64,000 nt of DNA from Anaeromyxobacter oryzae (GTDB lineage: Bacteria > Myxococcota > Myxococcia > Myxococcales > Anaeromyxobacteraceae), in contig NZ_AP025591.1 of the NCBI RefSeq assembly GCF_023169945.1, positions 186,001-250,000 of the forward strand. Reading direction: 5' to 3'. The notes beneath the pieces are model-generated. The model had not been told where the DNA came from. It made no database searches and saw only the letters and a program-made list of their open reading frames with translations. This document shows positions 1 to 64,000 of the stretch, one piece after another (position 1 is the first letter of the stretch; the number at the start of each line of letters is the position of its first letter). Made by a program: the position numbers and the translations under genes.

Positions 1-1577
1 GCTGGGACACGTCGCACGAGGCGCGGCGGCTGCTGGACCGGCTCGGGGTGAAGGACTGGGACCGGGCGGTCGCGGACCTCTCCGGCGGCACCCGGAAGCG
101 CGTCGCCATCGCGCGGGCGCTGCTCACCCGGCCCGACCTGCTCCTCCTCGACGAGCCGACGAACCACCTCGACGCCGACACGGTGGACTGGCTCGAGGAG
201 GAGCTCGACGCGCACCGCGGCGCGCTCCTCCTCGTCACGCACGACCGCTACTTCCTCGACGACCTCGTGGACCGGATCGTCGAGATCACGCCGGGCGCCG
301 GCGTCACGAGCTTTCCCGGCAATTACGAGGCCTACCTCGCGCAGAAGCTCGAGGCGGAGGAGCTGGCGTCCGTCGCGCAGCACAAGCGCGAACGGTGGAT
401 CGCGCAGGAGGTGGCGTGGCTCCGGCGCGGCGTCGAGGCGCGGCGGACGAAGAGCAAGGCGCGCATCGACCGCGCGAGGCGGCTCATGGCGGAGCGCGGC
501 TTCAGCGCGCCGAAGGTCGCGGAGATCCAGGTGGCGGCGCCGCCGCGGCTCTCGCAGGTGGTCCTCGAGGCGCACGGACTCGCGAAGGCGTTCGAGGGCC
601 GGACCGTGCTCCGCGGCGTCGACTTCACCCTGCAGCGCGGCGAGCGGGTCGGCATCGTGGGGCCGAACGGCGTCGGGAAGACGACCTTCCTCCGGGTGCT
701 CCTCGGCGAGCTCGCGCCCGACGCCGGCGAGGTCGTCACCGGGAAGCGCACGAAGGTCGCCTACTACGACCAGCAGCGGGCGAAGCTGGACCCCGAGCAG
801 ACGCTGTACGAGGCCGCCGGCGGGAGCCCCCCCGGCAAGACCGGCGAGGACTACATCGAGCTCTCCGGCCGGCGCGTCGCCCTGCGCGACTACCTCGACG
901 ACCTGCTCTTCCCGCCGACCGTGCAGCGGATGCAGGTGAAGGCGCTCTCGGGCGGCGAGCGGAACCGGCTGCTCCTCGCGCGGCTGTTCCTGGAGGGCGC
1001 GAACGTGCTCGTCCTCGACGAGCCCACCAACGACCTCGACCTCGTGACGCTCAACGTGCTGGAGCGGCTGCTGCTCCAGTTCGACGGCAGCGTCCTCCTC
1101 GTCACGCACGACCGCTACTTCCTCGACAAGGCGGCCACGGCGATCCTCGCGTTCGAGGGCGACGGCCGCGCGGTGCGGTACCCGGGGAACTACGAGACGT
1201 ACCGGACCCTGAAGGAGCAGGCCGAGGCGGCCGCGCGCGCGGAGGCTCAGGCGGCCGTTCGCCCGGAGCGTGGCGCCCGCGCAGCGGGCGCGGAGCCGAG
1301 GGGCCCCAGCGGATCCGCAGCCGAGCCGCGCGCGCGCAAGCCCGGCAAGCTCTCCTTCAAGGAGCAGCGCGAGCTGGAAGGCATGGAGGCCGCCATCCTC
1401 GACGCCGAGGAGCGGAAGGCGGCGCTCGAGGCCGCGCTCGGGGATCCCGCGACGTACCAGAAGGACGGCGGCGCCGTGGCGGGGATGCGCGCGGAGCTGG
1501 AGCAGGTGTCCGGCGAGGTCGAGCGGCTCTATGCCCGGTGGCAGGAGCTCGAGGCGCTGCGCGCGGGCGGGCCGTGA
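1..1577 (+). CDS. uup: ABC-F ATPase Uup, 5' end cut by window edge
   Basis: Cytosolic ABC-F protein with two ATPase domains and no membrane part; Uup-type members act on ribosomes or branched DNA. The frame is open to the window start, so the first Walker A lies outside. Visible in order: first signature LSGGTRKR and Walker B LLLLDEPTNHLD, the inter-domain linker with WLRRGVEARRTKSKAR (typical of Uup), second Walker A GPNGVGKTT, second signature LSGGERNRLLLARL, Walker B VLVLDEPTNDLD, an Ala/Pro/Gly-rich linker and a charged C-terminal coiled coil, the Uup DNA-binding tail. The internal GTG at 48 is not the real start because homology continues upstream of it. Confidence 0.93.
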   Translation, partial: WDTSHEARRLLDRLGVKDWDRAVADLSGGTRKRVAIARALLTRPDLLLLDEPTNHLDADTVDWLEEELDAHRGALLLVTHDRYFLDDLVDRIVEITPGAGVTSFPGNYEAYLAQKLEAEELASVAQHKRERWIAQEVAWLRRGVEARRTKSKARIDRARRLMAERGFSAPKVAEIQVAAPPRLSQVVLEAHGLAKAFEGRTVLRGVDFTLQRGERVGIVGPNGVGKTTFLRVLLGELAPDAGEVVTGKRTKVAYYDQQRAKLDPEQTLYEAAGGSPPGKTGEDYIELSGRRVALRDYLDDLLFPPTVQRMQVKALSGGERNRLLLARLFLEGANVLVLDEPTNDLDLVTLNVLERLLLQFDGSVLLVTHDRYFLDKAATAILAFEGDGRAVRYPGNYETYRTLKEQAEAAARAEAQAAVRPERGARAAGAEPRGPSGSAAEPRARKPGKLSFKEQRELEGMEAAILDAEERKAALEAALGDPATYQKDGGAVAGMRAELEQVSGEVERLYARWQELEALRAGGP

Positions 1578-1683
1578 CCTGGGACGGCCTGCGTGATGCG
1601 AGCCGGAAACCGGCGGCTCCGTCACGATCGCGGCGGAGCCGCCGGCCCACGCATGGCGACGCGCGGGCAACGTCTCGGCAGGG

Positions 1684-2289
1684 TCACTGCGACAGCGGCC
1701 CGTTGACCGTCACGCACTGTTCGTGAATCTTCCGGATCTCTTCGCGCGTCTTGTCGGAGAGCGGGACGCTCTGCATCGCGGCCTCGGTCATGACCTTGCC
1801 CTGGAGCGAGGTGTCGGTCTCCACGAGATCGCCGAAGGCGTGTGTCTGGAACCCGACCTGCGACGCGCCGTCGAGGATGATCCGCTCCCCGTCGTTCAGG
1901 AAGACGATCGACTTGAGGGCGCCGCTCGTGCCCTTGCAGCTGAACACCGGCGGGCCACCGGGCAGCGGCGGCGGCAGCAGCTCCTCCGCGAGCATCGTGT
2001 AGATGGTGGTCTTGTTCGGGGCGAAGTCGTCCCGGTCACACCCGCAGAACGTCCCGTCCAGCTCGAAGAAGGCGTACTCGAGGGTGACGTTCAGCTTGGT
2101 CGGGTTGATGAACCTGAACTCGGTGTCCACGCTCGGTGACTGCGTGGGGTTCGGCGCGAACTTCCACGTCCCCACGATGTATGGGCTCGATGCACCGTCG
2201 TGATCGTGATCACCCGCCCTGGCGGGCGTCGCGCCGAGCCCACCCATGAGCGCTGCCACGGCAAGGACGAATCTTGCTCCCCTGGTCAT
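1684..2289 (-). CDS. Exported protein of unknown function
   Basis: About 201 aa. I chose the ATG at 2289 because it begins a clean Sec signal peptide (MTRGARFVLAVAALMGG... ending near ATPARA); an earlier in-frame start at 2325 would put charged residues before it. The mature part starts with a short His/Asp run (GDHDHDG), then looks like a beta-rich secreted domain with three cysteines (CGC and SCKG), possibly one disulfide. I do not recognise a family. It stands alone and converges on uup. Confidence 0.72.
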   Translation of the reverse strand: MTRGARFVLAVAALMGGLGATPARAGDHDHDGASSPYIVGTWKFAPNPTQSPSVDTEFRFINPTKLNVTLEYAFFELDGTFCGCDRDDFAPNKTTIYTMLAEELLPPPLPGGPPVFSCKGTSGALKSIVFLNDGERIILDGASQVGFQTHAFGDLVETDTSLQGKVMTEAAMQSVPLSDKTREEIRKIHEQCVTVNGPLSQ

Positions 2290-2565
2290 GTTTCCCCCTC
2301 GGTCTCTGTGCTGCTCGGGAAACATCGGGAAGGCGAACCGCCGCGACGGCTGCCCGAAGAGAGCACGACGCGTCTCAGGGCCCGAGGGATGGGGACGCAG
2401 CGCGGGTGCCGCGCGGCCTCGTCATCGCGCGACGCGCCGGCGGTGTCCGCCGCCCGGGCGGCGGGGCGTGACGACCAGTAGGATCGTGCGGAATGCAACG
2501 GCGCGAACGGGAGCCGCTGCAGCCGAGGAGGTCCCTGGGACGCCTGCCTGGGTCGCGGAGCGAAC

Positions 2566-2697
2566 ATGCCCGAGGAGCGCTCGGCGAACGACGTCTGGAC
2601 CATCGGAGCCGCGTACGACTCGCACGTCGGTCGCTGGAGTCGACTCGTCGCGTGGGCGGTGCGCGGTCACGAGCCGGGCGCAACGGGACCGCGCTGA
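2566..2697 (+). pseudogene. Remnant of a class I SAM-dependent methyltransferase (N-terminal stub)
   Basis: A 43-codon frame starts ATG after GCGGAGCGAAC. Its residues AAYDSHVGRWSRLVA match the opening of a common family of class I methyltransferases, where a Tyr-x-x-x-VGRWSR motif precedes the SAM-binding fold. A stop follows after 43 codons and no glycine-rich SAM motif is found in any frame before the next gene. The rest of the 443-base stretch from 2290 to 2732 shows no other gene. Identification rests on one short motif, so it is moderate. Confidence 0.45.
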
Positions 2698-2732
2698 GGT
2701 GCCGGCGCGGAGCGGAACGACGGGCCGACGCG

Positions 2733-3299
2733 TCACCGAGGCACGAGCGACCGCCGCGGTCCGACCGCCGGGCGCGCGATCGACTCGAGCAGACGGAGGG
2801 CGAGCCTCACCTCGCGCGCGCGCCACGCGAGCGTGGCTGCGTACAGGGCGAACGTCAGCGCGACCGGGAACGCCGAGTAGAGGAGGTGCGTCGCGTCCGG
2901 CGCGCAGCGAAACGGGGCGTTCGGGCCGAGCTTCCACGCGGCGAGGCACATGGCAACGTCGTTCACGAGGAGGAGGATGGCAGGTACCGCGACCACGGCG
3001 ACGACCAGGAGCCCCGGCGCGACCGAGCCACGAACCTTCGCGCGGATCACGGACTCGCCGCTCCCCGGCTCGATCTCGCCCTCGAGCCACGGCTGCGAGG
3101 GTTCCTTCAGGATCCGGAAACGGACGCGGCGCCGGACCCGGAACCTTCGTCCTTCCACGGCCCCCTCGAACGGTGGCGGAGCCGTCTGCCCGGCCTCGGC
3201 GCGCGGCGGCCCCTTCACGAGCCGCTCGATGCGCTGCGCGCACTCCAGGAACGACAGGGGAGAGACGAGCGTCAGGTTCGTGCGGGGCCAGAGCCACAT
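2733..3299 (-). CDS. Membrane protein of unknown function
   Basis: 188 aa. The N-terminal half is soluble and basic, beginning PRTNLTLVSPLS, with a run of alternating Arg/Val strands (RRFRVRRRVRFRI). The C-terminal half has two or three hydrophobic segments (VAPGLLVVAVVAVPAILLLV and LLYSAFPVALTFALYAATLAW) and ends in a basic tail, so the protein is probably an inner-membrane protein with an N-terminal cytoplasmic domain. Family not recognised. ATG chosen at 3299; no strong ribosome site is evident. Confidence 0.68.
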   Translation of the reverse strand: MWLWPRTNLTLVSPLSFLECAQRIERLVKGPPRAEAGQTAPPPFEGAVEGRRFRVRRRVRFRILKEPSQPWLEGEIEPGSGESVIRAKVRGSVAPGLLVVAVVAVPAILLLVNDVAMCLAAWKLGPNAPFRCAPDATHLLYSAFPVALTFALYAATLAWRAREVRLALRLLESIARPAVGPRRSLVPR

Positions 3300-3374
3300 C
3301 CGCCGCCAACATTGGCAGATGACCGACCCGGACGCCGTGCGCCGCGGCGCCGCGGTCCACGACGCCCGTGTCGC

Positions 3375-4586
3375 TCAGTCGCACACGATGGGCAGGCGCA
3401 CGACCAGCCGAGCCGGCTCGCTCTCCGCGCTCGCCCTCGTCTCCACCCCACCGCCGTGCGCCGCGAGCACCTGGGACGCGACGTAGACGCCGATGCCCGT
3501 GCGGCCGCTCGGGCGCGGATAGAACGGATCGAGCAGCCGCTGCCGGATCGCGTCCGGGATCTCCCCTCCCCGCACGCTGAACACGACGCGGACGATCTCG
3601 CCGTCCGCCGTCGCCTGGACCTCGAGCGGCGCGTTCCGCGGCGAGTGCGACAGCAGCTCGTACGCGACGCCCGCCATCGCCTGCACGAGCCGGGAGCGAT
3701 CCCATTCTCCCGACAGCCCGGGCGGGATCTCGGCGGCGATCCGGTGACGGGGGAACGCGACCCGCAGCTCGGCCTCGACCTCCGACCAGACCGCGTCCAG
3801 CGACGTCCGCCTCCTGTCCAGCGAGAGCCCTGCACCGAAGCGGATGTTGCCGAAGTCCACGAGGTCCCGGGTGAGCGCGGCCATGCGCGCGTGGGCGGCC
3901 GCGACCCGGGCGAGCGCGGCCCCGGTCTCCTCGTCCCCACCGCGGTCGCGGAGGAGGTCGACCGTCATCATCGCCGCCGCGAGGGGCGTGCGGAGGTCGT
4001 GGCCGACGACCCCGAGCAGCTGGCGGAGCAGCTCGACCGCCTGCCGCGCCTCGCGCGCCGCCTGCTCCGCCGAGAGCCGAGCGCGCTTCTCCGCCTCGAA
4101 CGCCTGAGCCCGCGAGATCGCCAGCGCGCAGTGCGCCGCGACGTCGCGCGCGAACTCGAGGTCGTCGTCGGAGGGGACGGCCTGGCCAGCCGTGAAGTTC
4201 ACGTAGAGGAGCCCGGTGCACCCGGGCCCGGACAGCATGGGCGCCGCGATCTCCGCGGTCACCCCGACCCGCTCGAGCCAGGCGCCCTCGTCGCCGTCGG
4301 CGTCGGCCTGGGTGAACCAGATGGCCCGCCTGCGCGCGATCGCCTGGCGCGTGTGCGGGAGCCGCTCGAGAGAGATGACCGCCCCGGTGCGCTGGCGCGG
4401 CCAGTGCTCGAAGAGCCCGCGGATCGCGACGCCGCCCGGCTCCATCAGGAACAGCGCGCCGTCGTGCCCCCCGAGGAGCGTGACGCTCCGCTCGACCGAG
4501 GTCCTGAGCACGCTCTCGAGCTCGACCCCCGCGTTCAGCTCTGCCGACATCGAGGCGAGCAACCTGCGGCGTTCGATCTCGCGCAT
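3375..4586 (-). CDS. GAF-domain sensor histidine kinase with a degenerate ATP-binding site
   Basis: 403 aa, cytoplasmic, no membrane segment. Residues about 10-165 form a GAF-type sensor domain. A coiled-coil linker leads to an H-box, VVGHDLRTPLAAAM, with the usual phospho-acceptor His. The HATPase region keeps a late glycine box (GRTGIGVYVASQVLAAHGG), but the N-box Asn position reads Glu (AYELLSHSP) and the DxGxG box reads VRGGEIP, lacking the Asp that contacts adenine. It may be a weak kinase, a phosphatase or a non-catalytic partner. A lone receiver protein is divergently encoded 110 bases away and is the likely partner. Confidence 0.85.
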   Translation of the reverse strand: MREIERRRLLASMSAELNAGVELESVLRTSVERSVTLLGGHDGALFLMEPGGVAIRGLFEHWPRQRTGAVISLERLPHTRQAIARRRAIWFTQADADGDEGAWLERVGVTAEIAAPMLSGPGCTGLLYVNFTAGQAVPSDDDLEFARDVAAHCALAISRAQAFEAEKRARLSAEQAAREARQAVELLRQLLGVVGHDLRTPLAAAMMTVDLLRDRGGDEETGAALARVAAAHARMAALTRDLVDFGNIRFGAGLSLDRRRTSLDAVWSEVEAELRVAFPRHRIAAEIPPGLSGEWDRSRLVQAMAGVAYELLSHSPRNAPLEVQATADGEIVRVVFSVRGGEIPDAIRQRLLDPFYPRPSGRTGIGVYVASQVLAAHGGGVETRASAESEPARLVVRLPIVCD

Positions 4587-4696
4587 GTCCGGCTCCAGGG
4601 CGCAGGGCGGGCTTCGACGGTGGGGCCTGTCCCGCGCCGGAGCAAGCGGGCGGGTCGCACGATTCGCCGGCCACCCGAGCGGGCCGGTCGCAGCGC

Positions 4697-5125
4697 ATGG
4701 GGCTTGCCGGGTTCGATGGTTATGGTGCGGACGTGAGCCCCGCCGCGGGAACGATCCTGATCGTCGAGGACGACGAACTCGTCCGGGACGCCCTCACCGA
4801 CGTGCTCGAGCGCGCCGGCTACGGCGTGCTGGCGTCGTCGAGCTGCGACGACGCGCTGGCGTACCTGCTCCGCGCGACGCCGCCCGCGCTGGTGCTCCTC
4901 GACATCATGATGCCGGGGATGCCGGCCGATCGGTTCCGCCGCCTCCTCGAGCAGGAGCCGGTCCTGGCGGACCTGCCGCTCGTCGTGATGACCGCGAAGG
5001 CGCTCCCGCCCGGCTACGCGTACCCGTGGGCGCGCGCGACGCTCCTGAAGCCGGTCCACGCCGGCGCGCTGCTCGAAGCGGTCCGCACGCACGCAGGGGA
5101 GTCGCGGACGTCGCCGTCGCCGTGA
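4697..5125 (+). CDS. Single-domain response regulator (CheY-like receiver)
   Basis: About 142 aa, essentially one receiver domain: acidic pocket VEDDE, phospho-acceptor in LVLLDIMMPGM, the conserved Thr in VVMTAKA and Lys in LLKPV. There is no output domain, so it would act by protein contact or in a phosphorelay. The ATG at 4697 adds 12 unlikely residues; the GTG at 4733 sits closer to the domain edge, and neither has a clear ribosome site. It is divergent from the histidine-kinase-like gene. Confidence 0.86.
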   Translation: MGLAGFDGYGADVSPAAGTILIVEDDELVRDALTDVLERAGYGVLASSSCDDALAYLLRATPPALVLLDIMMPGMPADRFRRLLEQEPVLADLPLVVMTAKALPPGYAYPWARATLLKPVHAGALLEAVRTHAGESRTSPSP

Positions 5126-5181
5126 GATCGGTCGCGATCCGGAGTCACCCGCCGCGACCTCGACCCGTCGCCGGGCCAGCG

Positions 5182-5946
5182 TCAGTGCGCGAGGGCGAAG
5201 TCGGCGAGCGGTGCGAGCCCCTTCGCCAGCACGCCGGAATGCGCGGGCGCGATGAACCGCACGTCGGCGGCGACCGGAGCGAGCCGCGCGGCGAGCTTCG
5301 CGAGCGAGGCCCGGTTCTGCGCCGGATCGTCGCTCGTGAGGCGCTTCGCGGGCGCCAGGGCGCCCTCGGTCGTGGCTTCGGCGCTGTCGCCCATGAAGAG
5401 GACGCCGCGCGCGAGATAGACGGCGCTCCCCCTGGTGTGGCCGGGCACGGCGTGGACGCGGAAGGCGACGCCGGAGAGCTCGACCACGTCGCCGTCGGAG
5501 AGGACGCGTCCGACGCGTACGCCGGTGTCCTTCGGCGAGCGCAGCCACTTCAGCATGCGGATCTCGCGCCCCTCGGCCAGCGGGACGTCGGCCGCGAGGG
5601 CCATGACCTGCGCCCGCGGGAAGGCGAGGGCGCCACGGATGTGGTCCAGGTCGCCGTGAGTGAGGAGGATGGCCTTCACCGCGTCGGGGCCGAGCCCACG
5701 CCTCGAGAGCGCCGCTCGGACGGCCCTGGCCGAGTCGTCGTTGCAGGCGTCCACGAGCGCGACCTCGCCCGGGCCTAGATCGACGAGGTAGCAGGCGACG
5801 ATGCCATCCTTCACCACCTCCACGCCGTCGAGCTTCCGTCCGTCCTCGATGGGCGACAGGCCGTGGAAGGCGGCGAAGACGATGCCGCCGAGGCCGAGGA
5901 CGACGAGCAGGAGCGCGACGCCGACCCACTTGAGTAGACGCTTCAT
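5182..5946 (-). CDS. Membrane-anchored metallo-beta-lactamase-fold hydrolase
   Basis: 254 aa. An N-terminal hydrophobic segment (LLKWVGVALLLVVLGLGGIV) should anchor it in the inner membrane with the catalytic domain outside. Zinc-site features are visible: THGDLDHIRG (HxHxDH variant with Asp in place of the second His), VPGHTRGS, FMGDSA and a final His in APAHSG. The fold serves many hydrolases and the substrate cannot be told. It converges on the receiver gene. Confidence 0.85.
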   Translation of the reverse strand: MKRLLKWVGVALLLVVLGLGGIVFAAFHGLSPIEDGRKLDGVEVVKDGIVACYLVDLGPGEVALVDACNDDSARAVRAALSRRGLGPDAVKAILLTHGDLDHIRGALAFPRAQVMALAADVPLAEGREIRMLKWLRSPKDTGVRVGRVLSDGDVVELSGVAFRVHAVPGHTRGSAVYLARGVLFMGDSAEATTEGALAPAKRLTSDDPAQNRASLAKLAARLAPVAADVRFIAPAHSGVLAKGLAPLADFALAH

Positions 5947-6013
5947 GCAGCGAACCCTACCGCCTTCGGCTCGACGTGAGGACCTCTACGGGGGCGATCG
6001 AGGCGCCCCGGCC

Positions 6014-6661
6014 TCACGCGCGAGCGCGCGTGGCTTCCGCGTCGACCTGCATCCAGGCCTTCAGCGCCGGGACGACCTTGCGCTTCCAGGTCGGGCTCGC
6101 CCGGACCTCGAGGAACGTCCCGACGAGGGCGTCGACGAGCGCCGACAGCTTCTCCGCGAGCGCGAGCCGCTCGAGGAGCCGGTCGTCCTCGGCCTCGGTG
6201 AGCAGCTCCGGCAGCTTGGCCGCGCGCACGTCGAGGAACTCGGCGTCGAGCGTCGCCTCGAAGATCTGCTCTCCGTGCGTGATCCGCAGGCGAGCCTGGT
6301 GCACGAGCAGCCCCGCGTCGAGGGCCCGGCGGACCTGCTCGGCGTAGGGCGCGGCGGCGCCGCGGGCGACCACCTCCGTGACGTCGCCCGCGAGCCCGCG
6401 GAGCGTGATGCGCCCCGCGAACACGACCTCGACGTCGGTCCCCTCGTGCGCCGTCACCGCGGCAGTCGACTCGGACCGCCACAGGAGCCAGGTCAGGAGC
6501 TCGCGGCCGAGGTACGTCCGGCCGCGCAGCAGCTGCTCGCGGGCCTTGTCCTTCTCGACCTCGGCCGCATCCCGGGTCTCCTCGTCGGTCGCCCGGCCGT
6601 CGACCCCGGCGTCGCCCCGGAGGAACGCCGCTTCCGCCCGCGCCTGATCACGCCTCGCCAC
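6014..6661 (-). CDS. Protein paired with RdgC-like gene, possibly the second half of a split RdgC
   Basis: 215 aa with GTG start; its first 14 bases overlap the end of the RdgC-like gene, so translation is coupled. The sequence contains LGRELLTWLLWRSES, a motif I associate with the C-terminal part of RdgC-like proteins, then an alternating strand/helix domain rich in Leu, Arg and Glu. No membrane or export signal. Together with its neighbour it may form a DNA-binding ring protein made of two chains. The assignment to RdgC is inference. Confidence 0.62.
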   Translation of the reverse strand: MARRDQARAEAAFLRGDAGVDGRATDEETRDAAEVEKDKAREQLLRGRTYLGRELLTWLLWRSESTAAVTAHEGTDVEVVFAGRITLRGLAGDVTEVVARGAAAPYAEQVRRALDAGLLVHQARLRITHGEQIFEATLDAEFLDVRAAKLPELLTEAEDDRLLERLALAEKLSALVDALVGTFLEVRASPTWKRKVVPALKAWMQVDAEATRARA

Positions 6662-7289
6662 GGTCCACCTCCGCGCTCGCGACCGCGCCCACGCCCACCA
6701 GCTCCGCCGTCGGCAGGAGCGCGCGCTCCGGCACCTTCGCGAGCGCCGCCGCGGCGCCCGGCGTCACCGGGTGCAGCCGGACCTCGAACGCGGCCTCGAT
6801 GGCGGCCGCGGCCTCCTCGACGATCTTCCGCGAGGCGGCCCAGATCGCGACCTGTCCGCTCTCGAGATTCCAGGAGACGTCGTGGACCTTCGAGACCGGC
6901 TCCGCCTTCTGCCGGAGCTGCTGCCGCACGATCTCGCGCCGCTCGGCCTTCTCGCGCTTCGCGGGCGGGCGGCCCTTCTCGGCGGTGACCGTCGCCGCCC
7001 ACCGCTCCACCTCCGCCTTCACGGCGGCGGCGCGGACCTTGATCGAGTCCACGCGGAAGGCGAAGAGCGCGTGCTCGCCCTGGAGGACGCTCGCGAACTC
7101 CGTCGCGTCGGGATCCTCGAGCTCGACGAACCCGGCGGTCCGGTCCTCCTCCGCGCGCTTCGGATCGAGCGGCTCGAACGCGTTCGAGGCGAGGGCGCGC
7201 GCGACCCAGCGCCGGAGGTCGGAGGGAGGCTTCCGCGCGTGCTCCGCGTGGAAGCGGGAGAAGGTGACGGCACCGCCGAGGACGGGCAT
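6648..7289 (-). CDS. rdgC: RdgC-like recombination-associated protein, N-terminal part
   Basis: 213 aa. RdgC proteins form a ring on double-stranded DNA and restrain RecA. Seen here: start MPVLGGAVTFSRF, then GRPPAKREKAERREIV and HDVSWNLESGQVAIWA, which follow the pattern of RdgC's first domain. At 213 aa it is shorter than the roughly 300-aa enterobacterial protein, and the overlapping downstream gene may supply the rest. The reading frame is open far upstream, but the ATG at 7289 begins the conserved part. Confidence 0.72.
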   Translation of the reverse strand: MPVLGGAVTFSRFHAEHARKPPSDLRRWVARALASNAFEPLDPKRAEEDRTAGFVELEDPDATEFASVLQGEHALFAFRVDSIKVRAAAVKAEVERWAATVTAEKGRPPAKREKAERREIVRQQLRQKAEPVSKVHDVSWNLESGQVAIWAASRKIVEEAAAAIEAAFEVRLHPVTPGAAAALAKVPERALLPTAELVGVGAVASAEVDRGEA

Positions 7290-7351
7290 GGGGCGCGGAA
7301 GATGGGGGATGCGGCGGCCGCCGTCAAGCCGGTCGGACGGTCCGGGCTTCT

Positions 7352-8989
7352 TCAGCGGCCGCGCGCCGCCGGCCGCAGGCCCGGCGCCTCGCGCCCGGTC
7401 CGCGCGACGTACTCGGAGTAGCCGCCGCCGTAGGGCACCGGCCCGTCCGGCCCGAGCTCGAGGACGCGGTTCGAGAGCGCCGCGAGGAAGCGGCGGTCGT
7501 GGGAGACGAACAGCATCGTGCCCTCGAACCCGGCGAGGGCGCGGATGAGCATGTCCTTCGTGCCCACGTCGAGGTGGTTCGTGGGCTCGTCGAGGACGAG
7601 GAAGTTCGGCGGATCGAAGAGGAGCGTCGCGAGCACGAGCCGCGCGCGCTCGCCGCCCGAGAGCACCCTGCAGCGCTTCTCGATCTCGTCGCCGGAGAAG
7701 CCGAAGCAGCCGGCGAGGGTCCGGAGCGAGCCGACGGACGCCCGGGGGAACGCGCCCTGGAGCGTGTCCCACACCGTCTCGTCCGGCTTCAGGACCTCCA
7801 TCGCGTGCTGGGCGAAGTAGCCCATCTTCACGCTCGCGCCGACCGTCACCGCCCCCGCGTCGGGCGCGGTCTCGCCGGCCACCATCTTGAGCAGCGTCGA
7901 CTTGCCGGCGCCGTTCGCGCCGAGGACGCACCAGCGCTCCCCGCGGCGGACGAGGAAGTCGAGGCCGTCGTGCACGGGCCGGGCGCCGTAGCGCTTCGTC
8001 ACGCCTGCGAGCTTCGCGACGTCCTCGCCGGAGCGGGGCGGCGCACGGAACTCGAAGTCGACGGTCTTCCGCGTCTTCGGGGGATCGACCTTCTCGATCT
8101 TGTCGAGCTTCTTCACGCGGGACTGGACCTGCGCCGCGTGCGACGCCCGCGCCTTGAACCGCTCGATGAAGGCGAGCTCCTTCTTGAGCATCGCCTGCTG
8201 GCGGTCGAACGCGGCCTGCTGGTGCTGGTCGGCGATGGCGCGCTCGCGCTCGTAGAAGTCCCAGTCGCCCGAGTAGGTCGTGAGCTCGCCGCCGTCGATC
8301 TCGACGATCTTCGACACCACGCGGTTCATGAACTCGCGGTCGTGCGAGGTCATGAGGATGGCGCCCTCGTAGCCCTTCAGGAACTCCTCGAGCCAGATGA
8401 TCGACTCGAGATCGAGGTGGTTCGAGGGCTCGTCGAGGAGCATCGCGTCGGGCCGCATGAGGAGGATCCGCGCGAGCGCCACGCGCATCTTCCAGCCGCC
8501 CGAGAGCGTGCCCACGTCGCCGTCCATCATCTCCGGCGTGAACCCGAGGCCGCCCAGGATCTCCCGCGCCCTCGCCTCGAGCGCGTAGCCGCCGAGCTCG
8601 TCGAACCGCGCCTGGACGTGCCCGAAGCGCTCGACGAGGGCGTCCAGCTCGTCGGCGCGGGCGGGATCCGCGAGCGCGTGCTCGAGCGCGTGCAGCTCCG
8701 CGGCCACCTCGGACACCGGCCCGGCGCCGTCCATCGTCTCGGCGAGCGCGCTCCGGCCCGACATCTCGCCGACCTCCTGCGAGAAGTGGCCGACGGTGAC
8801 GCCGCGGTCGATGGAGACCTGCCCCTCGTCCGGCTGCTCCTCGCGGGTGACGAGGCGGAAGAGCGTCGACTTCCCGGCGCCGTTCGGGCCGACGAGGCCG
8901 ACCTTCTCGCCGCGGTGGATGACGGCCGACGCCTCGACGAAGAGGAGCTGATGGCCGTGCTGCTTGGAGATGCCGTCGAACCGGATCAC
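7352..8989 (-). CDS. ABC-F family ATPase
   Basis: About 545 aa, cytosolic, two ABC domains. First Walker A GPNGAGKST, signature LSGGWKMRVALARIL, Walker B MLLDEPSNHLD; a linker rich in Lys/Gln/Arg; second Walker A GANGAGKST, signature LSGGERARLVLATLL, Walker B LVLDEPTNHLD. ABC-F proteins bind the ribosomal E site. I take the GTG at 8989 (IRFDGISKQHG), which is where relatives begin; a GTG at 9025 would add 12 residues. It differs from the first ABC-F gene of this window in lacking the Uup tail. Confidence 0.9.
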   Translation of the reverse strand: MIRFDGISKQHGHQLLFVEASAVIHRGEKVGLVGPNGAGKSTLFRLVTREEQPDEGQVSIDRGVTVGHFSQEVGEMSGRSALAETMDGAGPVSEVAAELHALEHALADPARADELDALVERFGHVQARFDELGGYALEARAREILGGLGFTPEMMDGDVGTLSGGWKMRVALARILLMRPDAMLLDEPSNHLDLESIIWLEEFLKGYEGAILMTSHDREFMNRVVSKIVEIDGGELTTYSGDWDFYERERAIADQHQQAAFDRQQAMLKKELAFIERFKARASHAAQVQSRVKKLDKIEKVDPPKTRKTVDFEFRAPPRSGEDVAKLAGVTKRYGARPVHDGLDFLVRRGERWCVLGANGAGKSTLLKMVAGETAPDAGAVTVGASVKMGYFAQHAMEVLKPDETVWDTLQGAFPRASVGSLRTLAGCFGFSGDEIEKRCRVLSGGERARLVLATLLFDPPNFLVLDEPTNHLDVGTKDMLIRALAGFEGTMLFVSHDRRFLAALSNRVLELGPDGPVPYGGGYSEYVARTGREAPGLRPAARGR

Positions 8990-9105
8990 GGGGGCGCGGT
9001 TCTCGCACGCGGCGGCCTCCGCCACAAGGCCGGACCCGCCCGGCCTCGTGGACGGGCGCCCGCCCGCGTGCTCTCCTCGAGCCTTCGTCCGAGGGGGGCC
9101 GACCG

Positions 9106-9948
9106 ATGTGCACCTTCTGCGTGAAGCACGGCGACGGGAAGCGCTGGTACCTCGCCGCGGAGAGCTACGCCGCGGACCTCGAGTCGGACCTCCGCAGGCG
9201 CGGGTACATGGTCGACTTCGTCGGGGGCTTCGAGCGGTACCGCCGCGGGATCGAGGTGGGGCTCCGGGCGATCCGCCTCGCGCCGGAGCCGGTCCGGGCG
9301 GGCCTCGCGGAGGCGTTCTCGGAGCGGCAGCAGCGCGAGCACTTCGGCCAGCCGGTCCCGATCGAGCAGTGCGAGCGGATCTTCGCGATCGCCACGAACA
9401 TCACGCGCGTGCCCTGCGTCTGCCGCGGCGCCATGCGGAAGGGCTCGGACGCGGAGTCCTGCTGCATCGTGGCGACGGTGACGCCGCACGACGCCGTGCT
9501 CCGCGAGGTGTTCGCGCGCTACGAGCCGGGGCCCCGCGCGGAGGGCTTCGAGAAGCTCACGCCGGAGCAGGCTCTCGCGTACCTGCTGCGGTGCGAGGAG
9601 GGCGGGCTCGCGCACACCGTCTGGACCTTCGGGACGCCGTTCATCGCGGCGATCTGCAACTGCGATCTCCCGAGCGGCTGCATGGCGATGAAGGTCCAGC
9701 TCCAGGGCAAGGTCCGGGTGATGTGGCGCGGCGAGGACGTCGCCCGCCTCGATCCCGAACGCTGCTCCGGCTGCGGGCTGTGCCTCCCGCTCTGCCCGTT
9801 CGGCGCCCTCCGGAAGGCGGGGCCCCGCCAGATCGCCCTCGACCGGACCGCGTGCTGGGGCTGCGGCACGTGCCGGACCGGGTGCTCCCGCGACGCGCTC
9901 GCCCTCGAGCCGCGCGCGGACGCGCCGGACGTCGCGAACCTCTGGTGA
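9106..9948 (+). CDS. 4Fe-4S ferredoxin-type protein
   Basis: 280 aa, cytosolic. The C-terminus carries two [4Fe-4S] motifs, CSGCGLCLPLCP near residue 220 and CWGCGTCRTGCS near 249. The N-terminus begins MCTFCVKHG, and a central region has more cysteines (VPCVCRGAM, ESCCIV, CNCDLPSGC), so additional metal binding is likely. A ribosome site GAGGGGGG lies ahead of the ATG. The long N-terminal domain is conserved-looking but I cannot name it; the protein probably transfers electrons. It is divergent from the ABC-F gene. Confidence 0.82.
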   Translation: MCTFCVKHGDGKRWYLAAESYAADLESDLRRRGYMVDFVGGFERYRRGIEVGLRAIRLAPEPVRAGLAEAFSERQQREHFGQPVPIEQCERIFAIATNITRVPCVCRGAMRKGSDAESCCIVATVTPHDAVLREVFARYEPGPRAEGFEKLTPEQALAYLLRCEEGGLAHTVWTFGTPFIAAICNCDLPSGCMAMKVQLQGKVRVMWRGEDVARLDPERCSGCGLCLPLCPFGALRKAGPRQIALDRTACWGCGTCRTGCSRDALALEPRADAPDVANLW

Positions 9949-10092
9949 GCGCCCCTGCCCGGGCGCGCGGCAGACGGCCGCCCGGCGTCCCGCGCGGTTG
10001 CCGGCCCGTTCCGGGACGCCCCACGGGCCCGCGGGCGGCCTTCCCCCCCGGCGCACAATGGAACCGATCGACGATCCTACCCGGAGGTGGCC

Positions 10093-10572
10093 ATGATCCC
10101 CGTCCTCATCGAAACGCATCTGCGGGAACATCACCCGGACTACGAGCACCACGCGCACGCGCGTGCGCTGACCGCCCAGGAGCTCGCGGCCGCCGAGCAC
10201 GTGAGCGGCTACCGCGTCGCGAAGCCGGTCGTGGTCCGGCTGAACGGGAAGCTCGCCTTCGCGGTGGTCGCGGCGACCGACCGCGTGAGCCTCGGGACGC
10301 TCGAGGAGACCACCGCCTCCACGGCCGAGCTCGTCCCGGAGTCCGAGTTCTGGCCGACCTTCCGCCCGTGCGACCCCGGCGCCGAGCCGCCGCTCGCGCT
10401 GTTCGGGATCCCCATCTTCGTGGACGAGAAGCTGCTGCTCGAGCGGAAGCTCGTGATGCCGGCCGGCACCCACGAGGACGCGATCGTCCTCGAGACGGGC
10501 GAGTGGCTCCGCTGCGAGCAGGTGCAGCCGGTCGCGAACCTCGGGATCCGCGCGCCCGAGCTGAGGGCCTAG
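10093..10572 (+). CDS. YbaK/ProX-type aminoacyl-tRNA deacylase-like protein
   Basis: 159 aa. The YbaK fold hydrolyses mischarged aminoacyl-tRNAs. Seen: GYRVAKPVVVRLNGKLAFAVV followed by an acidic stretch and a strand-rich half with FGIPIFVDEKL, the usual order in this family. GGAGG at 10083-10087 sits five bases ahead of the ATG at 10093, which decides this start over the GTG at 10087 that overlaps the GGAGG. No fused tRNA synthetase is present. Its 3' end nearly touches the convergent DUF169 gene. Confidence 0.8.
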   Translation: MIPVLIETHLREHHPDYEHHAHARALTAQELAAAEHVSGYRVAKPVVVRLNGKLAFAVVAATDRVSLGTLEETTASTAELVPESEFWPTFRPCDPGAEPPLALFGIPIFVDEKLLLERKLVMPAGTHEDAIVLETGEWLRCEQVQPVANLGIRAPELRA

Positions 10573-10575
10573 CGG

Positions 10576-11367
10576 TCAGCCGCGGTCCTTCGCCTCCGGA
10601 TCGGCCCAGAGCTTCTCGAGCTCCTGGTAGGACTTCGGGAACTCGGCCTGGTAACGCAGGTACACCGGGATCGGATAGCGGACGCCGCCCGCGTGCGTCC
10701 CCTCGAGCCCCTTCACGACCTGCTCCGCCATCGCGAACGGGAAGGTGAAGGCCATCTCGTCGTCCGCGGTCATGCCGAAGATCCGGTCGCCGTAGCAGGG
10801 CAGGATGACCTGCGGCTTCTGCTGCCGGTGCGACCGGATCACGATGTCGGAGCAGTCGCCCCGTCCGGAGAACTCGCCACCGATCGCGCCGCCCTTCTCG
10901 AAGAGGCACGCGTTCAGCAGGCGGAGCACCTGGGCCGAGTTCCCGTAGACGAGCACCGTCTGCGGCACGAAGTCGATCCTCCCGAGCGGCCCCGCGACGA
11001 CCAGCCCCGTCTCGCCGGGCTCGTACTTCGCGAGCGCCTCCTCGAAGCGCGCGCCCGCCTCGCGGCACGACGCGTACATGCCGTCCGCCAGCGCACCCGA
11101 CGTGTAGTACTCGTTGCGCGGGGCGAACCCGAAGACGGCCTTCGCGATCGGGCAGGACAGGTCCTCTCCCCCCATCGCGAGCGTCCACCCGTACCGCCGC
11201 GCGAAGCCGATCCCCTGGCAGATGGCGACCTTCACCCCGAGGTGCTGCAGCGGCCGCTTCGCCTTCGGCGGGGCCGGCTCGCCCGGCGCGAGCGAACGGA
11301 TGCCGACCGGGAACGTGGACACCCGCAGGTGCTTCTCGAGCTGTGCGTTGAGCGTGGACGCGTCCAT
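10576..11367 (-). CDS. DUF169 family protein
   Basis: 263 aa, soluble. Features of the DUF169 (COG2043) family are visible: conserved cysteines in AICQGIGFARRYG and LSCPIAK, LPCYGDRIFG near the C-terminus, and a Gly-rich GRGDCSDIV. Members often occur near redox or methanogenesis-type genes; the function is not established. Start ATG at 11367 follows GAGGAGG. The frame stays open upstream, but that extension runs through two other minus-strand genes in a different frame and is not coding. Confidence 0.82.
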   Translation of the reverse strand: MDASTLNAQLEKHLRVSTFPVGIRSLAPGEPAPPKAKRPLQHLGVKVAICQGIGFARRYGWTLAMGGEDLSCPIAKAVFGFAPRNEYYTSGALADGMYASCREAGARFEEALAKYEPGETGLVVAGPLGRIDFVPQTVLVYGNSAQVLRLLNACLFEKGGAIGGEFSGRGDCSDIVIRSHRQQKPQVILPCYGDRIFGMTADDEMAFTFPFAMAEQVVKGLEGTHAGGVRYPIPVYLRYQAEFPKSYQELEKLWADPEAKDRG

Positions 11368-11465
11368 GCGCTCCTCCTCGCCGCGGCGCGCGGCGGAGGG
11401 AGGAGCGTAGCAGCGACGCGAGGCGGCCGTTCGAGGAGGCCCCGCCGGGGGCGCGCGGCCGCAGC

Positions 11466-11765
11466 CTAGGGCCCGGCCTGCGCCGGCTGGATGATGTCGG
11501 CCGGGGTGTCCATGTCGGCGAGCGCGTAGACCTGGTACCGGGCGAAGTTGTAGACGGGCGCCAGCGCGAGCAGGCGCTCGAGCTCCTCGTTGGAGTCCAC
11601 GTCGTAGATCCAGGCGCCGCCGTGCTTGCCGACGACGTGGTAGCGCTTGTCGAGCTTCTTCCGCGCGATGACGTCCTTCGCGTAATCCGGCATCCGCAGC
11701 ACCGCCTGGACGAGCGCGGGCGACATCCGCGGCACGTCGAGCTCCCACATCACCAGGAACTTCAT
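11466..11765 (-). CDS. Muconolactone isomerase-like ferredoxin-fold protein
   Basis: 99 aa. Compact alpha/beta-barrel monomer type: begins MKFLVMWELD and contains HVVGKHGGAWIYDVDSNEEL and LLALAPVYNFARYQVYAL, which follow muconolactone delta-isomerase and its many uncharacterised relatives. GGGAGG five to six bases before the ATG at 11765 fixes the start over an upstream in-frame ATG at 11798. No aromatic-degradation genes lie nearby, so the substrate is unknown. Confidence 0.74.
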   Translation of the reverse strand: MKFLVMWELDVPRMSPALVQAVLRMPDYAKDVIARKKLDKRYHVVGKHGGAWIYDVDSNEELERLLALAPVYNFARYQVYALADMDTPADIIQPAQAGP

Positions 11766-11882
11766 CGGGCCTCCCATCGCGGCCGGGACGCCCGGCATGC
11801 GGCCGGCCCGGCACGACGGTTGGAGGAATGGGAGGCTCGGGCGCGCCCGGCACGGCCCTCTGCGGTCGTGCGGCAGACCGCG

Positions 11883-12287
11883 TCAGGGCGGCGGCATGGG
11901 ATCGTCCTTGCGGTACGCCGACCCGCTGAACAGCGCGACGAGCGCGCCCGCCTCGTCGGTCACCCGCACGGTGCACGTCGACAGTCTGCGCGAGAGGGCC
12001 TCCTCGCGCGCCTCCGCGACGAGCCCGCCGCCGCGCGTCGCCTTGACGAACGAGATCGTCGCCGACACCGCGAGCGCCACCGTCCCGTGCGAGTTCGACG
12101 CGGCGGCGAAGGCGAGATCCGCGAGCGTGAAGACCACGCCGCCCTGCACGACGCCGGCCGCGTTGAGGTGCTGCGGCCCGAGCTCGAGGCGGGCGCGGGC
12201 GAAGCCCTCGCGCACCTCGACGAGCTCGATCCCGACGCCCGCCGCGAAGCGGTCGCCGGTCGAGAGGAACGTCCGGAGGTCGGCCAT
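11883..12287 (-). CDS. PaaI-type hotdog thioesterase
   Basis: 134 aa hotdog-fold protein. The core reads LNAAGVVQGGVVFTLADLAFAAASNS, equivalent to the HNxxGxxHGG...D catalytic segment of PaaI thioesterases, followed by strands TISFVKATRGGGLVAEAR and CTVRVTDEAGALVALFSGSAYR. It would hydrolyse acyl- or phenylacetyl-CoA-type thioesters in the cytosol. It lies upstream of the muconolactone-isomerase-like gene on the same strand. Confidence 0.84.
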   Translation of the reverse strand: MADLRTFLSTGDRFAAGVGIELVEVREGFARARLELGPQHLNAAGVVQGGVVFTLADLAFAAASNSHGTVALAVSATISFVKATRGGGLVAEAREEALSRRLSTCTVRVTDEAGALVALFSGSAYRKDDPMPPP

Positions 12288-12371
12288 GCGTCATCCTACC
12301 GCCCTCGCCCTCCCCATGCGGGCGCGCCGCGCCCCGGCACGCCGGAGGCGCCCGCGGTGTACGCTTCATCC

Positions 12372-12749
12372 ATGCGGACGCGCAGCGCAGCCTCGCTCGC
12401 CGCGATGGCCGTCGCGGTCGCCGGCGCCCTCGCCTGTCGCGCCGGCGGCTCGGCCTCGACGCACCCGTCCGCCCAGTCCCGCGCCGCCTCGGCGACGCCC
12501 GTCCGCGATCCGAGCGCCCACGGCACGACGCTCGACGTCCGCCCCGATCCCGGCGTCGAGCGCGTGACGGTGAAGCTCGCCCGCGGCCCCGACGGCGGCA
12601 TCAAGGTCCTCGAGTTCCTCTCTCCCGACCTGACGGACGCCGAGAAGGACGAGCTCCGCGCTGCCATCGAGCGCGGCGAGGCACGGCCCGAGTACGAGCC
12701 CGAGCGCCCCGCCTCGATCTGGACCACGACGGTGATCCGGCGCAGGTGA
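12372..12749 (+). CDS. Small lipoprotein of unknown function
   Basis: 125 aa. Signal peptide with lipobox AGALAC, then a Ser/Ala/Pro-rich spacer and a small domain (ERVTVKLARGPDGGIKVLEFLSPDLTDAEKDELRAAIERG). It should be lipid-anchored in the envelope. The family is not recognised. It runs head-to-head with the thioesterase gene, leaving a gap of 84 bases. Confidence 0.7.
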   Translation: MRTRSAASLAAMAVAVAGALACRAGGSASTHPSAQSRAASATPVRDPSAHGTTLDVRPDPGVERVTVKLARGPDGGIKVLEFLSPDLTDAEKDELRAAIERGEARPEYEPERPASIWTTTVIRRR

Positions 12750-12954
12750 GCCCGGCAGGGGACCCGGGCGCCCTCCACGACGCGCGAGCGACGACGACAC
12801 GGGTGTGCCGCGCGGTCACGCCAGCGGCGGCCGCCCGGCAGCGCAACACCTTGGCGCGACGGAGGAAATCCGGGCCGGCGCCGTGGTCCGCCCCATGCAA
12901 ACCCCTTCATTCGGCACCACGCGGCCGTTCGCCGCCACCGACCCGGAGCCCTCC

Positions 12955-13437
12955 ATGAGAACCCGCCAGCTCGCGCTCGCCCTCCTGCCCACCCTGCTCC
13001 TGCCGGCCTGCGTCTCCACGACCACGACCACCCGGACGTGGGGCGACCCGTACGCTCAGCGGGAGGAGTGGGTCCGGTACGGCCGCGTGGAGCAGGTGCG
13101 CGAGACGGTCCAGCGGCAGCAGGGCGATCCGGCTGCGGGCGCGGTCGCCGGCGCGATCATCGGCGGGCTCCTCGGCGCCGCCGTCGGCGGGCACACGCAC
13201 TACGACCGGTGGGGGTACGCGCACCGGAGCGGCGACGCGGGCAGCGCGGTGGTCGGCGCAGTCGGCGGCGCCGTGGTCGGCGCGGCCGCGAGCTCCGGCG
13301 CTGCCGAGGATCGGTTCTACGAGGTGTTCGTCCGCTTCGAGGACGGCGGCACCGAGACCTACACCTACCGTGGCGCCCTGCCCTTCCAGCCGGGCGACGC
13401 GGTGACGCTCACGCCACGCGGCCTCGTCCGCGGCTGA
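12955..13437 (+). CDS. Glycine-zipper outer-membrane lipoprotein
   Basis: 160 aa. Signal peptide MRTRQLALALLPTLLLPAC with a lipobox, a Thr-rich linker, then two glycine-zipper segments (AGAVAGAIIGGLLGAAVGG and AVVGAVGGAVVGAAAS) separated by a His/Tyr-rich stretch, and a strand-rich C-terminus. This resembles the 2TM glycine-zipper (SlyB/YMGG) lipoproteins of the outer membrane. Several ATGs lie upstream in frame, but only the one at 12955 begins the signal peptide. Confidence 0.8.
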   Translation: MRTRQLALALLPTLLLPACVSTTTTTRTWGDPYAQREEWVRYGRVEQVRETVQRQQGDPAAGAVAGAIIGGLLGAAVGGHTHYDRWGYAHRSGDAGSAVVGAVGGAVVGAAASSGAAEDRFYEVFVRFEDGGTETYTYRGALPFQPGDAVTLTPRGLVRG

Positions 13438-13461
13438 GCCGGACTTCCTCTGCCGTACGAC

Positions 13462-13493
13462 GGCCGGCGGCGCCCGCGCGGGCGCCGCCGGCC
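13462..13493. terminator. Perfect 32-base palindrome between convergent genes
   Basis: GGCCGGCGGCGCCCGC and its exact reverse complement abut to give a 16-bp GC stem. It lies 24 bases past the glycine-zipper lipoprotein stop and 67 bases before the end of the convergent lipoprotein gene. Probably a bidirectional transcription terminator; there is only a weak U-tract after it (GTTCCGTCTCC). Confidence 0.6.
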
Positions 13494-13560
13494 GTTCCGT
13501 CTCCACTCTGCGTCAGCGCGCCGGCGATGGCGCCCGCGGCTGCGGGACGGAGCGTGGCGG

Positions 13561-14163
13561 TCACGGCACGCAGGTGCCGGCCGGCGGCGTCAGCGTCCCG
13601 GAGCAGAGGTCGCCCGGGAGCGTGTACGCGCAGCTCGGCGCGTCGAACGAGCCGTTCACGGCTCCGCCGTTCGACAACGTCGCGTTCACGTTCCCCTGGA
13701 TGCGCCCGCCGCTCACGGACGTGATCGTCACCGTCCCGCCCGTCGCCTCCACATCGGTCGGGCTGCAGGACGCGTCGTTCTGGCTCACGATCACCGCCGC
13801 GTACTGAGTCTGCGTGGCGCTCGGCGAGGTCGTGATGGTGTAGGTCCCCGGCGTGACCGTCGCGGCGCCGAGCGGGTTCACGTTCACCGCGACGACGAAG
13901 ATGGACTTGGCGTTCTGCTTGTCCTGGCCGCGCTGGAAGTACCCGCACATGCCGGACTGGTCGGACGCGCCGACGGCCGCGAACGCCGCGCCGATCGACC
14001 CACCGGCGATGGGGCAAGTGATGGACTGCGTGACCGACGTGAACTGGTTCGCGGTGACGGCGATGGCGCCCGTCGCGGTGAGCGTCGAGCCCTTGCTGCT
14101 GCTCCCGCCGCAGGCGGCGAGCGCGAGGAGACCGGCGAGCGAAAGCGCGAGACGTCGGGCCAT
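13561..14163 (-). CDS. Lipoprotein of unknown function
   Basis: 200 aa. Signal peptide and lipobox ALAACGGSSS are clear. The mature part is rich in Thr, Ser, Val and Ala with few charges and six further cysteines in spaced pairs, typical of a disulfide-bonded beta-sandwich outside the cytoplasm. No family recognised. It converges on the glycine-zipper lipoprotein with a palindromic terminator between them. Confidence 0.75.
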   Translation of the reverse strand: MARRLALSLAGLLALAACGGSSSKGSTLTATGAIAVTANQFTSVTQSITCPIAGGSIGAAFAAVGASDQSGMCGYFQRGQDKQNAKSIFVVAVNVNPLGAATVTPGTYTITTSPSATQTQYAAVIVSQNDASCSPTDVEATGGTVTITSVSGGRIQGNVNATLSNGGAVNGSFDAPSCAYTLPGDLCSGTLTPPAGTCVP

Positions 14164-14308
14164 GTGCGTCCCTCCCCCCGGCGAAGCGCCGGTCAGGGAG
14201 AACGTAGGGCTCCGCCGCCGCCGCGCACCGCACGTTCGGGCGACCGGCGGGGGCGCCCCCGCGGAGGGCGCCCTGCGCGGTAGGGCCGGGCCGCGGGACG
14301 CCGCCCCG

Positions 14309-16078
14309 TCAGGCGACCTCGAGCCACTCGAACCACACCGGGTGGTTCGCCTTGTACCACTCGAGCACCTGGCGGATCCGGGCCTGCTTGTCCTTCGGCA
14401 TCACCTTGTCGTCCACGCGATCGAAGTGGACGCGGATGGTGTCGCCGTCGTGCTCGAGCGCCTGCGAGAGCATCGTCTGGAGCTCGTTCCGGATCCGGCC
14501 GGAGTCGGAGATCTTAACCGGGCGACGGGTCCAGTCGACGCCGGAGAGGAACCGGACGAGGAGCGGGCTGAAGACGTGGCGCATCTCCGAGACCGGCTCC
14601 ATGAGCCGGAACGTGAACGCCATCCGCGCGGACGCGTTCCGCGTCGCGAGCTGCGTCGTGACGCGGTAGAGCCCCTCGCCGACCTGCTCCACGCCCGGAG
14701 AGCCGGTGTACGGGTCGTCGCACATGTACCCGATGCTCGCGAGGACACCCCACTTCTTCTCCGGCAGGAAGTCGTCGGCGCGGATCACCCGCTGCTTGAG
14801 CGGCATGTTCGAGGAGGCCGCCTCCTCGATCGCCTCGGCGTAGGTCTTCACCTCGCCGGCCTCGAGCACGCGCCCGCCGAAGAGCTCGCCGACCCGCCGC
14901 GAGAAGTCCGGCGCCCGCGGGTCGAGCTGCATGAGCTTGCCCTCCTCGCCGCAGGGCAGCGCGAACTCGGGGGAGAAGACGGCCATCGTGCAGTCGACGT
15001 CGAGCACGGAGGAGAGGCTCGAGGCCTGCATCGCCTCCGCCGTCGCCGCGTATCCGTCGCAGAGGAACACGTGGGTCGCGCCGGCGGCGTCCTGCCAGCT
15101 GCCGACGAGGAACGTGGGGGCGTACGTGCCGGAGTCGGTGAAGACCTCGATCCCGGAGGGCGCCTTCCACCCGTCCTCGACGAGGTGCGCGCCGAGCGCC
15201 TTCCACTCCTCCCAGCGCTTGCCGAGGCGGCCCACGCGGCTCTTCCCGCGGAGCGTCCAGACGTGGACGTTCTTCCGCTCGATGCCGGGGTACGTCGCCT
15301 CGATCGCCTCCATCACCTGGTTTCGCGGCGTCCGGTAGTCGAGGAGCAGCGAGTCGCGCTCCGCCGACGCCGCCACGCGGCGCGGCAGCGTGAGGCACCC
15401 CATGTACGACTCGTAGGGGCGCGAGACGGTGAGCGGCGAGTCGAACAGGTGGAACACCGCCATGGGGCCGGTGAGCTTGCCCTCGGCGAAGCGCGAGGTG
15501 TTCTCGAGCGTGTCGACCGCGGCGCCCCAGAGCGTGATGCCCTTCTCCTGGAGCTTCGCGTAGAACTCCTCGAACGAGTGGTTCGGGTCGTTCAGCAGCT
15601 TGTGGACCAGGCGATCCACCTGGCGCGCCACCTCGGGCCGCGCGTAGACGCGCCCGAACCCGAGCAGCGGGTTCGCGCCCATCTCCGGCGTCTCGCCGGC
15701 CTTCGGCATGAGCCCCTCGCCGAGGCACACCATGATCGCGTGGTTCTCGGGGAGCGTGCGGGTGAGGTGCCAGAGGCCCTCGCTCATCACGTAGGCGCTG
15801 ATGGCGTCCGCGGACTTCTTCACCTGGTTGTAGGCGGCCTTGTCCTTCCCGGCCCCGGCACCGAACTCGCCGTAGAGGCGCGTGCCGAGCGCGGTCGCGG
15901 CCGACGTCATGGCGAGGCAGCGCGCGATGCCGCGCGGCGTGAAGCTGTGGGCGGAGACCGGGTCCGGCTGGTGCCGCTCCACCTCGACGTCCTCCAGCCA
16001 GAGGTGGAACCGCAGCAGCACGGGGCGGGTGTCGAAGGCCCACTGGGCGATGAGGTTGCGCTTGCGGGTGTCAGGCAT
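14309..16078 (-). CDS. Large conserved-looking protein of unknown function
   Basis: 589 aa, soluble, no signal peptide or membrane helix. Start ATG at 16078 (PDTRKRNLIAQWAFDTRP). Codon use is strongly coding with no neighbouring frame competing. Notable patches are LRFHLWLEDVEVERH, NHAIMVCLGEGLMPKAGET, FTDSGTYAPTFLVGSWQDA and HPVWFEWLEV at the end. I find no nucleotide-binding loop, metal motif or repeat and cannot name a family. It sits alone upstream of the sulfur cluster and is divergent from it. A weak -10-like TAGAAT lies at 16122-16127 on the minus strand. Confidence 0.8.
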   Translation of the reverse strand: MPDTRKRNLIAQWAFDTRPVLLRFHLWLEDVEVERHQPDPVSAHSFTPRGIARCLAMTSAATALGTRLYGEFGAGAGKDKAAYNQVKKSADAISAYVMSEGLWHLTRTLPENHAIMVCLGEGLMPKAGETPEMGANPLLGFGRVYARPEVARQVDRLVHKLLNDPNHSFEEFYAKLQEKGITLWGAAVDTLENTSRFAEGKLTGPMAVFHLFDSPLTVSRPYESYMGCLTLPRRVAASAERDSLLLDYRTPRNQVMEAIEATYPGIERKNVHVWTLRGKSRVGRLGKRWEEWKALGAHLVEDGWKAPSGIEVFTDSGTYAPTFLVGSWQDAAGATHVFLCDGYAATAEAMQASSLSSVLDVDCTMAVFSPEFALPCGEEGKLMQLDPRAPDFSRRVGELFGGRVLEAGEVKTYAEAIEEAASSNMPLKQRVIRADDFLPEKKWGVLASIGYMCDDPYTGSPGVEQVGEGLYRVTTQLATRNASARMAFTFRLMEPVSEMRHVFSPLLVRFLSGVDWTRRPVKISDSGRIRNELQTMLSQALEHDGDTIRVHFDRVDDKVMPKDKQARIRQVLEWYKANHPVWFEWLEVA

Positions 16079-16244
16079 GGATCTGTGGCTCCAGGGCCGC
16101 GGCCGGGGTGAAGGGGGCGCCATTCTAGAGGAAGTCGCGCGAAGCAGAAGAATCAGGAGGAGGCCGCAGGCGGGGGGCCGACGTAACGTACGCACAGTCC
16201 GCGTTCCGGCCCCTCGGCGGCGCCACGGCAGGGCCTGCGACGCC

Positions 16245-16297
16245 ATCCGCTAAAACGGACGTTCTGCTTGACGGGAGATCCGTCCGCCATCTAGGAT
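16245..16297 (+). promoter_or_regulatory. Promoter P1 and two operator copies, cysG-sir transcript
   Basis: Operator copy ATCCGCTAAAACGGAC at 16245-16260. A -35 box TTGACG follows at 16268-16273, an 18-base spacer, and -10 TAGGAT at 16292-16297. The -10 lies inside a second copy, GTCCGCCATCTAGGAT (16282-16297). The same 16-base element recurs before four other sulfur transcripts. The rest of the 311-base gap holds a GC-rich imperfect hairpin in the leader (16328-16355) and no gene. Confidence 0.72.
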
Positions 16298-16389
16298 GAA
16301 ATCGTCCTCGCGTCCCGGGCGCTCGCGGGGAGGTCCCGGCGACGCGGGCCCTCCCGGGCTCTCACCGTGCCGCGCGGCACCGGATCGAC

Positions 16390-17730
16390 ATGAGCGAGCC
16401 CCTCCTCCCGCTGTTCGTCAAGCTCTCCGGCCGCGACGTCCTGCTCGTCGGCGGCGGCGCGATGGCGACGGTGCGCGCGCGGCAGCTCGCGGAGGCCGGC
16501 GCGCGCATCACGGTGGTGGCGCCGGAGCTTCGCGACGAGGTCGCCGCGCTCGCGGCGGTCGTGCACCGGCGCGGCTTTGCGCCCGCGGATCTCGACGGCG
16601 CCTGGCTCGCCGTCGCGGCCGCGACCCCGGACGTGAACCGGGCCGTCGCCGAGGCGGCCGAGGCGAGGCGGATCCTCGTGAACGCCGTCGACGATCCGGA
16701 CCACGCCACCGTCTACACCGCGGGCGTCGTGCGCCGCGGGGGGGCCACGGTCGCGGTCTCGACCGGCGGCAAGGCGCCCGCCCTCGCCGGCCTCCTCCGC
16801 GAGGCGCTCGAGGCCGTCCTGCCCGACGACCTCTCCGCCTGGATGGACGCCGCCGAGGCCGCGCGCGCGGAGTGGAAGCGCGCACGGGTGCCGATGGCGA
16901 CGCGCCGCCCGCTCCTCCTCGAGCGGCTGAACGCGCTCTACGCCGGCGGGCGCGGCGCCGCGGCGACCCCGCCGCTCCCCGGCGGCTTCGTCTCCCTCGT
17001 CGGCGCAGGCCCCGGCGATCCCGGCCTCCTCACCCGGCGGGCGGCGGAGCGGCTCGGGCAGGCGGACGTCGTCCTCTACGACGCGCTCGTCGATCCGGCG
17101 GCCCTCGCGCTCGCGCCGCGCGCCCACTGCTTCCACGTCGGGAAGCGCGCGGGGCGCCCCAGCGTCTCGCAGCGTGCGATCGAGCGGCTCCTCGTGCGCG
17201 CCGCCCGCCGCGGCCAGCGCGTCGTGCGGCTGAAGTGCGGAGATCCCTTCGTGCTCGGGCGCGGCGGCGAGGAGGCGCTCGCGCTCGCCGAGGCCGGCGT
17301 GCCCTTCGAGATCGTGCCCGGCGTGACCTCCGCGATCGCCGCGCCCGCCCTCGCCGGCATCCCCGTCACGCACCGCGGGCTCGCGGCGGGCTTTGCCGTC
17401 GTCTCCGGCCACGCCGAGGGCACCTACGGCCCCCTCCTCGACGCCATCGCACCGGCGGCGCTCACGCTGGTGGTCCTCATGGGCGTCGGCGCCCGGGCTG
17501 GCATCGCGGCGCGGCTCCGCGCCCGCGGCTGGGATCCTGCGACGCCCGCCGCCGTCCTCCTCGGCGCGTCGAGCGTCGAGGCCTTCACCTGGACCGGCAC
17601 GCTCGCGGAGCTCGCCACCGCGCCGCTGCCCGGCGACCGCGCCCACCTCCCCGGCACCCTCGTCGTCGGCGCCGTCGCGGCCCTCGCAGCGGTCCGCGAG
17701 CGCCCCCGCGCAGCCGCCGGCGACCGCTGA
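16390..17730 (+). CDS. cysG: Siroheme synthase, fused dehydrogenase/ferrochelatase and methyltransferase
   Basis: 446 aa bifunctional or trifunctional enzyme that makes siroheme, the cofactor of sulfite reductase. Residues 1 to about 155 are the NAD-dependent precorrin-2 dehydrogenase/ferrochelatase (VGGGAMATVRARQLAEAGA; NAVDDPDHATVY). Residues about 200-440 are uroporphyrinogen-III methyltransferase (LVGAGPGDPGLLT, VRLKCGDPFVLGRGGEE, PGVTSAIAAPALAGIPVTHRG). Length matches enterobacterial CysG. It is first in a two-gene transcript with the sulfite reductase 18 bases downstream, an obvious functional pair under promoter P1. Confidence 0.95.
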   Translation: MSEPLLPLFVKLSGRDVLLVGGGAMATVRARQLAEAGARITVVAPELRDEVAALAAVVHRRGFAPADLDGAWLAVAAATPDVNRAVAEAAEARRILVNAVDDPDHATVYTAGVVRRGGATVAVSTGGKAPALAGLLREALEAVLPDDLSAWMDAAEAARAEWKRARVPMATRRPLLLERLNALYAGGRGAAATPPLPGGFVSLVGAGPGDPGLLTRRAAERLGQADVVLYDALVDPAALALAPRAHCFHVGKRAGRPSVSQRAIERLLVRAARRGQRVVRLKCGDPFVLGRGGEEALALAEAGVPFEIVPGVTSAIAAPALAGIPVTHRGLAAGFAVVSGHAEGTYGPLLDAIAPAALTLVVLMGVGARAGIAARLRARGWDPATPAAVLLGASSVEAFTWTGTLAELATAPLPGDRAHLPGTLVVGAVAALAAVRERPRAAAGDR

Positions 17731-17748
17731 GCCCGAAGGACCCCTGCC

Positions 17749-19584
17749 ATGACCACCTCGACCCTCCCCGCCGGCCGCGCCCGCCCCACCTTCGCGGACC
17801 CCTCCGAGATCGACGCCTTCGTCGAGCGGCTCCGCCGCTTCGAGCGCGGCGAGCTCGACGCCGAAGGCTGGCGCGCCTACCGCGTCGCGCGCGGCGCGTA
17901 CTCGCAGCGCCAGGACGGCGTGCACATGCTGCGGGTGAAGATCCCGCAGGGGCTCGCCGACGCGGCGCAGCTCCGGGCGCTCGCCGACGTCGCCGCGCGC
18001 TTCTCGCGCGGGTTCGGCCACGTCACGACGCGGCAGAATCTCCAGCTCCACTTCGTCTGCCCCGCGGACCTCGAGCCGGCGCTCCGCCGGCTCGCGGAGG
18101 CCGGCCTCACCACCGCTGGCGCGGGCGGGAACACCGTCCGGAACGTCGTGACCTGCCCGCTCGCGGGCGTCTCCGCCGACGAGGTCTTCGACCCGACGCC
18201 CTACGCCGAGGCGGCGACGCGCCACTTCCTCCGCCACCCGCTCGCGAACGCGCTGCCGCGGAAGCTCAAGATCGCCTTCGAGGGCTGTGCCACGGACCAC
18301 GTCGCGACGCCCATCCACGACCTCGGGTTCCGCGCCGCCGTCCGCGAGGTCGCCGGCCGGACCATCCGCGGCTTCCGCGTCACCGCCGCGGGCGGCACGT
18401 CCTCGCTCTGCACCTCGGGGCTCGTCCTCGTCGACTTCCTGCCCGCGGCCGACGTGCTCGCGCTCGCCGAGGCGGTCGTCCGCATCTTCCACGCGCGCGG
18501 TGACCGCGTGAACAAGGCCCGGAACCGTCTCAAGTTCCTCGTCCGCGACCTCGGCGAGGCCGCGTTCCGCGAGCTCGTCCAGGCCGAGCTGATCCGCGTG
18601 CAGGCGGAGGGCGCGCCGCGCCTCCCGTTCGACCCGGAGCGCCCGCCCGAGGAGCGCGCTCCCGCCCTCGCGCGGCCGCAGGCGCCCGCGCCCGCCGAGA
18701 TCGCCCGCCGCGTGACCGCCGCGCCGGCGCGCGGGCCCGGGCTCCCGCCCGAGGTCGTGCCACTGCTCGAGGCGCCGCTCGCCGCCCTCGACGCGTTCCG
18801 CCGCACCAACGTCCGCGCGCAGAGGCAGGCGGGGTTCGAGGTGGTGACGGTCGCGGCCCCGCAGGGCGATCTCACCGCCGCGCAGCTGGAGGTCCTCGCG
18901 GACCTCGCCCTCGCGCACGGCGACGGCACGGTCCGCCTCGCGCCGGGCGGCCAGCTCCACCTCCGCTGGGTGCCGCGCGCGGAGGTCCCCGCGCTGTACG
19001 CGGGCCTCGCCGCCGCCGGCCTCGTCCGCGCCGCCGGCACCGCCGACGACATCGTCTCCTGCCCCGGCGCGGAGGCCTGCCGCCTCGCGGTGACCAGCCC
19101 GCGCACTGTCGCGCGATTCGCCGAGCGCCAGCTGCGCGACCGGCTCGGCCGGGACGCGCTCGCCGAGGCGGCGTTCCCGGTCCACGCCTCGGGGTGCCCG
19201 AACGGCTGCAGCCAGCACCACCTCGCGGCGGTCGGCCTCCAGGGCAGCGCGCGCCGGCTCGGCGAGCGCACGATCCCGCAATACTTCGTGCTCGTCGGGG
19301 GGAGCGTCGGCGAGACCGGCGCGACCTTCGGCCGGCTCGCCGCGAAGATCCCGGCGCGGCGCGTGCCGGACGCGCTCGCGCGCCTCGTCGCCCTCTGGCG
19401 GGCCGAGCGCGCGCCGGGCGAGGCGCCGGGCCCGTTCCTCGCCCGCGCCCTCGACCGCGCGAGGGCGGTGCTGGCCCCGCTCGAGGAGCTCGCGCTCGCG
19501 GACGCGCGCGCCGAGGACTTCGTGGAGCCGGGCTCGGACGAGGTCTTCCGGCCCGAGGTCGGCGACGGCGAATGCGCGGCCTGA
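17749..19584 (+). CDS. sir: Sulfite (nitrite/sulfite) reductase hemoprotein, copy 1
   Basis: 611 aa, cytosolic. Reduces sulfite to sulfide with six electrons on a coupled siroheme/[4Fe-4S] centre. The cluster ligands are visible as SCPGAEAC (CX5C) and SGCPNGC (CX3C). Ferredoxin-like half-domains flank siroheme-binding stretches such as [12 protein letters not shown]. No flavin domain is present, so electrons should come from a ferredoxin or a separate subunit. It could reduce nitrite, but pairing with cysG inside a sulfate cluster favours sulfite. A paralogue of nearly the same length lies at 33879-35702. Confidence 0.9.
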   Translation: MTTSTLPAGRARPTFADPSEIDAFVERLRRFERGELDAEGWRAYRVARGAYSQRQDGVHMLRVKIPQGLADAAQLRALADVAARFSRGFGHVTTRQNLQLHFVCPADLEPALRRLAEAGLTTAGAGGNTVRNVVTCPLAGVSADEVFDPTPYAEAATRHFLRHPLANALPRKLKIAFEGCATDHVATPIHDLGFRAAVREVAGRTIRGFRVTAAGGTSSLCTSGLVLVDFLPAADVLALAEAVVRIFHARGDRVNKARNRLKFLVRDLGEAAFRELVQAELIRVQAEGAPRLPFDPERPPEERAPALARPQAPAPAEIARRVTAAPARGPGLPPEVVPLLEAPLAALDAFRRTNVRAQRQAGFEVVTVAAPQGDLTAAQLEVLADLALAHGDGTVRLAPGGQLHLRWVPRAEVPALYAGLAAAGLVRAAGTADDIVSCPGAEACRLAVTSPRTVARFAERQLRDRLGRDALAEAAFPVHASGCPNGCSQHHLAAVGLQGSARRLGERTIPQYFVLVGGSVGETGATFGRLAAKIPARRVPDALARLVALWRAERAPGEAPGPFLARALDRARAVLAPLEELALADARAEDFVEPGSDEVFRPEVGDGECAA

Positions 19585-19600
19585 GCCCGTTCGGGCCGGC

Positions 19601-19664
19601 GTCCGTGATCTCGGATTTTTGTCCGCCCGTCCGCTTGACAGGACGGGTATCCGCTACCTAGGAT
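19601..19664 (+). promoter_or_regulatory. Promoter P2 and two operator copies, thrC-cysO-moeZ-cysK-cysM-mec transcript
   Basis: Operator copy GTCCGTGATCTCGGAT at 19601-19616; -35 TTGACA at 19635-19640; 18-base spacer; -10 TAGGAT at 19659-19664 inside a second copy ATCCGCTACCTAGGAT (19649-19664). The upstream copy begins 17 bases after the sir stop and is followed by a short T-run. Confidence 0.72.
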
Positions 19665-19810
19665 TCGTGCGCTCTCGCCCGGTGGCTCCGGCCGGGAGCG
19701 ACGACGACAGCCCGTGGCGATTTGCGGCGTATTGCGGCCACGTGAATCCAACCGCTAAAAAGCTCCTCGCCTGCGGGTGAATACCCCCGGGCGGGGCGGA
19801 AGGAAGACAG

Positions 19811-21085
19811 ATGTCCTCGCCCGTCGCGGCGGCGTGCACCGCCGTCGCCAAGCGGTCCGGCCCCCGGCTCGCGTCCCTGTCCTGTCGCCTCTGCGGCGCC
19901 CCCTCCGATCCGTCCCCCGTCGCGGTGTGCGAGCACTGCCTCGGCCCGCTCGAGCCCGTGTACGACCCGGCCCGGCGGCTGCCCACGCGCGCCGAGATCG
20001 AGGCGCGCCCCCGCTCGATCTGGCGGTACCGCGAGTGGCTGCCGATCCTCGACGCGCCGGTCGTCTCCGAGGACACCGGCTTCACGCCGCTCCTCGACGC
20101 GCCGGCCCTCGCCCGTGCCCTCGGCGTCCGGCGCGCGCTCGTGAAGAACGACGCCGTCTCGCACCCGAGCTGCTCGTTCAAGGATCGCGTCGTCGCCGTG
20201 GCGCTCAACGCCGCCGTCGGGCTCGGCCTCGACACCGTGGGCTGCGCGTCGACCGGAAACCTGGCGAACTCCGTCGCAGCGCAGGCCGCGCGCGCCGGGC
20301 TCGCCGCCTGGATCTTCGTCCCCGAGGACCTCGAGGTCGGGAAGATCGTCGGCACGGCGATCTACGGCCCGCGGCTGGTCCGGGTGAAGGGGACCTACGA
20401 CGACGTGAACCGCCTCTGCGCGCAGGTCGCGGACCGGTTCGGCTGGGGGCTCGTCAACCTGAACCTCCGCGGCTACTACGGCGAGGGGTCGAAAACGATG
20501 GCCCACGAGATCGGCGAGCAGCTCGGCTGGCGGACCCCCGACGCGGTGATCGCGCCGATGGCGGGCGGCTCGCTCCTGACGAAGCTCGACAAGGGCTTCC
20601 GCGAGCTGCGCACCGCCGGGCTCCTCGACGGCGCCGCGCCGCGGATGTACGGCGCGCAGGCGGCGGGCTGCGCGCCCATCGTGAACCTCGTCGCGAGCGG
20701 CGGCGAGAAGATCGAGCCCGTCCAGCCCCGGACGATCGCGCGCTCCATCGCCATCGGGAACCCCGCGGACGGCCGCTTCGCCGCGAAGGCGATCCGGACC
20801 TCCGGCGGCGGCGCCGCGGCGGTCACGGACGAGGAGCTCGTCGCCGGGATCCGGCTGCTCGCCGAGACGACGGGCGTCTTCGGCGAGACGGCGGCCGGCG
20901 TCACCGTCGCCGCCGCCCTGAAGCTCGCGAGGGAGGGGCAGCTCCGGCCCACGGACGAGCTCGTCCTCTGCATCACCGGCAACGGCCTGAAGACGGTCGA
21001 GGCCGTCCTCCCGGCGCTGCCGGAGGCCCCCGTCGTCGCCGGGAAGCTGCGCGAGGTCGCAGCGCTCGTCGAGGCGTCCCGCTAG
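19811..21085 (+). CDS. thrC: Threonine synthase family PLP enzyme with N-terminal zinc ribbon
   Basis: 424 aa. Threonine synthase converts O-phosphohomoserine to threonine. Seen: four-cysteine zinc-ribbon-like start (C25, C28, C40, C43), PLP lysine in CSFKDR (K124), ASTGNLANS phosphate loop and MAGGSLLTKLDKG. It heads a transcript whose other five genes make cysteine from a protein thiocarboxylate; spacing to cysO is 28 bases. That company raises the possibility that it feeds sulfur into homocysteine instead of, or as well as, making threonine. Sequence alone supports threonine synthase best. Confidence 0.88.
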   Translation: MSSPVAAACTAVAKRSGPRLASLSCRLCGAPSDPSPVAVCEHCLGPLEPVYDPARRLPTRAEIEARPRSIWRYREWLPILDAPVVSEDTGFTPLLDAPALARALGVRRALVKNDAVSHPSCSFKDRVVAVALNAAVGLGLDTVGCASTGNLANSVAAQAARAGLAAWIFVPEDLEVGKIVGTAIYGPRLVRVKGTYDDVNRLCAQVADRFGWGLVNLNLRGYYGEGSKTMAHEIGEQLGWRTPDAVIAPMAGGSLLTKLDKGFRELRTAGLLDGAAPRMYGAQAAGCAPIVNLVASGGEKIEPVQPRTIARSIAIGNPADGRFAAKAIRTSGGGAAAVTDEELVAGIRLLAETTGVFGETAAGVTVAAALKLAREGQLRPTDELVLCITGNGLKTVEAVLPALPEAPVVAGKLREVAALVEASR

Positions 21086-21113
21086 AACCCCGTCACCCTT
21101 CAGGAGCGAAACG

Positions 21114-21389
21114 ATGCCGGTCACCTTGAGGCTCCCCACCGTGCTCGCCAAGTCGGCGGGCGGCCAGACCGTCCACGAGGCGAAGGGCGCCACCGTCGGC
21201 GCGGTCATCCAGGACGTCACGGCGCGCCACCCGGATCTCGGATCGCGGCTCCGTGGCCCCGATGGCAAGCCGTACCCGTACGTGATCTTCTACCTCGACG
21301 ACGAGGACATCCGGTTCCAGCAGGGCTTCGAGACGCCCGTCGCGGACGGCGCCGAGATCGTCGTCGTCCCCGCCATCGCCGGAGGGTAA
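21114..21389 (+). CDS. cysO: CysO-type ubiquitin-fold sulfur carrier
   Basis: 91 aa beta-grasp protein of the ThiS/MoaD/CysO group, ending in the diagnostic Gly-Gly (VVPAIAGG). The terminal carboxylate is adenylated and turned into a thiocarboxylate that donates sulfide to a cysteine synthase. ATG at 21114 follows CAGGAG. The adenylating enzyme follows after three bases and cysM and mec lie downstream, the same partners as in the mycobacterial mec-cysO-cysM system, so CysO is favoured over MoaD. Confidence 0.9.
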   Translation: MPVTLRLPTVLAKSAGGQTVHEAKGATVGAVIQDVTARHPDLGSRLRGPDGKPYPYVIFYLDDEDIRFQQGFETPVADGAEIVVVPAIAGG

Positions 21390-21392
21390 CCG

Positions 21393-22559
21393 ATGTCCAT
21401 CGGGCGTCCCGCCTCGGAGCTCCCGCAGCTCGGCCAGGAGGAGATCCTCCGCTACAGCCGCCACCTCATCATCCCCGACGTCGGGGTCGAGGGGCAGCGC
21501 CGGCTCAAGGCCGCCCGCGTCCTGATGGTCGGCGCGGGCGGGCTCGGCTCGCCCATCGGCCTCTACCTCGCCGCGGCCGGCGTCGGCACCCTCGGCCTGG
21601 TCGAGTTCGACGTCGTCGACGTGACCAACCTGCAGCGCCAGGTGATCCACGGGACGAAGGACGTCGGCCGGAAGAAGGTCGAGTCCGCGCGCGACCGGAT
21701 CCACGACGTGAACCCGCACGTCGAGGTGGTCGCGTACGACACCCAGCTCACGAGCGAGAACGCGCTCGAAATCATCCGGAACTACGACCTCGTGGTGGAC
21801 GGGACGGACAACTTCGCGACCCGCTACCTCGTGAACGACGCCTGCGTCCTCCTCGGGAAGCCGAACGTCTACGGATCCATCTTCCGCTTCGAGGGCCAGT
21901 CCACCGTCTTCTGCACCACGGACGGCCCCTGCTACCGGTGCCTCTACCCCGAGCCTCCGCCGCCGGGCCTCGTCCCCTCCTGCGCGGAGGGCGGCGTGCT
22001 CGGCGTGCTGCCGGGCCTCCTCGGGCTCGTGCAGGCCACCGAGACCGTGAAGCTCATCGTCGGCGCGGGCGAGCCGCTCGTCGGGCGCCTCCTGCTCCTC
22101 GACGCCCTCCGGATGGACTTCCGGACGGTGAAGCTCCGCAAGAACCCGAGCTGCCCGGCGTGCGGCACGCACGAGATCCAGGCGCTCATCGACTACCAGC
22201 AGTTCTGCGGCATCCGCGGCCAGCCGGACGAGACCGACGGCATCCCGACCATCACGCCCGCGGAGCTGGACGCGCGGCGGCGGCGGAAGGACGCGTTCGA
22301 CCTCATCGACGTCCGCGAGCCGCACGAGTGGGACATCGGCCGGATCGAGGGCGCGCGCCTCACCCCGCTCTCCTCGTTCGCGGAGGCGCTGCCGACGCTC
22401 GACAGCGCGCGCGACCTGATCGTCTACTGCAAGAGCGGCGGCCGGAGCGCGAGGGCCGTCCGCCAGCTGCAGGCGGCCGGCTTCCGCCGCGTGTGGAACC
22501 TCGCCGGCGGGATCCTCCGCTGGAGCGAGGAGATCGACCCGACCGTGCCGCGCTACTAG
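21393..22559 (+). CDS. moeZ: MoeZ-type adenylyltransferase/sulfurtransferase
   Basis: 388 aa, an E1-like adenylating domain fused to a C-terminal rhodanese. ATP loop VGAGGLGSP (about residues 47-54), CYRCLYPEPPP and CPAC zinc cysteines, then rhodanese with active-site loop YCKSGGRS (Cys near 346). It activates the CysO C-terminus and loads sulfur. MoeZ of actinobacteria has this architecture and does the same job. It sits between its substrate cysO and cysK, six bases upstream of the latter. Confidence 0.92.
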   Translation: MSIGRPASELPQLGQEEILRYSRHLIIPDVGVEGQRRLKAARVLMVGAGGLGSPIGLYLAAAGVGTLGLVEFDVVDVTNLQRQVIHGTKDVGRKKVESARDRIHDVNPHVEVVAYDTQLTSENALEIIRNYDLVVDGTDNFATRYLVNDACVLLGKPNVYGSIFRFEGQSTVFCTTDGPCYRCLYPEPPPPGLVPSCAEGGVLGVLPGLLGLVQATETVKLIVGAGEPLVGRLLLLDALRMDFRTVKLRKNPSCPACGTHEIQALIDYQQFCGIRGQPDETDGIPTITPAELDARRRRKDAFDLIDVREPHEWDIGRIEGARLTPLSSFAEALPTLDSARDLIVYCKSGGRSARAVRQLQAAGFRRVWNLAGGILRWSEEIDPTVPRY

Positions 22560-22565
22560 CCCGGA

Positions 22566-23531
22566 ATGCCGCCCCGCGACCGCCCGCGCGCCGCCCCGCC
22601 GCTCGAGAGCATCCTCGACGCGGTGGGGGGCACGCCCGTGGTGCGGCTGCGGCGCGTCGTCGTCCCCGAGGGCGCCGCGGTCTTCGCGAAGCTCGAGTCG
22701 TTCAACCCGGGCGGCTCGGTGAAGGATCGGATCGCGATCTCCATGATCGAGGCCGCGGAGCGGTCCGGGCGGCTCCGGCCCGGCGGCCGCGTCGTGGAGG
22801 CGACGAGCGGCAACACCGGCATCGGCCTCGCCCTCGTCTGCGCCGTGAAGGGTTACCGGCTCACCCTCGTCCTGCCCGACTCGACGTCCCTCGAGCACCG
22901 GCAGGCGCTCGAGGCGTACGGCGCCGAGCTCGTGCTCACGCCGGCGGAGAGGGCGATGGGCCCGTCGGTGGCGCGCGCGCGAGAGCTCGCGGAGCGCGAG
23001 GGCGCCTTCCTCGTCGAGCAGTTCGCGAACCCCGCGAACCCCGCCGCGCACCGCGCGCACACCGGCCGCGAGCTGGTCGAGCAGCTCCGGGCCGCCGGCG
23101 TCGCGCCGGACGCGTTCGTCGCCGGCGTCGGCACCGGCGGGACGCTGACCGGCGTCGCGGAGGTGCTCCGCCGGGAGCACCCGCGCGTGGCGCTCGTCGC
23201 CGTGGAGCCGGCCGCGTGCGCCGTGCTCTCCGGCGGCGCGCCGGGCCCGACCCGGATCCAGGGCCTCGGCGCCGGGTTCGTGCCCGAGGTCCTGGACCGG
23301 TCGGCGTACGACCGCGTGATCGCCGTCTCCGACCAGGACGCCTGGGCGATGAAGGTGCGCCTCGCCCGCGAGGAGGGGCTGCTCGTCGGCGTCTCGAGCG
23401 GCGCGGCGGCGGTCGCGGCGCTCGACGTCGCGCGCGCGCTCGGGCCCGGCAAGGTGGTCGCGACCGTGTTCGCCGACACCGGCGAGCGGTACTTCTCGTT
23501 CGCGGAGTGGTTCGAGGGGGCGCGGCCGTGA
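22566..23531 (+). CDS. cysK: Cysteine synthase, CysK-like
   Basis: 321 aa PLP fold-type II enzyme that joins sulfide to O-acetylserine. PLP lysine in GGSVKDR (K53), substrate loop TSGNTGIGLA, phosphate loop GTGTGGTLTG and AWAMKVRLAREEGLLVGVSSGAA follow cysteine synthase closely. Its last four bases overlap the GTG of a second cysteine synthase (GTGA). The two paralogues probably differ in donor, this one using free sulfide. Confidence 0.9.
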   Translation: MPPRDRPRAAPPLESILDAVGGTPVVRLRRVVVPEGAAVFAKLESFNPGGSVKDRIAISMIEAAERSGRLRPGGRVVEATSGNTGIGLALVCAVKGYRLTLVLPDSTSLEHRQALEAYGAELVLTPAERAMGPSVARARELAEREGAFLVEQFANPANPAAHRAHTGRELVEQLRAAGVAPDAFVAGVGTGGTLTGVAEVLRREHPRVALVAVEPAACAVLSGGAPGPTRIQGLGAGFVPEVLDRSAYDRVIAVSDQDAWAMKVRLAREEGLLVGVSSGAAAVAALDVARALGPGKVVATVFADTGERYFSFAEWFEGARP

Positions 23532-24484
23532 GCGCACCGAGCTTCCCCCACGGCCCGGCCCCGGTGGACTCCCTCGCCCGCCTCGTCGGCAACACGCCGC
23601 TCGTGCGCCTCCGCCGGATCGGGGCCGACCTCCCCGGCGTCTCCATCTACGCGAAGTGCGAGTTCGCGAACCCGGGCGGCTCGGTGAAGGACCGGGCCGC
23701 GCTACGCATGATCGAGACGGCGCTCGCCGACGGCCGCTTCGGCCCGGGGAAGACCCTGGTCGACTCGACGAGCGGGAACACCGGGGTCGCCTACGCCTGG
23801 ATCTGCGCCGCGCTCGGGCTCCGCTGCGCCCTCGTGATGCCGTCGAACGTGAGCGCCGCGCGGAAGCGCATCACCCGCGCGTTCGGCGCGGAGCTGATCT
23901 TCTCGGATCCGCTCGAGGGCTCCGACGGCGCGATCCGGAAGGTCCGCGCCCTCGTCGCGGACGACCCCGCGCGCTGGTTCTACCCGGACCAGTACGGGAA
24001 CCCGGAGAACCCGCGCGCCCACGAGCTCGGCACGGCCGTCGAGATCGCGGAGGCGCTGGAGGGGCGCGTGGCCGCGTTCGTGGCGGGCATCGGGACCGGC
24101 GGCACCGTGATGGGCACCTCGCGCGGCCTCCGGGCGCGCGTCCCGGGCGTCCGGTGCCTCGCCGTCGAGCCCGCTGAGCCGCTCCACGGTCTCGAGGGCC
24201 TGAAGCACATGGCGAGCTCCATCGTGCCGGCGATCTACCGCGCCGAGGAGCTGGACGGAGTGATCTCGCTGCCGACGGCCGAGGGCTGGGAGATGGCGGA
24301 GCGGCTCGGGCGCGAGGAGGGCCTGCGCGTCGGGCACTCGGCGGGGGCGGCCGTCGCCGGCGCGCTGCGCGTCGCGCGCGCGCTCGCGGCAGAGGGGCGC
24401 GGCGGAAACGTCGTGACGGTCCTGCCGGACCGCGCCGACCGCTACTTCGAGCCGCGCCGGTGGGAGCGGAGGATCGCCTGGTGA
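23528..24484 (+). CDS. cysM: CysM-type cysteine synthase, likely CysO-dependent
   Basis: 318 aa. PLP lysine in GGSVKDR (K54) and STSGNTGVAY loop. Residues FYPDQYGNPENPRAHELGT and GLKHMASSIVPAIY resemble mycobacterial CysM, which condenses O-phosphoserine with CysO-thiocarboxylate. Start GTG overlaps the cysK stop, and its own stop overlaps the mec GTG, so all three are coupled. Substrate choice is inferred from the cysO-moeZ-mec context. Confidence 0.87.
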   Translation: MSAPSFPHGPAPVDSLARLVGNTPLVRLRRIGADLPGVSIYAKCEFANPGGSVKDRAALRMIETALADGRFGPGKTLVDSTSGNTGVAYAWICAALGLRCALVMPSNVSAARKRITRAFGAELIFSDPLEGSDGAIRKVRALVADDPARWFYPDQYGNPENPRAHELGTAVEIAEALEGRVAAFVAGIGTGGTVMGTSRGLRARVPGVRCLAVEPAEPLHGLEGLKHMASSIVPAIYRAEELDGVISLPTAEGWEMAERLGREEGLRVGHSAGAAVAGALRVARALAAEGRGGNVVTVLPDRADRYFEPRRWERRIAW

Positions 24485-24930
24485 CCGCCGCCTACGGCCC
24501 CGAGGTGCTCGCCCGGATCGCGGCGCTCTGCGAGGCGGATCCCGAGCGCGAGGCCTGCGGGTTCGTGGTCCAGCGTGGCGGCGCCGTCGAGGTCGTCCCC
24601 GTGCCGAACGTCGCGGATCGGTACCACGCCCAGGATCCGGAGCGGTTCCCGCGCACGAGCCGCACCTCGTACCTGATGGATCCGAGGGCGCAGCTCCGCG
24701 TGCACGAGTCGCTGCTCGACGGCCGTGGCGAGATCGTCGCGGTGTGGCACTCGCACGTGGAGGTCGGCGCGTACTTCTCCGAGAAGGACCGCGCCGACGC
24801 GCTCGTCGACGGCGAGCCGCTCCTCCCCGGCGCGGAGTACCTCGTGCTCGGCGTGCGCGGCGGGAAGGTCACCGAGACGCGCCGGTACGTCCTCGAGGCG
24901 GGGCTCTTCGTGGAGCGTCCGCTGACCTGA
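24481..24930 (+). CDS. mec: Mec-type JAMM metalloprotease
   Basis: 149 aa. Releases cysteine from the C-terminus of the CysO-cysteine adduct. The zinc JAMM motif is complete: Glu near residue 24, H90-S-H92, S100 and D103 (WHSHVEVGAYFSEKD). GGAGGA lies seven to eight bases before GTG 24481, which overlaps the cysM stop; an in-frame GTG at 24460 is less likely. It ends the transcript and completes a mec-cysO-cysM set. Confidence 0.9.
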   Translation: MTAAYGPEVLARIAALCEADPEREACGFVVQRGGAVEVVPVPNVADRYHAQDPERFPRTSRTSYLMDPRAQLRVHESLLDGRGEIVAVWHSHVEVGAYFSEKDRADALVDGEPLLPGAEYLVLGVRGGKVTETRRYVLEAGLFVERPLT

Positions 24931-25010
24931 CGGGCTCGCCCCTCGACTCCGTGGCGCTCCGCGCCGCTCGCTCGGTGCGAATGCTTGCAGGGCAGCGCGA
25001 CCGCCGCAGC

Positions 25011-25061
25011 TTGACGGACGGCCATCCGCTATCTAGGATGCCGTCATCCGTTATGCCGGAT
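25011..25061 (+). promoter_or_regulatory. Promoter P3 and two operator copies, cysDNHTWA transcript
   Basis: -35 TTGACG at 25011-25016, 17-base spacer, -10 TAGGAT at 25034-25039 inside operator copy ATCCGCTATCTAGGAT (25024-25039). A second copy, ATCCGTTATGCCGGAT, lies at 25046-25061 over the likely transcription start. The two copies start 22 bases apart, about two helical turns, which fits cooperative repression. Confidence 0.75.
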
Positions 25062-25111
25062 ACTCATCCACCGGCAGGCGCGAGGCCCGGCGCCCGCGCG
25101 ACGAGGTGAAC

Positions 25112-26026
25112 GTGGCGATCCCGATGCATCAGGCCTTCTCCCACCTCGACTGGCTCGAGGCCGAGGCGATCCACGTGCTCCGGGAGGTGGCCGGGCAGTG
25201 CGCGAATCCGGTGCTGCTCTTCTCCGGCGGCAAGGACTCCATCTGCCTCCTCCGCCTCGCGGAGAAGGCGTTCCGGCCGGCGCGCTTCCCCTTCCCGCTC
25301 ATGCACATCGACACCGGCCACAACTACCCCGAGGTGATCGCGTTCCGCGACCGCCGCGCGGCGGAGCTCGGCGAGCGGCTCCTGGTGCGCTCGGTCGAGG
25401 ACTCCATCCGCGCCGGCAAGGTGGTCCTCGCCCACCCGCTCGAGCCCCGGAACAAGCACCAGTCGGTGACGCTCCTCGACGCGATCGCCGAGTTCGGCTT
25501 CGACGCCTGCATCGGCGGCGCGCGGCGGGACGAGGAGAAGGCGCGGGCCAAGGAGCGGATCTTCTCCTTCCGCGACGAGTTCGGGCAGTGGGACCCGAAG
25601 AACCAGCGCCCCGAGCTGTGGAGCCTCTACAACGCGCGGATCCGGAAGGGCGAGAACATCCGCGCGTTCCCCATCTCCAACTGGACCGAGCTCGACGTGT
25701 GGCAGTACATCGCCCGCGAGCGGCTCGAGCTCCCGTCGATCTACTTCGCGCACCGGCGCCCCGTCGTCCGCCGCGGCGGCGCCATCGTGCCGGTCACCGA
25801 GGTGACGCCGCCCAGGCCCGGCGACGTCGTCGAGGAGCTGACGGTCCGGTTCCGCACGGTCGGCGACATCACCTGCACCGCGCCGGTCGAGTCGGCGGCC
25901 ACCACGCTCGAGGCGATCGTCGCCGAGACGGCGACGACCACGATCACCGAGCGCGGCGCGACCCGCCTCGACGATCAGACCTCGGACGCCTCGATGGAGC
26001 AGCGCAAGAAGGAGGGCTATTTCTAG
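25112..26026 (+). CDS. cysD: Sulfate adenylyltransferase subunit 2
   Basis: 304 aa. With CysN makes APS from sulfate and ATP. PP-loop LFSGGKDS (near residue 36), CIGGARRDEEKARAKERIFS and FPISNWTELDVWQYI are family signatures; the end, MEQRKKEGYF, is typical of CysD. GAGG at 25103-25106 is five bases before GTG 25112, which I take as the start over GTG 25106. The stop TAG abuts the cysN ATG directly. First gene under promoter P3. Confidence 0.94.
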   Translation: MAIPMHQAFSHLDWLEAEAIHVLREVAGQCANPVLLFSGGKDSICLLRLAEKAFRPARFPFPLMHIDTGHNYPEVIAFRDRRAAELGERLLVRSVEDSIRAGKVVLAHPLEPRNKHQSVTLLDAIAEFGFDACIGGARRDEEKARAKERIFSFRDEFGQWDPKNQRPELWSLYNARIRKGENIRAFPISNWTELDVWQYIARERLELPSIYFAHRRPVVRRGGAIVPVTEVTPPRPGDVVEELTVRFRTVGDITCTAPVESAATTLEAIVAETATTTITERGATRLDDQTSDASMEQRKKEGYF

Positions 26027-27304
26027 ATGTCCGTCCCCGCCCAACGCCTCGAGGCGCCGCCCGACCGCGGGCTCCTCCGGTTCACGACCTGCGGCAGCGT
26101 CGACGACGGGAAGAGCACGCTCATCGGGCGGCTCCTCCTCGACACGAAGTCGATCCTGGCCGACACGCTCCACGCCATCGAGCGGACCTCGCGCCGCCGC
26201 GGCCTCGACGCGGTGGATCTCTCGCTCCTCACCGACGGCTTGCAGGCGGAGCGCGAGCAGGGGATCACCATCGACGTCGCGCACCGCTACTTCTCCACCG
26301 GGACGCGGAAGTACATCATCGCCGACGCGCCCGGGCACGAGCAGTACACGCGGAACATGGTGACGGCCGCGTCCACCGCGGACCTCGCGATCATCCTCGT
26401 CGACGCGCGCAGGGGCGTGCTCACCCAGACCCGCCGCCACTCGTACATCGCCCACCTGGTCGGCGTCCGCCACCTCGTCATCGCGGTGAACAAGATGGAC
26501 CTCGTCGGCTGGTCGGCCGAGGTCTTCGAGCGGATCCGCGCCGACTACCTCGCCTTCGCCGCCCGGCTCGGGATCGCCGACGTCCGGTTCATCCCGCTGT
26601 CCGCGCTCGAGGGCGACATGGTCGTGGAGCGCGGGAGCCGGCTCGACTGGTACGGCGGGCCGACGCTCCTCGAGATCCTCGAGGACGCCCCGGCGGCCCA
26701 CACCGAGGCCCGCGAGGCGTTCCGGTTCCCGGTCCAGTGGGTCTGCCGCCCGCACACGCGCGAGCACCACGACTTCCGCGGCGTGGCCGGCCGGGTGGAG
26801 TCCGGCGAGATCGCCGTGGGCGACGCGGTGCAGGTCCTGCCGTCGGGCCTCACCACGCGCGTGAAGGAGATCCGGATCGGCGACGTCTCCCTCCGGGAGG
26901 CCGGGAGCGAGCAGTCCGTCATGCTCGTCCTCGAGGACGACGTCGACGTCGGCCGGGGCGACATGCTGGTCCGCCCCGAGGAGGCGCCGGAGGCGACGAG
27001 GAGCGTCGACGCGGTGGTCTGCTGGCTGTCCGAGCGGCCGCTCTCGGCGGCGCGGAAGTACGTCGTCCGCCACACGACGCGGGAGACGAAGGCGCAGGTC
27101 TCCGGCATCGCCTGGAAGATCGACCTCGCCGCGCTGGAGCAGGTCGGCACCAGCGGGCTCGCGATGAACGACATCGGGCGGGTGACGCTCCGGCTCGCCG
27201 TGCCCATCGCCGCGGATCGCTACGCCGAGAGCCGCGAGACCGGCGCGTTCGTGGTCGTGGACGAGGCGACGAACGACACCGTCGGCGCGGGGATGATCCT
27301 GTGA
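26027..27304 (+). CDS. cysN: Sulfate adenylyltransferase subunit 1 (GTPase)
   Basis: 425 aa EF-Tu-like GTPase that drives APS synthesis by CysD. G-motifs: GSVDDGKST (near 22-30), DAPGHEQY, and NKMD; EREQGITIDVAHRYF switch region is intact. It stops after the barrel domains, with no fused APS kinase (CysC), and none is found elsewhere in the window. This agrees with the downstream APS-type reductase. Overlaps cysH by GTGA. Confidence 0.95.
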   Translation: MSVPAQRLEAPPDRGLLRFTTCGSVDDGKSTLIGRLLLDTKSILADTLHAIERTSRRRGLDAVDLSLLTDGLQAEREQGITIDVAHRYFSTGTRKYIIADAPGHEQYTRNMVTAASTADLAIILVDARRGVLTQTRRHSYIAHLVGVRHLVIAVNKMDLVGWSAEVFERIRADYLAFAARLGIADVRFIPLSALEGDMVVERGSRLDWYGGPTLLEILEDAPAAHTEAREAFRFPVQWVCRPHTREHHDFRGVAGRVESGEIAVGDAVQVLPSGLTTRVKEIRIGDVSLREAGSEQSVMLVLEDDVDVGRGDMLVRPEEAPEATRSVDAVVCWLSERPLSAARKYVVRHTTRETKAQVSGIAWKIDLAALEQVGTSGLAMNDIGRVTLRLAVPIAADRYAESRETGAFVVVDEATNDTVGAGMIL

Positions 27305-28020
27305 GCGTCGTCGGGAAGGACGCGCTCGCCGCCCTCGCGGCGGACCTCGAGGGGAAGGCGCCCGAGGAGATCCTCGCGGCCGTCGCGCCACGGTTCCCGG
27401 CGGGCCGGATCCAGCTCGCGAACAGCTTCGGCGAGGAGGACTGCGTCCTCGTGGACGTGATCGCGCGCGCGCGGCTGCCGGTCGGCATCTTCACGCTCGA
27501 CACCGGGTACCTGTTCGCCGAGACCTACGCGCTCTGGACGCGGCTCGAGGAGCGCTACGGGGTGTCGATCGAGGCCATCCGGCCGGACGCGCCGCTCGTC
27601 GTCCCGGGCCGCCCGCCGCCGTGGGAGGAGGACCCGGACGCCTGCTGCCACGTCCGGAAGGTGGTGCCGCTCCGGTCCCAGCTCGCGAGGCTCGACGCCT
27701 GGGTGACCGGCATCCGCCGGGATCAGACGCCGGATCGCGCGAGCGCCCGGGTCGTCGAGTGGGACGCCCGGTTCGGGCTGGTGAAGGTGAACCCCCTCGC
27801 CGCCTGGACCGCCGAGCGCGTCCGCGAGCACGTGCGCCGCTTCGAGGTGCCGACGAACCCGCTCCACGCGCAGGGGTACGCCAGCATCGGCTGCGCGCCG
27901 TGCACCTCCCCGGTCGGGCCCGGCGAGGACCCGCGCGCCGGCCGGTGGCGCGGGAAGGAGAAGAAGGAGTGCGGCCTGCACGTGGAGCGGACGCCGGGCG
28001 GGGAGCCGCGCCGGTCGTGA
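27301..28020 (+). CDS. cysH: APS reductase (assimilatory, [4Fe-4S] type)
   Basis: 239 aa. Reduces adenylyl sulfate to sulfite and AMP with thioredoxin. The four iron-sulfur cysteines are present, CC near residues 115-116 and CAPC at about 199-202, plus the catalytic cysteine in KKECGLH near 224. The cluster ligands distinguish APS reductases from PAPS-only CysH, so sulfate is handled as APS without a kinase step. Also seen: ANSFGEEDCVL and FTLDTGYLF nucleotide loops. Confidence 0.93.
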   Translation: MSVVGKDALAALAADLEGKAPEEILAAVAPRFPAGRIQLANSFGEEDCVLVDVIARARLPVGIFTLDTGYLFAETYALWTRLEERYGVSIEAIRPDAPLVVPGRPPPWEEDPDACCHVRKVVPLRSQLARLDAWVTGIRRDQTPDRASARVVEWDARFGLVKVNPLAAWTAERVREHVRRFEVPTNPLHAQGYASIGCAPCTSPVGPGEDPRAGRWRGKEKKECGLHVERTPGGEPRRS

Positions 28021-28856
28021 GCCGCGCCGCGCGCCGCTCCCCGGGCGTCCTGCCCGGCTTCGGGCTCTCGACCGGGTTCACCGTCCTGTACCTGTGCCTG
28101 GTGGTGCTGGTGCCGCTCTCCACGCTGGCGCTCCGCTCGAGCGCCCTCTCCTGGGCCGACGCGCTGCGCATCGTCGCGTCTCCGCGCGCGCTCGCGTCGT
28201 ACCGGCTCAGCTTCGGCGCATCGCTCGCCGCGGCCGCGGTGAACGTCCTCTTCGGCGTGCTCGTCGCCTGGGTGCTCGCGCGCTACCGGTTCCCGGGACG
28301 CTCGCTCGTCGACGCGATCGTCGATCTCCCGTTCGCCCTGCCGACCGCGGTGAGCGGCATCGCCCTGACGGCGGTCTACTCCCGGAACGGCTGGCTCGGA
28401 CGGTGGCTCGAGCCCCTCGGCATCCACGGCGCGTTCTCGCCGCTCGGCGTCACGATCGCGCTCACCTTCATCGGCCTCCCGTTCGTGATCCGGACGGTGC
28501 AGCCGGTGCTCGAGGATCTCGATCCGGAGGTGGAGGAGGCGGCGGCGGTGCTCGGCGCCGGGCGCTGGCAGACGTTCCGGCGGGTGCTGCTGCCCGCCAT
28601 CGTCCCCGCGGCGCTCACCGGGTTCGCCCTCTCCTTCGCCCGCGCGCTCGGCGAGTACGGATCGGTCGTCTTCATCTCCGGCAACATGCCGCTCCGGACG
28701 GAGATCGCGCCGCTCCTCATCATGACCCGGCTCGAGCAGTACGACTACGCGGGCGCGGCGGCCATCGCGATGGTGCTCCTCGCGGCCTCGTTCGTCCTCC
28801 TCCTCGCCATCAACCGCCTCCAGGCCTGGACCCGGACGCGCACGGGGCAGGCGTGA
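28017..28856 (+). CDS. cysT: Sulfate ABC transporter permease CysT
   Basis: 279 aa inner-membrane permease with about six helices; the coupling loop reads [21 protein letters not shown] (EAAxxLG motif). Forms the channel with CysW. Overlaps the end of cysH by GTGA and overlaps cysW the same way, so stoichiometry is probably set by coupled translation. Confidence 0.92.
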
Positions 28857-29824
28857 CCGGCGCACACGACGCGATCGCCTCGCCGCGCACCGCCGGGCTC
28901 GCGCCCGAGGTGGCGCCGCTTCCGGCGCGGACGCTGCCGGCCCGCGCCGCGTCGCCGCGCCCGCGCCCGCGGCGCCCGACCGACGATCCGCCCCTCGTGA
29001 AGGGGGCCCTCGTCGGCCTCGCCCTCGCCTTCCTCGCCGCCTTCGTCCTCGTCCCCGCCGCGGTGGTCGTCCACGAGGCGCTGAAGGACGGGCTCGCGCT
29101 CTGGTGGAAGGCGCTCGCCGACGCCGACGCGCTCGCCGCGATCCGGCTGACGGTCCTCGTCGCCGCCGTCTCCGTCCCGCTGAACGCGGTCTTCGGGCTC
29201 GCCGCGGCGTGGTCGATCACCCGCTTCCGTTACCGCGGCAAGAACCTCCTCGTCACCCTCATCGACCTCCCGTTCGGCGTCTCGCCCGTCATCTCCGGGA
29301 TGGTCACGGTCCTCCTCTTCGGCGCGCACGGCTGGTTCGGCCCCTGGCTCCAGGACCACGGAGTCAAGATCGTGTTCGCGGTGCCGGGGATCGTCCTCGC
29401 GACGGTGTTCGTGACGTTCCCGTTCGTCGCCCGCGAGCTCATCCCCTTCATGGAGGCGCAGGGCGTCGAGGAGGAGGAGGCGGCGCACGTGCTCGGCGCG
29501 AGCGGCTGGCAGATCCTCACGAAGGTCACGCTCCCGAACGTGAAGTGGAGCCTGCTCTACGGCGTCATCCTCTGCAACGCGCGGGCGATGGGCGAGTTCG
29601 GCGCGGTGTCGGTCGTCTCCGGCCACATCCGCGGAGTGACCAACACCATCCCGCTGCACGTCGAGATCCTCTACAACGAGTACGCCTTCCGCGCGTCGTT
29701 CGCGGTCGCGTCGCTCCTGTTCATCCTCGCGCTGGTGACGCTCGTGGCGAAGAAGACGCTCGAGTGGAAGCAGCACCTCGCGCGGCGCGACGCTGCGCGG
29801 CGCGCCAATCCCGGCGCCGCCTAG
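28853..29824 (+). CDS. cysW: Sulfate ABC transporter permease CysW
   Basis: 323 aa. Six-helix permease with coupling loop [19 protein letters not shown]. The GTG start overlapping cysT gives a Pro/Arg/Ala-rich cytoplasmic extension of about 45 residues before the first helix; relatives usually start nearer the helix, so an internal start cannot be excluded. Paired with CysT and CysA. Confidence 0.91.
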
Positions 29825-29832
29825 GAGGTCCC

Positions 29833-30909
29833 ATGTCCATCTCGGTGCGCGGCCTGCGGAAGGCCTTCGACGATCACCCCGTCCTCCACGACGTCTCGCT
29901 CGAGATCCCCGACGGCGAGCTGGTCGCCCTCCTCGGGCCGTCCGGCTGCGGGAAGACCACGCTCCTCCGCATCATCGCCGGCCTCGAGCACCCCGACGCC
30001 GGAGAGGTGCACCACGGGGGCGAGGACGTCTCGGCCCGGAGCGCCCGCGAGCGCAACGTCGGCGTCGTCTTCCAGCACTACGCCCTCTTCCGGCACATGA
30101 CCGTCGCCGAGAACGTCGCGTTCGCCCTGAAGGTGCGGAAGCGCCCGCGGGCCGAGATCACGCCGAGGGTGGACGAGCTCCTCTCGCTCGTCCAGCTCGA
30201 CGGACTGCGGAGCCGGTACCCGCACCAGCTCTCGGGCGGCCAGCGGCAGCGCGTCGCCCTCGCCCGCGCCCTCGCCACCTCCCCGGAGATCCTGCTCCTC
30301 GACGAGCCCTTCGGCGCGCTCGACGCGCGGGTCCGCCAGGAGCTGCGCCGGTGGCTCCGGCGCCTCCACGACGAGCTGCACGTCACGAGCGTCTTCGTGA
30401 CCCACGACCAGGAGGAGGCGTTCGAGGTCTCGGACCGCATCGTCCTCATGAACGCCGGAAGGATCGAGCAGGTCGGCACCCCCGCGCAGGTGTTCGAGGA
30501 GCCGGCGAGCCCGTTCGTGATGCGGTTCCTCGGCGCGGTGAACGTGTTCCAGGGCCACGTCGAGGGCGACCGCGCCTTCGTGAACGAGCTCGAGTTCGCC
30601 GCGCCCGGCGCCGGCCAGCGCACGCGCGCCCACGTGTACGTCCGCCCCCACGAGCTCGACGTCCACCGCGCGCCCGTGCCGGGGAGCTTCGCCGCCCGCA
30701 TCGAGCGGCTCGTGCCGCTCGGGGCGGCCGTGCGCGTCGAGCTCGCCGCGCCGCGCTTCGGCGGAGCGGTGGAGGTCGAGCTCGACTTCAGGAAGAGCGA
30801 GGCGCTCGGACTCGCCCCGGGCGACGCGGTCCACGTCTCGCCCCGCCGGGTCCGGGTGTTCCCGGCGCACGAGCGAGAGCAGGACAGCCTGACCGCCAGC
30901 GGGCTGTGA
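29833..30909 (+). CDS. cysA: Sulfate ABC transporter ATPase
   Basis: 358 aa. Walker [10 protein letters not shown] near residue 36, Q-loop VFQHYALF, signature [15 protein letters not shown] near 133, Walker [13 protein letters not shown] near 153, H-loop FVTHDQEEA, then a C-terminal TOBE-like regulatory domain ([11 protein letters not shown]). AGGAGG precedes the ATG at 29833. Powers sulfate import with CysT, CysW and the binding protein encoded at 32716-33741. Last gene of the P3 transcript. Confidence 0.95.
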
Positions 30910-30941
30910 GCCTCCTGGCGGGCCGGCGCGGGCGCGCGCCG

Positions 30942-30960
30942 CGTGACCATTCCGGTCACG
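30942..30960. other. Small inverted repeat after cysA
   Basis: CGTGACC and GGTCACG form a 7-bp stem around ATTCC, starting 33 bases past the cysA stop, followed by an 8-bp palindrome GAACGTTC at 30970-30977. It could end the cysA transcript or control the small gene at 31100. There is no U-run, and the 16-bp sulfur operator is absent from this 190-base gap. Confidence 0.4.
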
Positions 30961-31099
30961 TGTGATGCGGAACGTTCTGGCGATTCCGGCGTCGATCACG
31001 CAGAAGCGCAGCCGAACGCGATCCCGCCGCCGTCCGCGCCCGGGCACGCCGCCTGCACTCCGAATGCGTGTCCACCTCGCACCCCAGGAGATCCAAAAT

Positions 31100-31366
31100 A
31101 TGATCCGTCGCCTCGTCGTCGTCGCCGCCGTCGCCCTCTCCGCCAGCTCCGCACTCGCGCTCACGCCCAGCTCGACCGACGAGGCCCGCGCCGTCGCCCG
31201 TCCCGCGGTCGTCAGTGGCGCCGACGAAGCCTCGCCGGCGATCGTCAGCAGCACGGACGAGGCGCGGGCGATCGCCAAGGCGGCTCCCCTCGTCTCCGCG
31301 CCGCGCCTCGCCTCGGCCCCGTCGAGCACCGACGAGGCGCGCGGCATCGCGCCCATCGGCGGATAG
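31100..31366 (+). CDS. Exported 88-aa repeat protein without sulfur amino acids
   Basis: Signal peptide MIRRLVVVAAVALSASSALA, then a mature part of about 67 residues with three copies of SSTDEAR followed by A/G, V/I, A (near residues 24, 51 and 77) joined by Ala/Pro/Val-rich spacers. AGGAG lies nine bases before ATG 31100. There is no cysteine and no methionine after the initiator, no aromatic residue, and one lysine. It stands between cysA and the convergent porin in the sulfate cluster. Family and function are unknown; an envelope protein made during sulfur limitation is my inference. Confidence 0.68.
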   Translation: MIRRLVVVAAVALSASSALALTPSSTDEARAVARPAVVSGADEASPAIVSSTDEARAIAKAAPLVSAPRLASAPSSTDEARGIAPIGG

Positions 31367-31394
31367 GCCGGGCCGGCAGGGCCGGAGACGACGA

Positions 31395-31425
31395 GGCCCC
31401 GGCGTCCGCGCAGGACGCCGGGGCC
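31395..31425. terminator. Strong hairpin between convergent genes
   Basis: GGCCCCGGCGTCC pairs perfectly with GGACGCCGGGGCC around loop GCGCA, a 13-bp stem, 28 bases past the small exported protein and 24 bases before the end of the porin gene. It probably terminates both transcripts. Confidence 0.7.
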
Positions 31426-31449
31426 ACCTCGCTGCGGTCCCCTCCCCCT

Positions 31450-32682
31450 TTAGAAGATCACCTGCCCGAACACGATGGCCTTGTCGCCCGTCCGCACCGC
31501 CTTCTCCGAACGGTCCGCCTCGTAGTTGAAGATGAGGCGCGCGTTCAGCGGCACGGCGTCGACGTAGGCGCCGATCGTGTACCGCTCGTTCGTGTCGCCC
31601 GCCACGTTCCGGTTCCGGTCGTAGCGCTCGGCGCGGAAGATGGGCCCGAGGTTCCACGGGGTCTTTCCGTAGACGCCGGCGTACCAGCCGCGCGCGGTGA
31701 ACGCGCTCGCCGTCGAGCTCGTCGCGCTCGTGTAGGTGCGGACGTCGCGCTCCGACTGGATCCACTCGGCCGCGGCGAAGAAGATGGGCGTGTCCACCTC
31801 CACGTCGGCGCCGTACGTCTTGAACCAGAAGTACGTATCGTCGACGGGCGTCCCCACGCCGTCGAACTTGCCGTTGGCGCCGAGGCCGGCGACCTGCCGG
31901 CCGTAGCCGAACGAGCCGCCCGCGCGGACGCCGACCCGTCCGCCCTTGATCAGCACCCCCGCCCGTCCCCACGCGTTCTTCGTGTCGAGGTCGTCCGTCC
32001 GGTTCGGGCCGGCGCCGTTCACGAGCGAGCCGGCCAGCTCCGCCCCGATCGCGCCGGCGGTCCACTTCCCGAGCAGCCCGACCCCGAGGTCGCGGCTGTC
32101 CGGCGTCGCGTTGACGCTCGTCGTGGACGTGGAGCGCGCGAGCGCCTGGACGACGTAGGAGCTGTTCACCCAGAGCAGCTTGGTGTCGCTCTCGGGCTGC
32201 TCGTACCCGAACGGCGTCTTCCACTGGCCGAGGCGGAGCTCGAGCCCGCGGACCGGCTTCAGCGCGGCGTACGCGTCCTTGAGGGACGTGTCGGCGCCGT
32301 CGAAGAGGACGGCGTAGCCGACGTTCGGCGTCACGTCGCCGCGCGCCCCGATGCGGGCGCGCCGCAGCTGGAACGTCGAGCTGACCACGCCCGGCGCTGG
32401 CGGATCGGTCCTGGCGTACTGCACGTTCACGAAGCCCCAGAACGTCGGCGCGTACGGCGCGGCCGCGGTCGGCTTCGGCGGCGCGTCGGCCGCGGGCGGT
32501 GAGGGCGGCCGCGGCGGCTGCCCCTGCGGCGCCGAGGCGGGCGGCGCCGCGGGCTCGGCAGGCGCGACCGGCTCCGGGGAGGATGCGGGGGCGTCCGGCG
32601 CGGCCTTCGGGCCCTCCTGGGCGCCGGCGCGAGAGGACACGAGGAGCGCGACCGCGAGCGCGGCCTGGAAGATGCGGTTCAT
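31450..32682 (-). CDS. OprO/OprP-type anion porin, likely for sulfate
   Basis: 410 aa outer-membrane beta-barrel. Signal peptide MNRIFQAALAVALLVSSRAGAQ, a Pro/Ala-rich linker, then a barrel with FQLRRARIGARGDVTPNVGY, GLELRLGQWKTPFGYEQ and a C-terminal Phe (GQVIF), as in phosphate/pyrophosphate-selective porins. It follows sbp after 33 bases on the same strand, so it probably lets sulfate into the periplasm. It contains no cysteine and no methionine beyond the initiator. Confidence 0.86.
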   Translation of the reverse strand: MNRIFQAALAVALLVSSRAGAQEGPKAAPDAPASSPEPVAPAEPAAPPASAPQGQPPRPPSPPAADAPPKPTAAAPYAPTFWGFVNVQYARTDPPAPGVVSSTFQLRRARIGARGDVTPNVGYAVLFDGADTSLKDAYAALKPVRGLELRLGQWKTPFGYEQPESDTKLLWVNSSYVVQALARSTSTTSVNATPDSRDLGVGLLGKWTAGAIGAELAGSLVNGAGPNRTDDLDTKNAWGRAGVLIKGGRVGVRAGGSFGYGRQVAGLGANGKFDGVGTPVDDTYFWFKTYGADVEVDTPIFFAAAEWIQSERDVRTYTSATSSTASAFTARGWYAGVYGKTPWNLGPIFRAERYDRNRNVAGDTNERYTIGAYVDAVPLNARLIFNYEADRSEKAVRTGDKAIVFGQVIF

Positions 32683-32715
32683 GGTGTGGTCTCTCCGGTG
32701 AGGGGGCGGCCTGCG

Positions 32716-33741
32716 CTACGCGCCGGGGACGTAGATCTGATCGAACACGCCGCCGTCGGCGAAGTGCGTCGCCTGCGCCTTCTGCCACCCGCCGAACACG
32801 CCGTCGACGGTCACGAGGTCGATCTTCGGGAACTTCGCCGAGTACCTCGCCGCGACCTTCGGATCGCGCGGCCGGTAGTAGTTCTTCGCCGCGAGCTCCT
32901 GCCCCTCGGGCCCGTAGAGGAACTCGAGGTAGGCCTGCGCGACGGCGCGGGTGCCGTGCCGCTCCACGTTCCGGTCCACCACCGCGACCGGCGGCTCGGC
33001 GAGGATGCTCGTCCGCGGCACGACGATCTCGAATTGCCCCTTCCCGAGCTGCTCCACCGCCAGGAACGCCTCGTTCTCCCACGCGAGGAGGACGTCGCCG
33101 ATGCCGCGCTCGACGAAGGTCGTCGTCGAGCCGCGCGCGCCGGAGTCGAGGACGGGCACGTTGCGGTAGAGCGCCTTCACGAACTCCCTCGCGCTCGCCT
33201 CGCTGCCGCCGCTCTTCCGGAGCGCGTGCGCCCACGCCGCGAGGTAGTTCCAGCGCGCGCCGCCGGAGGTCTTCGGGTTCGGCGTGATGACCGACACGCC
33301 CGGCTTCACGAGGTCGTCCCAGTCGCGGAGGCCCTTGGGGTTGCCCTTCCGGACCAGGAACACGATGGTCGAGGTGTACGGCGAGGCGTTCTGCGGCAGC
33401 CGCTTCTGCCAGTCCGCCGGGAGGAGGCCCGCCCTCGCCACCGCGTCCACGTCGTACGCGAGCGCGAGCGTCACCACGTCCGCCTCGAGCCCGTCCACGA
33501 CCGCGCGCGCCTGCTTCCCGGAGCCGCCGTGCGACTGCTTCACCGTGACCTTCTGGCCGGTCCTCGCCAGCCACTGCTTCCCGAACGCGGCGTTCACCGC
33601 CTCGTACAGCTCGCGGGTGGGGTCGTACGAGACGTTGAGGAGCTGCACCTCCTTCGCGTCCGCCGCCCGCGCCGCGCGACCTCCGACGAGCGCGACCAGC
33701 GCCGCCGCGATCCCGACCCAGCTTCCGATCCGTGCCTTCAT
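32716..33741 (-). CDS. sbp: Periplasmic sulfate-binding protein
   Basis: 341 aa. Signal peptide ending [11 protein letters not shown]. The mature protein begins [22 protein letters not shown] and contains [33 protein letters not shown] and VLLAWENEA, hallmarks of Sbp/CysP. ATG at 33741 is placed six bases after GGAGG; the ATG at 33747 touches the GGAGG and is unlikely. No cysteine and no methionine occur after the initiator. Delivers sulfate to CysTWA; co-transcribed with the porin under P4. Confidence 0.93.
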
Positions 33742-33777
33742 GTCCATCCTCCGCGTCATGCGCCCGTCGGGCGCGTC

Positions 33778-33827
33778 ATCCGTTATTACGGATGGACAAC
33801 CTAGATGACGGACGGACCTCCAGTCAA
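33778..33827 (-). promoter_or_regulatory. Promoter P4 and two operator copies, sbp-porin transcript
   Basis: On the minus strand: -35 TTGACT (33822-33827), 18-base spacer, -10 TAGGTT (33798-33803) inside operator copy GTCCGTCATCTAGGTT (33798-33813). A second copy, a near-perfect palindrome ATCCGTAATAACGGAT, lies at 33778-33793 just downstream, start to start 20 bases. This is the best-formed site of the set. Confidence 0.77.
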
Positions 33828-33878
33828 GCGGATGCCCGGCTACTCGCCGGCAGCCGCGGCGAGGCGGCGCCGAGGAGG

Positions 33879-35702
33879 CTACGTGGCGCACTCGCCGTCG
33901 CCGCTCTCGGGCCGGAACGCGGCGGCGTCGCCGAGATCCACGAGGTCCTCCGGCCGGAGCGCGTCCGGCGCGAGCTCCGCGAGATCCGCGAGCACGGCGC
34001 GCGCCCGGGCCGGATCGACCCGCGCGAAGAACGCCGGCGCGCTCTCGCCGACGGCGCGGTCCGCGGCGTACAACGCGACGAGCCGGTCGAGCGCCTCCGG
34101 GACACGCCGCGCGGGGATCTTCGCGGCGAGCCGGCCGAAGCGGGCGCCGTCCGGGCCGACCGCGCCGCCGAGCAGCACGAAGTACTGCGGGATCGCCCGC
34201 CCGTCGACCTTGCGCGCGCTGCCCTGGAACCCGATGGCGGCGACGTGGTGCTGGCCGCAACCGTTCGGGCAGCCGCTCACCTTGAGGTCGAGCTCCGGGA
34301 GCGCCAGCTCCGGGTGCGCGCGGACGTGCTCCTCGAGCAGTCGCCCGAGGCCGCGCGACTGCGTGACGGCGAGCTTGCAGCTCTCCGCGCCAGGGCAGCT
34401 CGTCACCCGCGCGGCGGTGCCCGCCCCCGCGCGCCCGAGGCCCGCGGCGGCGAGCCGCGCGTGGAGCGCCCCCACCTCCTCGCGCCGGACCCAGCGAAGC
34501 ACCACGTCCTGCTCCCGGGTGAAGCGGACCGTTCCGTCGCCGTACGCGCGCGAGAGGTCGGCGAGGACGGAGAGCTGCGCCGCCGTCACGTCGCCGAGCG
34601 GGAGCACGACCTCGACCACGACCCAGCCCGCCTGGCGCTGGGGCCGGACGTTGGTCCGCTCGAACGCGGCCCGCAGCGCGGCGGCCGGCGCGAGGTCCGG
34701 CTCGACAGCCGGCACGAGGCCGGGCCCACGCGGCGCCTGGGCCCGGACGCGCGCGGCGATCGCCTCCGGCCCGGGCGCGGCGGGCCGGGTGCCCTCCGGC
34801 GCGAGCTCCTCGGGCGGCGAGGCGACGTCGAAGGACAGGCGCGGCGCGCCGTCCGCGCGGACGCGGGAACGCTCGGCTTCGACCTCGGCGCGGAAGCCCT
34901 CGAACCCGAGCTTCCGGATGAGGAACTTCATCCGGTTGGCGTGGCGGTGGACGCGATCGCCGAGCCGGTGGAACACCCGGATGACCGCCTCGGACAGCTC
35001 GAGCACGTCCTCCGCGGGCAGGAAGTCGACGAGGAGCTGCGCCGCGACCGGCACGGTCGCGGTGCCGCCGCCGGCACGGACCAGGAACCCGCGGCGGCCG
35101 TCCGGCGCGGTGCGCGCGAAGAAGCCCAGGTCGTGGATGGCGCAGGCGGCGTGGTCGTCCGGGCAGCCCTCGAACGCGACCTTGAACTTCCGCGGGAGCG
35201 TGCTCGAGAGCGGGTGGCGGAGGAAGTGGCGCGTGAACGCCTCGGCGTACGGCGTCACGTCGAAGGCCTCGCGCGCGGAGACGCCGGCCAGCGGGCACGC
35301 CGTGACGTTCCGGACCGAGTTCCCGCAGGCCTCCCTCGTCGTGATGCCGGCGTCCACGAGCCGGCGCATCGCCGCCTCGGCGCCGCGCGCCGCGACGAAG
35401 TGGAGCTGCAGGTTCTGCCGGGTGGTGACGTGGCCGAAGCCACGCCCGTGCTCCACGGCGACCTCCGCCAGCGCCTCGAGCTGCGCCGCGGACAGGACGC
35501 CCTGCGGGATCTTCACCCGCTGCATGTGGACGTCCCCCGGCTGCCGCTGGCCGTAGGTGCCGAGGAGGAGCCGGTACTGCCGCCAGGCCTCGGCGGTCAC
35601 CTCTCCGCGCTCGAACCGCGCGAGCATCTCGAGGAAGTCGTCCAGGTCACGCGCGTCCGCGAACGGCGCGCGCTCCCGGGACGAGGGGGCGAGCGTGGGC
35701 AC
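33879..35702 (-). CDS. sir: Sulfite (nitrite/sulfite) reductase hemoprotein, copy 2
   Basis: 607 aa from GTG 35702, chosen because GGAGG lies five bases before it; GTG 35714 would add four residues without a ribosome site. Cluster ligands SCPGAESC and SGCPNGC are intact, as is [12 protein letters not shown]. It is clearly paralogous to the reductase at 17749-19584 and collinear along its length. It is transcribed alone, divergent from the usp gene's upstream side, under P5. Sulfite and nitrite roles cannot be separated by eye; presence of the sulfur operator favours sulfite. Confidence 0.9.
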
Positions 35703-35742
35703 CGGTTCCTCCACCGCGGCGCGCGGCCCCCTCGAGCCGGTC

Positions 35743-35774
35743 GTCCGCTATAGTGGATGTCCGGTATAACAGAC
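35743..35774 (-). promoter_or_regulatory. Tandem operator copies before the second sulfite reductase (P5)
   Basis: Two abutting copies read on the minus strand: GTCTGTTATACCGGAC (35759-35774) and ATCCACTATAGCGGAC (35743-35758). The TATACC or TATAGC cores could be the -10; no TTGAC-like -35 is seen, unlike the other four promoters. The two copies are each one mismatch off the symmetric consensus. Confidence 0.6.
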
Positions 35775-35847
35775 GTCTCGCTGCCGCGCCACCGCCCTGC
35801 GCTGGCGCGTCCCGACCCGCTCGCCGGCGGTGGCGCCCGTCAGGCCG

Positions 35848-36306
35848 TCACGTCGCGACCGGACGCCGGGCGACCAGCACCGAGCACGGCGCCTCGCGGA
35901 CCACCTTCTCGGCGACGGACCCGAGCAGCGCGCGCGCCACGCCGGTCCGGCCGTGCGTCCCGATGACCACGAGGTCCGTCTTGTCGTCGTGCGCGAACTT
36001 GACGATCTTGTCCGCCGCGTCGCCGACCAGGATCCGCGTTCGCACCGCCGCGCCGCTGATCTGCGCCGCCTCGTCGCGCCACGGCTCCATCTTCCGGTCC
36101 ATCTCCTCGAGCCGCTGCTCCGTCACCTCGCCCGCGGAGGGCGCGAGGACATCCTCCGCGATCATCGACGCGTGCGTCTTCGGGATGACGTTCACCAGCG
36201 TGAGCTCGGCCTCGGTCGCGCGGGCCCGCTCGGCCGCGTGCAGCATCGCGATCCGCGACAGCTCCGAGAAGTCGATCGCGCAGAGGATCTTCTTCCACTC
36301 GGTCAT
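35848..36306 (-). CDS. Universal stress protein (UspA family)
   Basis: 152 aa. Begins MTEWKKILCAIDFSELS and ends in the ATP-binding Usp signature VVIGTHGRTGVARALLGSVAEKVV followed by APCSVLVAR, so it is an ATP-binding Usp. Cytosolic, single domain. It stands alone; the 282 bases upstream of it show no gene. Confidence 0.92.
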   Translation of the reverse strand: MTEWKKILCAIDFSELSRIAMLHAAERARATEAELTLVNVIPKTHASMIAEDVLAPSAGEVTEQRLEEMDRKMEPWRDEAAQISGAAVRTRILVGDAADKIVKFAHDDKTDLVVIGTHGRTGVARALLGSVAEKVVREAPCSVLVARRPVAT

Positions 36307-36588
36307 GACCCACCTCCAGCGGCGCGCCTGCGAACCGGCGTGCCGCGCGGCGCGGGCGCCGCGCCAGGCCCTCGCGAGCGCCCGGAAGCCAAGTCGATCG
36401 TACGCCCAGCGTGAAGGAGCGCGCGCCGCCGGTCGGGGCGCTCCCGAAGGCGGGGCCCCGGGCGAACGGACGGTGCCGCAGCCCTCACGGCAACGCGCAG
36501 TGGTGAGCCCGTCGAGCCACGACCGGGACGCGGCGGGTCGGCCCCTGCCGCCGGGCCCGTGGAGCGCTTCAGGGCGCCCGGCCAGCCG

Positions 36589-38352
36589 TCACGGCGCCGC
36601 CCCCTCGCCAGCCGGCCGCCGCGTCCCTGCCGGCGCCGTGCCCGAGGCCGGGGTCGCTGCGCCCCGGCGCGCGTCGGGCGCGGGGACGCCGGCGCCCGTG
36701 GACGCCCGCGCCGCCTCCGCCGCGCGCGCTGCCGCGAGGGCCACGTCCTTGTCGCGCACCTCTCGCTCGAGCGTCCGGACGCGGGCCTCGGCGTCGGAGA
36801 GCCGGCGGCGCGCCTCGTCGCGCTCACCCGCGGCGCGGCCGGCGTCCTCGCGGGCCGACGCCTCGCGCGTTGCGCTCTCCTCGCGCTCGGCGCGCTCGCG
36901 CCCCTGCGACTCCGCCAGGGCGTCGCGGGCTCCGGCGAGCTGCGCCTCGAGCGTCGCGGCGCGGACCGCGGCGTCGCGGGCCTCCGCGTCTCGCCGCGCG
37001 AGCGCCGCCTCCGCCTGCGCCGCCTGCTCCTTCGCCGCGCCGAGCGCCTGCTCGAGCCGCGGCAGCTGCTGGAGGCGGCCCTCGGTGCGGGCCAGCTCCT
37101 TCTGCTTCGCGTCCGCCGCGCCCTCGAGCTTCGCGACGTCCCGCTCGAGGTCCGCGCGCGAGCGCGCGAGGTCGTCGATGCGCCCGCGCAGCTCCGCCTC
37201 CCGCGCGGCGAGCTCGCCGACGCGCCCGATGAGCACGTGGTACCCCGCGATGCCGAGCGGCAGGACGATGGCGAGGACGGCGGCGGCCGCCGCGAGCTCG
37301 CGGGCGTGGCGACGGGCGAACAGCAGCGCGCGCCGCGTGAGCGACCGGCGGTCGTGCCACGTGGGCTCGAGGGCCCGGTAGCGCGCCAGCTCCTCGGCCA
37401 GGGCGGCGGCGGAGGGCGGCCGGTCCTCGGGCCGCGGCGCCAGGGCCCGCTGGACGATCTCGCGGAGGCGCGGCGGGACGGCGGCCGGCAGCGGCGGCGG
37501 CGGCGCGTCGCCGCCCGCCTCGCGGCGCGCGTGCGGCGCCGCGCCGGAGAGCAGGAAGTACAGGGTGCCGCCCAGCGTGTAGACGTCGGACGCGGGCGAC
37601 GGCGCGAGGCGGTCCCGCCACTGCTCCGGCGCCATGTACGCGATGGTCCCGATCGGCGTCGACCCGGACGCCACGCTCGCGGCGAGCGACGTCGCGATGC
37701 CGAAGTCGGCCAGCATCACCCGGTGCGTCTCCGGGGTGAGGAGCACGTTCTCGGGCTTCACGTCGCCGTGCACGATCCCGGTGCGGTGCGCGGCGTGCAC
37801 GGCGCGGGCGAGGTCCTCGACGAGCCGGGCGGCCTCCTCGGGCGCGAGCCCGGGCTGCGCGTCCCGCAGCGAGCGGCCGATCCGGATCGAGCCGGGGCTC
37901 TCCTCGTCGGGATCCGCGCAGACCGCCATCTCCACGTAGAAGGGCCCGCCGTCGATGCGACCGGCGTCGAACACCGGCACGACGTGCGCGCTCGGGATCC
38001 GCCGCGCGCGCCCGGCCTCGCGGCGGACCTGCTCCACGAACTCGCTCATGCCGGGGCCGGGCCGGAGCAGCTTGAGCGCGACGTACCCGTCGAGCGGGGG
38101 CCGCCGCGCGAGGTACACCTTGCCGTGCGCGCCCGCGCCGAGCTCGCGCTCCAGCGTGAACGGCCCGACGGTGCACGGGTACGGACCGTCGGGGAGCGGC
38201 GCGTCCGGGCGGTCGTAGTGGACGAGGAGCGCCCGGACGAGCGCCTCGAGCTCGGCGTCGCCGGCGCAGAGCTGCGGCACGAGCCGCGGCCACTCGCTCC
38301 GGTCGTGGCGAAGCGCCACCTCGACGATCAGGTCCGCGCCCATCCCGCTCAC
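36589..38352 (-). CDS. Membrane Ser/Thr protein kinase with coiled-coil tail
   Basis: 587 aa. PknB-type kinase: G-loop GAGAHGKVYLA near residue 73, Lys in VALKLLRP, catalytic HGDVKPENV, metal-binding ADFGIA, APEQW. A transmembrane helix (AAAVLAIVLPLGIAGYHVLI) lies near 385-405, then about 140 residues of Glu/Ala/Arg coiled coil and an Ala/Pro-rich tail, apparently outside the membrane. I chose GTG 38352: it overlaps the upstream stop (GTGA) and has GAGGAGG upstream; ATG 38343 is the alternative. Translationally coupled to the ECF sigma factor. Confidence 0.9.
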   Translation of the reverse strand: MSGMGADLIVEVALRHDRSEWPRLVPQLCAGDAELEALVRALLVHYDRPDAPLPDGPYPCTVGPFTLERELGAGAHGKVYLARRPPLDGYVALKLLRPGPGMSEFVEQVRREAGRARRIPSAHVVPVFDAGRIDGGPFYVEMAVCADPDEESPGSIRIGRSLRDAQPGLAPEEAARLVEDLARAVHAAHRTGIVHGDVKPENVLLTPETHRVMLADFGIATSLAASVASGSTPIGTIAYMAPEQWRDRLAPSPASDVYTLGGTLYFLLSGAAPHARREAGGDAPPPPLPAAVPPRLREIVQRALAPRPEDRPPSAAALAEELARYRALEPTWHDRRSLTRRALLFARRHARELAAAAAVLAIVLPLGIAGYHVLIGRVGELAAREAELRGRIDDLARSRADLERDVAKLEGAADAKQKELARTEGRLQQLPRLEQALGAAKEQAAQAEAALARRDAEARDAAVRAATLEAQLAGARDALAESQGRERAEREESATREASAREDAGRAAGERDEARRRLSDAEARVRTLEREVRDKDVALAAARAAEAARASTGAGVPAPDARRGAATPASGTAPAGTRRPAGEGAAP

Positions 38353-39119
38353 GTTCCGGCCTCCTCGCCGCCGCCCTTCGCCGCGCGCGCGGCGACCCAA
38401 GCGGCGAACAGGTGCAGGTCGCGCTCGACGCGCTCGGGCGGCGCCCGGAGCGCCGCGGCGATGGTCGCGCGCGGCTCGCCGCAGAGGTAGAACCGCCGCG
38501 CCACCTCGGCGATCGCCGGCCCGCGCGCGAGCCGCCGGTCCGCGGCCGCGGCGGCCACCGCCCGCTCGACGAGCGCGAGGTCCGGCGCCACGGCGAGCCG
38601 CGCCCACGCGAGGAAGAACGCGATCCGCTGCTGCACCATCGCCTTCGACTCCCCGAGCAGCTCCGCCGTCTCCGCCTGCGTGAACCCGGCGACGAGGTGG
38701 CACTCGACGGCGCGCGCGATCCGGCGGCGGCGCGCGACGTGGCGGTCCGTGCGGAGCCGGTCGATGAGCTCGAGGACCGCGAGCGTCTCGTCGCGCGCCG
38801 GGGAGATCGGCTCGCCGGCGACGAGGGTCAGCACCGGGAGGAGCGCCGCCGCCTCGCGCCGGGTGCGGCGGGCCGTGGCGCGCCAGCGGGAGATCCAGAG
38901 GCGGCGGATGAGGAAGAGGCAGTGCGCCGTGAAGTGGCGCCGGTCGCGGAAGACGGTCCGGCGGCGGAGGATCCGCTCGAGCGCGGTGTGGAGGCCGGCG
39001 GTGCCGGCGAGGGTCGGCGGCGCGCCGCGGCTCATCTGCCGGACGCGCTCCCGGAGGTCCTCGTAGGCCTCCGCCACGAGCCGCTCGACGCTCTGCTCTC
39101 GAAATCCGTCTGCCGCCAT
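38349..39119 (-). CDS. ECF-type sigma-70 factor (kinase-linked family)
   Basis: 256 aa. Region 2 pattern APPTLAGTAGLHTALERIL and FRDRRHFTAHCLFLIRRLW matches the Sigma70_ECF family often linked to Ser/Thr kinases; region 4 helix-turn-helix is FTQAETAELLGESKAMVQQRIAFF. A further C-terminal helical part of about 70 residues is unusual in length. Overlap with the kinase gene suggests the kinase controls it, or the kinase and sigma serve one pathway. ATG at 39119. Confidence 0.8.
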   Translation of the reverse strand: MAADGFREQSVERLVAEAYEDLRERVRQMSRGAPPTLAGTAGLHTALERILRRRTVFRDRRHFTAHCLFLIRRLWISRWRATARRTRREAAALLPVLTLVAGEPISPARDETLAVLELIDRLRTDRHVARRRRIARAVECHLVAGFTQAETAELLGESKAMVQQRIAFFLAWARLAVAPDLALVERAVAAAAADRRLARGPAIAEVARRFYLCGEPRATIAAALRAPPERVERDLHLFAAWVAARAAKGGGEEAGT

Positions 39120-39320
39120 CGCGCCCGGGGGTCGAGGGCGCAGCGTACGCCAGGGGGCCGGGCGCTGGCACCTCACCCGAGCCGCAGGGCGTCGATTCTC
39201 CACATTCAATCGGAACGGCGCGGGGTTGCGCCGAATTCCGGGACCGCCCTGGTGGCCAGGCGGGCGATCGGTGGCGCTTCCCGTCCGAGGGGCGCGGATC
39301 GCCCCCGGGAGCTCACCGAC

Positions 39321-39869
39321 ATGACCACCCATATCGCCCACCTCCGCCCTGCCTCCGGCCGCCGCGACCCCGCCGGGGAGCGCGCCCGCTGGGCTTCGCT
39401 CTCCGCCCACGCCCGGGCCGCCGCCGCGGCGGTCCTCCGCCTCCCCACCACGCACCCCGACGTCGAGGACCGGGCGCAGGACGCGCTCGTCGCGTTCCTC
39501 GCGTCGGGCCTCCCCCGCTTCGACGCCTCGCGCGGGACGCCCGAGGCGCTCCTCGGCGTCATCGCCCGGAACGCCGCCGTCGGCGACCTCCGCGCCCGCT
39601 CCCGGCGGCTCCGCCTCGTGGACCGGGCCGGCGAGGCGCGCGAGGGGACCGACGCCGACCACCGCCGCGCCGACGCCCGCCGCGATCTCGCGCGGATCCT
39701 CGCCGAGCTGCCCGAGGGCCAGGTCGAGGCCCTCGTCGCGATCGACCTCCGCGGCGAGAAGATCGCCGAGGTCGCGGAGCGCCTCGGCCGCACCTACACG
39801 GCCGTGAACGCGCAGGTCGGCCACGCCCGGGCCCACGCGCGGCGCGTGGCCCGGGCGATGGCAGCATAG
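39321..39869 (+). CDS. Sigma-70 family RNA polymerase sigma factor (ECF-like)
   Basis: 182 aa. Region 2: DVEDRAQDALVAFLASGLPRFDASRGTPEALLGVIARNAAVGDLRAR; region 4: LPEGQVEALVAIDLRGEKIAEVAERLGRTYTAVNAQVGHARA, which is a standard helix-turn-helix. No anti-sigma gene is adjacent. Divergent from the other sigma gene; the 200 bases between them hold an inverted repeat CGGCGC-N6-GCGCCG at 39216-39233. ATG 39321 has no strong ribosome site. Confidence 0.84.
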   Translation: MTTHIAHLRPASGRRDPAGERARWASLSAHARAAAAAVLRLPTTHPDVEDRAQDALVAFLASGLPRFDASRGTPEALLGVIARNAAVGDLRARSRRLRLVDRAGEAREGTDADHRRADARRDLARILAELPEGQVEALVAIDLRGEKIAEVAERLGRTYTAVNAQVGHARAHARRVARAMAA

Positions 39870-39872
39870 ACG

Positions 39873-40475
39873 CTAGTGCGCGGCCACCAGGCCGCCGTCC
39901 GACCGCTTCTCGCCGGGGAGCTTCAGCTCCGCGCGGCGGTTCTCGGACCAGGCCTTCTCGTCGGAGCCCTGCACGAGCGGGATCTCGGAGCCGAACGAGA
40001 CCGTCTCGATGCGGGCGGAGACTCCGAGGTCCTTGAGGTACTTCTTCACGACCTCGGCGCGGCGGGCGCCGAGGGCGACGTTGTAGGCCTGAGTGCCGCG
40101 CTCGTCGCAGTGCCCCTCGACGAGGAGCGCCGCGGCCTTGCGGTCGCCGACGCAGCGGGCGCTCTCGCGGAGCGCCTCGGTGCTCTTCGCGTCGAGCTGG
40201 TAGGAGTCGAACGCGAAGTGCACGCGCACGGGCTCGCAGGAGGCGGTCGCGGCGACGCACCGGCCGCTCGTGCAGGTCTGACCGTCGCCGCAGTCCGAGT
40301 CGGCGCGGCAAGCGCCCTTCTCGAGGGTCGGCTCGGACGCGACCGGAGCGCTCGCGGGAGCCGCAGGGGCGGCGTCGACGACGTCGGTGCTGGCCTTCAC
40401 GGCCTTCTGGTTGCCCGCGCAGGCGGCGAGGCCGCCGGCGAGCGCGAGGAGGGCGAAGCGGTACGAAGGGGACAT
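39873..40475 (-). CDS. pal: Pal-like OmpA-domain lipoprotein
   Basis: 200 aa. Lipobox GLAAC, a Lys/Ala spacer, a short four-cysteine segment (CRADSDCGDGQTCTSGRC) and an OmpA/Pal peptidoglycan-binding domain with VHFAFDSYQLDAKS, VEGHCDERGTQAYN and LGARRAEVVKKYL. It should tether the outer membrane to peptidoglycan. The cysteine insert is not in classical Pal. No tol genes are adjacent, so it may be a paralogue. Confidence 0.85.
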   Translation of the reverse strand: MSPSYRFALLALAGGLAACAGNQKAVKASTDVVDAAPAAPASAPVASEPTLEKGACRADSDCGDGQTCTSGRCVAATASCEPVRVHFAFDSYQLDAKSTEALRESARCVGDRKAAALLVEGHCDERGTQAYNVALGARRAEVVKKYLKDLGVSARIETVSFGSEIPLVQGSDEKAWSENRRAELKLPGEKRSDGGLVAAH

Positions 40476-40668
40476 GGTGTGTGCCTTTCCGAGGGCGCAG
40501 CAGCGCGCCCCGCCCCTCTCCTACGCCCGGCGCGGCGTTCTCTCTCACGCGCCCGCGCGACTTCGCGCAGTGCGGCCGCGGGTCGCTGTGGGACGGGTCC
40601 CTTCCACCGAGGTCGCCCGACAGGACGGACGGATCGTCCTGGTGGATACTCCGGGCAGGAGGGACCCC

Positions 40669-40893
40669 ATGCAAGCCCCCGTGCAGCGCCAGTGCTCCCA
40701 CGTGTCGACCTGCGAGCTGTTCCCCAAGTTCGGGCTCCGGGGATCGCTGCGCGTGTGGCAGGTCTTCTACTGCCTCGGCAACTTCGAGGGCTGCGCACGC
40801 TACCGCCTGTCCTGCGAGGGCCGCGCGGTTCCCGCGAGCCTGCTCCCCAACGGCCGGGAGCTGAACATCGACGCGCTGGTCGGAAAGCCGTGA
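40669..40893 (+). CDS. Small cysteine-rich protein next to YeeE/YedE genes
   Basis: 74 aa, no signal peptide. Five cysteines at 9, 15, 35, 42 and 49 with spacings suited to a metal or iron-sulfur site. CAGGAGGG lies five to six bases before the ATG. Its stop overlaps the GTG of the YeeE-like gene, so the three genes form one operon. Function unknown; sulfur-compound handling is inferred from the partners only. Confidence 0.72.
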   Translation: MQAPVQRQCSHVSTCELFPKFGLRGSLRVWQVFYCLGNFEGCARYRLSCEGRAVPASLLPNGRELNIDALVGKP

Positions 40894-41576
40894 CCGGCGA
40901 TTTCCTCCCCTGGTGGCTCGCGGCCATCGGCCTCGCGCTGGTGACGGTCGGGTCGTGCGTCGTCGCGCGCCGGCCGCTCGGGGTGTCCGGCATCCTCTCG
41001 CGCCTCGTGAACCTCCGCGCGGAGCTCGCCGCCGACCGGTTCCGCGCGCGCGCCTCCGACGAGGCCGCGCTCGAGGCGGCCCTGCTCGCCGCGACGGCGG
41101 AGGCGTTCGGACCCGGACCGACGCTCCCGGACGGCGGCCTGCCGGTCCTCGCGGGCGAGGTCGCCGAGCCGGGGGCGGTCACGCCGTGCGGCGCGGCTGC
41201 GGCTGCGGCCCCGCAGGGATGCGCGGCGGGATGCGGGGCTCCCGCGACCACGCCCACGGTCGGCGCCCACGCGACCTTCCTCGTCGCGGTGATCGCGGGC
41301 GCCCTGCTCTTCCGCCTCGCGCACGGGAGCTGGCGACCCACGCTCGACGCCGGACCGGATCATGCGCGCCTGTTCGGCACGGGCGCGCGCGCCGTCGCCG
41401 CGCTCTTCGGCGGCGGCGTCCTCGTCGGCATCGGCACGGTCCTCTCGGGCGGCTGCTCGACCGGCCACGGCCTCTCCGGCTGCTCCCGGATGCAGCCCGC
41501 GGGCCTCGCGGCCACGGCCGCGTTCTTCGCGACCGCGGTCGCGACGTCGTTCGTGATCTCGGGGGTGCACCCGTGA
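40890..41576 (+). CDS. YeeE/YedE-type transporter, first half
   Basis: 228 aa, inner membrane. An N-terminal helix, a soluble Cys/Ala-rich loop of about 100 residues, then a YeeE/YedE repeat (LVGIGTVLSGGCSTGHGLSGCSRMQPAG) with the conserved thiosulfate-path cysteines. Full YeeE/YedE transporters have two such repeats; here the second is a separate overlapping gene. The extra loop with PCGAAAAAAPQGCAAGCG is unusual. Confidence 0.84.
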   Translation: MTGDFLPWWLAAIGLALVTVGSCVVARRPLGVSGILSRLVNLRAELAADRFRARASDEAALEAALLAATAEAFGPGPTLPDGGLPVLAGEVAEPGAVTPCGAAAAAAPQGCAAGCGAPATTPTVGAHATFLVAVIAGALLFRLAHGSWRPTLDAGPDHARLFGTGARAVAALFGGGVLVGIGTVLSGGCSTGHGLSGCSRMQPAGLAATAAFFATAVATSFVISGVHP

Positions 41577-41992
41577 TCCGCCGCCACGCCGTCCACCTGA
41601 AGCTCGGGGTCGTCGGCCTCGCGCTCGGCGCGGTCCTCTCCGGCGCGGGCTTCAGCGACTTCGGCCAGCTCCACCGGATGTTCACGTTCACCGACGTCCG
41701 GCTGCTGCTCGCGTTCGGCGGCGCCGTGGTGCTCGCCGCGATCGGCTTCCGCATCCACTGCCGGAACGCAGGCATGCCGCGCCGCCCGCTGCGGAGGGGC
41801 ACCGTCCCGGGCGCCCTCCTGTTCGGGATCGGATGGGCGATCTCCGGCGGTTGCCCCGGCGCGATCCTCGCGCAGCTCGGCGAGGGAAAGGCGATCGCGC
41901 TGCTCACGCTCGGCGGGATCCTCGTCGGGGCGGCGATCGGGAACCGCCTGAAGGCGCTCCTCCGCTGGGATTCGGGGTCCTGCGCCTCGTAG
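41573..41992 (+). CDS. YeeE/YedE-type transporter, second half
   Basis: 139 aa, four hydrophobic segments. Contains the matching repeat motif IGWAISGGCPGAILAQLGEG. GTG start overlaps the stop of the preceding half-gene, implying the two assemble into one two-repeat carrier for thiosulfate or another sulfur anion. Confidence 0.85.
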   Translation: MIRRHAVHLKLGVVGLALGAVLSGAGFSDFGQLHRMFTFTDVRLLLAFGGAVVLAAIGFRIHCRNAGMPRRPLRRGTVPGALLFGIGWAISGGCPGAILAQLGEGKAIALLTLGGILVGAAIGNRLKALLRWDSGSCAS

Positions 41993-42080
41993 CGCGGCGC
42001 CGAGCCACGACCCCGTTGCGGCGCCCCTCCGGCCGCCTTATCCGGTCGCTGACGGCGAGACTGCAGGACGGAGGCGCGCC

Positions 42081-43172
42081 ATGGCGGAGCGACGGTACCG
42101 GGTCGGCGTCGTGGGGACGAGCTGGTGGGCGGACCTCGAGCATCTGCCGGGTCTCCGCGCCCGCACCGACGTCGAGCTCGCGGCGCTGTGCGGGAGGAAC
42201 CCGGAGCGGCTCGGCGCGCTCGCCGCGAAGTACGGCATTCCCCGCACGTTCACCGACTGGCGCGAGCTCGTCGCCGCGGGCGGTCTCGACGCCGTCGTGC
42301 TCGCCACGCCGAACGCGCTGCACCGGGAGCAGGCGCTCGCGGCGATCGACGCCGGCCTGCACGTGATCTGCGAGAAGCCGCTCGCGCTCGATCTCCGCCA
42401 GGCGCGCGAGATGGCGGCCCGGGCCGACGCCGCGGGGCGCAAGACGCTCACGTTCTTCACGCACCGCGCGGTCGGGGCGGCGGCGCACGTGAAGCGGCTC
42501 GTCGACGCGGGCTTCCTGGGACGGCCGCTGCACGCGACGGCGACCTACTTCACGGCCTCGCACCTCAAGGAGGACAAGCCGCTCGCGTGGCGCATGCAGC
42601 GCGCCGTCTCCGGGACCGGTGTGCTCGGGGACATCGGCTCGCACCTCGTCGATCTCGTCCGGTGGTGGCTCGGCGACCTCGCGCGGGTCGCGGCGATGTG
42701 GCAGACGGTCACCCGCGAGCGGGCGGGCGGCGTCGCCGACGCCGACGAGAGCTGCGCGTTCCTCGCCGAGCTCGCGTCCGGCGCGCAGGCGGTGTTCCAG
42801 GCGTCGAAGCTCGTCGCAGGGCGCGGCAATCACCAGCGCGTCGAGCTGCACGGCACGAAGGCGTCGCTCGTCTACGAGGCGGACCCCGGGTTCGATCCGA
42901 CGTGGGAGGGCCGCGTCCTCGCCGGGACTCCGGCCCGCGCCGGCCTCGAGCCCGTCCCGCTTCCGCAGGATCTCGCCGCCCGCCTCGCCGGCGTCGACGA
43001 GCGGAGCGGCCGCGCGGAGGCGTACCGGCGGCTCACGGACCCGTTCTTCGCGGCGATCGCGCGCGGCGGCCCGGTGTCGCCCGACTTCCGCGACGGCGCG
43101 GCCGTGCAGGCGGTGCTCGACGCGGTGGCCCGCGCGGCCGAGGAGCGGCGCTGGGTGGACGTCGAGGCCTGA
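42081..43172 (+). CDS. Gfo/Idh/MocA family oxidoreductase
   Basis: 363 aa NAD(P)-dependent dehydrogenase. N-terminal Rossmann fold (VGVVGTSWWAD, LATPNALHREQALAAIDAGLHVICEKPLAL with the catalytic Lys of EKP) and C-terminal beta-sheet domain (GTGVLGDIGSHLVDLVRWWLGD). Substrates are usually sugars or inositols. It converges on the xylFGH transporter genes, so a sugar substrate is plausible. Confidence 0.9.
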   Translation: MAERRYRVGVVGTSWWADLEHLPGLRARTDVELAALCGRNPERLGALAAKYGIPRTFTDWRELVAAGGLDAVVLATPNALHREQALAAIDAGLHVICEKPLALDLRQAREMAARADAAGRKTLTFFTHRAVGAAAHVKRLVDAGFLGRPLHATATYFTASHLKEDKPLAWRMQRAVSGTGVLGDIGSHLVDLVRWWLGDLARVAAMWQTVTRERAGGVADADESCAFLAELASGAQAVFQASKLVAGRGNHQRVELHGTKASLVYEADPGFDPTWEGRVLAGTPARAGLEPVPLPQDLAARLAGVDERSGRAEAYRRLTDPFFAAIARGGPVSPDFRDGAAVQAVLDAVARAAEERRWVDVEA

Positions 43173-43196
43173 GGCCGGAGCCCGACGCGCCCCGGG

Positions 43197-44429
43197 TCAC
43201 TTCTTGCGCTGGGCCATGTCCACCCAGACGGCGAGCAGCAGGATGAGCCCCTTGATCACGTACTGGAACGTGATGTCGAGGTTCATGAGGCTCATCCCGT
43301 TGTCGAGCGACGCCATGACCAGCGCGCCGACGAGCGCGCCGAAGATCGTCCCCTCGCCGCCGAGCAGCGAGGTGCCGCCGATGACCGCCGCCGCGATGGC
43401 GTCGAGCTCGGCGTTCTGGCCGGCGCTGGTCGTCGCGGCGTTGAGGCGGGACGTGTAGACGATGCCGGCCACGGCGGTCATGACGCCCATGACCATGAAC
43501 AGCATGAACGTGTTCCGCGCCACGTTGATGCCGGAGAGGCGCGCGGCGTCCGGGTTGCCGCCGATCGCGTACAGGTGGCGGCCGAACGTGGTGTCGTTGG
43601 CGATGAAGTTGAACACCACCGCGAGCGCGAGGAGCAGCACGATCGACCACGGAATGCCGAGGTAGATGACCATGATGAGGCCGAAGAGGGCGATGATCGC
43701 CGAGACGAAGGCGAGCTTCACCCCCTCCGCCCAGGCCGGCAGGACCGGGAACCCGAAGCGCCGCCGCGCCGCGCGCTTCCGGAAGCTCCAGACGACGAAG
43801 ATGGCGATGACCGCCGCGAGCCCGAGGAGGCTCGTGTCGTGGAGCTGCCCCTCCGCCGCCGCGCGGAACGTCGGGATGTAGCCCTGCCCGATGAGCTTGA
43901 ACCGCTCCGCGGCGGCCTCCGGCGCCATCTCGAGCCCCTGCGTCTGGCCGCCGGTGATCCCGATGATGAGGCCGCGGAAGGCGAGCATCGACGCCAGGGT
44001 GACGATGAACGCCGGCACCTTCCGGTACGCGATCCAGAAGCCGTGCCAGGCGCCGATGAGGAGCCCCGAGATCAGCGTCGCGGCGATGGCCGGAGCGACG
44101 CCCCACTCCCGCTGGATCATGAACATCGCGCAGACCGCGCCCGTGAAGCCGAGCACCGAGCCGACCGAGAGGTCGATGTGGCCCGCCACGATGACGAGCA
44201 CCATCCCGATGGCGAGGATGGCGGTGGTCACCGTCTGCACGAACAGGTTGGACAGGTTCCGGGCGGTGATGAAGACGCCGTCGGTGAGCAGCGCGAAGAT
44301 GACCCAGATCGCCACGAGGGCGAGGGCCATCGTGTACTGCTTCGTGTTGTGCTTGACCGACCCGACGAGCAGGTCGCGAAGCTTGCCCTCGCGCGTCCCC
44401 GCCGGTGCCTGGACCATCGTGGTGGCCAT
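43197..44429 (-). CDS. xylH: Sugar ABC transporter permease XylH
   Basis: 410 aa inner-membrane permease of the RbsC/XylH family with about ten helices; hallmarks VIVAGHIDLSVGSVLGFTGA and NPDAARLSGI, IGGTSLLGGEGTIFGALVGAL. GGAGG five bases before the ATG. Last gene of xylFGH. Confidence 0.9.
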   Translation of the reverse strand: MATTMVQAPAGTREGKLRDLLVGSVKHNTKQYTMALALVAIWVIFALLTDGVFITARNLSNLFVQTVTTAILAIGMVLVIVAGHIDLSVGSVLGFTGAVCAMFMIQREWGVAPAIAATLISGLLIGAWHGFWIAYRKVPAFIVTLASMLAFRGLIIGITGGQTQGLEMAPEAAAERFKLIGQGYIPTFRAAAEGQLHDTSLLGLAAVIAIFVVWSFRKRAARRRFGFPVLPAWAEGVKLAFVSAIIALFGLIMVIYLGIPWSIVLLLALAVVFNFIANDTTFGRHLYAIGGNPDAARLSGINVARNTFMLFMVMGVMTAVAGIVYTSRLNAATTSAGQNAELDAIAAAVIGGTSLLGGEGTIFGALVGALVMASLDNGMSLMNLDITFQYVIKGLILLLAVWVDMAQRKK

Positions 44430-44468
44430 CTGGACCTCCGCCGGCCGAGGCCGGCGCGCCGATCGCCG

Positions 44469-45986
44469 CTAGGCGGCGCCCGTCGCGTGGTGCATCACCT
44501 TCTCCTCGGTCGCCTCGTCGTGGACGAGGCTGCCGGTGAGCTTCCCCTCGTGCATCACCAGGATCCGATCGCTCATCCCGATCACCTCGGGGAGCTCGGA
44601 AGAGATCATGACGACGCAGACCCCCTTGTCCACGAGGTCGTTCATGATGTTGTAGATCTCGACCTTGGCGCCCACGTCGATGCCGCGGGTGGGCTCGTCG
44701 AGGAACAGCACGCGCGGCTCCGTCAGGAGCCACTTCGCGATCACGACCTTCTGCTGGTTCCCGCCGGAGAGGTTCCGGACCTGCTGCTCCAGGGAGGGCG
44801 TCTTCGTCCGCAGCTCCCGGACGTACCGGTCGGCGACCTTGATCTCCTGGTTCTTGTCGATCACCGCGAGGCGCGCGATCCGCTTCAGGCTCGCGAGCGT
44901 CGAGTTCTCCTTCACGTCCATCCCGAGGACGAGGCCGTAGCGCTTGCGGTCCTCGGAGACGAGGCCCATCCCGCGGGCGATGGCGTCCTGCGCGTCGCGG
45001 ATGTGGACCGGCTTTCCGCCGAGCCGCAGCTCCCCGCCCTTCTTCTTCCCCCAGGCGCCGAAGAGGCTCGTCACGAGCTCCGTCCGGCCCGCGCCCATGA
45101 GGCCCGCGATGCCCAGGATCTCGCCCCGCCGGACCTCGAACGACACGTCCTTGCAGGCGAGCTCGCCCGTGACCGGGTGCGCGACCGTCCAGTTCCGCAC
45201 CTCGAGCACGGTCTCCCCGGGGGTGCGCGGGCGCCGCGGGAAGAGGTTCGACAGGTCGCGGCCGACCATGTTCCGGATCATCCGCTCCTCGGACATGTTC
45301 GCCTTGTCGTCGGTGACGATCGTCTTCCCGTCCCGGAGCACGGTGATCCGGTCCGCGATGCGCATCACCTCCCGGAGCCGGTGGGAGATGTAGATGCAGG
45401 TGACGCCCTCGCGGCGGAGGCCCTCGAGGATCCCGAGGAGCTTGTCGGTGTCCTGCTCCGTGAGCGCCGCCGTGGGCTCGTCGAGGATGAGGATGCGCGC
45501 CTTCTTCGAGAGCGCCTTCGCGATCTCCACGAGCTGCTGCGCGCCGACCCCGAGGTCGATGACGCGCGTCGCCGGATTCAGCCGGACGCCGATCCGCGCG
45601 AGGAGCTTGTCCGTCTCCTGGTAGGTGCGGTTCCAGTCGACGACGCCCTTGCCCCGCTCGAGCTCGGAGCCCAGGAAGACGTTCTCGGCGATCGTCATGT
45701 ATTTGATGAGCGCCAGCTCCTGGTAGATGATCGCGATCCCGACGTGCTCGCTGTCGCGGATGCTGCCGAACTGCTGCACCTTCCCATCGACCACGATCTC
45801 GCCGGAGTAGGTGCCGTGCGGGTACACGCCGCTCAGCACCTTCATGAGCGTCGACTTCCCGGCGCCGTTCTCGCCGACGAGAGCGTGGATCTCCCCGCGC
45901 CGTACCTCGAAGGTCACGCCGTCGAGCGCGCGGACACCCGGGAACTCCTTCGTGATGTTCCGCATCTCGAGGATGTTCTCGGCCAT
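44469..45986 (-). CDS. xylG: Sugar ABC transporter ATPase XylG
   Basis: 505 aa with two ABC domains. First domain: GENGAGKST, signature near LGVGAQQLVEIAKAL, ILILDEPTAALTEQD. Second domain: degenerate Walker A GLMGAGRTE, LSGGNQQKVVIAKWL, VLFLDEPTRGIDVGAK, as usual for RbsA/XylG/MglA. Energises uptake with XylH. Lies between the permease and binding-protein genes. Confidence 0.93.
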   Translation of the reverse strand: MAENILEMRNITKEFPGVRALDGVTFEVRRGEIHALVGENGAGKSTLMKVLSGVYPHGTYSGEIVVDGKVQQFGSIRDSEHVGIAIIYQELALIKYMTIAENVFLGSELERGKGVVDWNRTYQETDKLLARIGVRLNPATRVIDLGVGAQQLVEIAKALSKKARILILDEPTAALTEQDTDKLLGILEGLRREGVTCIYISHRLREVMRIADRITVLRDGKTIVTDDKANMSEERMIRNMVGRDLSNLFPRRPRTPGETVLEVRNWTVAHPVTGELACKDVSFEVRRGEILGIAGLMGAGRTELVTSLFGAWGKKKGGELRLGGKPVHIRDAQDAIARGMGLVSEDRKRYGLVLGMDVKENSTLASLKRIARLAVIDKNQEIKVADRYVRELRTKTPSLEQQVRNLSGGNQQKVVIAKWLLTEPRVLFLDEPTRGIDVGAKVEIYNIMNDLVDKGVCVVMISSELPEVIGMSDRILVMHEGKLTGSLVHDEATEEKVMHHATGAA

Positions 45987-46052
45987 GGGCGCCCCCGCGG
46001 CGGGCGCGGCGCTCCCTGGGGAAGCGGCCCCGCGCCCGCCCTCACAGCTGCG

Positions 46053-47066
46053 TCAGGACTTCTTGAAGACCTGCTGCTTCTTCAGATAGCCGCTGTCGAT
46101 GAGGACCTTCTCGAGGTTCTCCTTCGTCACGATCTGCGGCGTGAGGAGGACCGAGGGGATGTCCTTCTTGTTGTTGTTCACGACCTTCCCCTGCGTGTCG
46201 ATGGGCTTCCCGTTCGCGAGGTCCACCGCCATCGCGATGGCCTTCTTCCCGAGCTCGCGCGTGTCCTTGAAGATCGTCATCGCCTGCGTGCCCTGCATGA
46301 TCCGGATCGCCCCGGCGAGCTCCGCGTCCTGCCCGGTCACCGGGACCTTCCCTGCGAGGCCCTGCGCCGCCAAGGCCTGGATGACGCCGCCCGCGGTGCC
46401 GTCGTTCGGCGCGAGCACCGCGTCCACCTTGTTGCCCGAGGACGTGAGCGCCTGCTCCATGATCTTCTGCGCCTCAGCCGGCTGCCAGTCCTTCACCCAC
46501 TGGTCCATCACGATCTTGATGTCGCCCTTCTTCGCGAGCGGCTCGATGAACTTCATCGCGCCGGCGCGGAAGAGCTTCGCGTTGTTGTCGGTGGGGGAGC
46601 CCGCGAGGACGACGTAGTTGCCCTTCGGCACCTTGCCGGTGATGAACTGCCCCTGCAGCTCGCCCACCTTCACGTTGTCGAACGACAGGTAGTAGTAGTC
46701 GAGCGGCGAGTCGGTCACGAGGCGGTCGTAGCTGATGACCTTCACGCCGGCCTTCGACGCCTTGTCCACGATGACCGACGCGCTCGACGCGTCGTGCGGC
46801 GCGAGGATGAGGACCTTGATCCCCTGCGAGAGCAGGTTCTCGCACTGCGCCACCTGCTTCGACGCGTCGTTGTCGGTGACCTGGACGCGGAGGTCGATGC
46901 CGGCCTTCTTCGCCTCCTCCTCCATCACCTTCCGGTCGCGGACCCACCGCTCCTCTCGCTGGGTCGGGAGCGAGAGCCCGATCTTCACGCCGCTCGCCGC
47001 GTACGCGCGCGGCACCGCGAGCAGGACCGCACTCGCGAAGAGAACGCCTGTGATCGCCCTTCTCAT
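46053..47066 (-). CDS. xylF: Periplasmic xylose-type binding protein XylF
   Basis: 337 aa. Signal peptide ending PRAYA|ASGVKIG. Residues KVISYDRLVTDSPLDYYYLSFDN, GSPTDNNAKLFRAGAMKFIEP and NDGTAGGVIQALAAQGLAGK run collinear with E. coli XylF. GGAGG lies seven bases before ATG 47066. First gene of the xylFGH transcript. It contains several methionines, in contrast to the sulfate-binding protein. Confidence 0.93.
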   Translation of the reverse strand: MRRAITGVLFASAVLLAVPRAYAASGVKIGLSLPTQREERWVRDRKVMEEEAKKAGIDLRVQVTDNDASKQVAQCENLLSQGIKVLILAPHDASSASVIVDKASKAGVKVISYDRLVTDSPLDYYYLSFDNVKVGELQGQFITGKVPKGNYVVLAGSPTDNNAKLFRAGAMKFIEPLAKKGDIKIVMDQWVKDWQPAEAQKIMEQALTSSGNKVDAVLAPNDGTAGGVIQALAAQGLAGKVPVTGQDAELAGAIRIMQGTQAMTIFKDTRELGKKAIAMAVDLANGKPIDTQGKVVNNNKKDIPSVLLTPQIVTKENLEKVLIDSGYLKKQQVFKKS

Positions 47067-47182
47067 GGATGGACCTCCGGTTGTCGGGCCACGGGCCGGG
47101 TCTTCGCGACCGCCGACGAGACGCACGAGCGCGCGTCGTCGGGCCCCCGCAGCGCCCCCGTCTATAGGCACGCTCGCTTTCC

Positions 47183-47226
47183 GTCGCGTGAACGACGCGA
47201 CCGCACGCTCCATCTTGGGCGTGCGG
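47183..47226. repeat. Two adjacent inverted repeats upstream of xylF
   Basis: GTCGCGT-GAACG-ACGCGAC (47183-47201) and CCGCACGC-N10-GCGTGCGG (47201-47226) lie in the 310-base gap between xylF and the divergent lipoprotein gene. A -10-like TATAGA occurs beside them on the minus strand. They may be operators for xylF, or hairpins. Nothing else is seen in this gap. Confidence 0.45.
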
Positions 47227-47376
47227 TGCCCACGCCGGCGGGACGCTCCTGGCGCCGGAGCGCCCCGGGCGGTTCGCCGCACCGCGGCGGCATGGCGAGC
47301 GACCGGACACCTCTCCGGAGGGCGAACGGGGCGCGATGCGCTAGAGTCCGGCGTTCGTGCCGCAGAGGAGGCCTCC

Positions 47377-47904
47377 ATGCCCCGCCCCGCACCGTCCGCC
47401 GCCGCCCTCGCCTCCGTCGCGCTCGCCGCCGCCGTCCTCGCCTGCGTGGGTCCGGGCTCCGAGCGTGCGCGCCAGGAAAAGCTCGCGCGCGAGCTGGACG
47501 GGATCCGCTACGAGCAGCCGCTCGACACCGTCTGGACGACCGTCATCCGGCTGCTCGCCGACCGCGGATATCCGCTCGCCGGCAAGGATGCGGAGCTGGT
47601 CGGACAGTCGGTGAACCTCTACGACCGGCTGACGTCGAAGGCTCGGGAGACCGAGACGGCGAAGGACGGGACGCGGACGCTCGAGACCGGCTGGCTCGCC
47701 GGAATCCGCTACCGCGCCGAGGCGCGACCCGACGGTCGGGTGGCCTTCACGAAGATCCACGAGGATCTCACCGAGCATCGCCGGGACGCGGCAAGCGAGC
47801 CGGGTGTGGAGATGGGGCTCGCGCTCGCGCAGCGCCTCGCGCCTGACAAGGCGGCGCGGATCGAGGCGGCGGCGGGGTCGGGAGATTCCGGCGGCCGGCG
47901 GTAA
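47377..47904 (+). CDS. Lipoprotein of unknown function
   Basis: 175 aa. Lipobox VLAC after an Ala-rich signal peptide; GAGGAGG six bases before ATG 47377. The mature part, RYEQPLDTVWTTVIRLLADRGYPLAGKDAEL, looks like the outer-membrane-lipoprotein fold seen in BamC-type or DUF-type assembly lipoproteins, but I cannot assign it. Divergent from xylF. Confidence 0.72.
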   Translation: MPRPAPSAAALASVALAAAVLACVGPGSERARQEKLARELDGIRYEQPLDTVWTTVIRLLADRGYPLAGKDAELVGQSVNLYDRLTSKARETETAKDGTRTLETGWLAGIRYRAEARPDGRVAFTKIHEDLTEHRRDAASEPGVEMGLALAQRLAPDKAARIEAAAGSGDSGGRR

Positions 47905-48078
47905 ATCGTCGCGCGCCGGCGCGGGCCGTCCCGTGATCGCGACGCCCCGGTAGCGTGCGGCCGCGACACCCGGCCACCTCCCGACTCCTCGATCGTGGCG
48001 TTCGCCGCAGCCGCGGCGTGAACTTCGCGGCGCGCGGACGCACCTGTCGAGGAAGGACGCTCCACCCGCGCGGCGCGC

Positions 48079-48145
48079 CTCCGTCGAACGCGACGGAGTG
48101 ACGTCCCGTGCGCGCGTGATGGCTCGATGAGGGGACCCATCGAGC
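48079..48145. other. Two hairpins in the region upstream of flp
   Basis: CTCCGTCG-AACG-CGACGGAG (48079-48098) and GCTCGATG-N8-CATCGAGC (48122-48145). They lie in the 347-base gap before flp. The first may terminate the lipoprotein transcript; the second may belong to the pilin leader or promoter. A weak promoter-like pair TTACAG/GATAGT (17-base spacer) follows around 48173-48201. Confidence 0.45.
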
Positions 48146-48251
48146 GGGCTAGTCGCGCAACCGGGTGGACCCTTACAGTGCCGCACATCGACACCGATAG
48201 TCTCGTTCACCAACGGTGATCGAATCCGGCGAGGGCCGGAGGGGGCAACAA

Positions 48252-48431
48252 ATGACGAAGCTGATGCGGCTGTGGAAGGACGAGGAAGGCGCGACGGCGG
48301 TGGAGTACGGGATCATGGTGGCGCTGATCGCGGCGGTGATCGTGGGGATCGTCTACACGCTCGGGCAGCAGCTCAACACCGCGTTCACCAACGTCTCTGG
48401 TCAGCTGACGACCGGCGGCGTCGCGCCGTAG
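48252..48431 (+). CDS. flp: Flp-type type IVb pilin
   Basis: 59 aa. Prepilin with short basic leader and processing site after G13 (EEG|ATAVEYG) with the Glu at +5, then a hydrophobic stem (IMVALIAAVIVGIVYTLG). GGAGGGGG precedes the ATG. Major subunit of the tad pilus; it stands first with a leader of its own, which would let it be made in excess. Confidence 0.93.
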   Translation: MTKLMRLWKDEEGATAVEYGIMVALIAAVIVGIVYTLGQQLNTAFTNVSGQLTTGGVAP

Positions 48432-48508
48432 CAACGGTACCGTGGCCCGGGCCGCCAGGTCCGGGCCTCCGCACTGCAGTCTCCGGAACCTGGAGAGCCG
48501 AGGGGGAC

Positions 48509-49015
48509 TTGGCTTACCCGACCGTCATCGCCGCGCTCTGCGGAGCGCTGCTCATCGCCGCTGCGCTGTCGGACGCGCTGTACAGGCGGATCCCGAACGC
48601 GCTCGGCCTCGCGGTGCTCGCTGCGGGCCTCGCGTCGCAGGGGGTCGCGCACGGCGGCGCGGGGGTCGGCGCCGGCCTGGCGGCGGCGGTGATCACGGGG
48701 GCGTTGCTCTGGGTGCCCTGGCAGCTCCGGATGATGGGTGGAGGCGATCTCAAGCTGGCAGCCGCGGCCGCCGCGTGGGTCGGCACCGAGGGGCTGCCGA
48801 GGTTCCTGCTGGCGACGGCGCTCGTGGGCGGAGTCCTGTCGATCTCCGTCGCGCTCAAGGGGGCGCGGGGGACGAGCCTCGCACCGTCGACGTCACCCCT
48901 CGCGGCCGCCCTCGCGTCGAGGTTCGCGACCGCTCGGCGCGGCCTGACCGTGCCGTACGGCGTCGCGATCGCCGCGGGCGCAGCGTACGCGGTCCTCTCG
49001 GGAGGAGCGTCATGA
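48509..49015 (+). CDS. cpaA: Prepilin peptidase CpaA (A24 family)
   Basis: 168 aa membrane aspartyl protease that cuts Flp prepilin. Catalytic aspartates in ALSDALYRRIPN and MGGGDLKL, with helices between. A TTG start at 48509 follows GAGGGGG. Overlaps tadE by ATGA. Confidence 0.87.
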   Translation: MAYPTVIAALCGALLIAAALSDALYRRIPNALGLAVLAAGLASQGVAHGGAGVGAGLAAAVITGALLWVPWQLRMMGGGDLKLAAAAAAWVGTEGLPRFLLATALVGGVLSISVALKGARGTSLAPSTSPLAAALASRFATARRGLTVPYGVAIAAGAAYAVLSGGAS

Positions 49016-49410
49016 GCCGGAGGAGCTGGAGCGAGCAGGGGGCAGCCGCCGTCGAGTTCGCGCTCGTCTTTCCCGTCCTCGTCGCGCTCCTGTGCGGGAC
49101 GATCGACTGGGGCTACTACTTCTTCACCCGGGCGGTCGTGGTGAACGCGTCCCGCGAGGGCGCGCGCGTCGGGACCCTCCAGTTCCCCGACGGCGTGGAC
49201 GCGGCGACGCAGGCCGAGACCGCCGCGCGGACGTACCTCGAGAACTCGCTCGCCACGCCGCGCGCCGCGACGGCCGAGATCGACACGACCTGTCCGAGGG
49301 CCGAGTCGTCGTGCGTCCGGATCACCTACCACGTGGGCGGATCCGTCACGGGGCTGATGAGGTTGCTGATGCCGGACGACATCGTCGCCTACGCGGAGAT
49401 GCGGAAGTGA
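49012..49410 (+). CDS. tadE: TadE-like pseudopilin
   Basis: 132 aa. Leader SEQG|AAAVEFALVFPVLVALLCG is the TadE prepilin-like segment; the rest is periplasmic with two cysteines (CPRAESSC). GGAGGAG before the ATG. A minor pilin of the tad machine. Confidence 0.87.
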   Translation: MSRRSWSEQGAAAVEFALVFPVLVALLCGTIDWGYYFFTRAVVVNASREGARVGTLQFPDGVDAATQAETAARTYLENSLATPRAATAEIDTTCPRAESSCVRITYHVGGSVTGLMRLLMPDDIVAYAEMRK

Positions 49411-49442
49411 GTCACGCCCGCTGACGCGGAGCTGGGGAAGCC

Positions 49443-50384
49443 ATGGCCATTCGATCCGAAGACACGCAACCGCAGCCTCCGCCAGGCAAGCACAAGAAGT
49501 CGGTGCCGGTCCGAGGCATCGTCCTCCTGACGCTCGCGGTCGTCGCGGCGATCGCGGCCGCCGCGCTGCTCACGCGCTACATGGACGCCCGCGTCGCTGC
49601 CGCCCGGGTGCCCACCACCCGGATCGTCGTCGCGGCCGTCGACATTCCCATCGCGACGCCCATCAAGGCCGAGTGGCTGCAGCAGGTGGATTGGCCCGCC
49701 ACCGCCCGCCCGGAAGGCGCCGTGGCCGATCCGGCGGCGCTCGTCAACCAGGTCTGCGTCGTCACCGTGTATCGCGGGGAGCCCGTGCTCTCCGCGAAGC
49801 TCGCGAGCGGAGCCGGCGCGCGGAGCGGGCTCGCGACGCTGGTGCCCGAGGGGATGCGCGCGGTCGCGGTCCGCGTCGACGAGGTCGTCGGCGTCGCTGG
49901 GTTCATCCACCCCGGCGATCACGTGGACGTCATCGTGACGATGCAGCCGCGGCAGGAGGCGCCGTTCGTGTCGAAGATCGTCCTCCAGAACATCAAGGTG
50001 CTCGCGGTCGGCAAGGACATCGAGCACCGCGGCAAGGATGCGAGGGAAGCGGTCCCGGTCACGGTCGCGACGCTCACGGTGACGAGCGAAGAGGCGGAGC
50101 GCCTCGCGCTCTCGGCCTCGAAGGGTCACATCCTCCTCGCGCTTCGCGGACTGACCGACGAGCTGTACGCGGACACGCGGGGCATCACGCCACCCGTGTT
50201 GCTCGCCACCGCCGCGCCGGAGCCGCCCCCCGTCGTCGCCGCCGCGCACCGGCCCGCGGGCCGCCCGGCGCCGCGCGCGGTGGTGCCGGCGGCGGCTGCC
50301 GCGCCGAACAAGCAGGTGATCGAGATCCTGCGGGGTGATCTCTACGAGAAGCGCGCCTTCGAGGCGCAGGAGACCCATCCATGA
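49443..50384 (+). CDS. cpaB: Tad pilus assembly protein CpaB/RcpC
   Basis: 313 aa. One N-terminal helix (GIVLLTLAVVAAIAAAALLTRY) and a periplasmic SAF-like domain (ATPIKAEWLQQVDWPATARPEG; VPEGMRAVAVRVDEVVGVAGFI) and a Pro/Ala-rich C-terminus. Works with the secretin. Overlaps cpaC by ATGA. Confidence 0.9.
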   Translation: MAIRSEDTQPQPPPGKHKKSVPVRGIVLLTLAVVAAIAAAALLTRYMDARVAAARVPTTRIVVAAVDIPIATPIKAEWLQQVDWPATARPEGAVADPAALVNQVCVVTVYRGEPVLSAKLASGAGARSGLATLVPEGMRAVAVRVDEVVGVAGFIHPGDHVDVIVTMQPRQEAPFVSKIVLQNIKVLAVGKDIEHRGKDAREAVPVTVATLTVTSEEAERLALSASKGHILLALRGLTDELYADTRGITPPVLLATAAPEPPPVVAAAHRPAGRPAPRAVVPAAAAAPNKQVIEILRGDLYEKRAFEAQETHP

Positions 50385-51841
50385 GACGTTGGGCTGCAGC
50401 GCTGCTCCTCCTCGTCGCCACCTCCGCGATCGCGGCCACGCCCGCCGCCGTCCCGACCCTCCGCATCGATCGCTCCGTCGGCGCGGCCGCCGAGCTCGCG
50501 CTCGAGTCCGGGCAGAACCGGCTGCTCGTGCTCTCGGAGGAGATCGGCCGCGTCGCGGTCGCCGATCCCTCCGTGGCCGACCTGAAGGTCGTGACGCCGA
50601 CCCAGCTCCTCCTGACCGCGAGGAGCGCCGGGACGACCGACCTCACCCTGTGGAACCGGAACAACGACCCGCTCGTCATCTCGCTGCAGGTGACGAAGAG
50701 CCTCGAGGCGCTCCGGCGCCAGGTGAAGGAGCTGTTCCCCGGCGAGAGCATCGCCGTCACCGGCGCGGGCGAGCTCGTGATCCTCTCCGGCGAGGTGTCC
50801 GACGTCCGGGTCCCGGAGCGGGTGGTCGAGGTCGCGCGCCTCCACGCGAGGCAGGTCGCGAACCTCATCAAGGTCGCCGGGAACCAGCAGGTGCAGCTCG
50901 AGGTGCGGTTCGCCGAGGTCTCGCGCTCCGGGGTGCGGCAGATCGGCGTGAACCTCTTCCACAAGTCCACCAACGGCGAGGTCATCGCCGGCATGACGGG
51001 ACGCGGCATCAACCCCGGCGACTTCCTCAATACTTCCCAGAACCCGTCGATCCCGGGCACCGGGCCGCGCGGGCTCGCCGCCCCGGGGATGCCTCCGGAC
51101 GTGAACGTCCCGCAGTTCAATACCGGCTTCTCGCTCTTCGTCTCCTCGTTCCCGGAGTTCCCGTTCTCCGCCATGCTGAGCCTGCTCGAGTCCAACGGGC
51201 TCGCGAAGGTGCTCGCCGAGCCCACCCTCGTGACGCTCTCGGGGCAGCAGGCCAAGTTCCTCGCGGGCGGCGAGCTGCCCATCCCCCTCGGGGGCTCGTT
51301 CGGGCAGATCTCGGTCGAGTGGAAGAAGTTCGGCATCCTCCTCGAGTTCACGCCGACGGTGATCGCCGGCGACACGATCCACCTCGACATGGCCGCGGAG
51401 GTCAGCGAGATCGATCAGTCGCTCGGCGTGACGATCGGCGGGACGACGGTCCCCGGCCTCTCCACTCGCCACAGCGAGACGACGATCCGGCTCGGCGACG
51501 GCCAGAGCTTCGCGATCGCCGGCCTGCTCTCCGACAAGGTGCGCTCGAACGTCGAGCAGGTCCCCGGGCTCGGGAGCCTCCCGATCATCGGCGCCCTGTT
51601 CCGCTCCTCGCAGTACCGGCGCGACGAGACCGAGCTCCTCGTCGTCGTGACCGCGCGCCTCGCGAAGCCGGTCGCGCCGCACCAGCTTCCTCCGCTCCCG
51701 AGCGAGCGCGAGCTCAACAACCCGAACGATCTCGAGTTCTTCCTGCTGGGCTCTGACGGCGGCGGCACGCCGGGGACGCCCCGGGTGACGCCCGCCACGA
51801 TCGAGGGCGGGCCCTCCGGCGCCCGCGGCTTCTCGCGCTGA
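50381..51841 (+). CDS. cpaC: Tad secretin CpaC/RcpA
   Basis: 486 aa outer-membrane channel. Signal peptide, an N-terminal pilus-domain (RVAVADPSVADLKVVTPTQLLLTA), a BON-like segment (SGEVSDVRVPERVVEVARLHA), and a secretin core with GGELPIPLGGSFGQISVEWKKFG and VPGLGSLPIIGALFRS. Ends with a Ser/Gly/Pro tail. Opens the outer membrane for the pilus. Confidence 0.93.
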   Translation: MRRWAAALLLLVATSAIAATPAAVPTLRIDRSVGAAAELALESGQNRLLVLSEEIGRVAVADPSVADLKVVTPTQLLLTARSAGTTDLTLWNRNNDPLVISLQVTKSLEALRRQVKELFPGESIAVTGAGELVILSGEVSDVRVPERVVEVARLHARQVANLIKVAGNQQVQLEVRFAEVSRSGVRQIGVNLFHKSTNGEVIAGMTGRGINPGDFLNTSQNPSIPGTGPRGLAAPGMPPDVNVPQFNTGFSLFVSSFPEFPFSAMLSLLESNGLAKVLAEPTLVTLSGQQAKFLAGGELPIPLGGSFGQISVEWKKFGILLEFTPTVIAGDTIHLDMAAEVSEIDQSLGVTIGGTTVPGLSTRHSETTIRLGDGQSFAIAGLLSDKVRSNVEQVPGLGSLPIIGALFRSSQYRRDETELLVVVTARLAKPVAPHQLPPLPSERELNNPNDLEFFLLGSDGGGTPGTPRVTPATIEGGPSGARGFSR

Positions 51842-51848
51842 GGGTGAC

Positions 51849-53009
51849 ATGCAATCCGCGACCATCCTGATGTCAGGCGTCCGGCCCGCGATCCAGGCGC
51901 GGCTCCGCTCGGAGTTCCAGGACGCAGAGATCGTCCCGCTCGGCGACGGCCGCGGCCATCCGGCCCCGGCCAGGAACGGCGCGACGTCCGCCGCGGTGGT
52001 GAGCCTCGACGGTGATCCGGAGCGCGGGTTCCGGGTGGTCCGGGAGCTCTCCAGCGCGGGCGTGCGCGTCGTCGTGCTCGGGCTGACCAAGGACCCGGAC
52101 CTCATCCTCCACGCGATGCGCGCCGGCGCCCGGGAGTTCGTGCTCGCCGGGGACGACGCGGAGCTGGCGCGGGCGCTGCGGGACCAGGTGAAGCCGAACC
52201 GGTCCGCGGACGCGAGCCGGATCTACGCCGTGTTCCCGGCGAAGGGCGGCGTCGGAGGGACGACGCTCGCGACGAATCTCGCGGGAGCCTTCCAGCGCGG
52301 AGGGAACCGCACCTGCCTCATCGACCTGAACCTGAACATGGGCGACGTGCTCGCGTTCCTCGACCTCCAGGGCGGCTACTCCATCCTGGACGTGATCGCG
52401 AACATGCGGCGGCTCGATCGCCAGCTGCTCGACTCGACGCTGGTGCAGCACGCCTCCGGCGTCCGCGTCATCGCGCAGTCGCACCGGATCGAGGAGTCGG
52501 ACCGGATCGAGCCGGCGCTGCTGAGCAGCATGCTGCGCTTCCTGCGCCAGCACTACCGCGCGATCGTGCTCGACGGCCTGCGCAGCTTCGACGAGGTGTC
52601 CGTCGCCGCGCTCGACGCGGCGGACGAGATCATGCTCGTCGTGACGCAGGAGGTGCCGGCGGTCCGCGACGCGCGCCGCTGCGTGGACCTTCTCCGCCGG
52701 CTCGGGGCCGACGACAAGCTGAAGCTGATCGTGAACCGGTTCCAGAAGGGGCTGCAGATCACGCCGGCGGTGGTCTCCGAGACGGTGGGCCTGCCAATCG
52801 CGGCGACGGTCCCGAACGACTACCCTGCGGTGATCCGAGCCGTGAACCGCGGGCAGCTCCTCTTCGAGGAGGCGCCGCGCTCGGCCACGACGAAGGGAGT
52901 CGAGCAGCTCGCGGCGCTCCTGGGACGTGCCCCCGCCGACGAGGCCGAGACCCGCCCGTCGCTCCTCAAGCGGCTCTTCGCCAGAGGGATGGGCCATGCG
53001 GCTCAGTGA
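51849..53009 (+). CDS. cpaE: Pilus localisation ATPase CpaE/TadZ
   Basis: 386 aa. Residues 1-110 form an atypical receiver-like domain; the rest is a MinD/ParA-type ATPase with a deviant Walker A ([17 protein letters not shown]), DLNLNMGDV and [14 protein letters not shown]. Gly replaces the usual GKT lysine, which is common in TadZ. Positions the tad machine. Overlaps cpaF by 14 bases. Confidence 0.9.
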
Positions 53010-54333
53010 TCGCATCCGGCAAGGCCCGGGCAGCACGCCGGAGCCCTCGGGCCCGGAGGCGGCGCCGGAGTCCTTCCGCGAGGTGAAATCGGAGCTGCAC
53101 CGGCGCCTCATCGATCGCCTCGATCTCAAGGCGATCGAGAAGCTCCCGTCCGAGCGGCTGCGCGCGGATCTCCGCGGGATCGTGAGCGGGATGGTGGGTA
53201 GCTCGGGCGTCCCGCTCAACCAGCTCGAGCGCGAGCGGCTCATCCAGGAGATCCTCGACGAGGTGACCGGGCTCGGGCCCCTCGAGCCGCTGCTCGCCGA
53301 CCCCAGCATCTCGGACATCCTCGTGAACACCGGCGAGACCGTCTACATCGAGCGCGCCGGGAAGCTCGAGCTCACGCGCGTCCGGTTCGACTCGAACGAC
53401 CACCTGATGCAGGTGATCAACCGGATCGTGTCGCGCGTCGGCCGCCGCGTCGACGAGACCTCGCCGATGGTGGACGCGCGCCTGCAGGACGGCTCGCGCG
53501 TGAACGCCATCATCCCTCCCCTCGCCATCGACGGCCCGATCCTCTCGATCCGGCGCTTCGGCCGATCGCCGCTCACGGCGCGCGACCTGCTGGCCCACGG
53601 CTCCATCAACCGGGAGGCGCTCTCGTTCCTGGCCGCGTGCGTCCGGGCCAAGCTGAACGTCCTCATCAGCGGCGGCACCGGCACCGGCAAGACGACCATG
53701 CTGAACGCGCTCTCCGTCTTCATCCCGGAGGACGAGCGCATCGTCACGATCGAGGACTCCGCGGAGCTCCAGCTCCAGCAGCCGCACATCGTCCGCCTCG
53801 AGTCTCGCCCTCCGAACATCGAGGGCAAGGGGGAGATCGTCGCGCGGGATCTCGTCCGGAACGCGCTCCGCATGCGCCCGGACCGGATCGTGGTCGGCGA
53901 GGTCCGCGGCGCCGAGGTGCTCGACATGCTCCAGGCGATGAACACGGGGCACGAGGGCTCGATGACGACGATCCACGCGAACTCGCCGCGCGACGCGCTG
54001 ACCCGCATCGAGGCGATGGTCGGCATGGCCGGCATCACGCTCTCCGAGACCGCGGCGCGCCAGATGATCTCCCGCGCGCTGAACGTGATCGTCCAGCTCA
54101 GCCGCGGGACGGACGGCGTCCGCCGCCTCGCCAGCGTGAGCGAGCTCACCGGCATGGAGGGGCCGGTGGTCGTCATGCAGGAGATCTTCAAGTTCGAGCA
54201 GCGCGGGGTCGACGAGCACGGGAAGGTCCTGGGCCACCTCGGACCGACCGGCGTCCGGCCGAAGGTGCTCTCGCGGATCGAGCGCTTCGGGATCGACCTC
54301 GCCACCGTCCTGGAACCCGTCCTCGGGGCCTGA
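52996..54333 (+). CDS. cpaF: Tad pilus ATPase CpaF/TadA
   Basis: 445 aa hexameric secretion ATPase. Walker [10 protein letters not shown] near residue 226, Asp box [10 protein letters not shown], Walker [11 protein letters not shown] and His box [13 protein letters not shown]. Powers pilus extension and probably retraction. ATG at 52996 lies inside the end of cpaE. Confidence 0.96.
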
Positions 54334-54336
54334 GCC

Positions 54337-55299
54337 GTGCGCCAGCTCCTCGTCATCCTGTTCTGCGTCATCGGCATCGGCGTGCTCGAGGGGACGCGGC
54401 AGCTCGTCCGCTGGTCGCGCGAGCGGCGGCGGGACGAGCTGAAGCGCCGCCTCGAGGCCGTCGCCGGCGATCGCTCCGGCGCCGGCGCGACGCTCCTCCG
54501 CAGGGACCGGCTGGCGGCGACCCCCTGGCTCGACGCCTTGCTGCGCCACGTGCCGCTCGCGATCCGGGCCGAGAAGCTGCTCTCGCAGGCGGACTCCCGG
54601 CTGACCGTCGCGCAGCTGTTCTCCCTGACCGCGCTCGCCCTGTGCGCCGGCGTGGCCGTCGCCGCGGTACTGCGCCTCGGGCTCCTCCTGGGCGTCATGT
54701 TCGGGCTCGCCTCCACGGCGGTCCCCTACCTGCTCCTCGTCCTCGCGCGGACGAGCCGGAGCCGGAAGCTCAGCGAGCAGCTCCCCGAGGCTCTCGACAT
54801 GATGTCCCGGTCGCTCCGCGCCGGGCACGCGCTCACCTCGGCCTTCCAGATCGTCGCGACCGAGATGCCCGACCCGGTGTCGATCGAGTTCGGCCGCGCC
54901 TTCGAGTCGCAGCGGCTGGGGCTCCCGGTCCACTCCGCGATCGTCCAGATGACGGAGCGCGCACCCGGAAACCGGGACCTCAAGATCTTCGCCGTGTCCG
55001 CGGTGATCCAGCGCGAGACCGGCGGCAACCTCGCCGAGATCCTCGGGAACATCGCCGAGACGATCCGGGCCCGCTACCGGTTCTACGGCAAGCTCCGCGC
55101 CCTCACCGCAGAGGGTCGTGCGTCCGGGATCATCCTCGGCGCGCTCCCGATCCTCATGGCGCTCATCCTGCGAATCGTCAACCCGACGTACTTCCTGGTC
55201 CTCCTCTCCCCCACGGGCCAGCTCATCCTCGCGTTCGCCGCCGGGATGTGGCTCATCGGTGTGGTCTGGCTCGTCATGCTCACGCGGGTGGACATCTGA
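54337..55299 (+). CDS. tadB: Tad inner-membrane platform protein TadB
   Basis: 320 aa with a T2SF domain (LPEALDMMSRSLRAGHALTSAFQ) and three to four helices. GTG start three bases after the cpaF stop. Partner of TadC. Confidence 0.9.
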   Translation: MRQLLVILFCVIGIGVLEGTRQLVRWSRERRRDELKRRLEAVAGDRSGAGATLLRRDRLAATPWLDALLRHVPLAIRAEKLLSQADSRLTVAQLFSLTALALCAGVAVAAVLRLGLLLGVMFGLASTAVPYLLLVLARTSRSRKLSEQLPEALDMMSRSLRAGHALTSAFQIVATEMPDPVSIEFGRAFESQRLGLPVHSAIVQMTERAPGNRDLKIFAVSAVIQRETGGNLAEILGNIAETIRARYRFYGKLRALTAEGRASGIILGALPILMALILRIVNPTYFLVLLSPTGQLILAFAAGMWLIGVVWLVMLTRVDI

Positions 55300-55310
55300 C
55301 GGAGGACGCC

Positions 55311-56273
55311 GTGCACCTCGACCCGCTCGCGCTCCAGATCGCATCCCTCGCCGTCGCAGCCTTCACCGCGCTGGTGCTCGGCCTCGCCTCCTTCCGGACT
55401 CGCAGGCACGCCCTCGCGACACGGCTCGCCGAGTTTGCGCAGGGCACCGCGAGCCCGTTCGCGCCGGCGCAGGCGGTGCCCGCCACGCCGACGCAAGCCG
55501 GCGCGCTTCGCCGCGCGCTGGCGTCCGTGGCGTGGCTCGCGCGGCCGTCGCGGCGCGAGGAGCTCGTCAGGCTGGAGTCGCGTCTGCAGCAGGCGGGCAT
55601 CCGCGGCGCGAGCTCGGTCACGGCCTACCTCGCGACGAAGATCGCCCTGCCCACGGGCTTCCTCGGTGCCCTGCTCCTGTACAACGCGAGCAAGGCCGAC
55701 CACATCGAGCCGGTGTTCGTCGTCGGCGTGGTCGTGTTCGCGGCGGGATTCTACCTGCCGGACCTGTGGCTCTCGTCGCGCACCCGCAGCCGGCAGACCC
55801 AGATCGAGCGCGCGTTGCCGGACGCCCTGGACCTCCTCGTGACCTGCGTCGAGGCGGGGCTCGGGCTCGACGCAGCGCTCCAGCGCGTCGCCGACGAGAT
55901 CCGGCTCGCCTGGCCGGAGCTGTCCGGCGAGTTCCGGACGACGTTCCTGGAGGTGAAGGCGGGCATGCCGCGGATCGAGGCGTTCCGACGACTCGCCGCG
56001 CGCACGGGCGTGCGCGACCTCAAGTCGCTCTCCGCCACCCTCACGCAGACGGAGATCTTCGGCACGAGCGTCGCGATCGCGCTGCGCGTCCAGGCGGAGG
56101 GGATCCGCGTGCGGCGCATGCAGCGTGCCGAGGAGAAGGCGGCGTACGTCGGCGTCAAGATGACGCTTCCCCTGGTGCTCTGCATCCTGCCGAGCCTCAT
56201 GGCGATCATCGTCGGGCCGGCGATCATCAACATCGCGCAGCAGCTGCTGCCGTGGCTGGGAGGCAAACGATGA
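55311..56273 (+). CDS. tadC: Tad inner-membrane platform protein TadC
   Basis: 320 aa. T2SF domain (LPDALDLLVTCVEAGLGLDAALQRVADEI) and helices at both ends. GTG 55311 follows GGAGG by five bases. Same length as TadB, consistent with an old duplication. Overlaps tadD by ATGA. Confidence 0.9.
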   Translation: MHLDPLALQIASLAVAAFTALVLGLASFRTRRHALATRLAEFAQGTASPFAPAQAVPATPTQAGALRRALASVAWLARPSRREELVRLESRLQQAGIRGASSVTAYLATKIALPTGFLGALLLYNASKADHIEPVFVVGVVVFAAGFYLPDLWLSSRTRSRQTQIERALPDALDLLVTCVEAGLGLDAALQRVADEIRLAWPELSGEFRTTFLEVKAGMPRIEAFRRLAARTGVRDLKSLSATLTQTEIFGTSVAIALRVQAEGIRVRRMQRAEEKAAYVGVKMTLPLVLCILPSLMAIIVGPAIINIAQQLLPWLGGKR

Positions 56274-57094
56274 GCCGCCGCTCCGGGACCACCCGCCTCG
56301 CCCGCGGGGCTCCGATGCTCCTCGCGGTCTTGCTCGCCGCCTGCGCCGGGGCGGGCGGGCCCCGCCCCGACGTCGTCGGCGCGCAGCGCGAGCTCGCCGG
56401 CGAGCTGATCGCGCGCCGCGACTACGCCCGGGCGTTCGCGGTGGCCGACGCGCTCTGCCGTGCCGAGCCCAAGCGGGCCGACGGGTACCTGCTGCGCGGG
56501 ATCATCTACAGGGAGCAGGGCCTGTATCCGGAGGCGGAGGGCGACCTCAAGGAGGCGGTCCGGCTCGACCCGAAGTCCGCCCGGGCACACTCGGCGCTCG
56601 CGGTCCTGTACGACTCCCGGAACGGCGCGGAGGACGCGCTCGAGCACCACCGGCGCGCCGCGGACCTGGAGCCCACGACCGCGGCGTACCTCAACAACCT
56701 GGGGTTCTCGCTGTTCGCCCACGGGCGCGCCCGGGAAGCCGTGGAGGTCTTGCGGCGAGCGGCCCGCTCGGCCCCCGCCGACCCGCGGATCCGCAACAAC
56801 CTGGGCTTCGCGCTGGCGGCGGTCGGGGACCTCACCCACGCCGCCGAGCAGTTCGCCTACGGCGGGACGCCCGCCGAGGCGAAGACGAACCTCGGCTGGG
56901 CCTACGAGCGCCGCGCCGCGCTCCCCCAGGCCTACGATCTCTACGTCGAGGCGCTGCGCCTCGACCCGGGAGCGGCCGCCGCCCGGAAGAACCTCGCCCG
57001 CGTCGCGAAGGATCTCGGCCGCGAGATCCCGCCGGACGTGTCGCCGTCGGCCGCGACGCCGGCCGCGGCGGCCGGCACGCCGCCGGGCGCATGA
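56270..57094 (+). CDS. tadD: TPR lipoprotein TadD
   Basis: 274 aa. Lipobox LLAAC, then about five TPR units (RADGYLLRGIIYREQGLYPEAEGDL, AAYLNNLGFSLFAHGRAREAVEVL). It acts as outer-membrane pilotin or scaffold for the secretin. Confidence 0.89.
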   Translation: MSRRSGTTRLARGAPMLLAVLLAACAGAGGPRPDVVGAQRELAGELIARRDYARAFAVADALCRAEPKRADGYLLRGIIYREQGLYPEAEGDLKEAVRLDPKSARAHSALAVLYDSRNGAEDALEHHRRAADLEPTTAAYLNNLGFSLFAHGRAREAVEVLRRAARSAPADPRIRNNLGFALAAVGDLTHAAEQFAYGGTPAEAKTNLGWAYERRAALPQAYDLYVEALRLDPGAAAARKNLARVAKDLGREIPPDVSPSAATPAAAAGTPPGA

Positions 57095-57111
57095 ACCAAC
57101 TGGAGGGGACC

Positions 57112-57429
57112 ATGCGGACCATCCCGCTGTCGTTTTCGCTCACGCTCGCGCTCGGCGTCGCCGCCTGCTCCGGCGACCGCCACCTCTCGGCTCACCACTC
57201 CGAGTCCTACGTCAAGGCGTTCTCCGCCCAGGCGCAGCGAACCGGCCAGCCGGCCGCGGCGGTGAGCGGCCTCGACGCGCAGGAGGCGGCGATCACGACG
57301 GACAACTACCGGAGCACGCTCGTCCCGAAGAACGGCCGGGTGAACGTGACCCCCGAGCCCTACGTGATCGTCGCTCCGCCGTCGCGCGAGCAGCCGATGC
57401 GGCCCGCGCCCTCCGTCCCGAGGGAGTGA
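57112..57429 (+). CDS. Small lipoprotein in the tad operon
   Basis: 105 aa. TGGAGGGG lies three bases before ATG 57112, which begins a signal peptide with lipobox VAAC; an ATG at 57091 overlapping the tadD stop is less likely. The mature part is Gln/Ala/Thr-rich and ends in Pro/Arg; it includes NYRSTLVPKNGRVNVTPEPYVIV. No family recognised. Its place in the operon suggests an envelope accessory of the pilus. Confidence 0.75.
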   Translation: MRTIPLSFSLTLALGVAACSGDRHLSAHHSESYVKAFSAQAQRTGQPAAAVSGLDAQEAAITTDNYRSTLVPKNGRVNVTPEPYVIVAPPSREQPMRPAPSVPRE

Positions 57430-57432
57430 GCC

Positions 57433-58701
57433 ATGCGCTCTGGCGAGCACGGATCGACCGGGGTCGTCGTCGCCATCGTCCTCGTCCTGCTCTGTGGGTT
57501 CGTCGCGCTGTCCCTCGACGTCGGCCACCTGCTGGCCGTCCGGGGTGAGCTCCAGAACGGCGCGGACGCCGCCGCCCTGGCGGGCGCGAAGCGGCTGAAC
57601 GGGACGAACGACAACTTCGAGCTCGCGGGGGCGCGCGCCGACGCGGAGAACTACGCCCGGGCCCACCCGACCGACAGGTACGACGTGGAGCCCAGGACGG
57701 TCGAGCTCGGGGCGTGGGTGGAGCCCGGGCACACCTGCGGCGAGGTGGGGGGGATCCAGGCCGGCGCGACCAACCCGGACGGCTACCGGTTCTGCGCGAT
57801 CAGCGGGACCACGGCCGCGGACGCGGCGAACATCAATGCGGTCCGGGTCGTCGCGGCCAGGGTCGGGGCGGCCGGCGGAGCCGGGGGCGGCGAGGTGCCG
57901 GTCGTGTTCGGGCGGCTCGTCGGGAACTCCGGGACCCAGGAGGTCGACGCCGAGGCCATCGCATTGAGTGGCGGCCCATGCAGTCAACAATCCTGCGATC
58001 TTCCGTTCGTGCTCCGGAAAGGCTGCATCTTCGCGAACAACCAGCTGCGCTGCGGGAGCAGATACTTCATCGGCCTCAGCCCCCAGCCGGAGGACACCGC
58101 CGGGATCACGAGCCTGAACGGAGTGGATGCCGCGAACGGGAGCCTCGCCTGCGACATCCTTCGCGACGGCGCGCAATGCGCCAAGCGCGGAGAGATGATC
58201 AACAACCAGGACGGCCAGGACGGGATGACGACTCATTGCGACAAGATCTGCCCGTACGGCAAGGGGCCCCGGAACGTCTGCGAGGAGATTCGCTGGAAGG
58301 CGGATACGGGCAACGGCGCCTCGTCCACATGCGACGGAAGCCTGGCCGTGAACGCCGACGGCGTCCCGCTCTGGCTCGGACAGGTGCCGATCGTGGTCTA
58401 CCCCGGGGAGAGCGAGACCACCTGCGGCGGCGCGGATCACTACAACCAATCCGCCGAGATCGTGACGTGGGCGACGGTGGGCGTCGTGAGCGCGCGCTGC
58501 GAGCCCTTCAACATCCTCCCCCCGAACAGGGTGCCCATGACGAAGATCTGCGACGACGAGCAACTGAGGCTCGACCCTGCATCGAAGGGCGGGTTCTGCA
58601 TCGCGATCCAGCTCTTCTGCGATCAGGAGGACCCGAAGGCCACGAGCGTCGGATGCCTCTGGGCGGGGACTTCACCTTATGCGTTGAGGCTGGTGCGCTG
58701 A
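57433..58701 (+). CDS. tadG: TadG-like pilus protein with Cys-rich C-terminal region
   Basis: 422 aa. The N-terminal TadG/TadE-type segment HGSTGVVVAIVLVLLCGFVALSLDV, then LQNGADAAALAGAKRL, a hallmark of Flp-associated TadG. The rest is periplasmic with about 20 cysteines from residue 185 on, unlike the usual von Willebrand A domain. Several disulfides are likely. ATG 57433 lies three bases after the preceding stop. Confidence 0.83.
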   Translation: MRSGEHGSTGVVVAIVLVLLCGFVALSLDVGHLLAVRGELQNGADAAALAGAKRLNGTNDNFELAGARADAENYARAHPTDRYDVEPRTVELGAWVEPGHTCGEVGGIQAGATNPDGYRFCAISGTTAADAANINAVRVVAARVGAAGGAGGGEVPVVFGRLVGNSGTQEVDAEAIALSGGPCSQQSCDLPFVLRKGCIFANNQLRCGSRYFIGLSPQPEDTAGITSLNGVDAANGSLACDILRDGAQCAKRGEMINNQDGQDGMTTHCDKICPYGKGPRNVCEEIRWKADTGNGASSTCDGSLAVNADGVPLWLGQVPIVVYPGESETTCGGADHYNQSAEIVTWATVGVVSARCEPFNILPPNRVPMTKICDDEQLRLDPASKGGFCIAIQLFCDQEDPKATSVGCLWAGTSPYALRLVR

Positions 58702-58761
58702 TCGGGGATCGCGGCGGGCCCGAGCGCGTGCACCCGGGCCCCTGCGGACAGAGGGGGTCGA

Positions 58762-61700
58762 ATGAGGCCGGCGTCCTTCGTCGCGCTCTGCGCGACGTCG
58801 TTGCTCGTGTCTTCCGTTCCGCTCGACGGCCGTGCCCAGACCGTCTCTCCCGTGGACCTCACCGCGCTCGCGGGGCCCTCGCCCCAGCAGGCGCCCGACG
58901 TCGCCTTCGACGGGGCGACGTACCTCGTCGTCTGGGAGGAGGGCGCGACGGTCTGGGGCGCGCTCCTGGACGCCGGGGGCACCGTCGTCGCGCAGCGGTT
59001 CCAGCTCGCGCCTCCGGCGGCGCCGGGCGCGGCGCAGGCGACGCCGGCCGTCGCCGCGGCGAGCGGGGGCGGCTTCCTCGTCGTCTGGGCCGAGGCCGGC
59101 CCCGCGGACTGGGACGTCCGGGCGGCGCGCGTGTCCTCGAGCGGACAGGTGCTCGACCCGTCGGGCTTCGACGTGTCGACGGTCTCGGAGCCCGCGGCGG
59201 GCCCGGCGCCGGGTCCGCAGGAGCGCCCGGCGGTCGCGGCGCTCGGCAGCGAGTTCCTCGTCGTGTGGCAGGACGGCCGGAACGATCCCGCGACGCCGGC
59301 GATCATGGGCGCCGTGGTCCGGATGGACGGGACGCTTCCGCTCCCGGACGGGGTCGCCGTCTCGCAGCAGGCGAGCGCGCACCGCAGCCCCCGCGTGGCA
59401 TCGAACGGCGCGGACTGGCTCGTCGCATGGGAGGACGTGCCGCTCGCCGGGACCGCGGACGTGGTCGCCGCGCGGGTGAGCGCGGCGGGCGCGGTCTCCC
59501 CGGAGTCCACCGTCTCCGGGGCGGCCGAGGATCAGCTCGCCCCGGTCGTCGCCTCGAACGGCGGCGGCTACCTCGTGGCGTGGAGGGACGCGCGCAGCGG
59601 CGCCTGGGAGCTGACCGCGGCGCGCCTCGACGACACGGGCGTGCTCGACCCGGCCGGCGTCCCGCTCGCGGCCGCCGGCGCCGGCGCGCCGCTCGCGGTC
59701 GCGAGCGACGGCATCGGCTACCTCGCAGTGTACCAGCGCGCCGGGGCCGGCGCGTTCGGCGCGCGCATCCGCGCCACGCCGTCCGTCGGCGCGGAGTTCG
59801 CGGTCGACGCCGCGGCCGCGTCCCCGGGGCAGGGGCTCGCCTTCGCCGGATACGGCCGCTACCTCGCCGTCCACCGGGTCGCCGCGGGGGGCGTCGCGCG
59901 GCTCGCCGCCGCCTTCGTCACGACCACGGAGCGGCTCGACGTGGCCGTCCAGGGCACGGCCGGCTCGGTGACGTCGACTCCCCCGGGCATCGACTGCGGG
60001 CCGACCTGCTCCGCGGACGTGGAGACGGGGGCGACCCTCACGCTCACCGCGACGGCGAGCGCGGGCTCCGCGTTCGCGAGCTGGTCCGGGTGCACGCCCC
60101 TCTCCGGGACGAGCTGCACGCTCACGATGACGGCGAGCGCGTCCGTGACGGCGAGCTTCGCCGCGGCGCTCCCCGGGACGCCGGGCGTCCCGACGTACCG
60201 CAACGTGGGTACCGCCTCGGTCTCCGTCGACTGGACGGCGGCCCCCGACGCGACGAGCCACGAGCTGGAGCGCGCCGGCGACGCGGGCGGCGCGCCCGGC
60301 GCGTTCCAGGTCGTGTTCGCGGGCGCCGCGACCTCCTTCGACGACGGCGGGCTGTCGCCGAACACACCTCACTGGTACCGGGTCCGCGGCCTGAACGGCG
60401 CCGGCGCCGGGACGTTCGGCTCGGCGACCAGCGTGACCACGCTCCCCGGCGCGCCGGGGGCCCCGAGCCTCACGGGCGTGACGGCGACGAGCGTGACGCT
60501 GAACTGGAACGCGCCGGAGGGTGGCGCCCCGCGCTACCTCATCGAGCGCCTCGCGCCCGCGGGATCGTGGACGGCGATCGCGTCCGGCGTGACGGCGACG
60601 ACCCACGTCGACGCCGGCCTCGCGCCGAACGCGACCTACGCGTACCGCGTCCGCGGCGAGAACGCGACGGGCAGCGGCCCGGCGTCTGCCCAGGCGACCG
60701 CGACGACGCTCGCGGACGCCCCCGGGACGCCGACCTTCGCAGCGATCGACGCGACGAGCGTGACGGTGAGCTGGACGGCGCCGGCGGGCGGCGCGAGCGG
60801 CTACGATCTCGAGCGCGGCCCAGCCGCCTCGGGTCCCTTCGCGGCGATCGCGGCGGGGATCGGGGCGACGAGCGCGATCGACACGGGCCTCGGCGCGGCG
60901 ACGACGTACTGGTATCGCGTCCGCGCGTACGGCGCGGGTGGCGTCCCGGGCACGTACTCGGCCGCGGCGTCCGTGCTCACGCGCCCGGCCGCGCCGGGCG
61001 CGCCCGTCGTCGCCACGGTGAGCGACGCGTCCCTCGCCGTGAGCTGGACGGCGGTGGCCGGAGCGACGGGGTACCGGCTCGAGCAGGCGGCGAGCGCGGC
61101 GGGCCCGTGGACGCTCGTGGCGGCGGGCCTCACGGCGGCCAGCCACACCGTCACCGGGCTCGCGGCGAACGCGAGCTACTGGTACCGGGTCTGCGCGACG
61201 AACGCCACGGGCGACGGCGCGTTCTCCCCGGCGGCGGCCGGGTCGACCCTCCCCGCCGCTCCCGGCGCACCCACGTTCACCGCGATCACGGCCACGAGCC
61301 TCACCGCGAGCTGGAGCGCGCCCGCGGGCGGCGCCGCGAGCTACGATCTCGAGCGGGCGACCTCCGCGACGGGGACGTTCACGCGCGTCGCGACCGGCGT
61401 GACGGGGCCGAGCGCGCCCGACGCGTCGCTCTCGACGGGGACGACCTACTGGTACCGCGTCCGTGCGGTGAGCGCGGCCGGCCCGGGCGCGTACTCCGCG
61501 ACCTCGCAGGTCATCACCCTCCCCGGCGCGCCCGGGACGCCCACGTTCAGCGCCATCGGCGCGGGCTCCGTGACGCTCGCCTGGGCCGCCGCCGCGGGCG
61601 GCGCGACCTACCTGGTCGAGCGGGCTCCCGACGGCGGCGCCGGCGCGCCCGGGACGTTCAGCCAGGTCGCGTCCGGCCTCACCGCGACCACCTGGACGAA

Positions 61701-64000
61701 CGCCTCCGGCCTCGCGCCCAACACGCGCTACTGGTACCGCGTCCGCGCGAGGAACGCGTCCGGGACCGGCGAGTACTCCGCGTTCGCCTCCGTCACGACC
61801 CTGCCCGGGGCGCCGGGCGCCCCGACGTTCTCGCTGGTGACGACCTCGACGCTGACGGTCTCCTGGACCGCGTCGGCGGGCGGCGCAACCCGCTACGAGC
61901 TCGGCCGCGGCACCAGCGCCACGGGGCCGTGGACCGTCCTCACGACCGGCGCGGGCCTCGGGTACGCCGACACCGGCCTCGCCGCCGGCACGACGTACTG
62001 GTACCGCGTGCGGGCTGCGAACGCGGACGGCCTCTGGACGGCGTACGCGACCGCGTCGGTCCCGACGATCCCTCCCGCGCCGGGCTCGCCGGCGTTCCCG
62101 GCGATCGACGCGGCGTCCCTGACCGTGAGCTGGCCCGCCGCGACCGGCGCGACGAGCTACGCGCTCGAGACCGCACCGGCCGCGACCGGTCCCTGGACCA
62201 CGGTCGCCGTCGTCACGAGCGGGACGACCTTCATGCACACGGCCCTCCTCGCCAACACGACCTACTGGTACCGGGTCCGGGCGTCGAACGCGAGCGGCGA
62301 CGGTGCGTACTCCCCCGCGGCGAGCGCCACGACGCTCCCGAACGTGCCGGGGAAGCCGACGTTCGCGGACGTGACGAGCACGTCCATCACGGTCCTCTGG
62401 ACGGCGCCGGCGCAGGGTGCGGCGGCGTACGACCTGGAGCGCGCGCCCTCTGCGAACGGTCCATGGTCCCCCGTCGCGACGGGCACCACCGCCCTGAGCG
62501 CGACGGACTCGGGGCTGCAGCCGGGCACGACGTGCTACTACCGGCTGCGCGCGGTGAACGCCGCGGGTGGCGCGAGCGGCTGGTCGGCGATCCTGGCCGT
62601 GACCACGCTGCCGACCGCGCCGGGCGCCCCGACCTTCTCCGGCGTGTCGACCGTCTCGCTCACGATCCAGTGGTCGCCGATCACGGGCGCCACGACGTAC
62701 CACGTCGAGCGCGCGCCGGATCCGTCGGGCCCCTGGACGGTCGTCGCGGCGGGGCTCACGGGCTCGTACTACAACGACGCCGCCACGGCCAACACCGCGT
62801 ACTGGTACAGGGTCCGCGGGGCCAACGCGAGCGGGTACGGGCCCTACTCGCCGGCGAGCACCGTCACGACGCTCACGAACGCGCCCGGAGCGCCCACGTT
62901 CTCGAACGTGACCACGACCTCCGTCACGGTGACCTGGACGGCGCCGGCGGGCGGCGCGGCGAGCTACGTCGTCGAGCGGGCCACGGCCGCCGCCGGGCCC
63001 TGGGCCCGCGTGGTCGACGGGGTGGCCGCGACGTCGTGGGTCGACGCGACGCTCTCGCCCGGCACGACGTACTGGTACCGGATCCGCGGCGTCAACGCCG
63101 CCGCCGCGGCCGGCCTGACCTCGACGAGCGCCTCCGTCCGGACGACCGCCGCGGCCCCGGCTGCGCCGGGCGCGCCGACGTTCACGAACGTGCGCGCCAC
63201 GTCGCTCACGATCGCCTGGACGGACGCCTCCGGGGCGACGACGTACAAGCTGGAGCGGGCGGCGGACGCGGGCGGAGCCCCCGGCGCGTGGACGCAGATC
63301 GCGGTCATCGCGGCGAAGAGCTGGGTGGACATGTCCCTGTCCGCGAACACCTCGTACTGGTACCGAGTGCGCGGCTCGAACACCGGCGGTGACGGGCCGT
63401 ACTCGACCGCGCCGGTGATCACCGCCCCGAACGTCCCCGGTACGCTCTCGGTCGGCTCCGTGACGACGACGTCCGCGGCCCTGAGCTGGACGGAGCCTGC
63501 CGGAGGCGCGACGACGTACGAGCTCGAGCGCGCGCCGGGGAGCGCGGGGCCCTGGACGACCGCCGCGGTCGTGCCGGCGCTCACCCACGCCGAGTCCAGC
63601 CTCTCGGCGGGGACGACGTACTGGTACCGCGTCCGCGCGCTGAACGCCGCGGGCACGGCCGGCGCCTACTCGGGCGTGCGCTCCGTGATCACGCTCGCGG
63701 ACAGGCCCGGCGCGCCGTCCTTCACGGAGATCGCGGCGACCTCCGTCACGGTGCAGTGGGCGGCCGCGGCCGGCGCGGCGAGGTACAACGTGCAGCGGGC
63801 GACGGGCGCGAACGGGGTCTGGACGAACGTCGCGACCTCCCTCCTCACCACGTCCTGGACGAGCTCCGGCCTCGCGCCCAACACGTCGTACGCGTACCGG
63901 ATCACCGCGACGAACTCGGCGGGCACCCCCGGTCCGTACTCTCCCGAGTCCCCGGTGACGACGCTCCCCGGCGCGCCCGGCGCGCCGAGCTTCGCCGCCG
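58762..64000 (+). CDS. Giant secreted fibronectin-III repeat protein, 3' end outside window
   Basis: Open for 1746 codons from ATG 58762 (preceded by GAGGGGG) to the window edge without a stop. Order: signal peptide MRPASFVALCATSLLVSS...RAQ; about seven 50-60-aa repeats with the motif (V/A)ASxGxxYLVxW, a predicted beta-propeller, to residue about 390; one four-cysteine InlB-like repeat (IDCGPTCSADVETGATLTLT, about 393-468); then at least 14 FN3 repeats of about 90 aa, each with YWYRVR. Probably a surface adhesin or matrix protein. It follows the tad operon by 60 bases and could be co-transcribed. Confidence 0.88.
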   Translation, partial: MRPASFVALCATSLLVSSVPLDGRAQTVSPVDLTALAGPSPQQAPDVAFDGATYLVVWEEGATVWGALLDAGGTVVAQRFQLAPPAAPGAAQATPAVAAASGGGFLVVWAEAGPADWDVRAARVSSSGQVLDPSGFDVSTVSEPAAGPAPGPQERPAVAALGSEFLVVWQDGRNDPATPAIMGAVVRMDGTLPLPDGVAVSQQASAHRSPRVASNGADWLVAWEDVPLAGTADVVAARVSAAGAVSPESTVSGAAEDQLAPVVASNGGGYLVAWRDARSGAWELTAARLDDTGVLDPAGVPLAAAGAGAPLAVASDGIGYLAVYQRAGAGAFGARIRATPSVGAEFAVDAAAASPGQGLAFAGYGRYLAVHRVAAGGVARLAAAFVTTTERLDVAVQGTAGSVTSTPPGIDCGPTCSADVETGATLTLTATASAGSAFASWSGCTPLSGTSCTLTMTASASVTASFAAALPGTPGVPTYRNVGTASVSVDWTAAPDATSHELERAGDAGGAPGAFQVVFAGAATSFDDGGLSPNTPHWYRVRGLNGAGAGTFGSATSVTTLPGAPGAPSLTGVTATSVTLNWNAPEGGAPRYLIERLAPAGSWTAIASGVTATTHVDAGLAPNATYAYRVRGENATGSGPASAQATATTLADAPGTPTFAAIDATSVTVSWTAPAGGASGYDLERGPAASGPFAAIAAGIGATSAIDTGLGAATTYWYRVRAYGAGGVPGTYSAAASVLTRPAAPGAPVVATVSDASLAVSWTAVAGATGYRLEQAASAAGPWTLVAAGLTAASHTVTGLAANASYWYRVCATNATGDGAFSPAAAGSTLPAAPGAPTFTAITATSLTASWSAPAGGAASYDLERATSATGTFTRVATGVTGPSAPDASLSTGTTYWYRVRAVSAAGPGAYSATSQVITLPGAPGTPTFSAIGAGSVTLAWAAAAGGATYLVERAPDGGAGAPGTFSQVASGLTATTWTNASGLAPNTRYWYRVRARNASGTGEYSAFASVTTLPGAPGAPTFSLVTTSTLTVSWTASAGGATRYELGRGTSATGPWTVLTTGAGLGYADTGLAAGTTYWYRVRAANADGLWTAYATASVPTIPPAPGSPAFPAIDAASLTVSWPAATGATSYALETAPAATGPWTTVAVVTSGTTFMHTALLANTTYWYRVRASNASGDGAYSPAASATTLPNVPGKPTFADVTSTSITVLWTAPAQGAAAYDLERAPSANGPWSPVATGTTALSATDSGLQPGTTCYYRLRAVNAAGGASGWSAILAVTTLPTAPGAPTFSGVSTVSLTIQWSPITGATTYHVERAPDPSGPWTVVAAGLTGSYYNDAATANTAYWYRVRGANASGYGPYSPASTVTTLTNAPGAPTFSNVTTTSVTVTWTAPAGGAASYVVERATAAAGPWARVVDGVAATSWVDATLSPGTTYWYRIRGVNAAAAAGLTSTSASVRTTAAAPAAPGAPTFTNVRATSLTIAWTDASGATTYKLERAADAGGAPGAWTQIAVIAAKSWVDMSLSANTSYWYRVRGSNTGGDGPYSTAPVITAPNVPGTLSVGSVTTTSAALSWTEPAGGATTYELERAPGSAGPWTTAAVVPALTHAESSLSAGTTYWYRVRALNAAGTAGAYSGVRSVITLADRPGAPSFTEIAATSVTVQWAAAAGAARYNVQRATGANGVWTNVATSLLTTSWTSSGLAPNTSYAYRITATNSAGTPGPYSPESPVTTLPGAPGAPSFAA
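60169..63980 (+). repeat. Tandem FN3-coding repeats, at least 14 units
   Basis: Units start near 60169, 60448, 60718, 60994, 61258, 61528, 61810, 62080, 62344, 62617, 62884, 63160, 63436, 63700 and 63970 (last unit cut). Spacing is 264-282 bases. Shared protein pattern: PGAPTF-x3-T-x-TSVT-x-SW, then Y-x-LERA, ANT-x-YWYRVR. Units differ, so they are old domain copies, not recent exact duplications. Confidence 0.85.

Follow-up and report, generated by a model that had tools for sequence, protein, structure and literature searches.

The window analyzed here is a 64,000-nucleotide stretch of the Anaeromyxobacter oryzae genome, comprising positions 186001-250000 of one 6.72 Mb contig and thus about 1% of the genome. 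It carries a set of sulfur genes on both strands (Table 1). The siroheme synthase gene cysG is followed by sir1, and cysD is followed by cysN and cysH. Between them, thrC heads a gene series whose other products are a carrier of the ThiS family, an E1 of the MoeB/MoeZ type and a cysteine synthase, with a JAB-domain gene about 0.9 kb further along. A gene for a solute-binding protein with a presumed sulfate role (sbp) and a further reductase gene (sir2) lie on the reverse strand.

Table 1. Putative operator copies, genes and other features of the window, numbered from its first nucleotide.
Feature	Position	Strand	Details
Upstream operator copy before cysG-sir1, ATCCGCTAAAACGGAC	16245..16260	+	1 mismatch
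Second operator copy before cysG, ends with -10 TAGGAT	16282..16297	+	-35 TTGACG 16268-16273, spacer 18
cysG, siroheme synthase	16390..17730	+	NCBIfam domain models over cut-off
sir1, nitrite/sulfite reductase family	17749..19584	+	
Operator copy before thrC, GTCCGTGATCTCGGAT	19601..19616	+	
Operator copy over thrC -10 TAGGAT	19649..19664	+	-35 TTGACA 19635-19640, spacer 18
SAM-II (SAM_alpha, RF00521) riboswitch, thrC leader, between thrC promoter and thrC	19704..19779	+	Rfam 39.3 bits, gathering 36
thrC, threonine synthase family	19811..21085	+	heads gene series
Operator copy over cysD -10 TAGGAT	25024..25039	+	-35 TTGACG 25011-25016, spacer 17
Downstream operator copy before cysD, ATCCGTTATGCCGGAT	25046..25061	+	
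cysD	25106..26026	+	followed by cysN and cysH
sbp, extracellular solute-binding protein	32716..33741	-	SBP_bac_11; putative sulfate role
Operator copy before sbp, ATCCGTAATAACGGAT on the sbp strand	33778..33793	-	
Operator copy over sbp -10 TAGGTT	33798..33813	-	3 mismatches; -35 TTGACT upstream, spacer 18
sir2	33879..35714	-	NIR_SIR domains
Operator copy before sir2, ATCCACTATAGCGGAC	35743..35758	-	
Operator copy before sir2, GTCTGTTATACCGGAC	35759..35774	-	
ORF with weak ECF sigma match	38349..39836	-	29.6 bits, cut-off 21.1

The first-pass annotation had placed ten copies of a 16-mer before cysG, thrC, cysD, sbp and the second sir gene, and all ten were located, forming five pairs. The two copies of a pair started 37 (cysG), 48 (thrC), 22 (cysD), 20 (sbp) and 16 (sir2) bases apart, matching the 16-48 bases that had been claimed. 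Compared with the consensus RTCCGYTATNNCGGAY on the better-matching strand, two copies had no mismatch, five had one, two had two, and a single copy, the one on the sbp -10, had three. With up to three mismatches allowed, the window alone contained 30 matches against a shuffle mean of 26.9, and 34 of 100 shuffles reached 30, indicating no excess. The evidence for the motif lies in its close matches and in their positions.

At the cysG, thrC, cysD and sbp promoters, a shared TTGAC -35 and a copy lying on a -10 TAGGAT had been proposed, and both were present, with TAGGTT taking the place of TAGGAT at sbp. This -10 formed the 3' end of one copy at all four promoters, as well as at yeiH and metY, and stood 17-18 bases past TTGAC. 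At the promoters of metK and of the regulator gene XRE-B (see below), the copy occupied the spacer and extended into GATAAG or GATATT, and the cysK site lay immediately 3' of the -10. No TTGAC was found in the regions upstream of sir2 and of the DUF4395 gene. Copies that cover or abut the -10 suggest repression by occlusion, and this geometry fits the earlier proposal that a bound repressor would block polymerase. Bound across the promoter spacer and the -10 element, a dimer would block RNA polymerase; each copy in the window has a partner starting 16-48 bp away.

The recurrence of TTGAC and TAGGAT with one copy of most pairs could also be expected if the repeats were no operator but belonged to an extended promoter recognized by a sigma factor, and one window ORF does match ECF sigma factors weakly. 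We regard this reading as highly improbable, as the second copy of every pair lay outside the -10 and exact dyads recurred without promoter function. Furthermore, the promoter form RTCCGNNANCTAGGWT had six exact matches in the genome, and all of them preceded sulfur genes, with four in the window, one before yeiH-sir3 and one before metY. When one mismatch was allowed, RTCCGNNANCTAGGWT was not enriched in the genome (11 vs. 9 for the control).

Genome counts were made as strand-hits, with the reversed pattern as the control. The pattern TCCGNNATNNCGGA yielded 26 hits against 4 for its control, and the consensus yielded 17 against 5 at up to one mismatch and 141 against 47 at up to two. Twelve distinct consensus sites with up to one mismatch were found genome-wide, seven of them inside the window. 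Of the five outside, two lay upstream of metK, one upstream of cysK, one upstream of a DUF4395 gene and one within an ORF that was histidine kinase-like, as judged by eye. The genome scan, which was run as the refuting check on the first-pass annotation, favoured a sulfur regulon, as three of these five sites belonged to metK or cysK. The claim of one operator serving a sulfur regulon was thereby supported and widened, with further sites before metK, cysK, metY and yeiH-sir3, and at least nine transcripts spread over the chromosome carried sites. Individual sites with two mismatches are those among the matches listed, up to 3.44 Mb, and weaker targets beyond this position may therefore be missed.

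Among the window ORFs scanned with Pfam, no sulfur-linked regulator was found, in agreement with the earlier statement that the window holds none; the regulator-like ORFs among them included a receiver-only response regulator and a histidine kinase. The suggested search beyond the window for a linked regulator gene led to XRE-B, which occupies contig positions 3358782-3359447, encodes an XRE-cupin protein and has a two-mismatch site upstream. This site followed TTGACA, and a 56-codon ORF that overlapped the regulator frame lay between. A paralogue, XRE-A, was located at 4090451-4091095 on the same contig; it was 65% identical to XRE-B, and its site had three mismatches. The candidate protein matched HTH_3 at residues 45-97 and Cupin_2 at residues 146-214, both above gathering. 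Judging from sequence, the 16-mer is quite likely the docking site of a repressor of this XRE-cupin class (helix-turn-helix plus cupin sensor), and the pair of regulator and operator would control cysteine and methionine genes here and in relatives.

Close homologues of the XRE-cupin protein (E<=1e-50) were present in 23 of 24 genomes of the family and in 75 of the 195 genomes of the phylum sample. An exact TCCG-N6-CGGA was found within 180 nt upstream of 24 of 27 homologues, one of these sites lying in coding sequence (L143), in a count that omits G018a, which has a two-mismatch site upstream, and G034, whose match starts at the contig end. In 40 dinucleotide shuffles of the 27 upstream regions, the mean was 0.35 and the maximum 2 of 27. 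The full 16-mer at up to two mismatches was found upstream of 16 of the 27 homologues, and in the subset of regions inspected, most sites stood directly 3' of TTGAC. Autoregulatory palindromes are described as common among XRE proteins in the available text of PMC12565409, and therefore the 24 upstream sites alone, taken without the sulfur sites, show little.

The recognition region of the XRE domain, VSRAML(G/S)Q(I/V)ELG(Q/R)S, was found in 27 of 29 sequences, including both paralogues. It differed in G030, where the gap between the XRE gene and cysK was without TCCG-N6-CGGA. When this gap and the corresponding one of G194 were inspected by eye, TTCAC-GATC-GTGAA was noted in that of G030. The cupin residues H159, E165 and H199 were invariant in all 29 sequences, Escherichia coli SutR included, and this invariance suggests a metal site in the cupin. 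Whether the protein binds DNA would depend on a sulfur metabolite in the cupin pocket, perhaps held there by a metal. That the protein physically binds its sites, that it represses and does not activate, what its ligand is, and which paralogue of the two acts are all inferred.

Linkage between XRE-cupin and sulfur genes was observed in three relatives. In G018, a sister gene of XRE-B lay inside a metY-XRE-thrC-ThiS-moeZ-cysH cluster (tree support 93/87, with the bootstrap not settled), and homologues of cysG, sir, sbp and an ABC permease followed further along. In G030 and G194, XRE-cupin genes whose products were 44-47% identical to XRE-B stood divergent to cysK. In G112, the gene after XRE-cupin belonged to the DUF4395 family, members of which also had sites in the A. 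oryzae genome and in G018. Two sites spaced 23-25 bp apart also occurred upstream of XRE-cupin orthologues from outside the family, namely in four g38 genomes (L278, L280, L287, L293), in G112 (L268) and in G033 (L215). Single sites were found at five further f4 XRE-cupin loci, and seven f4 loci inspected (L266, L267, L284, L288-L291) were without TCCG-N6-CGGA.

The same sites recurred before orthologous sulfur genes. Ten of the 12 family orthologues of cysD had a site within 120 nt, and the remaining two (G010, G015) stood close behind a metY on the same strand, which itself had a site. None of eight cysD genes from other families had one (seven from G024, G026, G030 and G038, one from G033); these are weak controls, as all are distant (48-63% identical). 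G024, G026, G030 and G038 were without a close XRE-cupin, while G033 has the regulator, its cysD being 49% identical and without a site. For metY, 17 of the 23 best copies of the family (G011 marginally) had a site with up to two mismatches no more than 350 nt away, as did G033; such a site was absent from the other six best copies, from two second copies, and from G026 and G038.

In four relatives (G002, G007, G010, G018), 34 distinct sites with up to one mismatch were found, and 17 of them had a reference-set orthologue no more than 400 nt downstream, the actual distances being 5 to 361 nt. Fifteen of these 17 preceded sulfur genes or their homologues, one an XRE gene and one a DUF4395 gene. 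By our own estimate, chance would give about 0.1, on the assumption that the upstream DNA of reference-set genes adds up to about 12 kb in a 5 Mb genome. The other 17 sites had no reference-set gene behind them. NlpA-type lipoproteins are often methionine-binding proteins, and Pfam identified one behind a site in G010, as well as an ABC ATPase with an NIL domain behind a site in G011.

At up to one mismatch, the motif was found 243 times in the family against 24 for the reversed control, and 226 against 19 in the 23 family genomes excluding that of A. oryzae. Across 46 other genomes of the order or class with an XRE-cupin, the counts were 462 against 157, and across 77 without one, 478 against 238. 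Of the latter hits, 220 against 41 came from the 16 genomes of genus g25, and 258 against 197 from the remaining 61 genomes. Within genus g38, the excess was higher in the 7 genomes with an XRE-cupin than in the 20 without (Mann-Whitney p=0.0008, uncorrected for relatedness); the former tended to be larger, and their control counts were not higher. Little excess was seen in genera g24 (21 vs. 15) and g45 (30 vs. 19), though all of these genomes had an XRE-cupin, and G013 gave 1 against 1.

Genus g25 is an exception to the pairing of regulator and motif, as the motif excess occurred there without an XRE-cupin match at E<=1e-50. It thereby lends weight to a reading in which the operator and regulon are the same, a regulator of another family (TetR like McbR, ArsR like SahR/SamR, or GntR) acts on them, and the XRE-cupin genes are mere targets. 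The precedent is McbR, a TetR protein that governs cysteine and methionine genes in Corynebacterium (PMC4239095, available text). We consider such a regulator decidedly unlikely. In three relatives, XRE-cupin genes are linked either with cysK or with metY and thrC, and among the identified genes downstream of sites, XRE-cupin was the sole transcription factor to repeat (G010, G016, G033). An Rrf2-like regulator, which the first-pass annotation had suggested alongside a GntR-like one, did not hold up. None of 23 Rrf2-like loci from five genomes, taken at about 3 kb each and with 17 of the 23 over the family cut-off, had a site with up to two mismatches, and an Rrf2 protein (CymR/IscR-like) was rejected as the regulator.

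Several known systems resemble the proposed XRE-cupin repressor. E. coli SutR (YdcN) likewise has an N-terminal HTH_3-type domain and a C-terminal cupin with the invariant H/E/H residues, and 60 of 182 aligned residues (33%) were identical. The title of a 2015 paper reportedly assigned SutR to sulfur utilization. SutR is nevertheless distant from the candidate, formed a very long branch in the XRE-cupin tree, and has a different gene neighbourhood. A palindromic motif for SutR is reported in the available part of PMC8464067. Pseudomonas PauR, PsdR and ErfA share the architecture, the palindromic sites, repression and the cupin as presumed sensor, but are described as local, highly specialized repressors (PMC7901475, available text), whereas here at least nine transcripts carry sites.

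That the XRE-cupin protein binds the operator and is an activator or dual regulator appears unlikely. A dual-regulator role is annotated for E. coli sutR, and at cysG and thrC the second copy stands 5' of the -35. However, one copy contains the -10 at cysG, thrC, cysD, sbp, metY and yeiH, the metK and XRE-B copies fill the spacer and reach into the -10, and the related Pseudomonas XRE-cupin proteins are described as repressors in the accessible text of PMC7901475.

The best PDB sequence match of the candidate was a V. cholerae HTH_3 regulator (1Y9Q, E 5.8e-22, compared by sequence), for which the accessible text of two papers gives bound D-methionine (PMC7901475) and a listed zinc (PMC2684688). 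The regulon itself has parallels in other protein families. SahR belongs to the ArsR family. According to the available text of PMC4239095, Corynebacterium McbR covers cysteine and methionine genes, as the proposed regulon does, but belongs to the TetR family and uses another motif, and among proteobacterial SahR/SamR, which also have other motifs, SamR covers methionine/SAM genes including metK. The string 'myxococc' has no occurrence in the text of that paper.

XRE-cupin proteins are already known, including one in E. coli named for sulfur utilization. The operator, the wide regulon and their recurrence in relatives appear to be new, and the literature searched, as far as its available text goes and with subscription papers and supplements aside, nowhere describes the motif or regulon. 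The control of cysteine and methionine genes can be given a testable regulator, operator and target list in a group that has none in that literature. If the proposal is true, an XRE-cupin protein gains a chromosome-wide regulon instead of local targets, and the ligand question is open to bench work from the solved relative 1Y9Q.

A broader picture, to which we give somewhat less than even credence, is that of a global sulfur regulator of myxobacteria belonging to the XRE-cupin class, with its TCCG-N6-CGGA operator kept in several families and a cupin binding a metal-held sulfur amino acid related to methionine or cysteine. The transcript of thrC, ThiS, moeZ and cysteine synthase, a carrier-protein sulfur route, would in this picture be layered with a SAM-II riboswitch, reading both SAM and the cupin ligand. 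Near the other sites, Rfam gave no riboswitch over gathering in 11 loci, and one tRNA was found. In the thrC leader, the SAM-II match was full-length (positions 1-79 of 79), with the GAUUUG and CGCUAAA of the family consensus present; the riboswitch ties the thrC operon to the SAM level as well.

The placement of a SAM-II riboswitch before thrC, which is the first gene of a sulfur-carrier series (ThiS, MoeB/MoeZ and cysteine synthase), suggested a role for this series in methionine or homocysteine metabolism. Sequence comparison suggested that cysD was gained by the Anaeromyxobacteraceae through gene transfer, as betaproteobacterial CysD copies were up to 85% identical to the window CysD, whereas those identified outside that family but within its order showed 48-63% identity. 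The ORF with a weak sigma-factor match may be no real gene.

Features located in the window
Feature	Position	Strand	Remark
SAM-II riboswitch	19704-19779	+	before thrC
cysD	25106-26026		
ORF, weak Sigma70_ECF match	38349-39836	-	29.6 bits, cut-off 21.1

The 16-bp motif was in excess in the 16 genomes of genus g25 (G081-G096), with 220 strand-hits versus 41 for the reversed control pattern, and no close match to the candidate regulator XRE-cupin (E<=1e-50) was present in any of the 16. A single genome of another family, G189, carried 266 motif strand-hits versus 9 for the control, an abundance that perhaps represents a dispersed palindromic repeat.

In relative G030, a TTCAC-GATC-GTGAA dyad seen by eye (L145:1430-1490), flanked by cysK on one side and XRE-cupin on the other, may be that lineage's shifted operator. 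In G016, a radical SAM/SPASM gene (L219:2494-3528) was divergently oriented relative to XRE-cupin, and inspection by eye placed the end of the same gene upstream of XRE-cupin in many family genomes.
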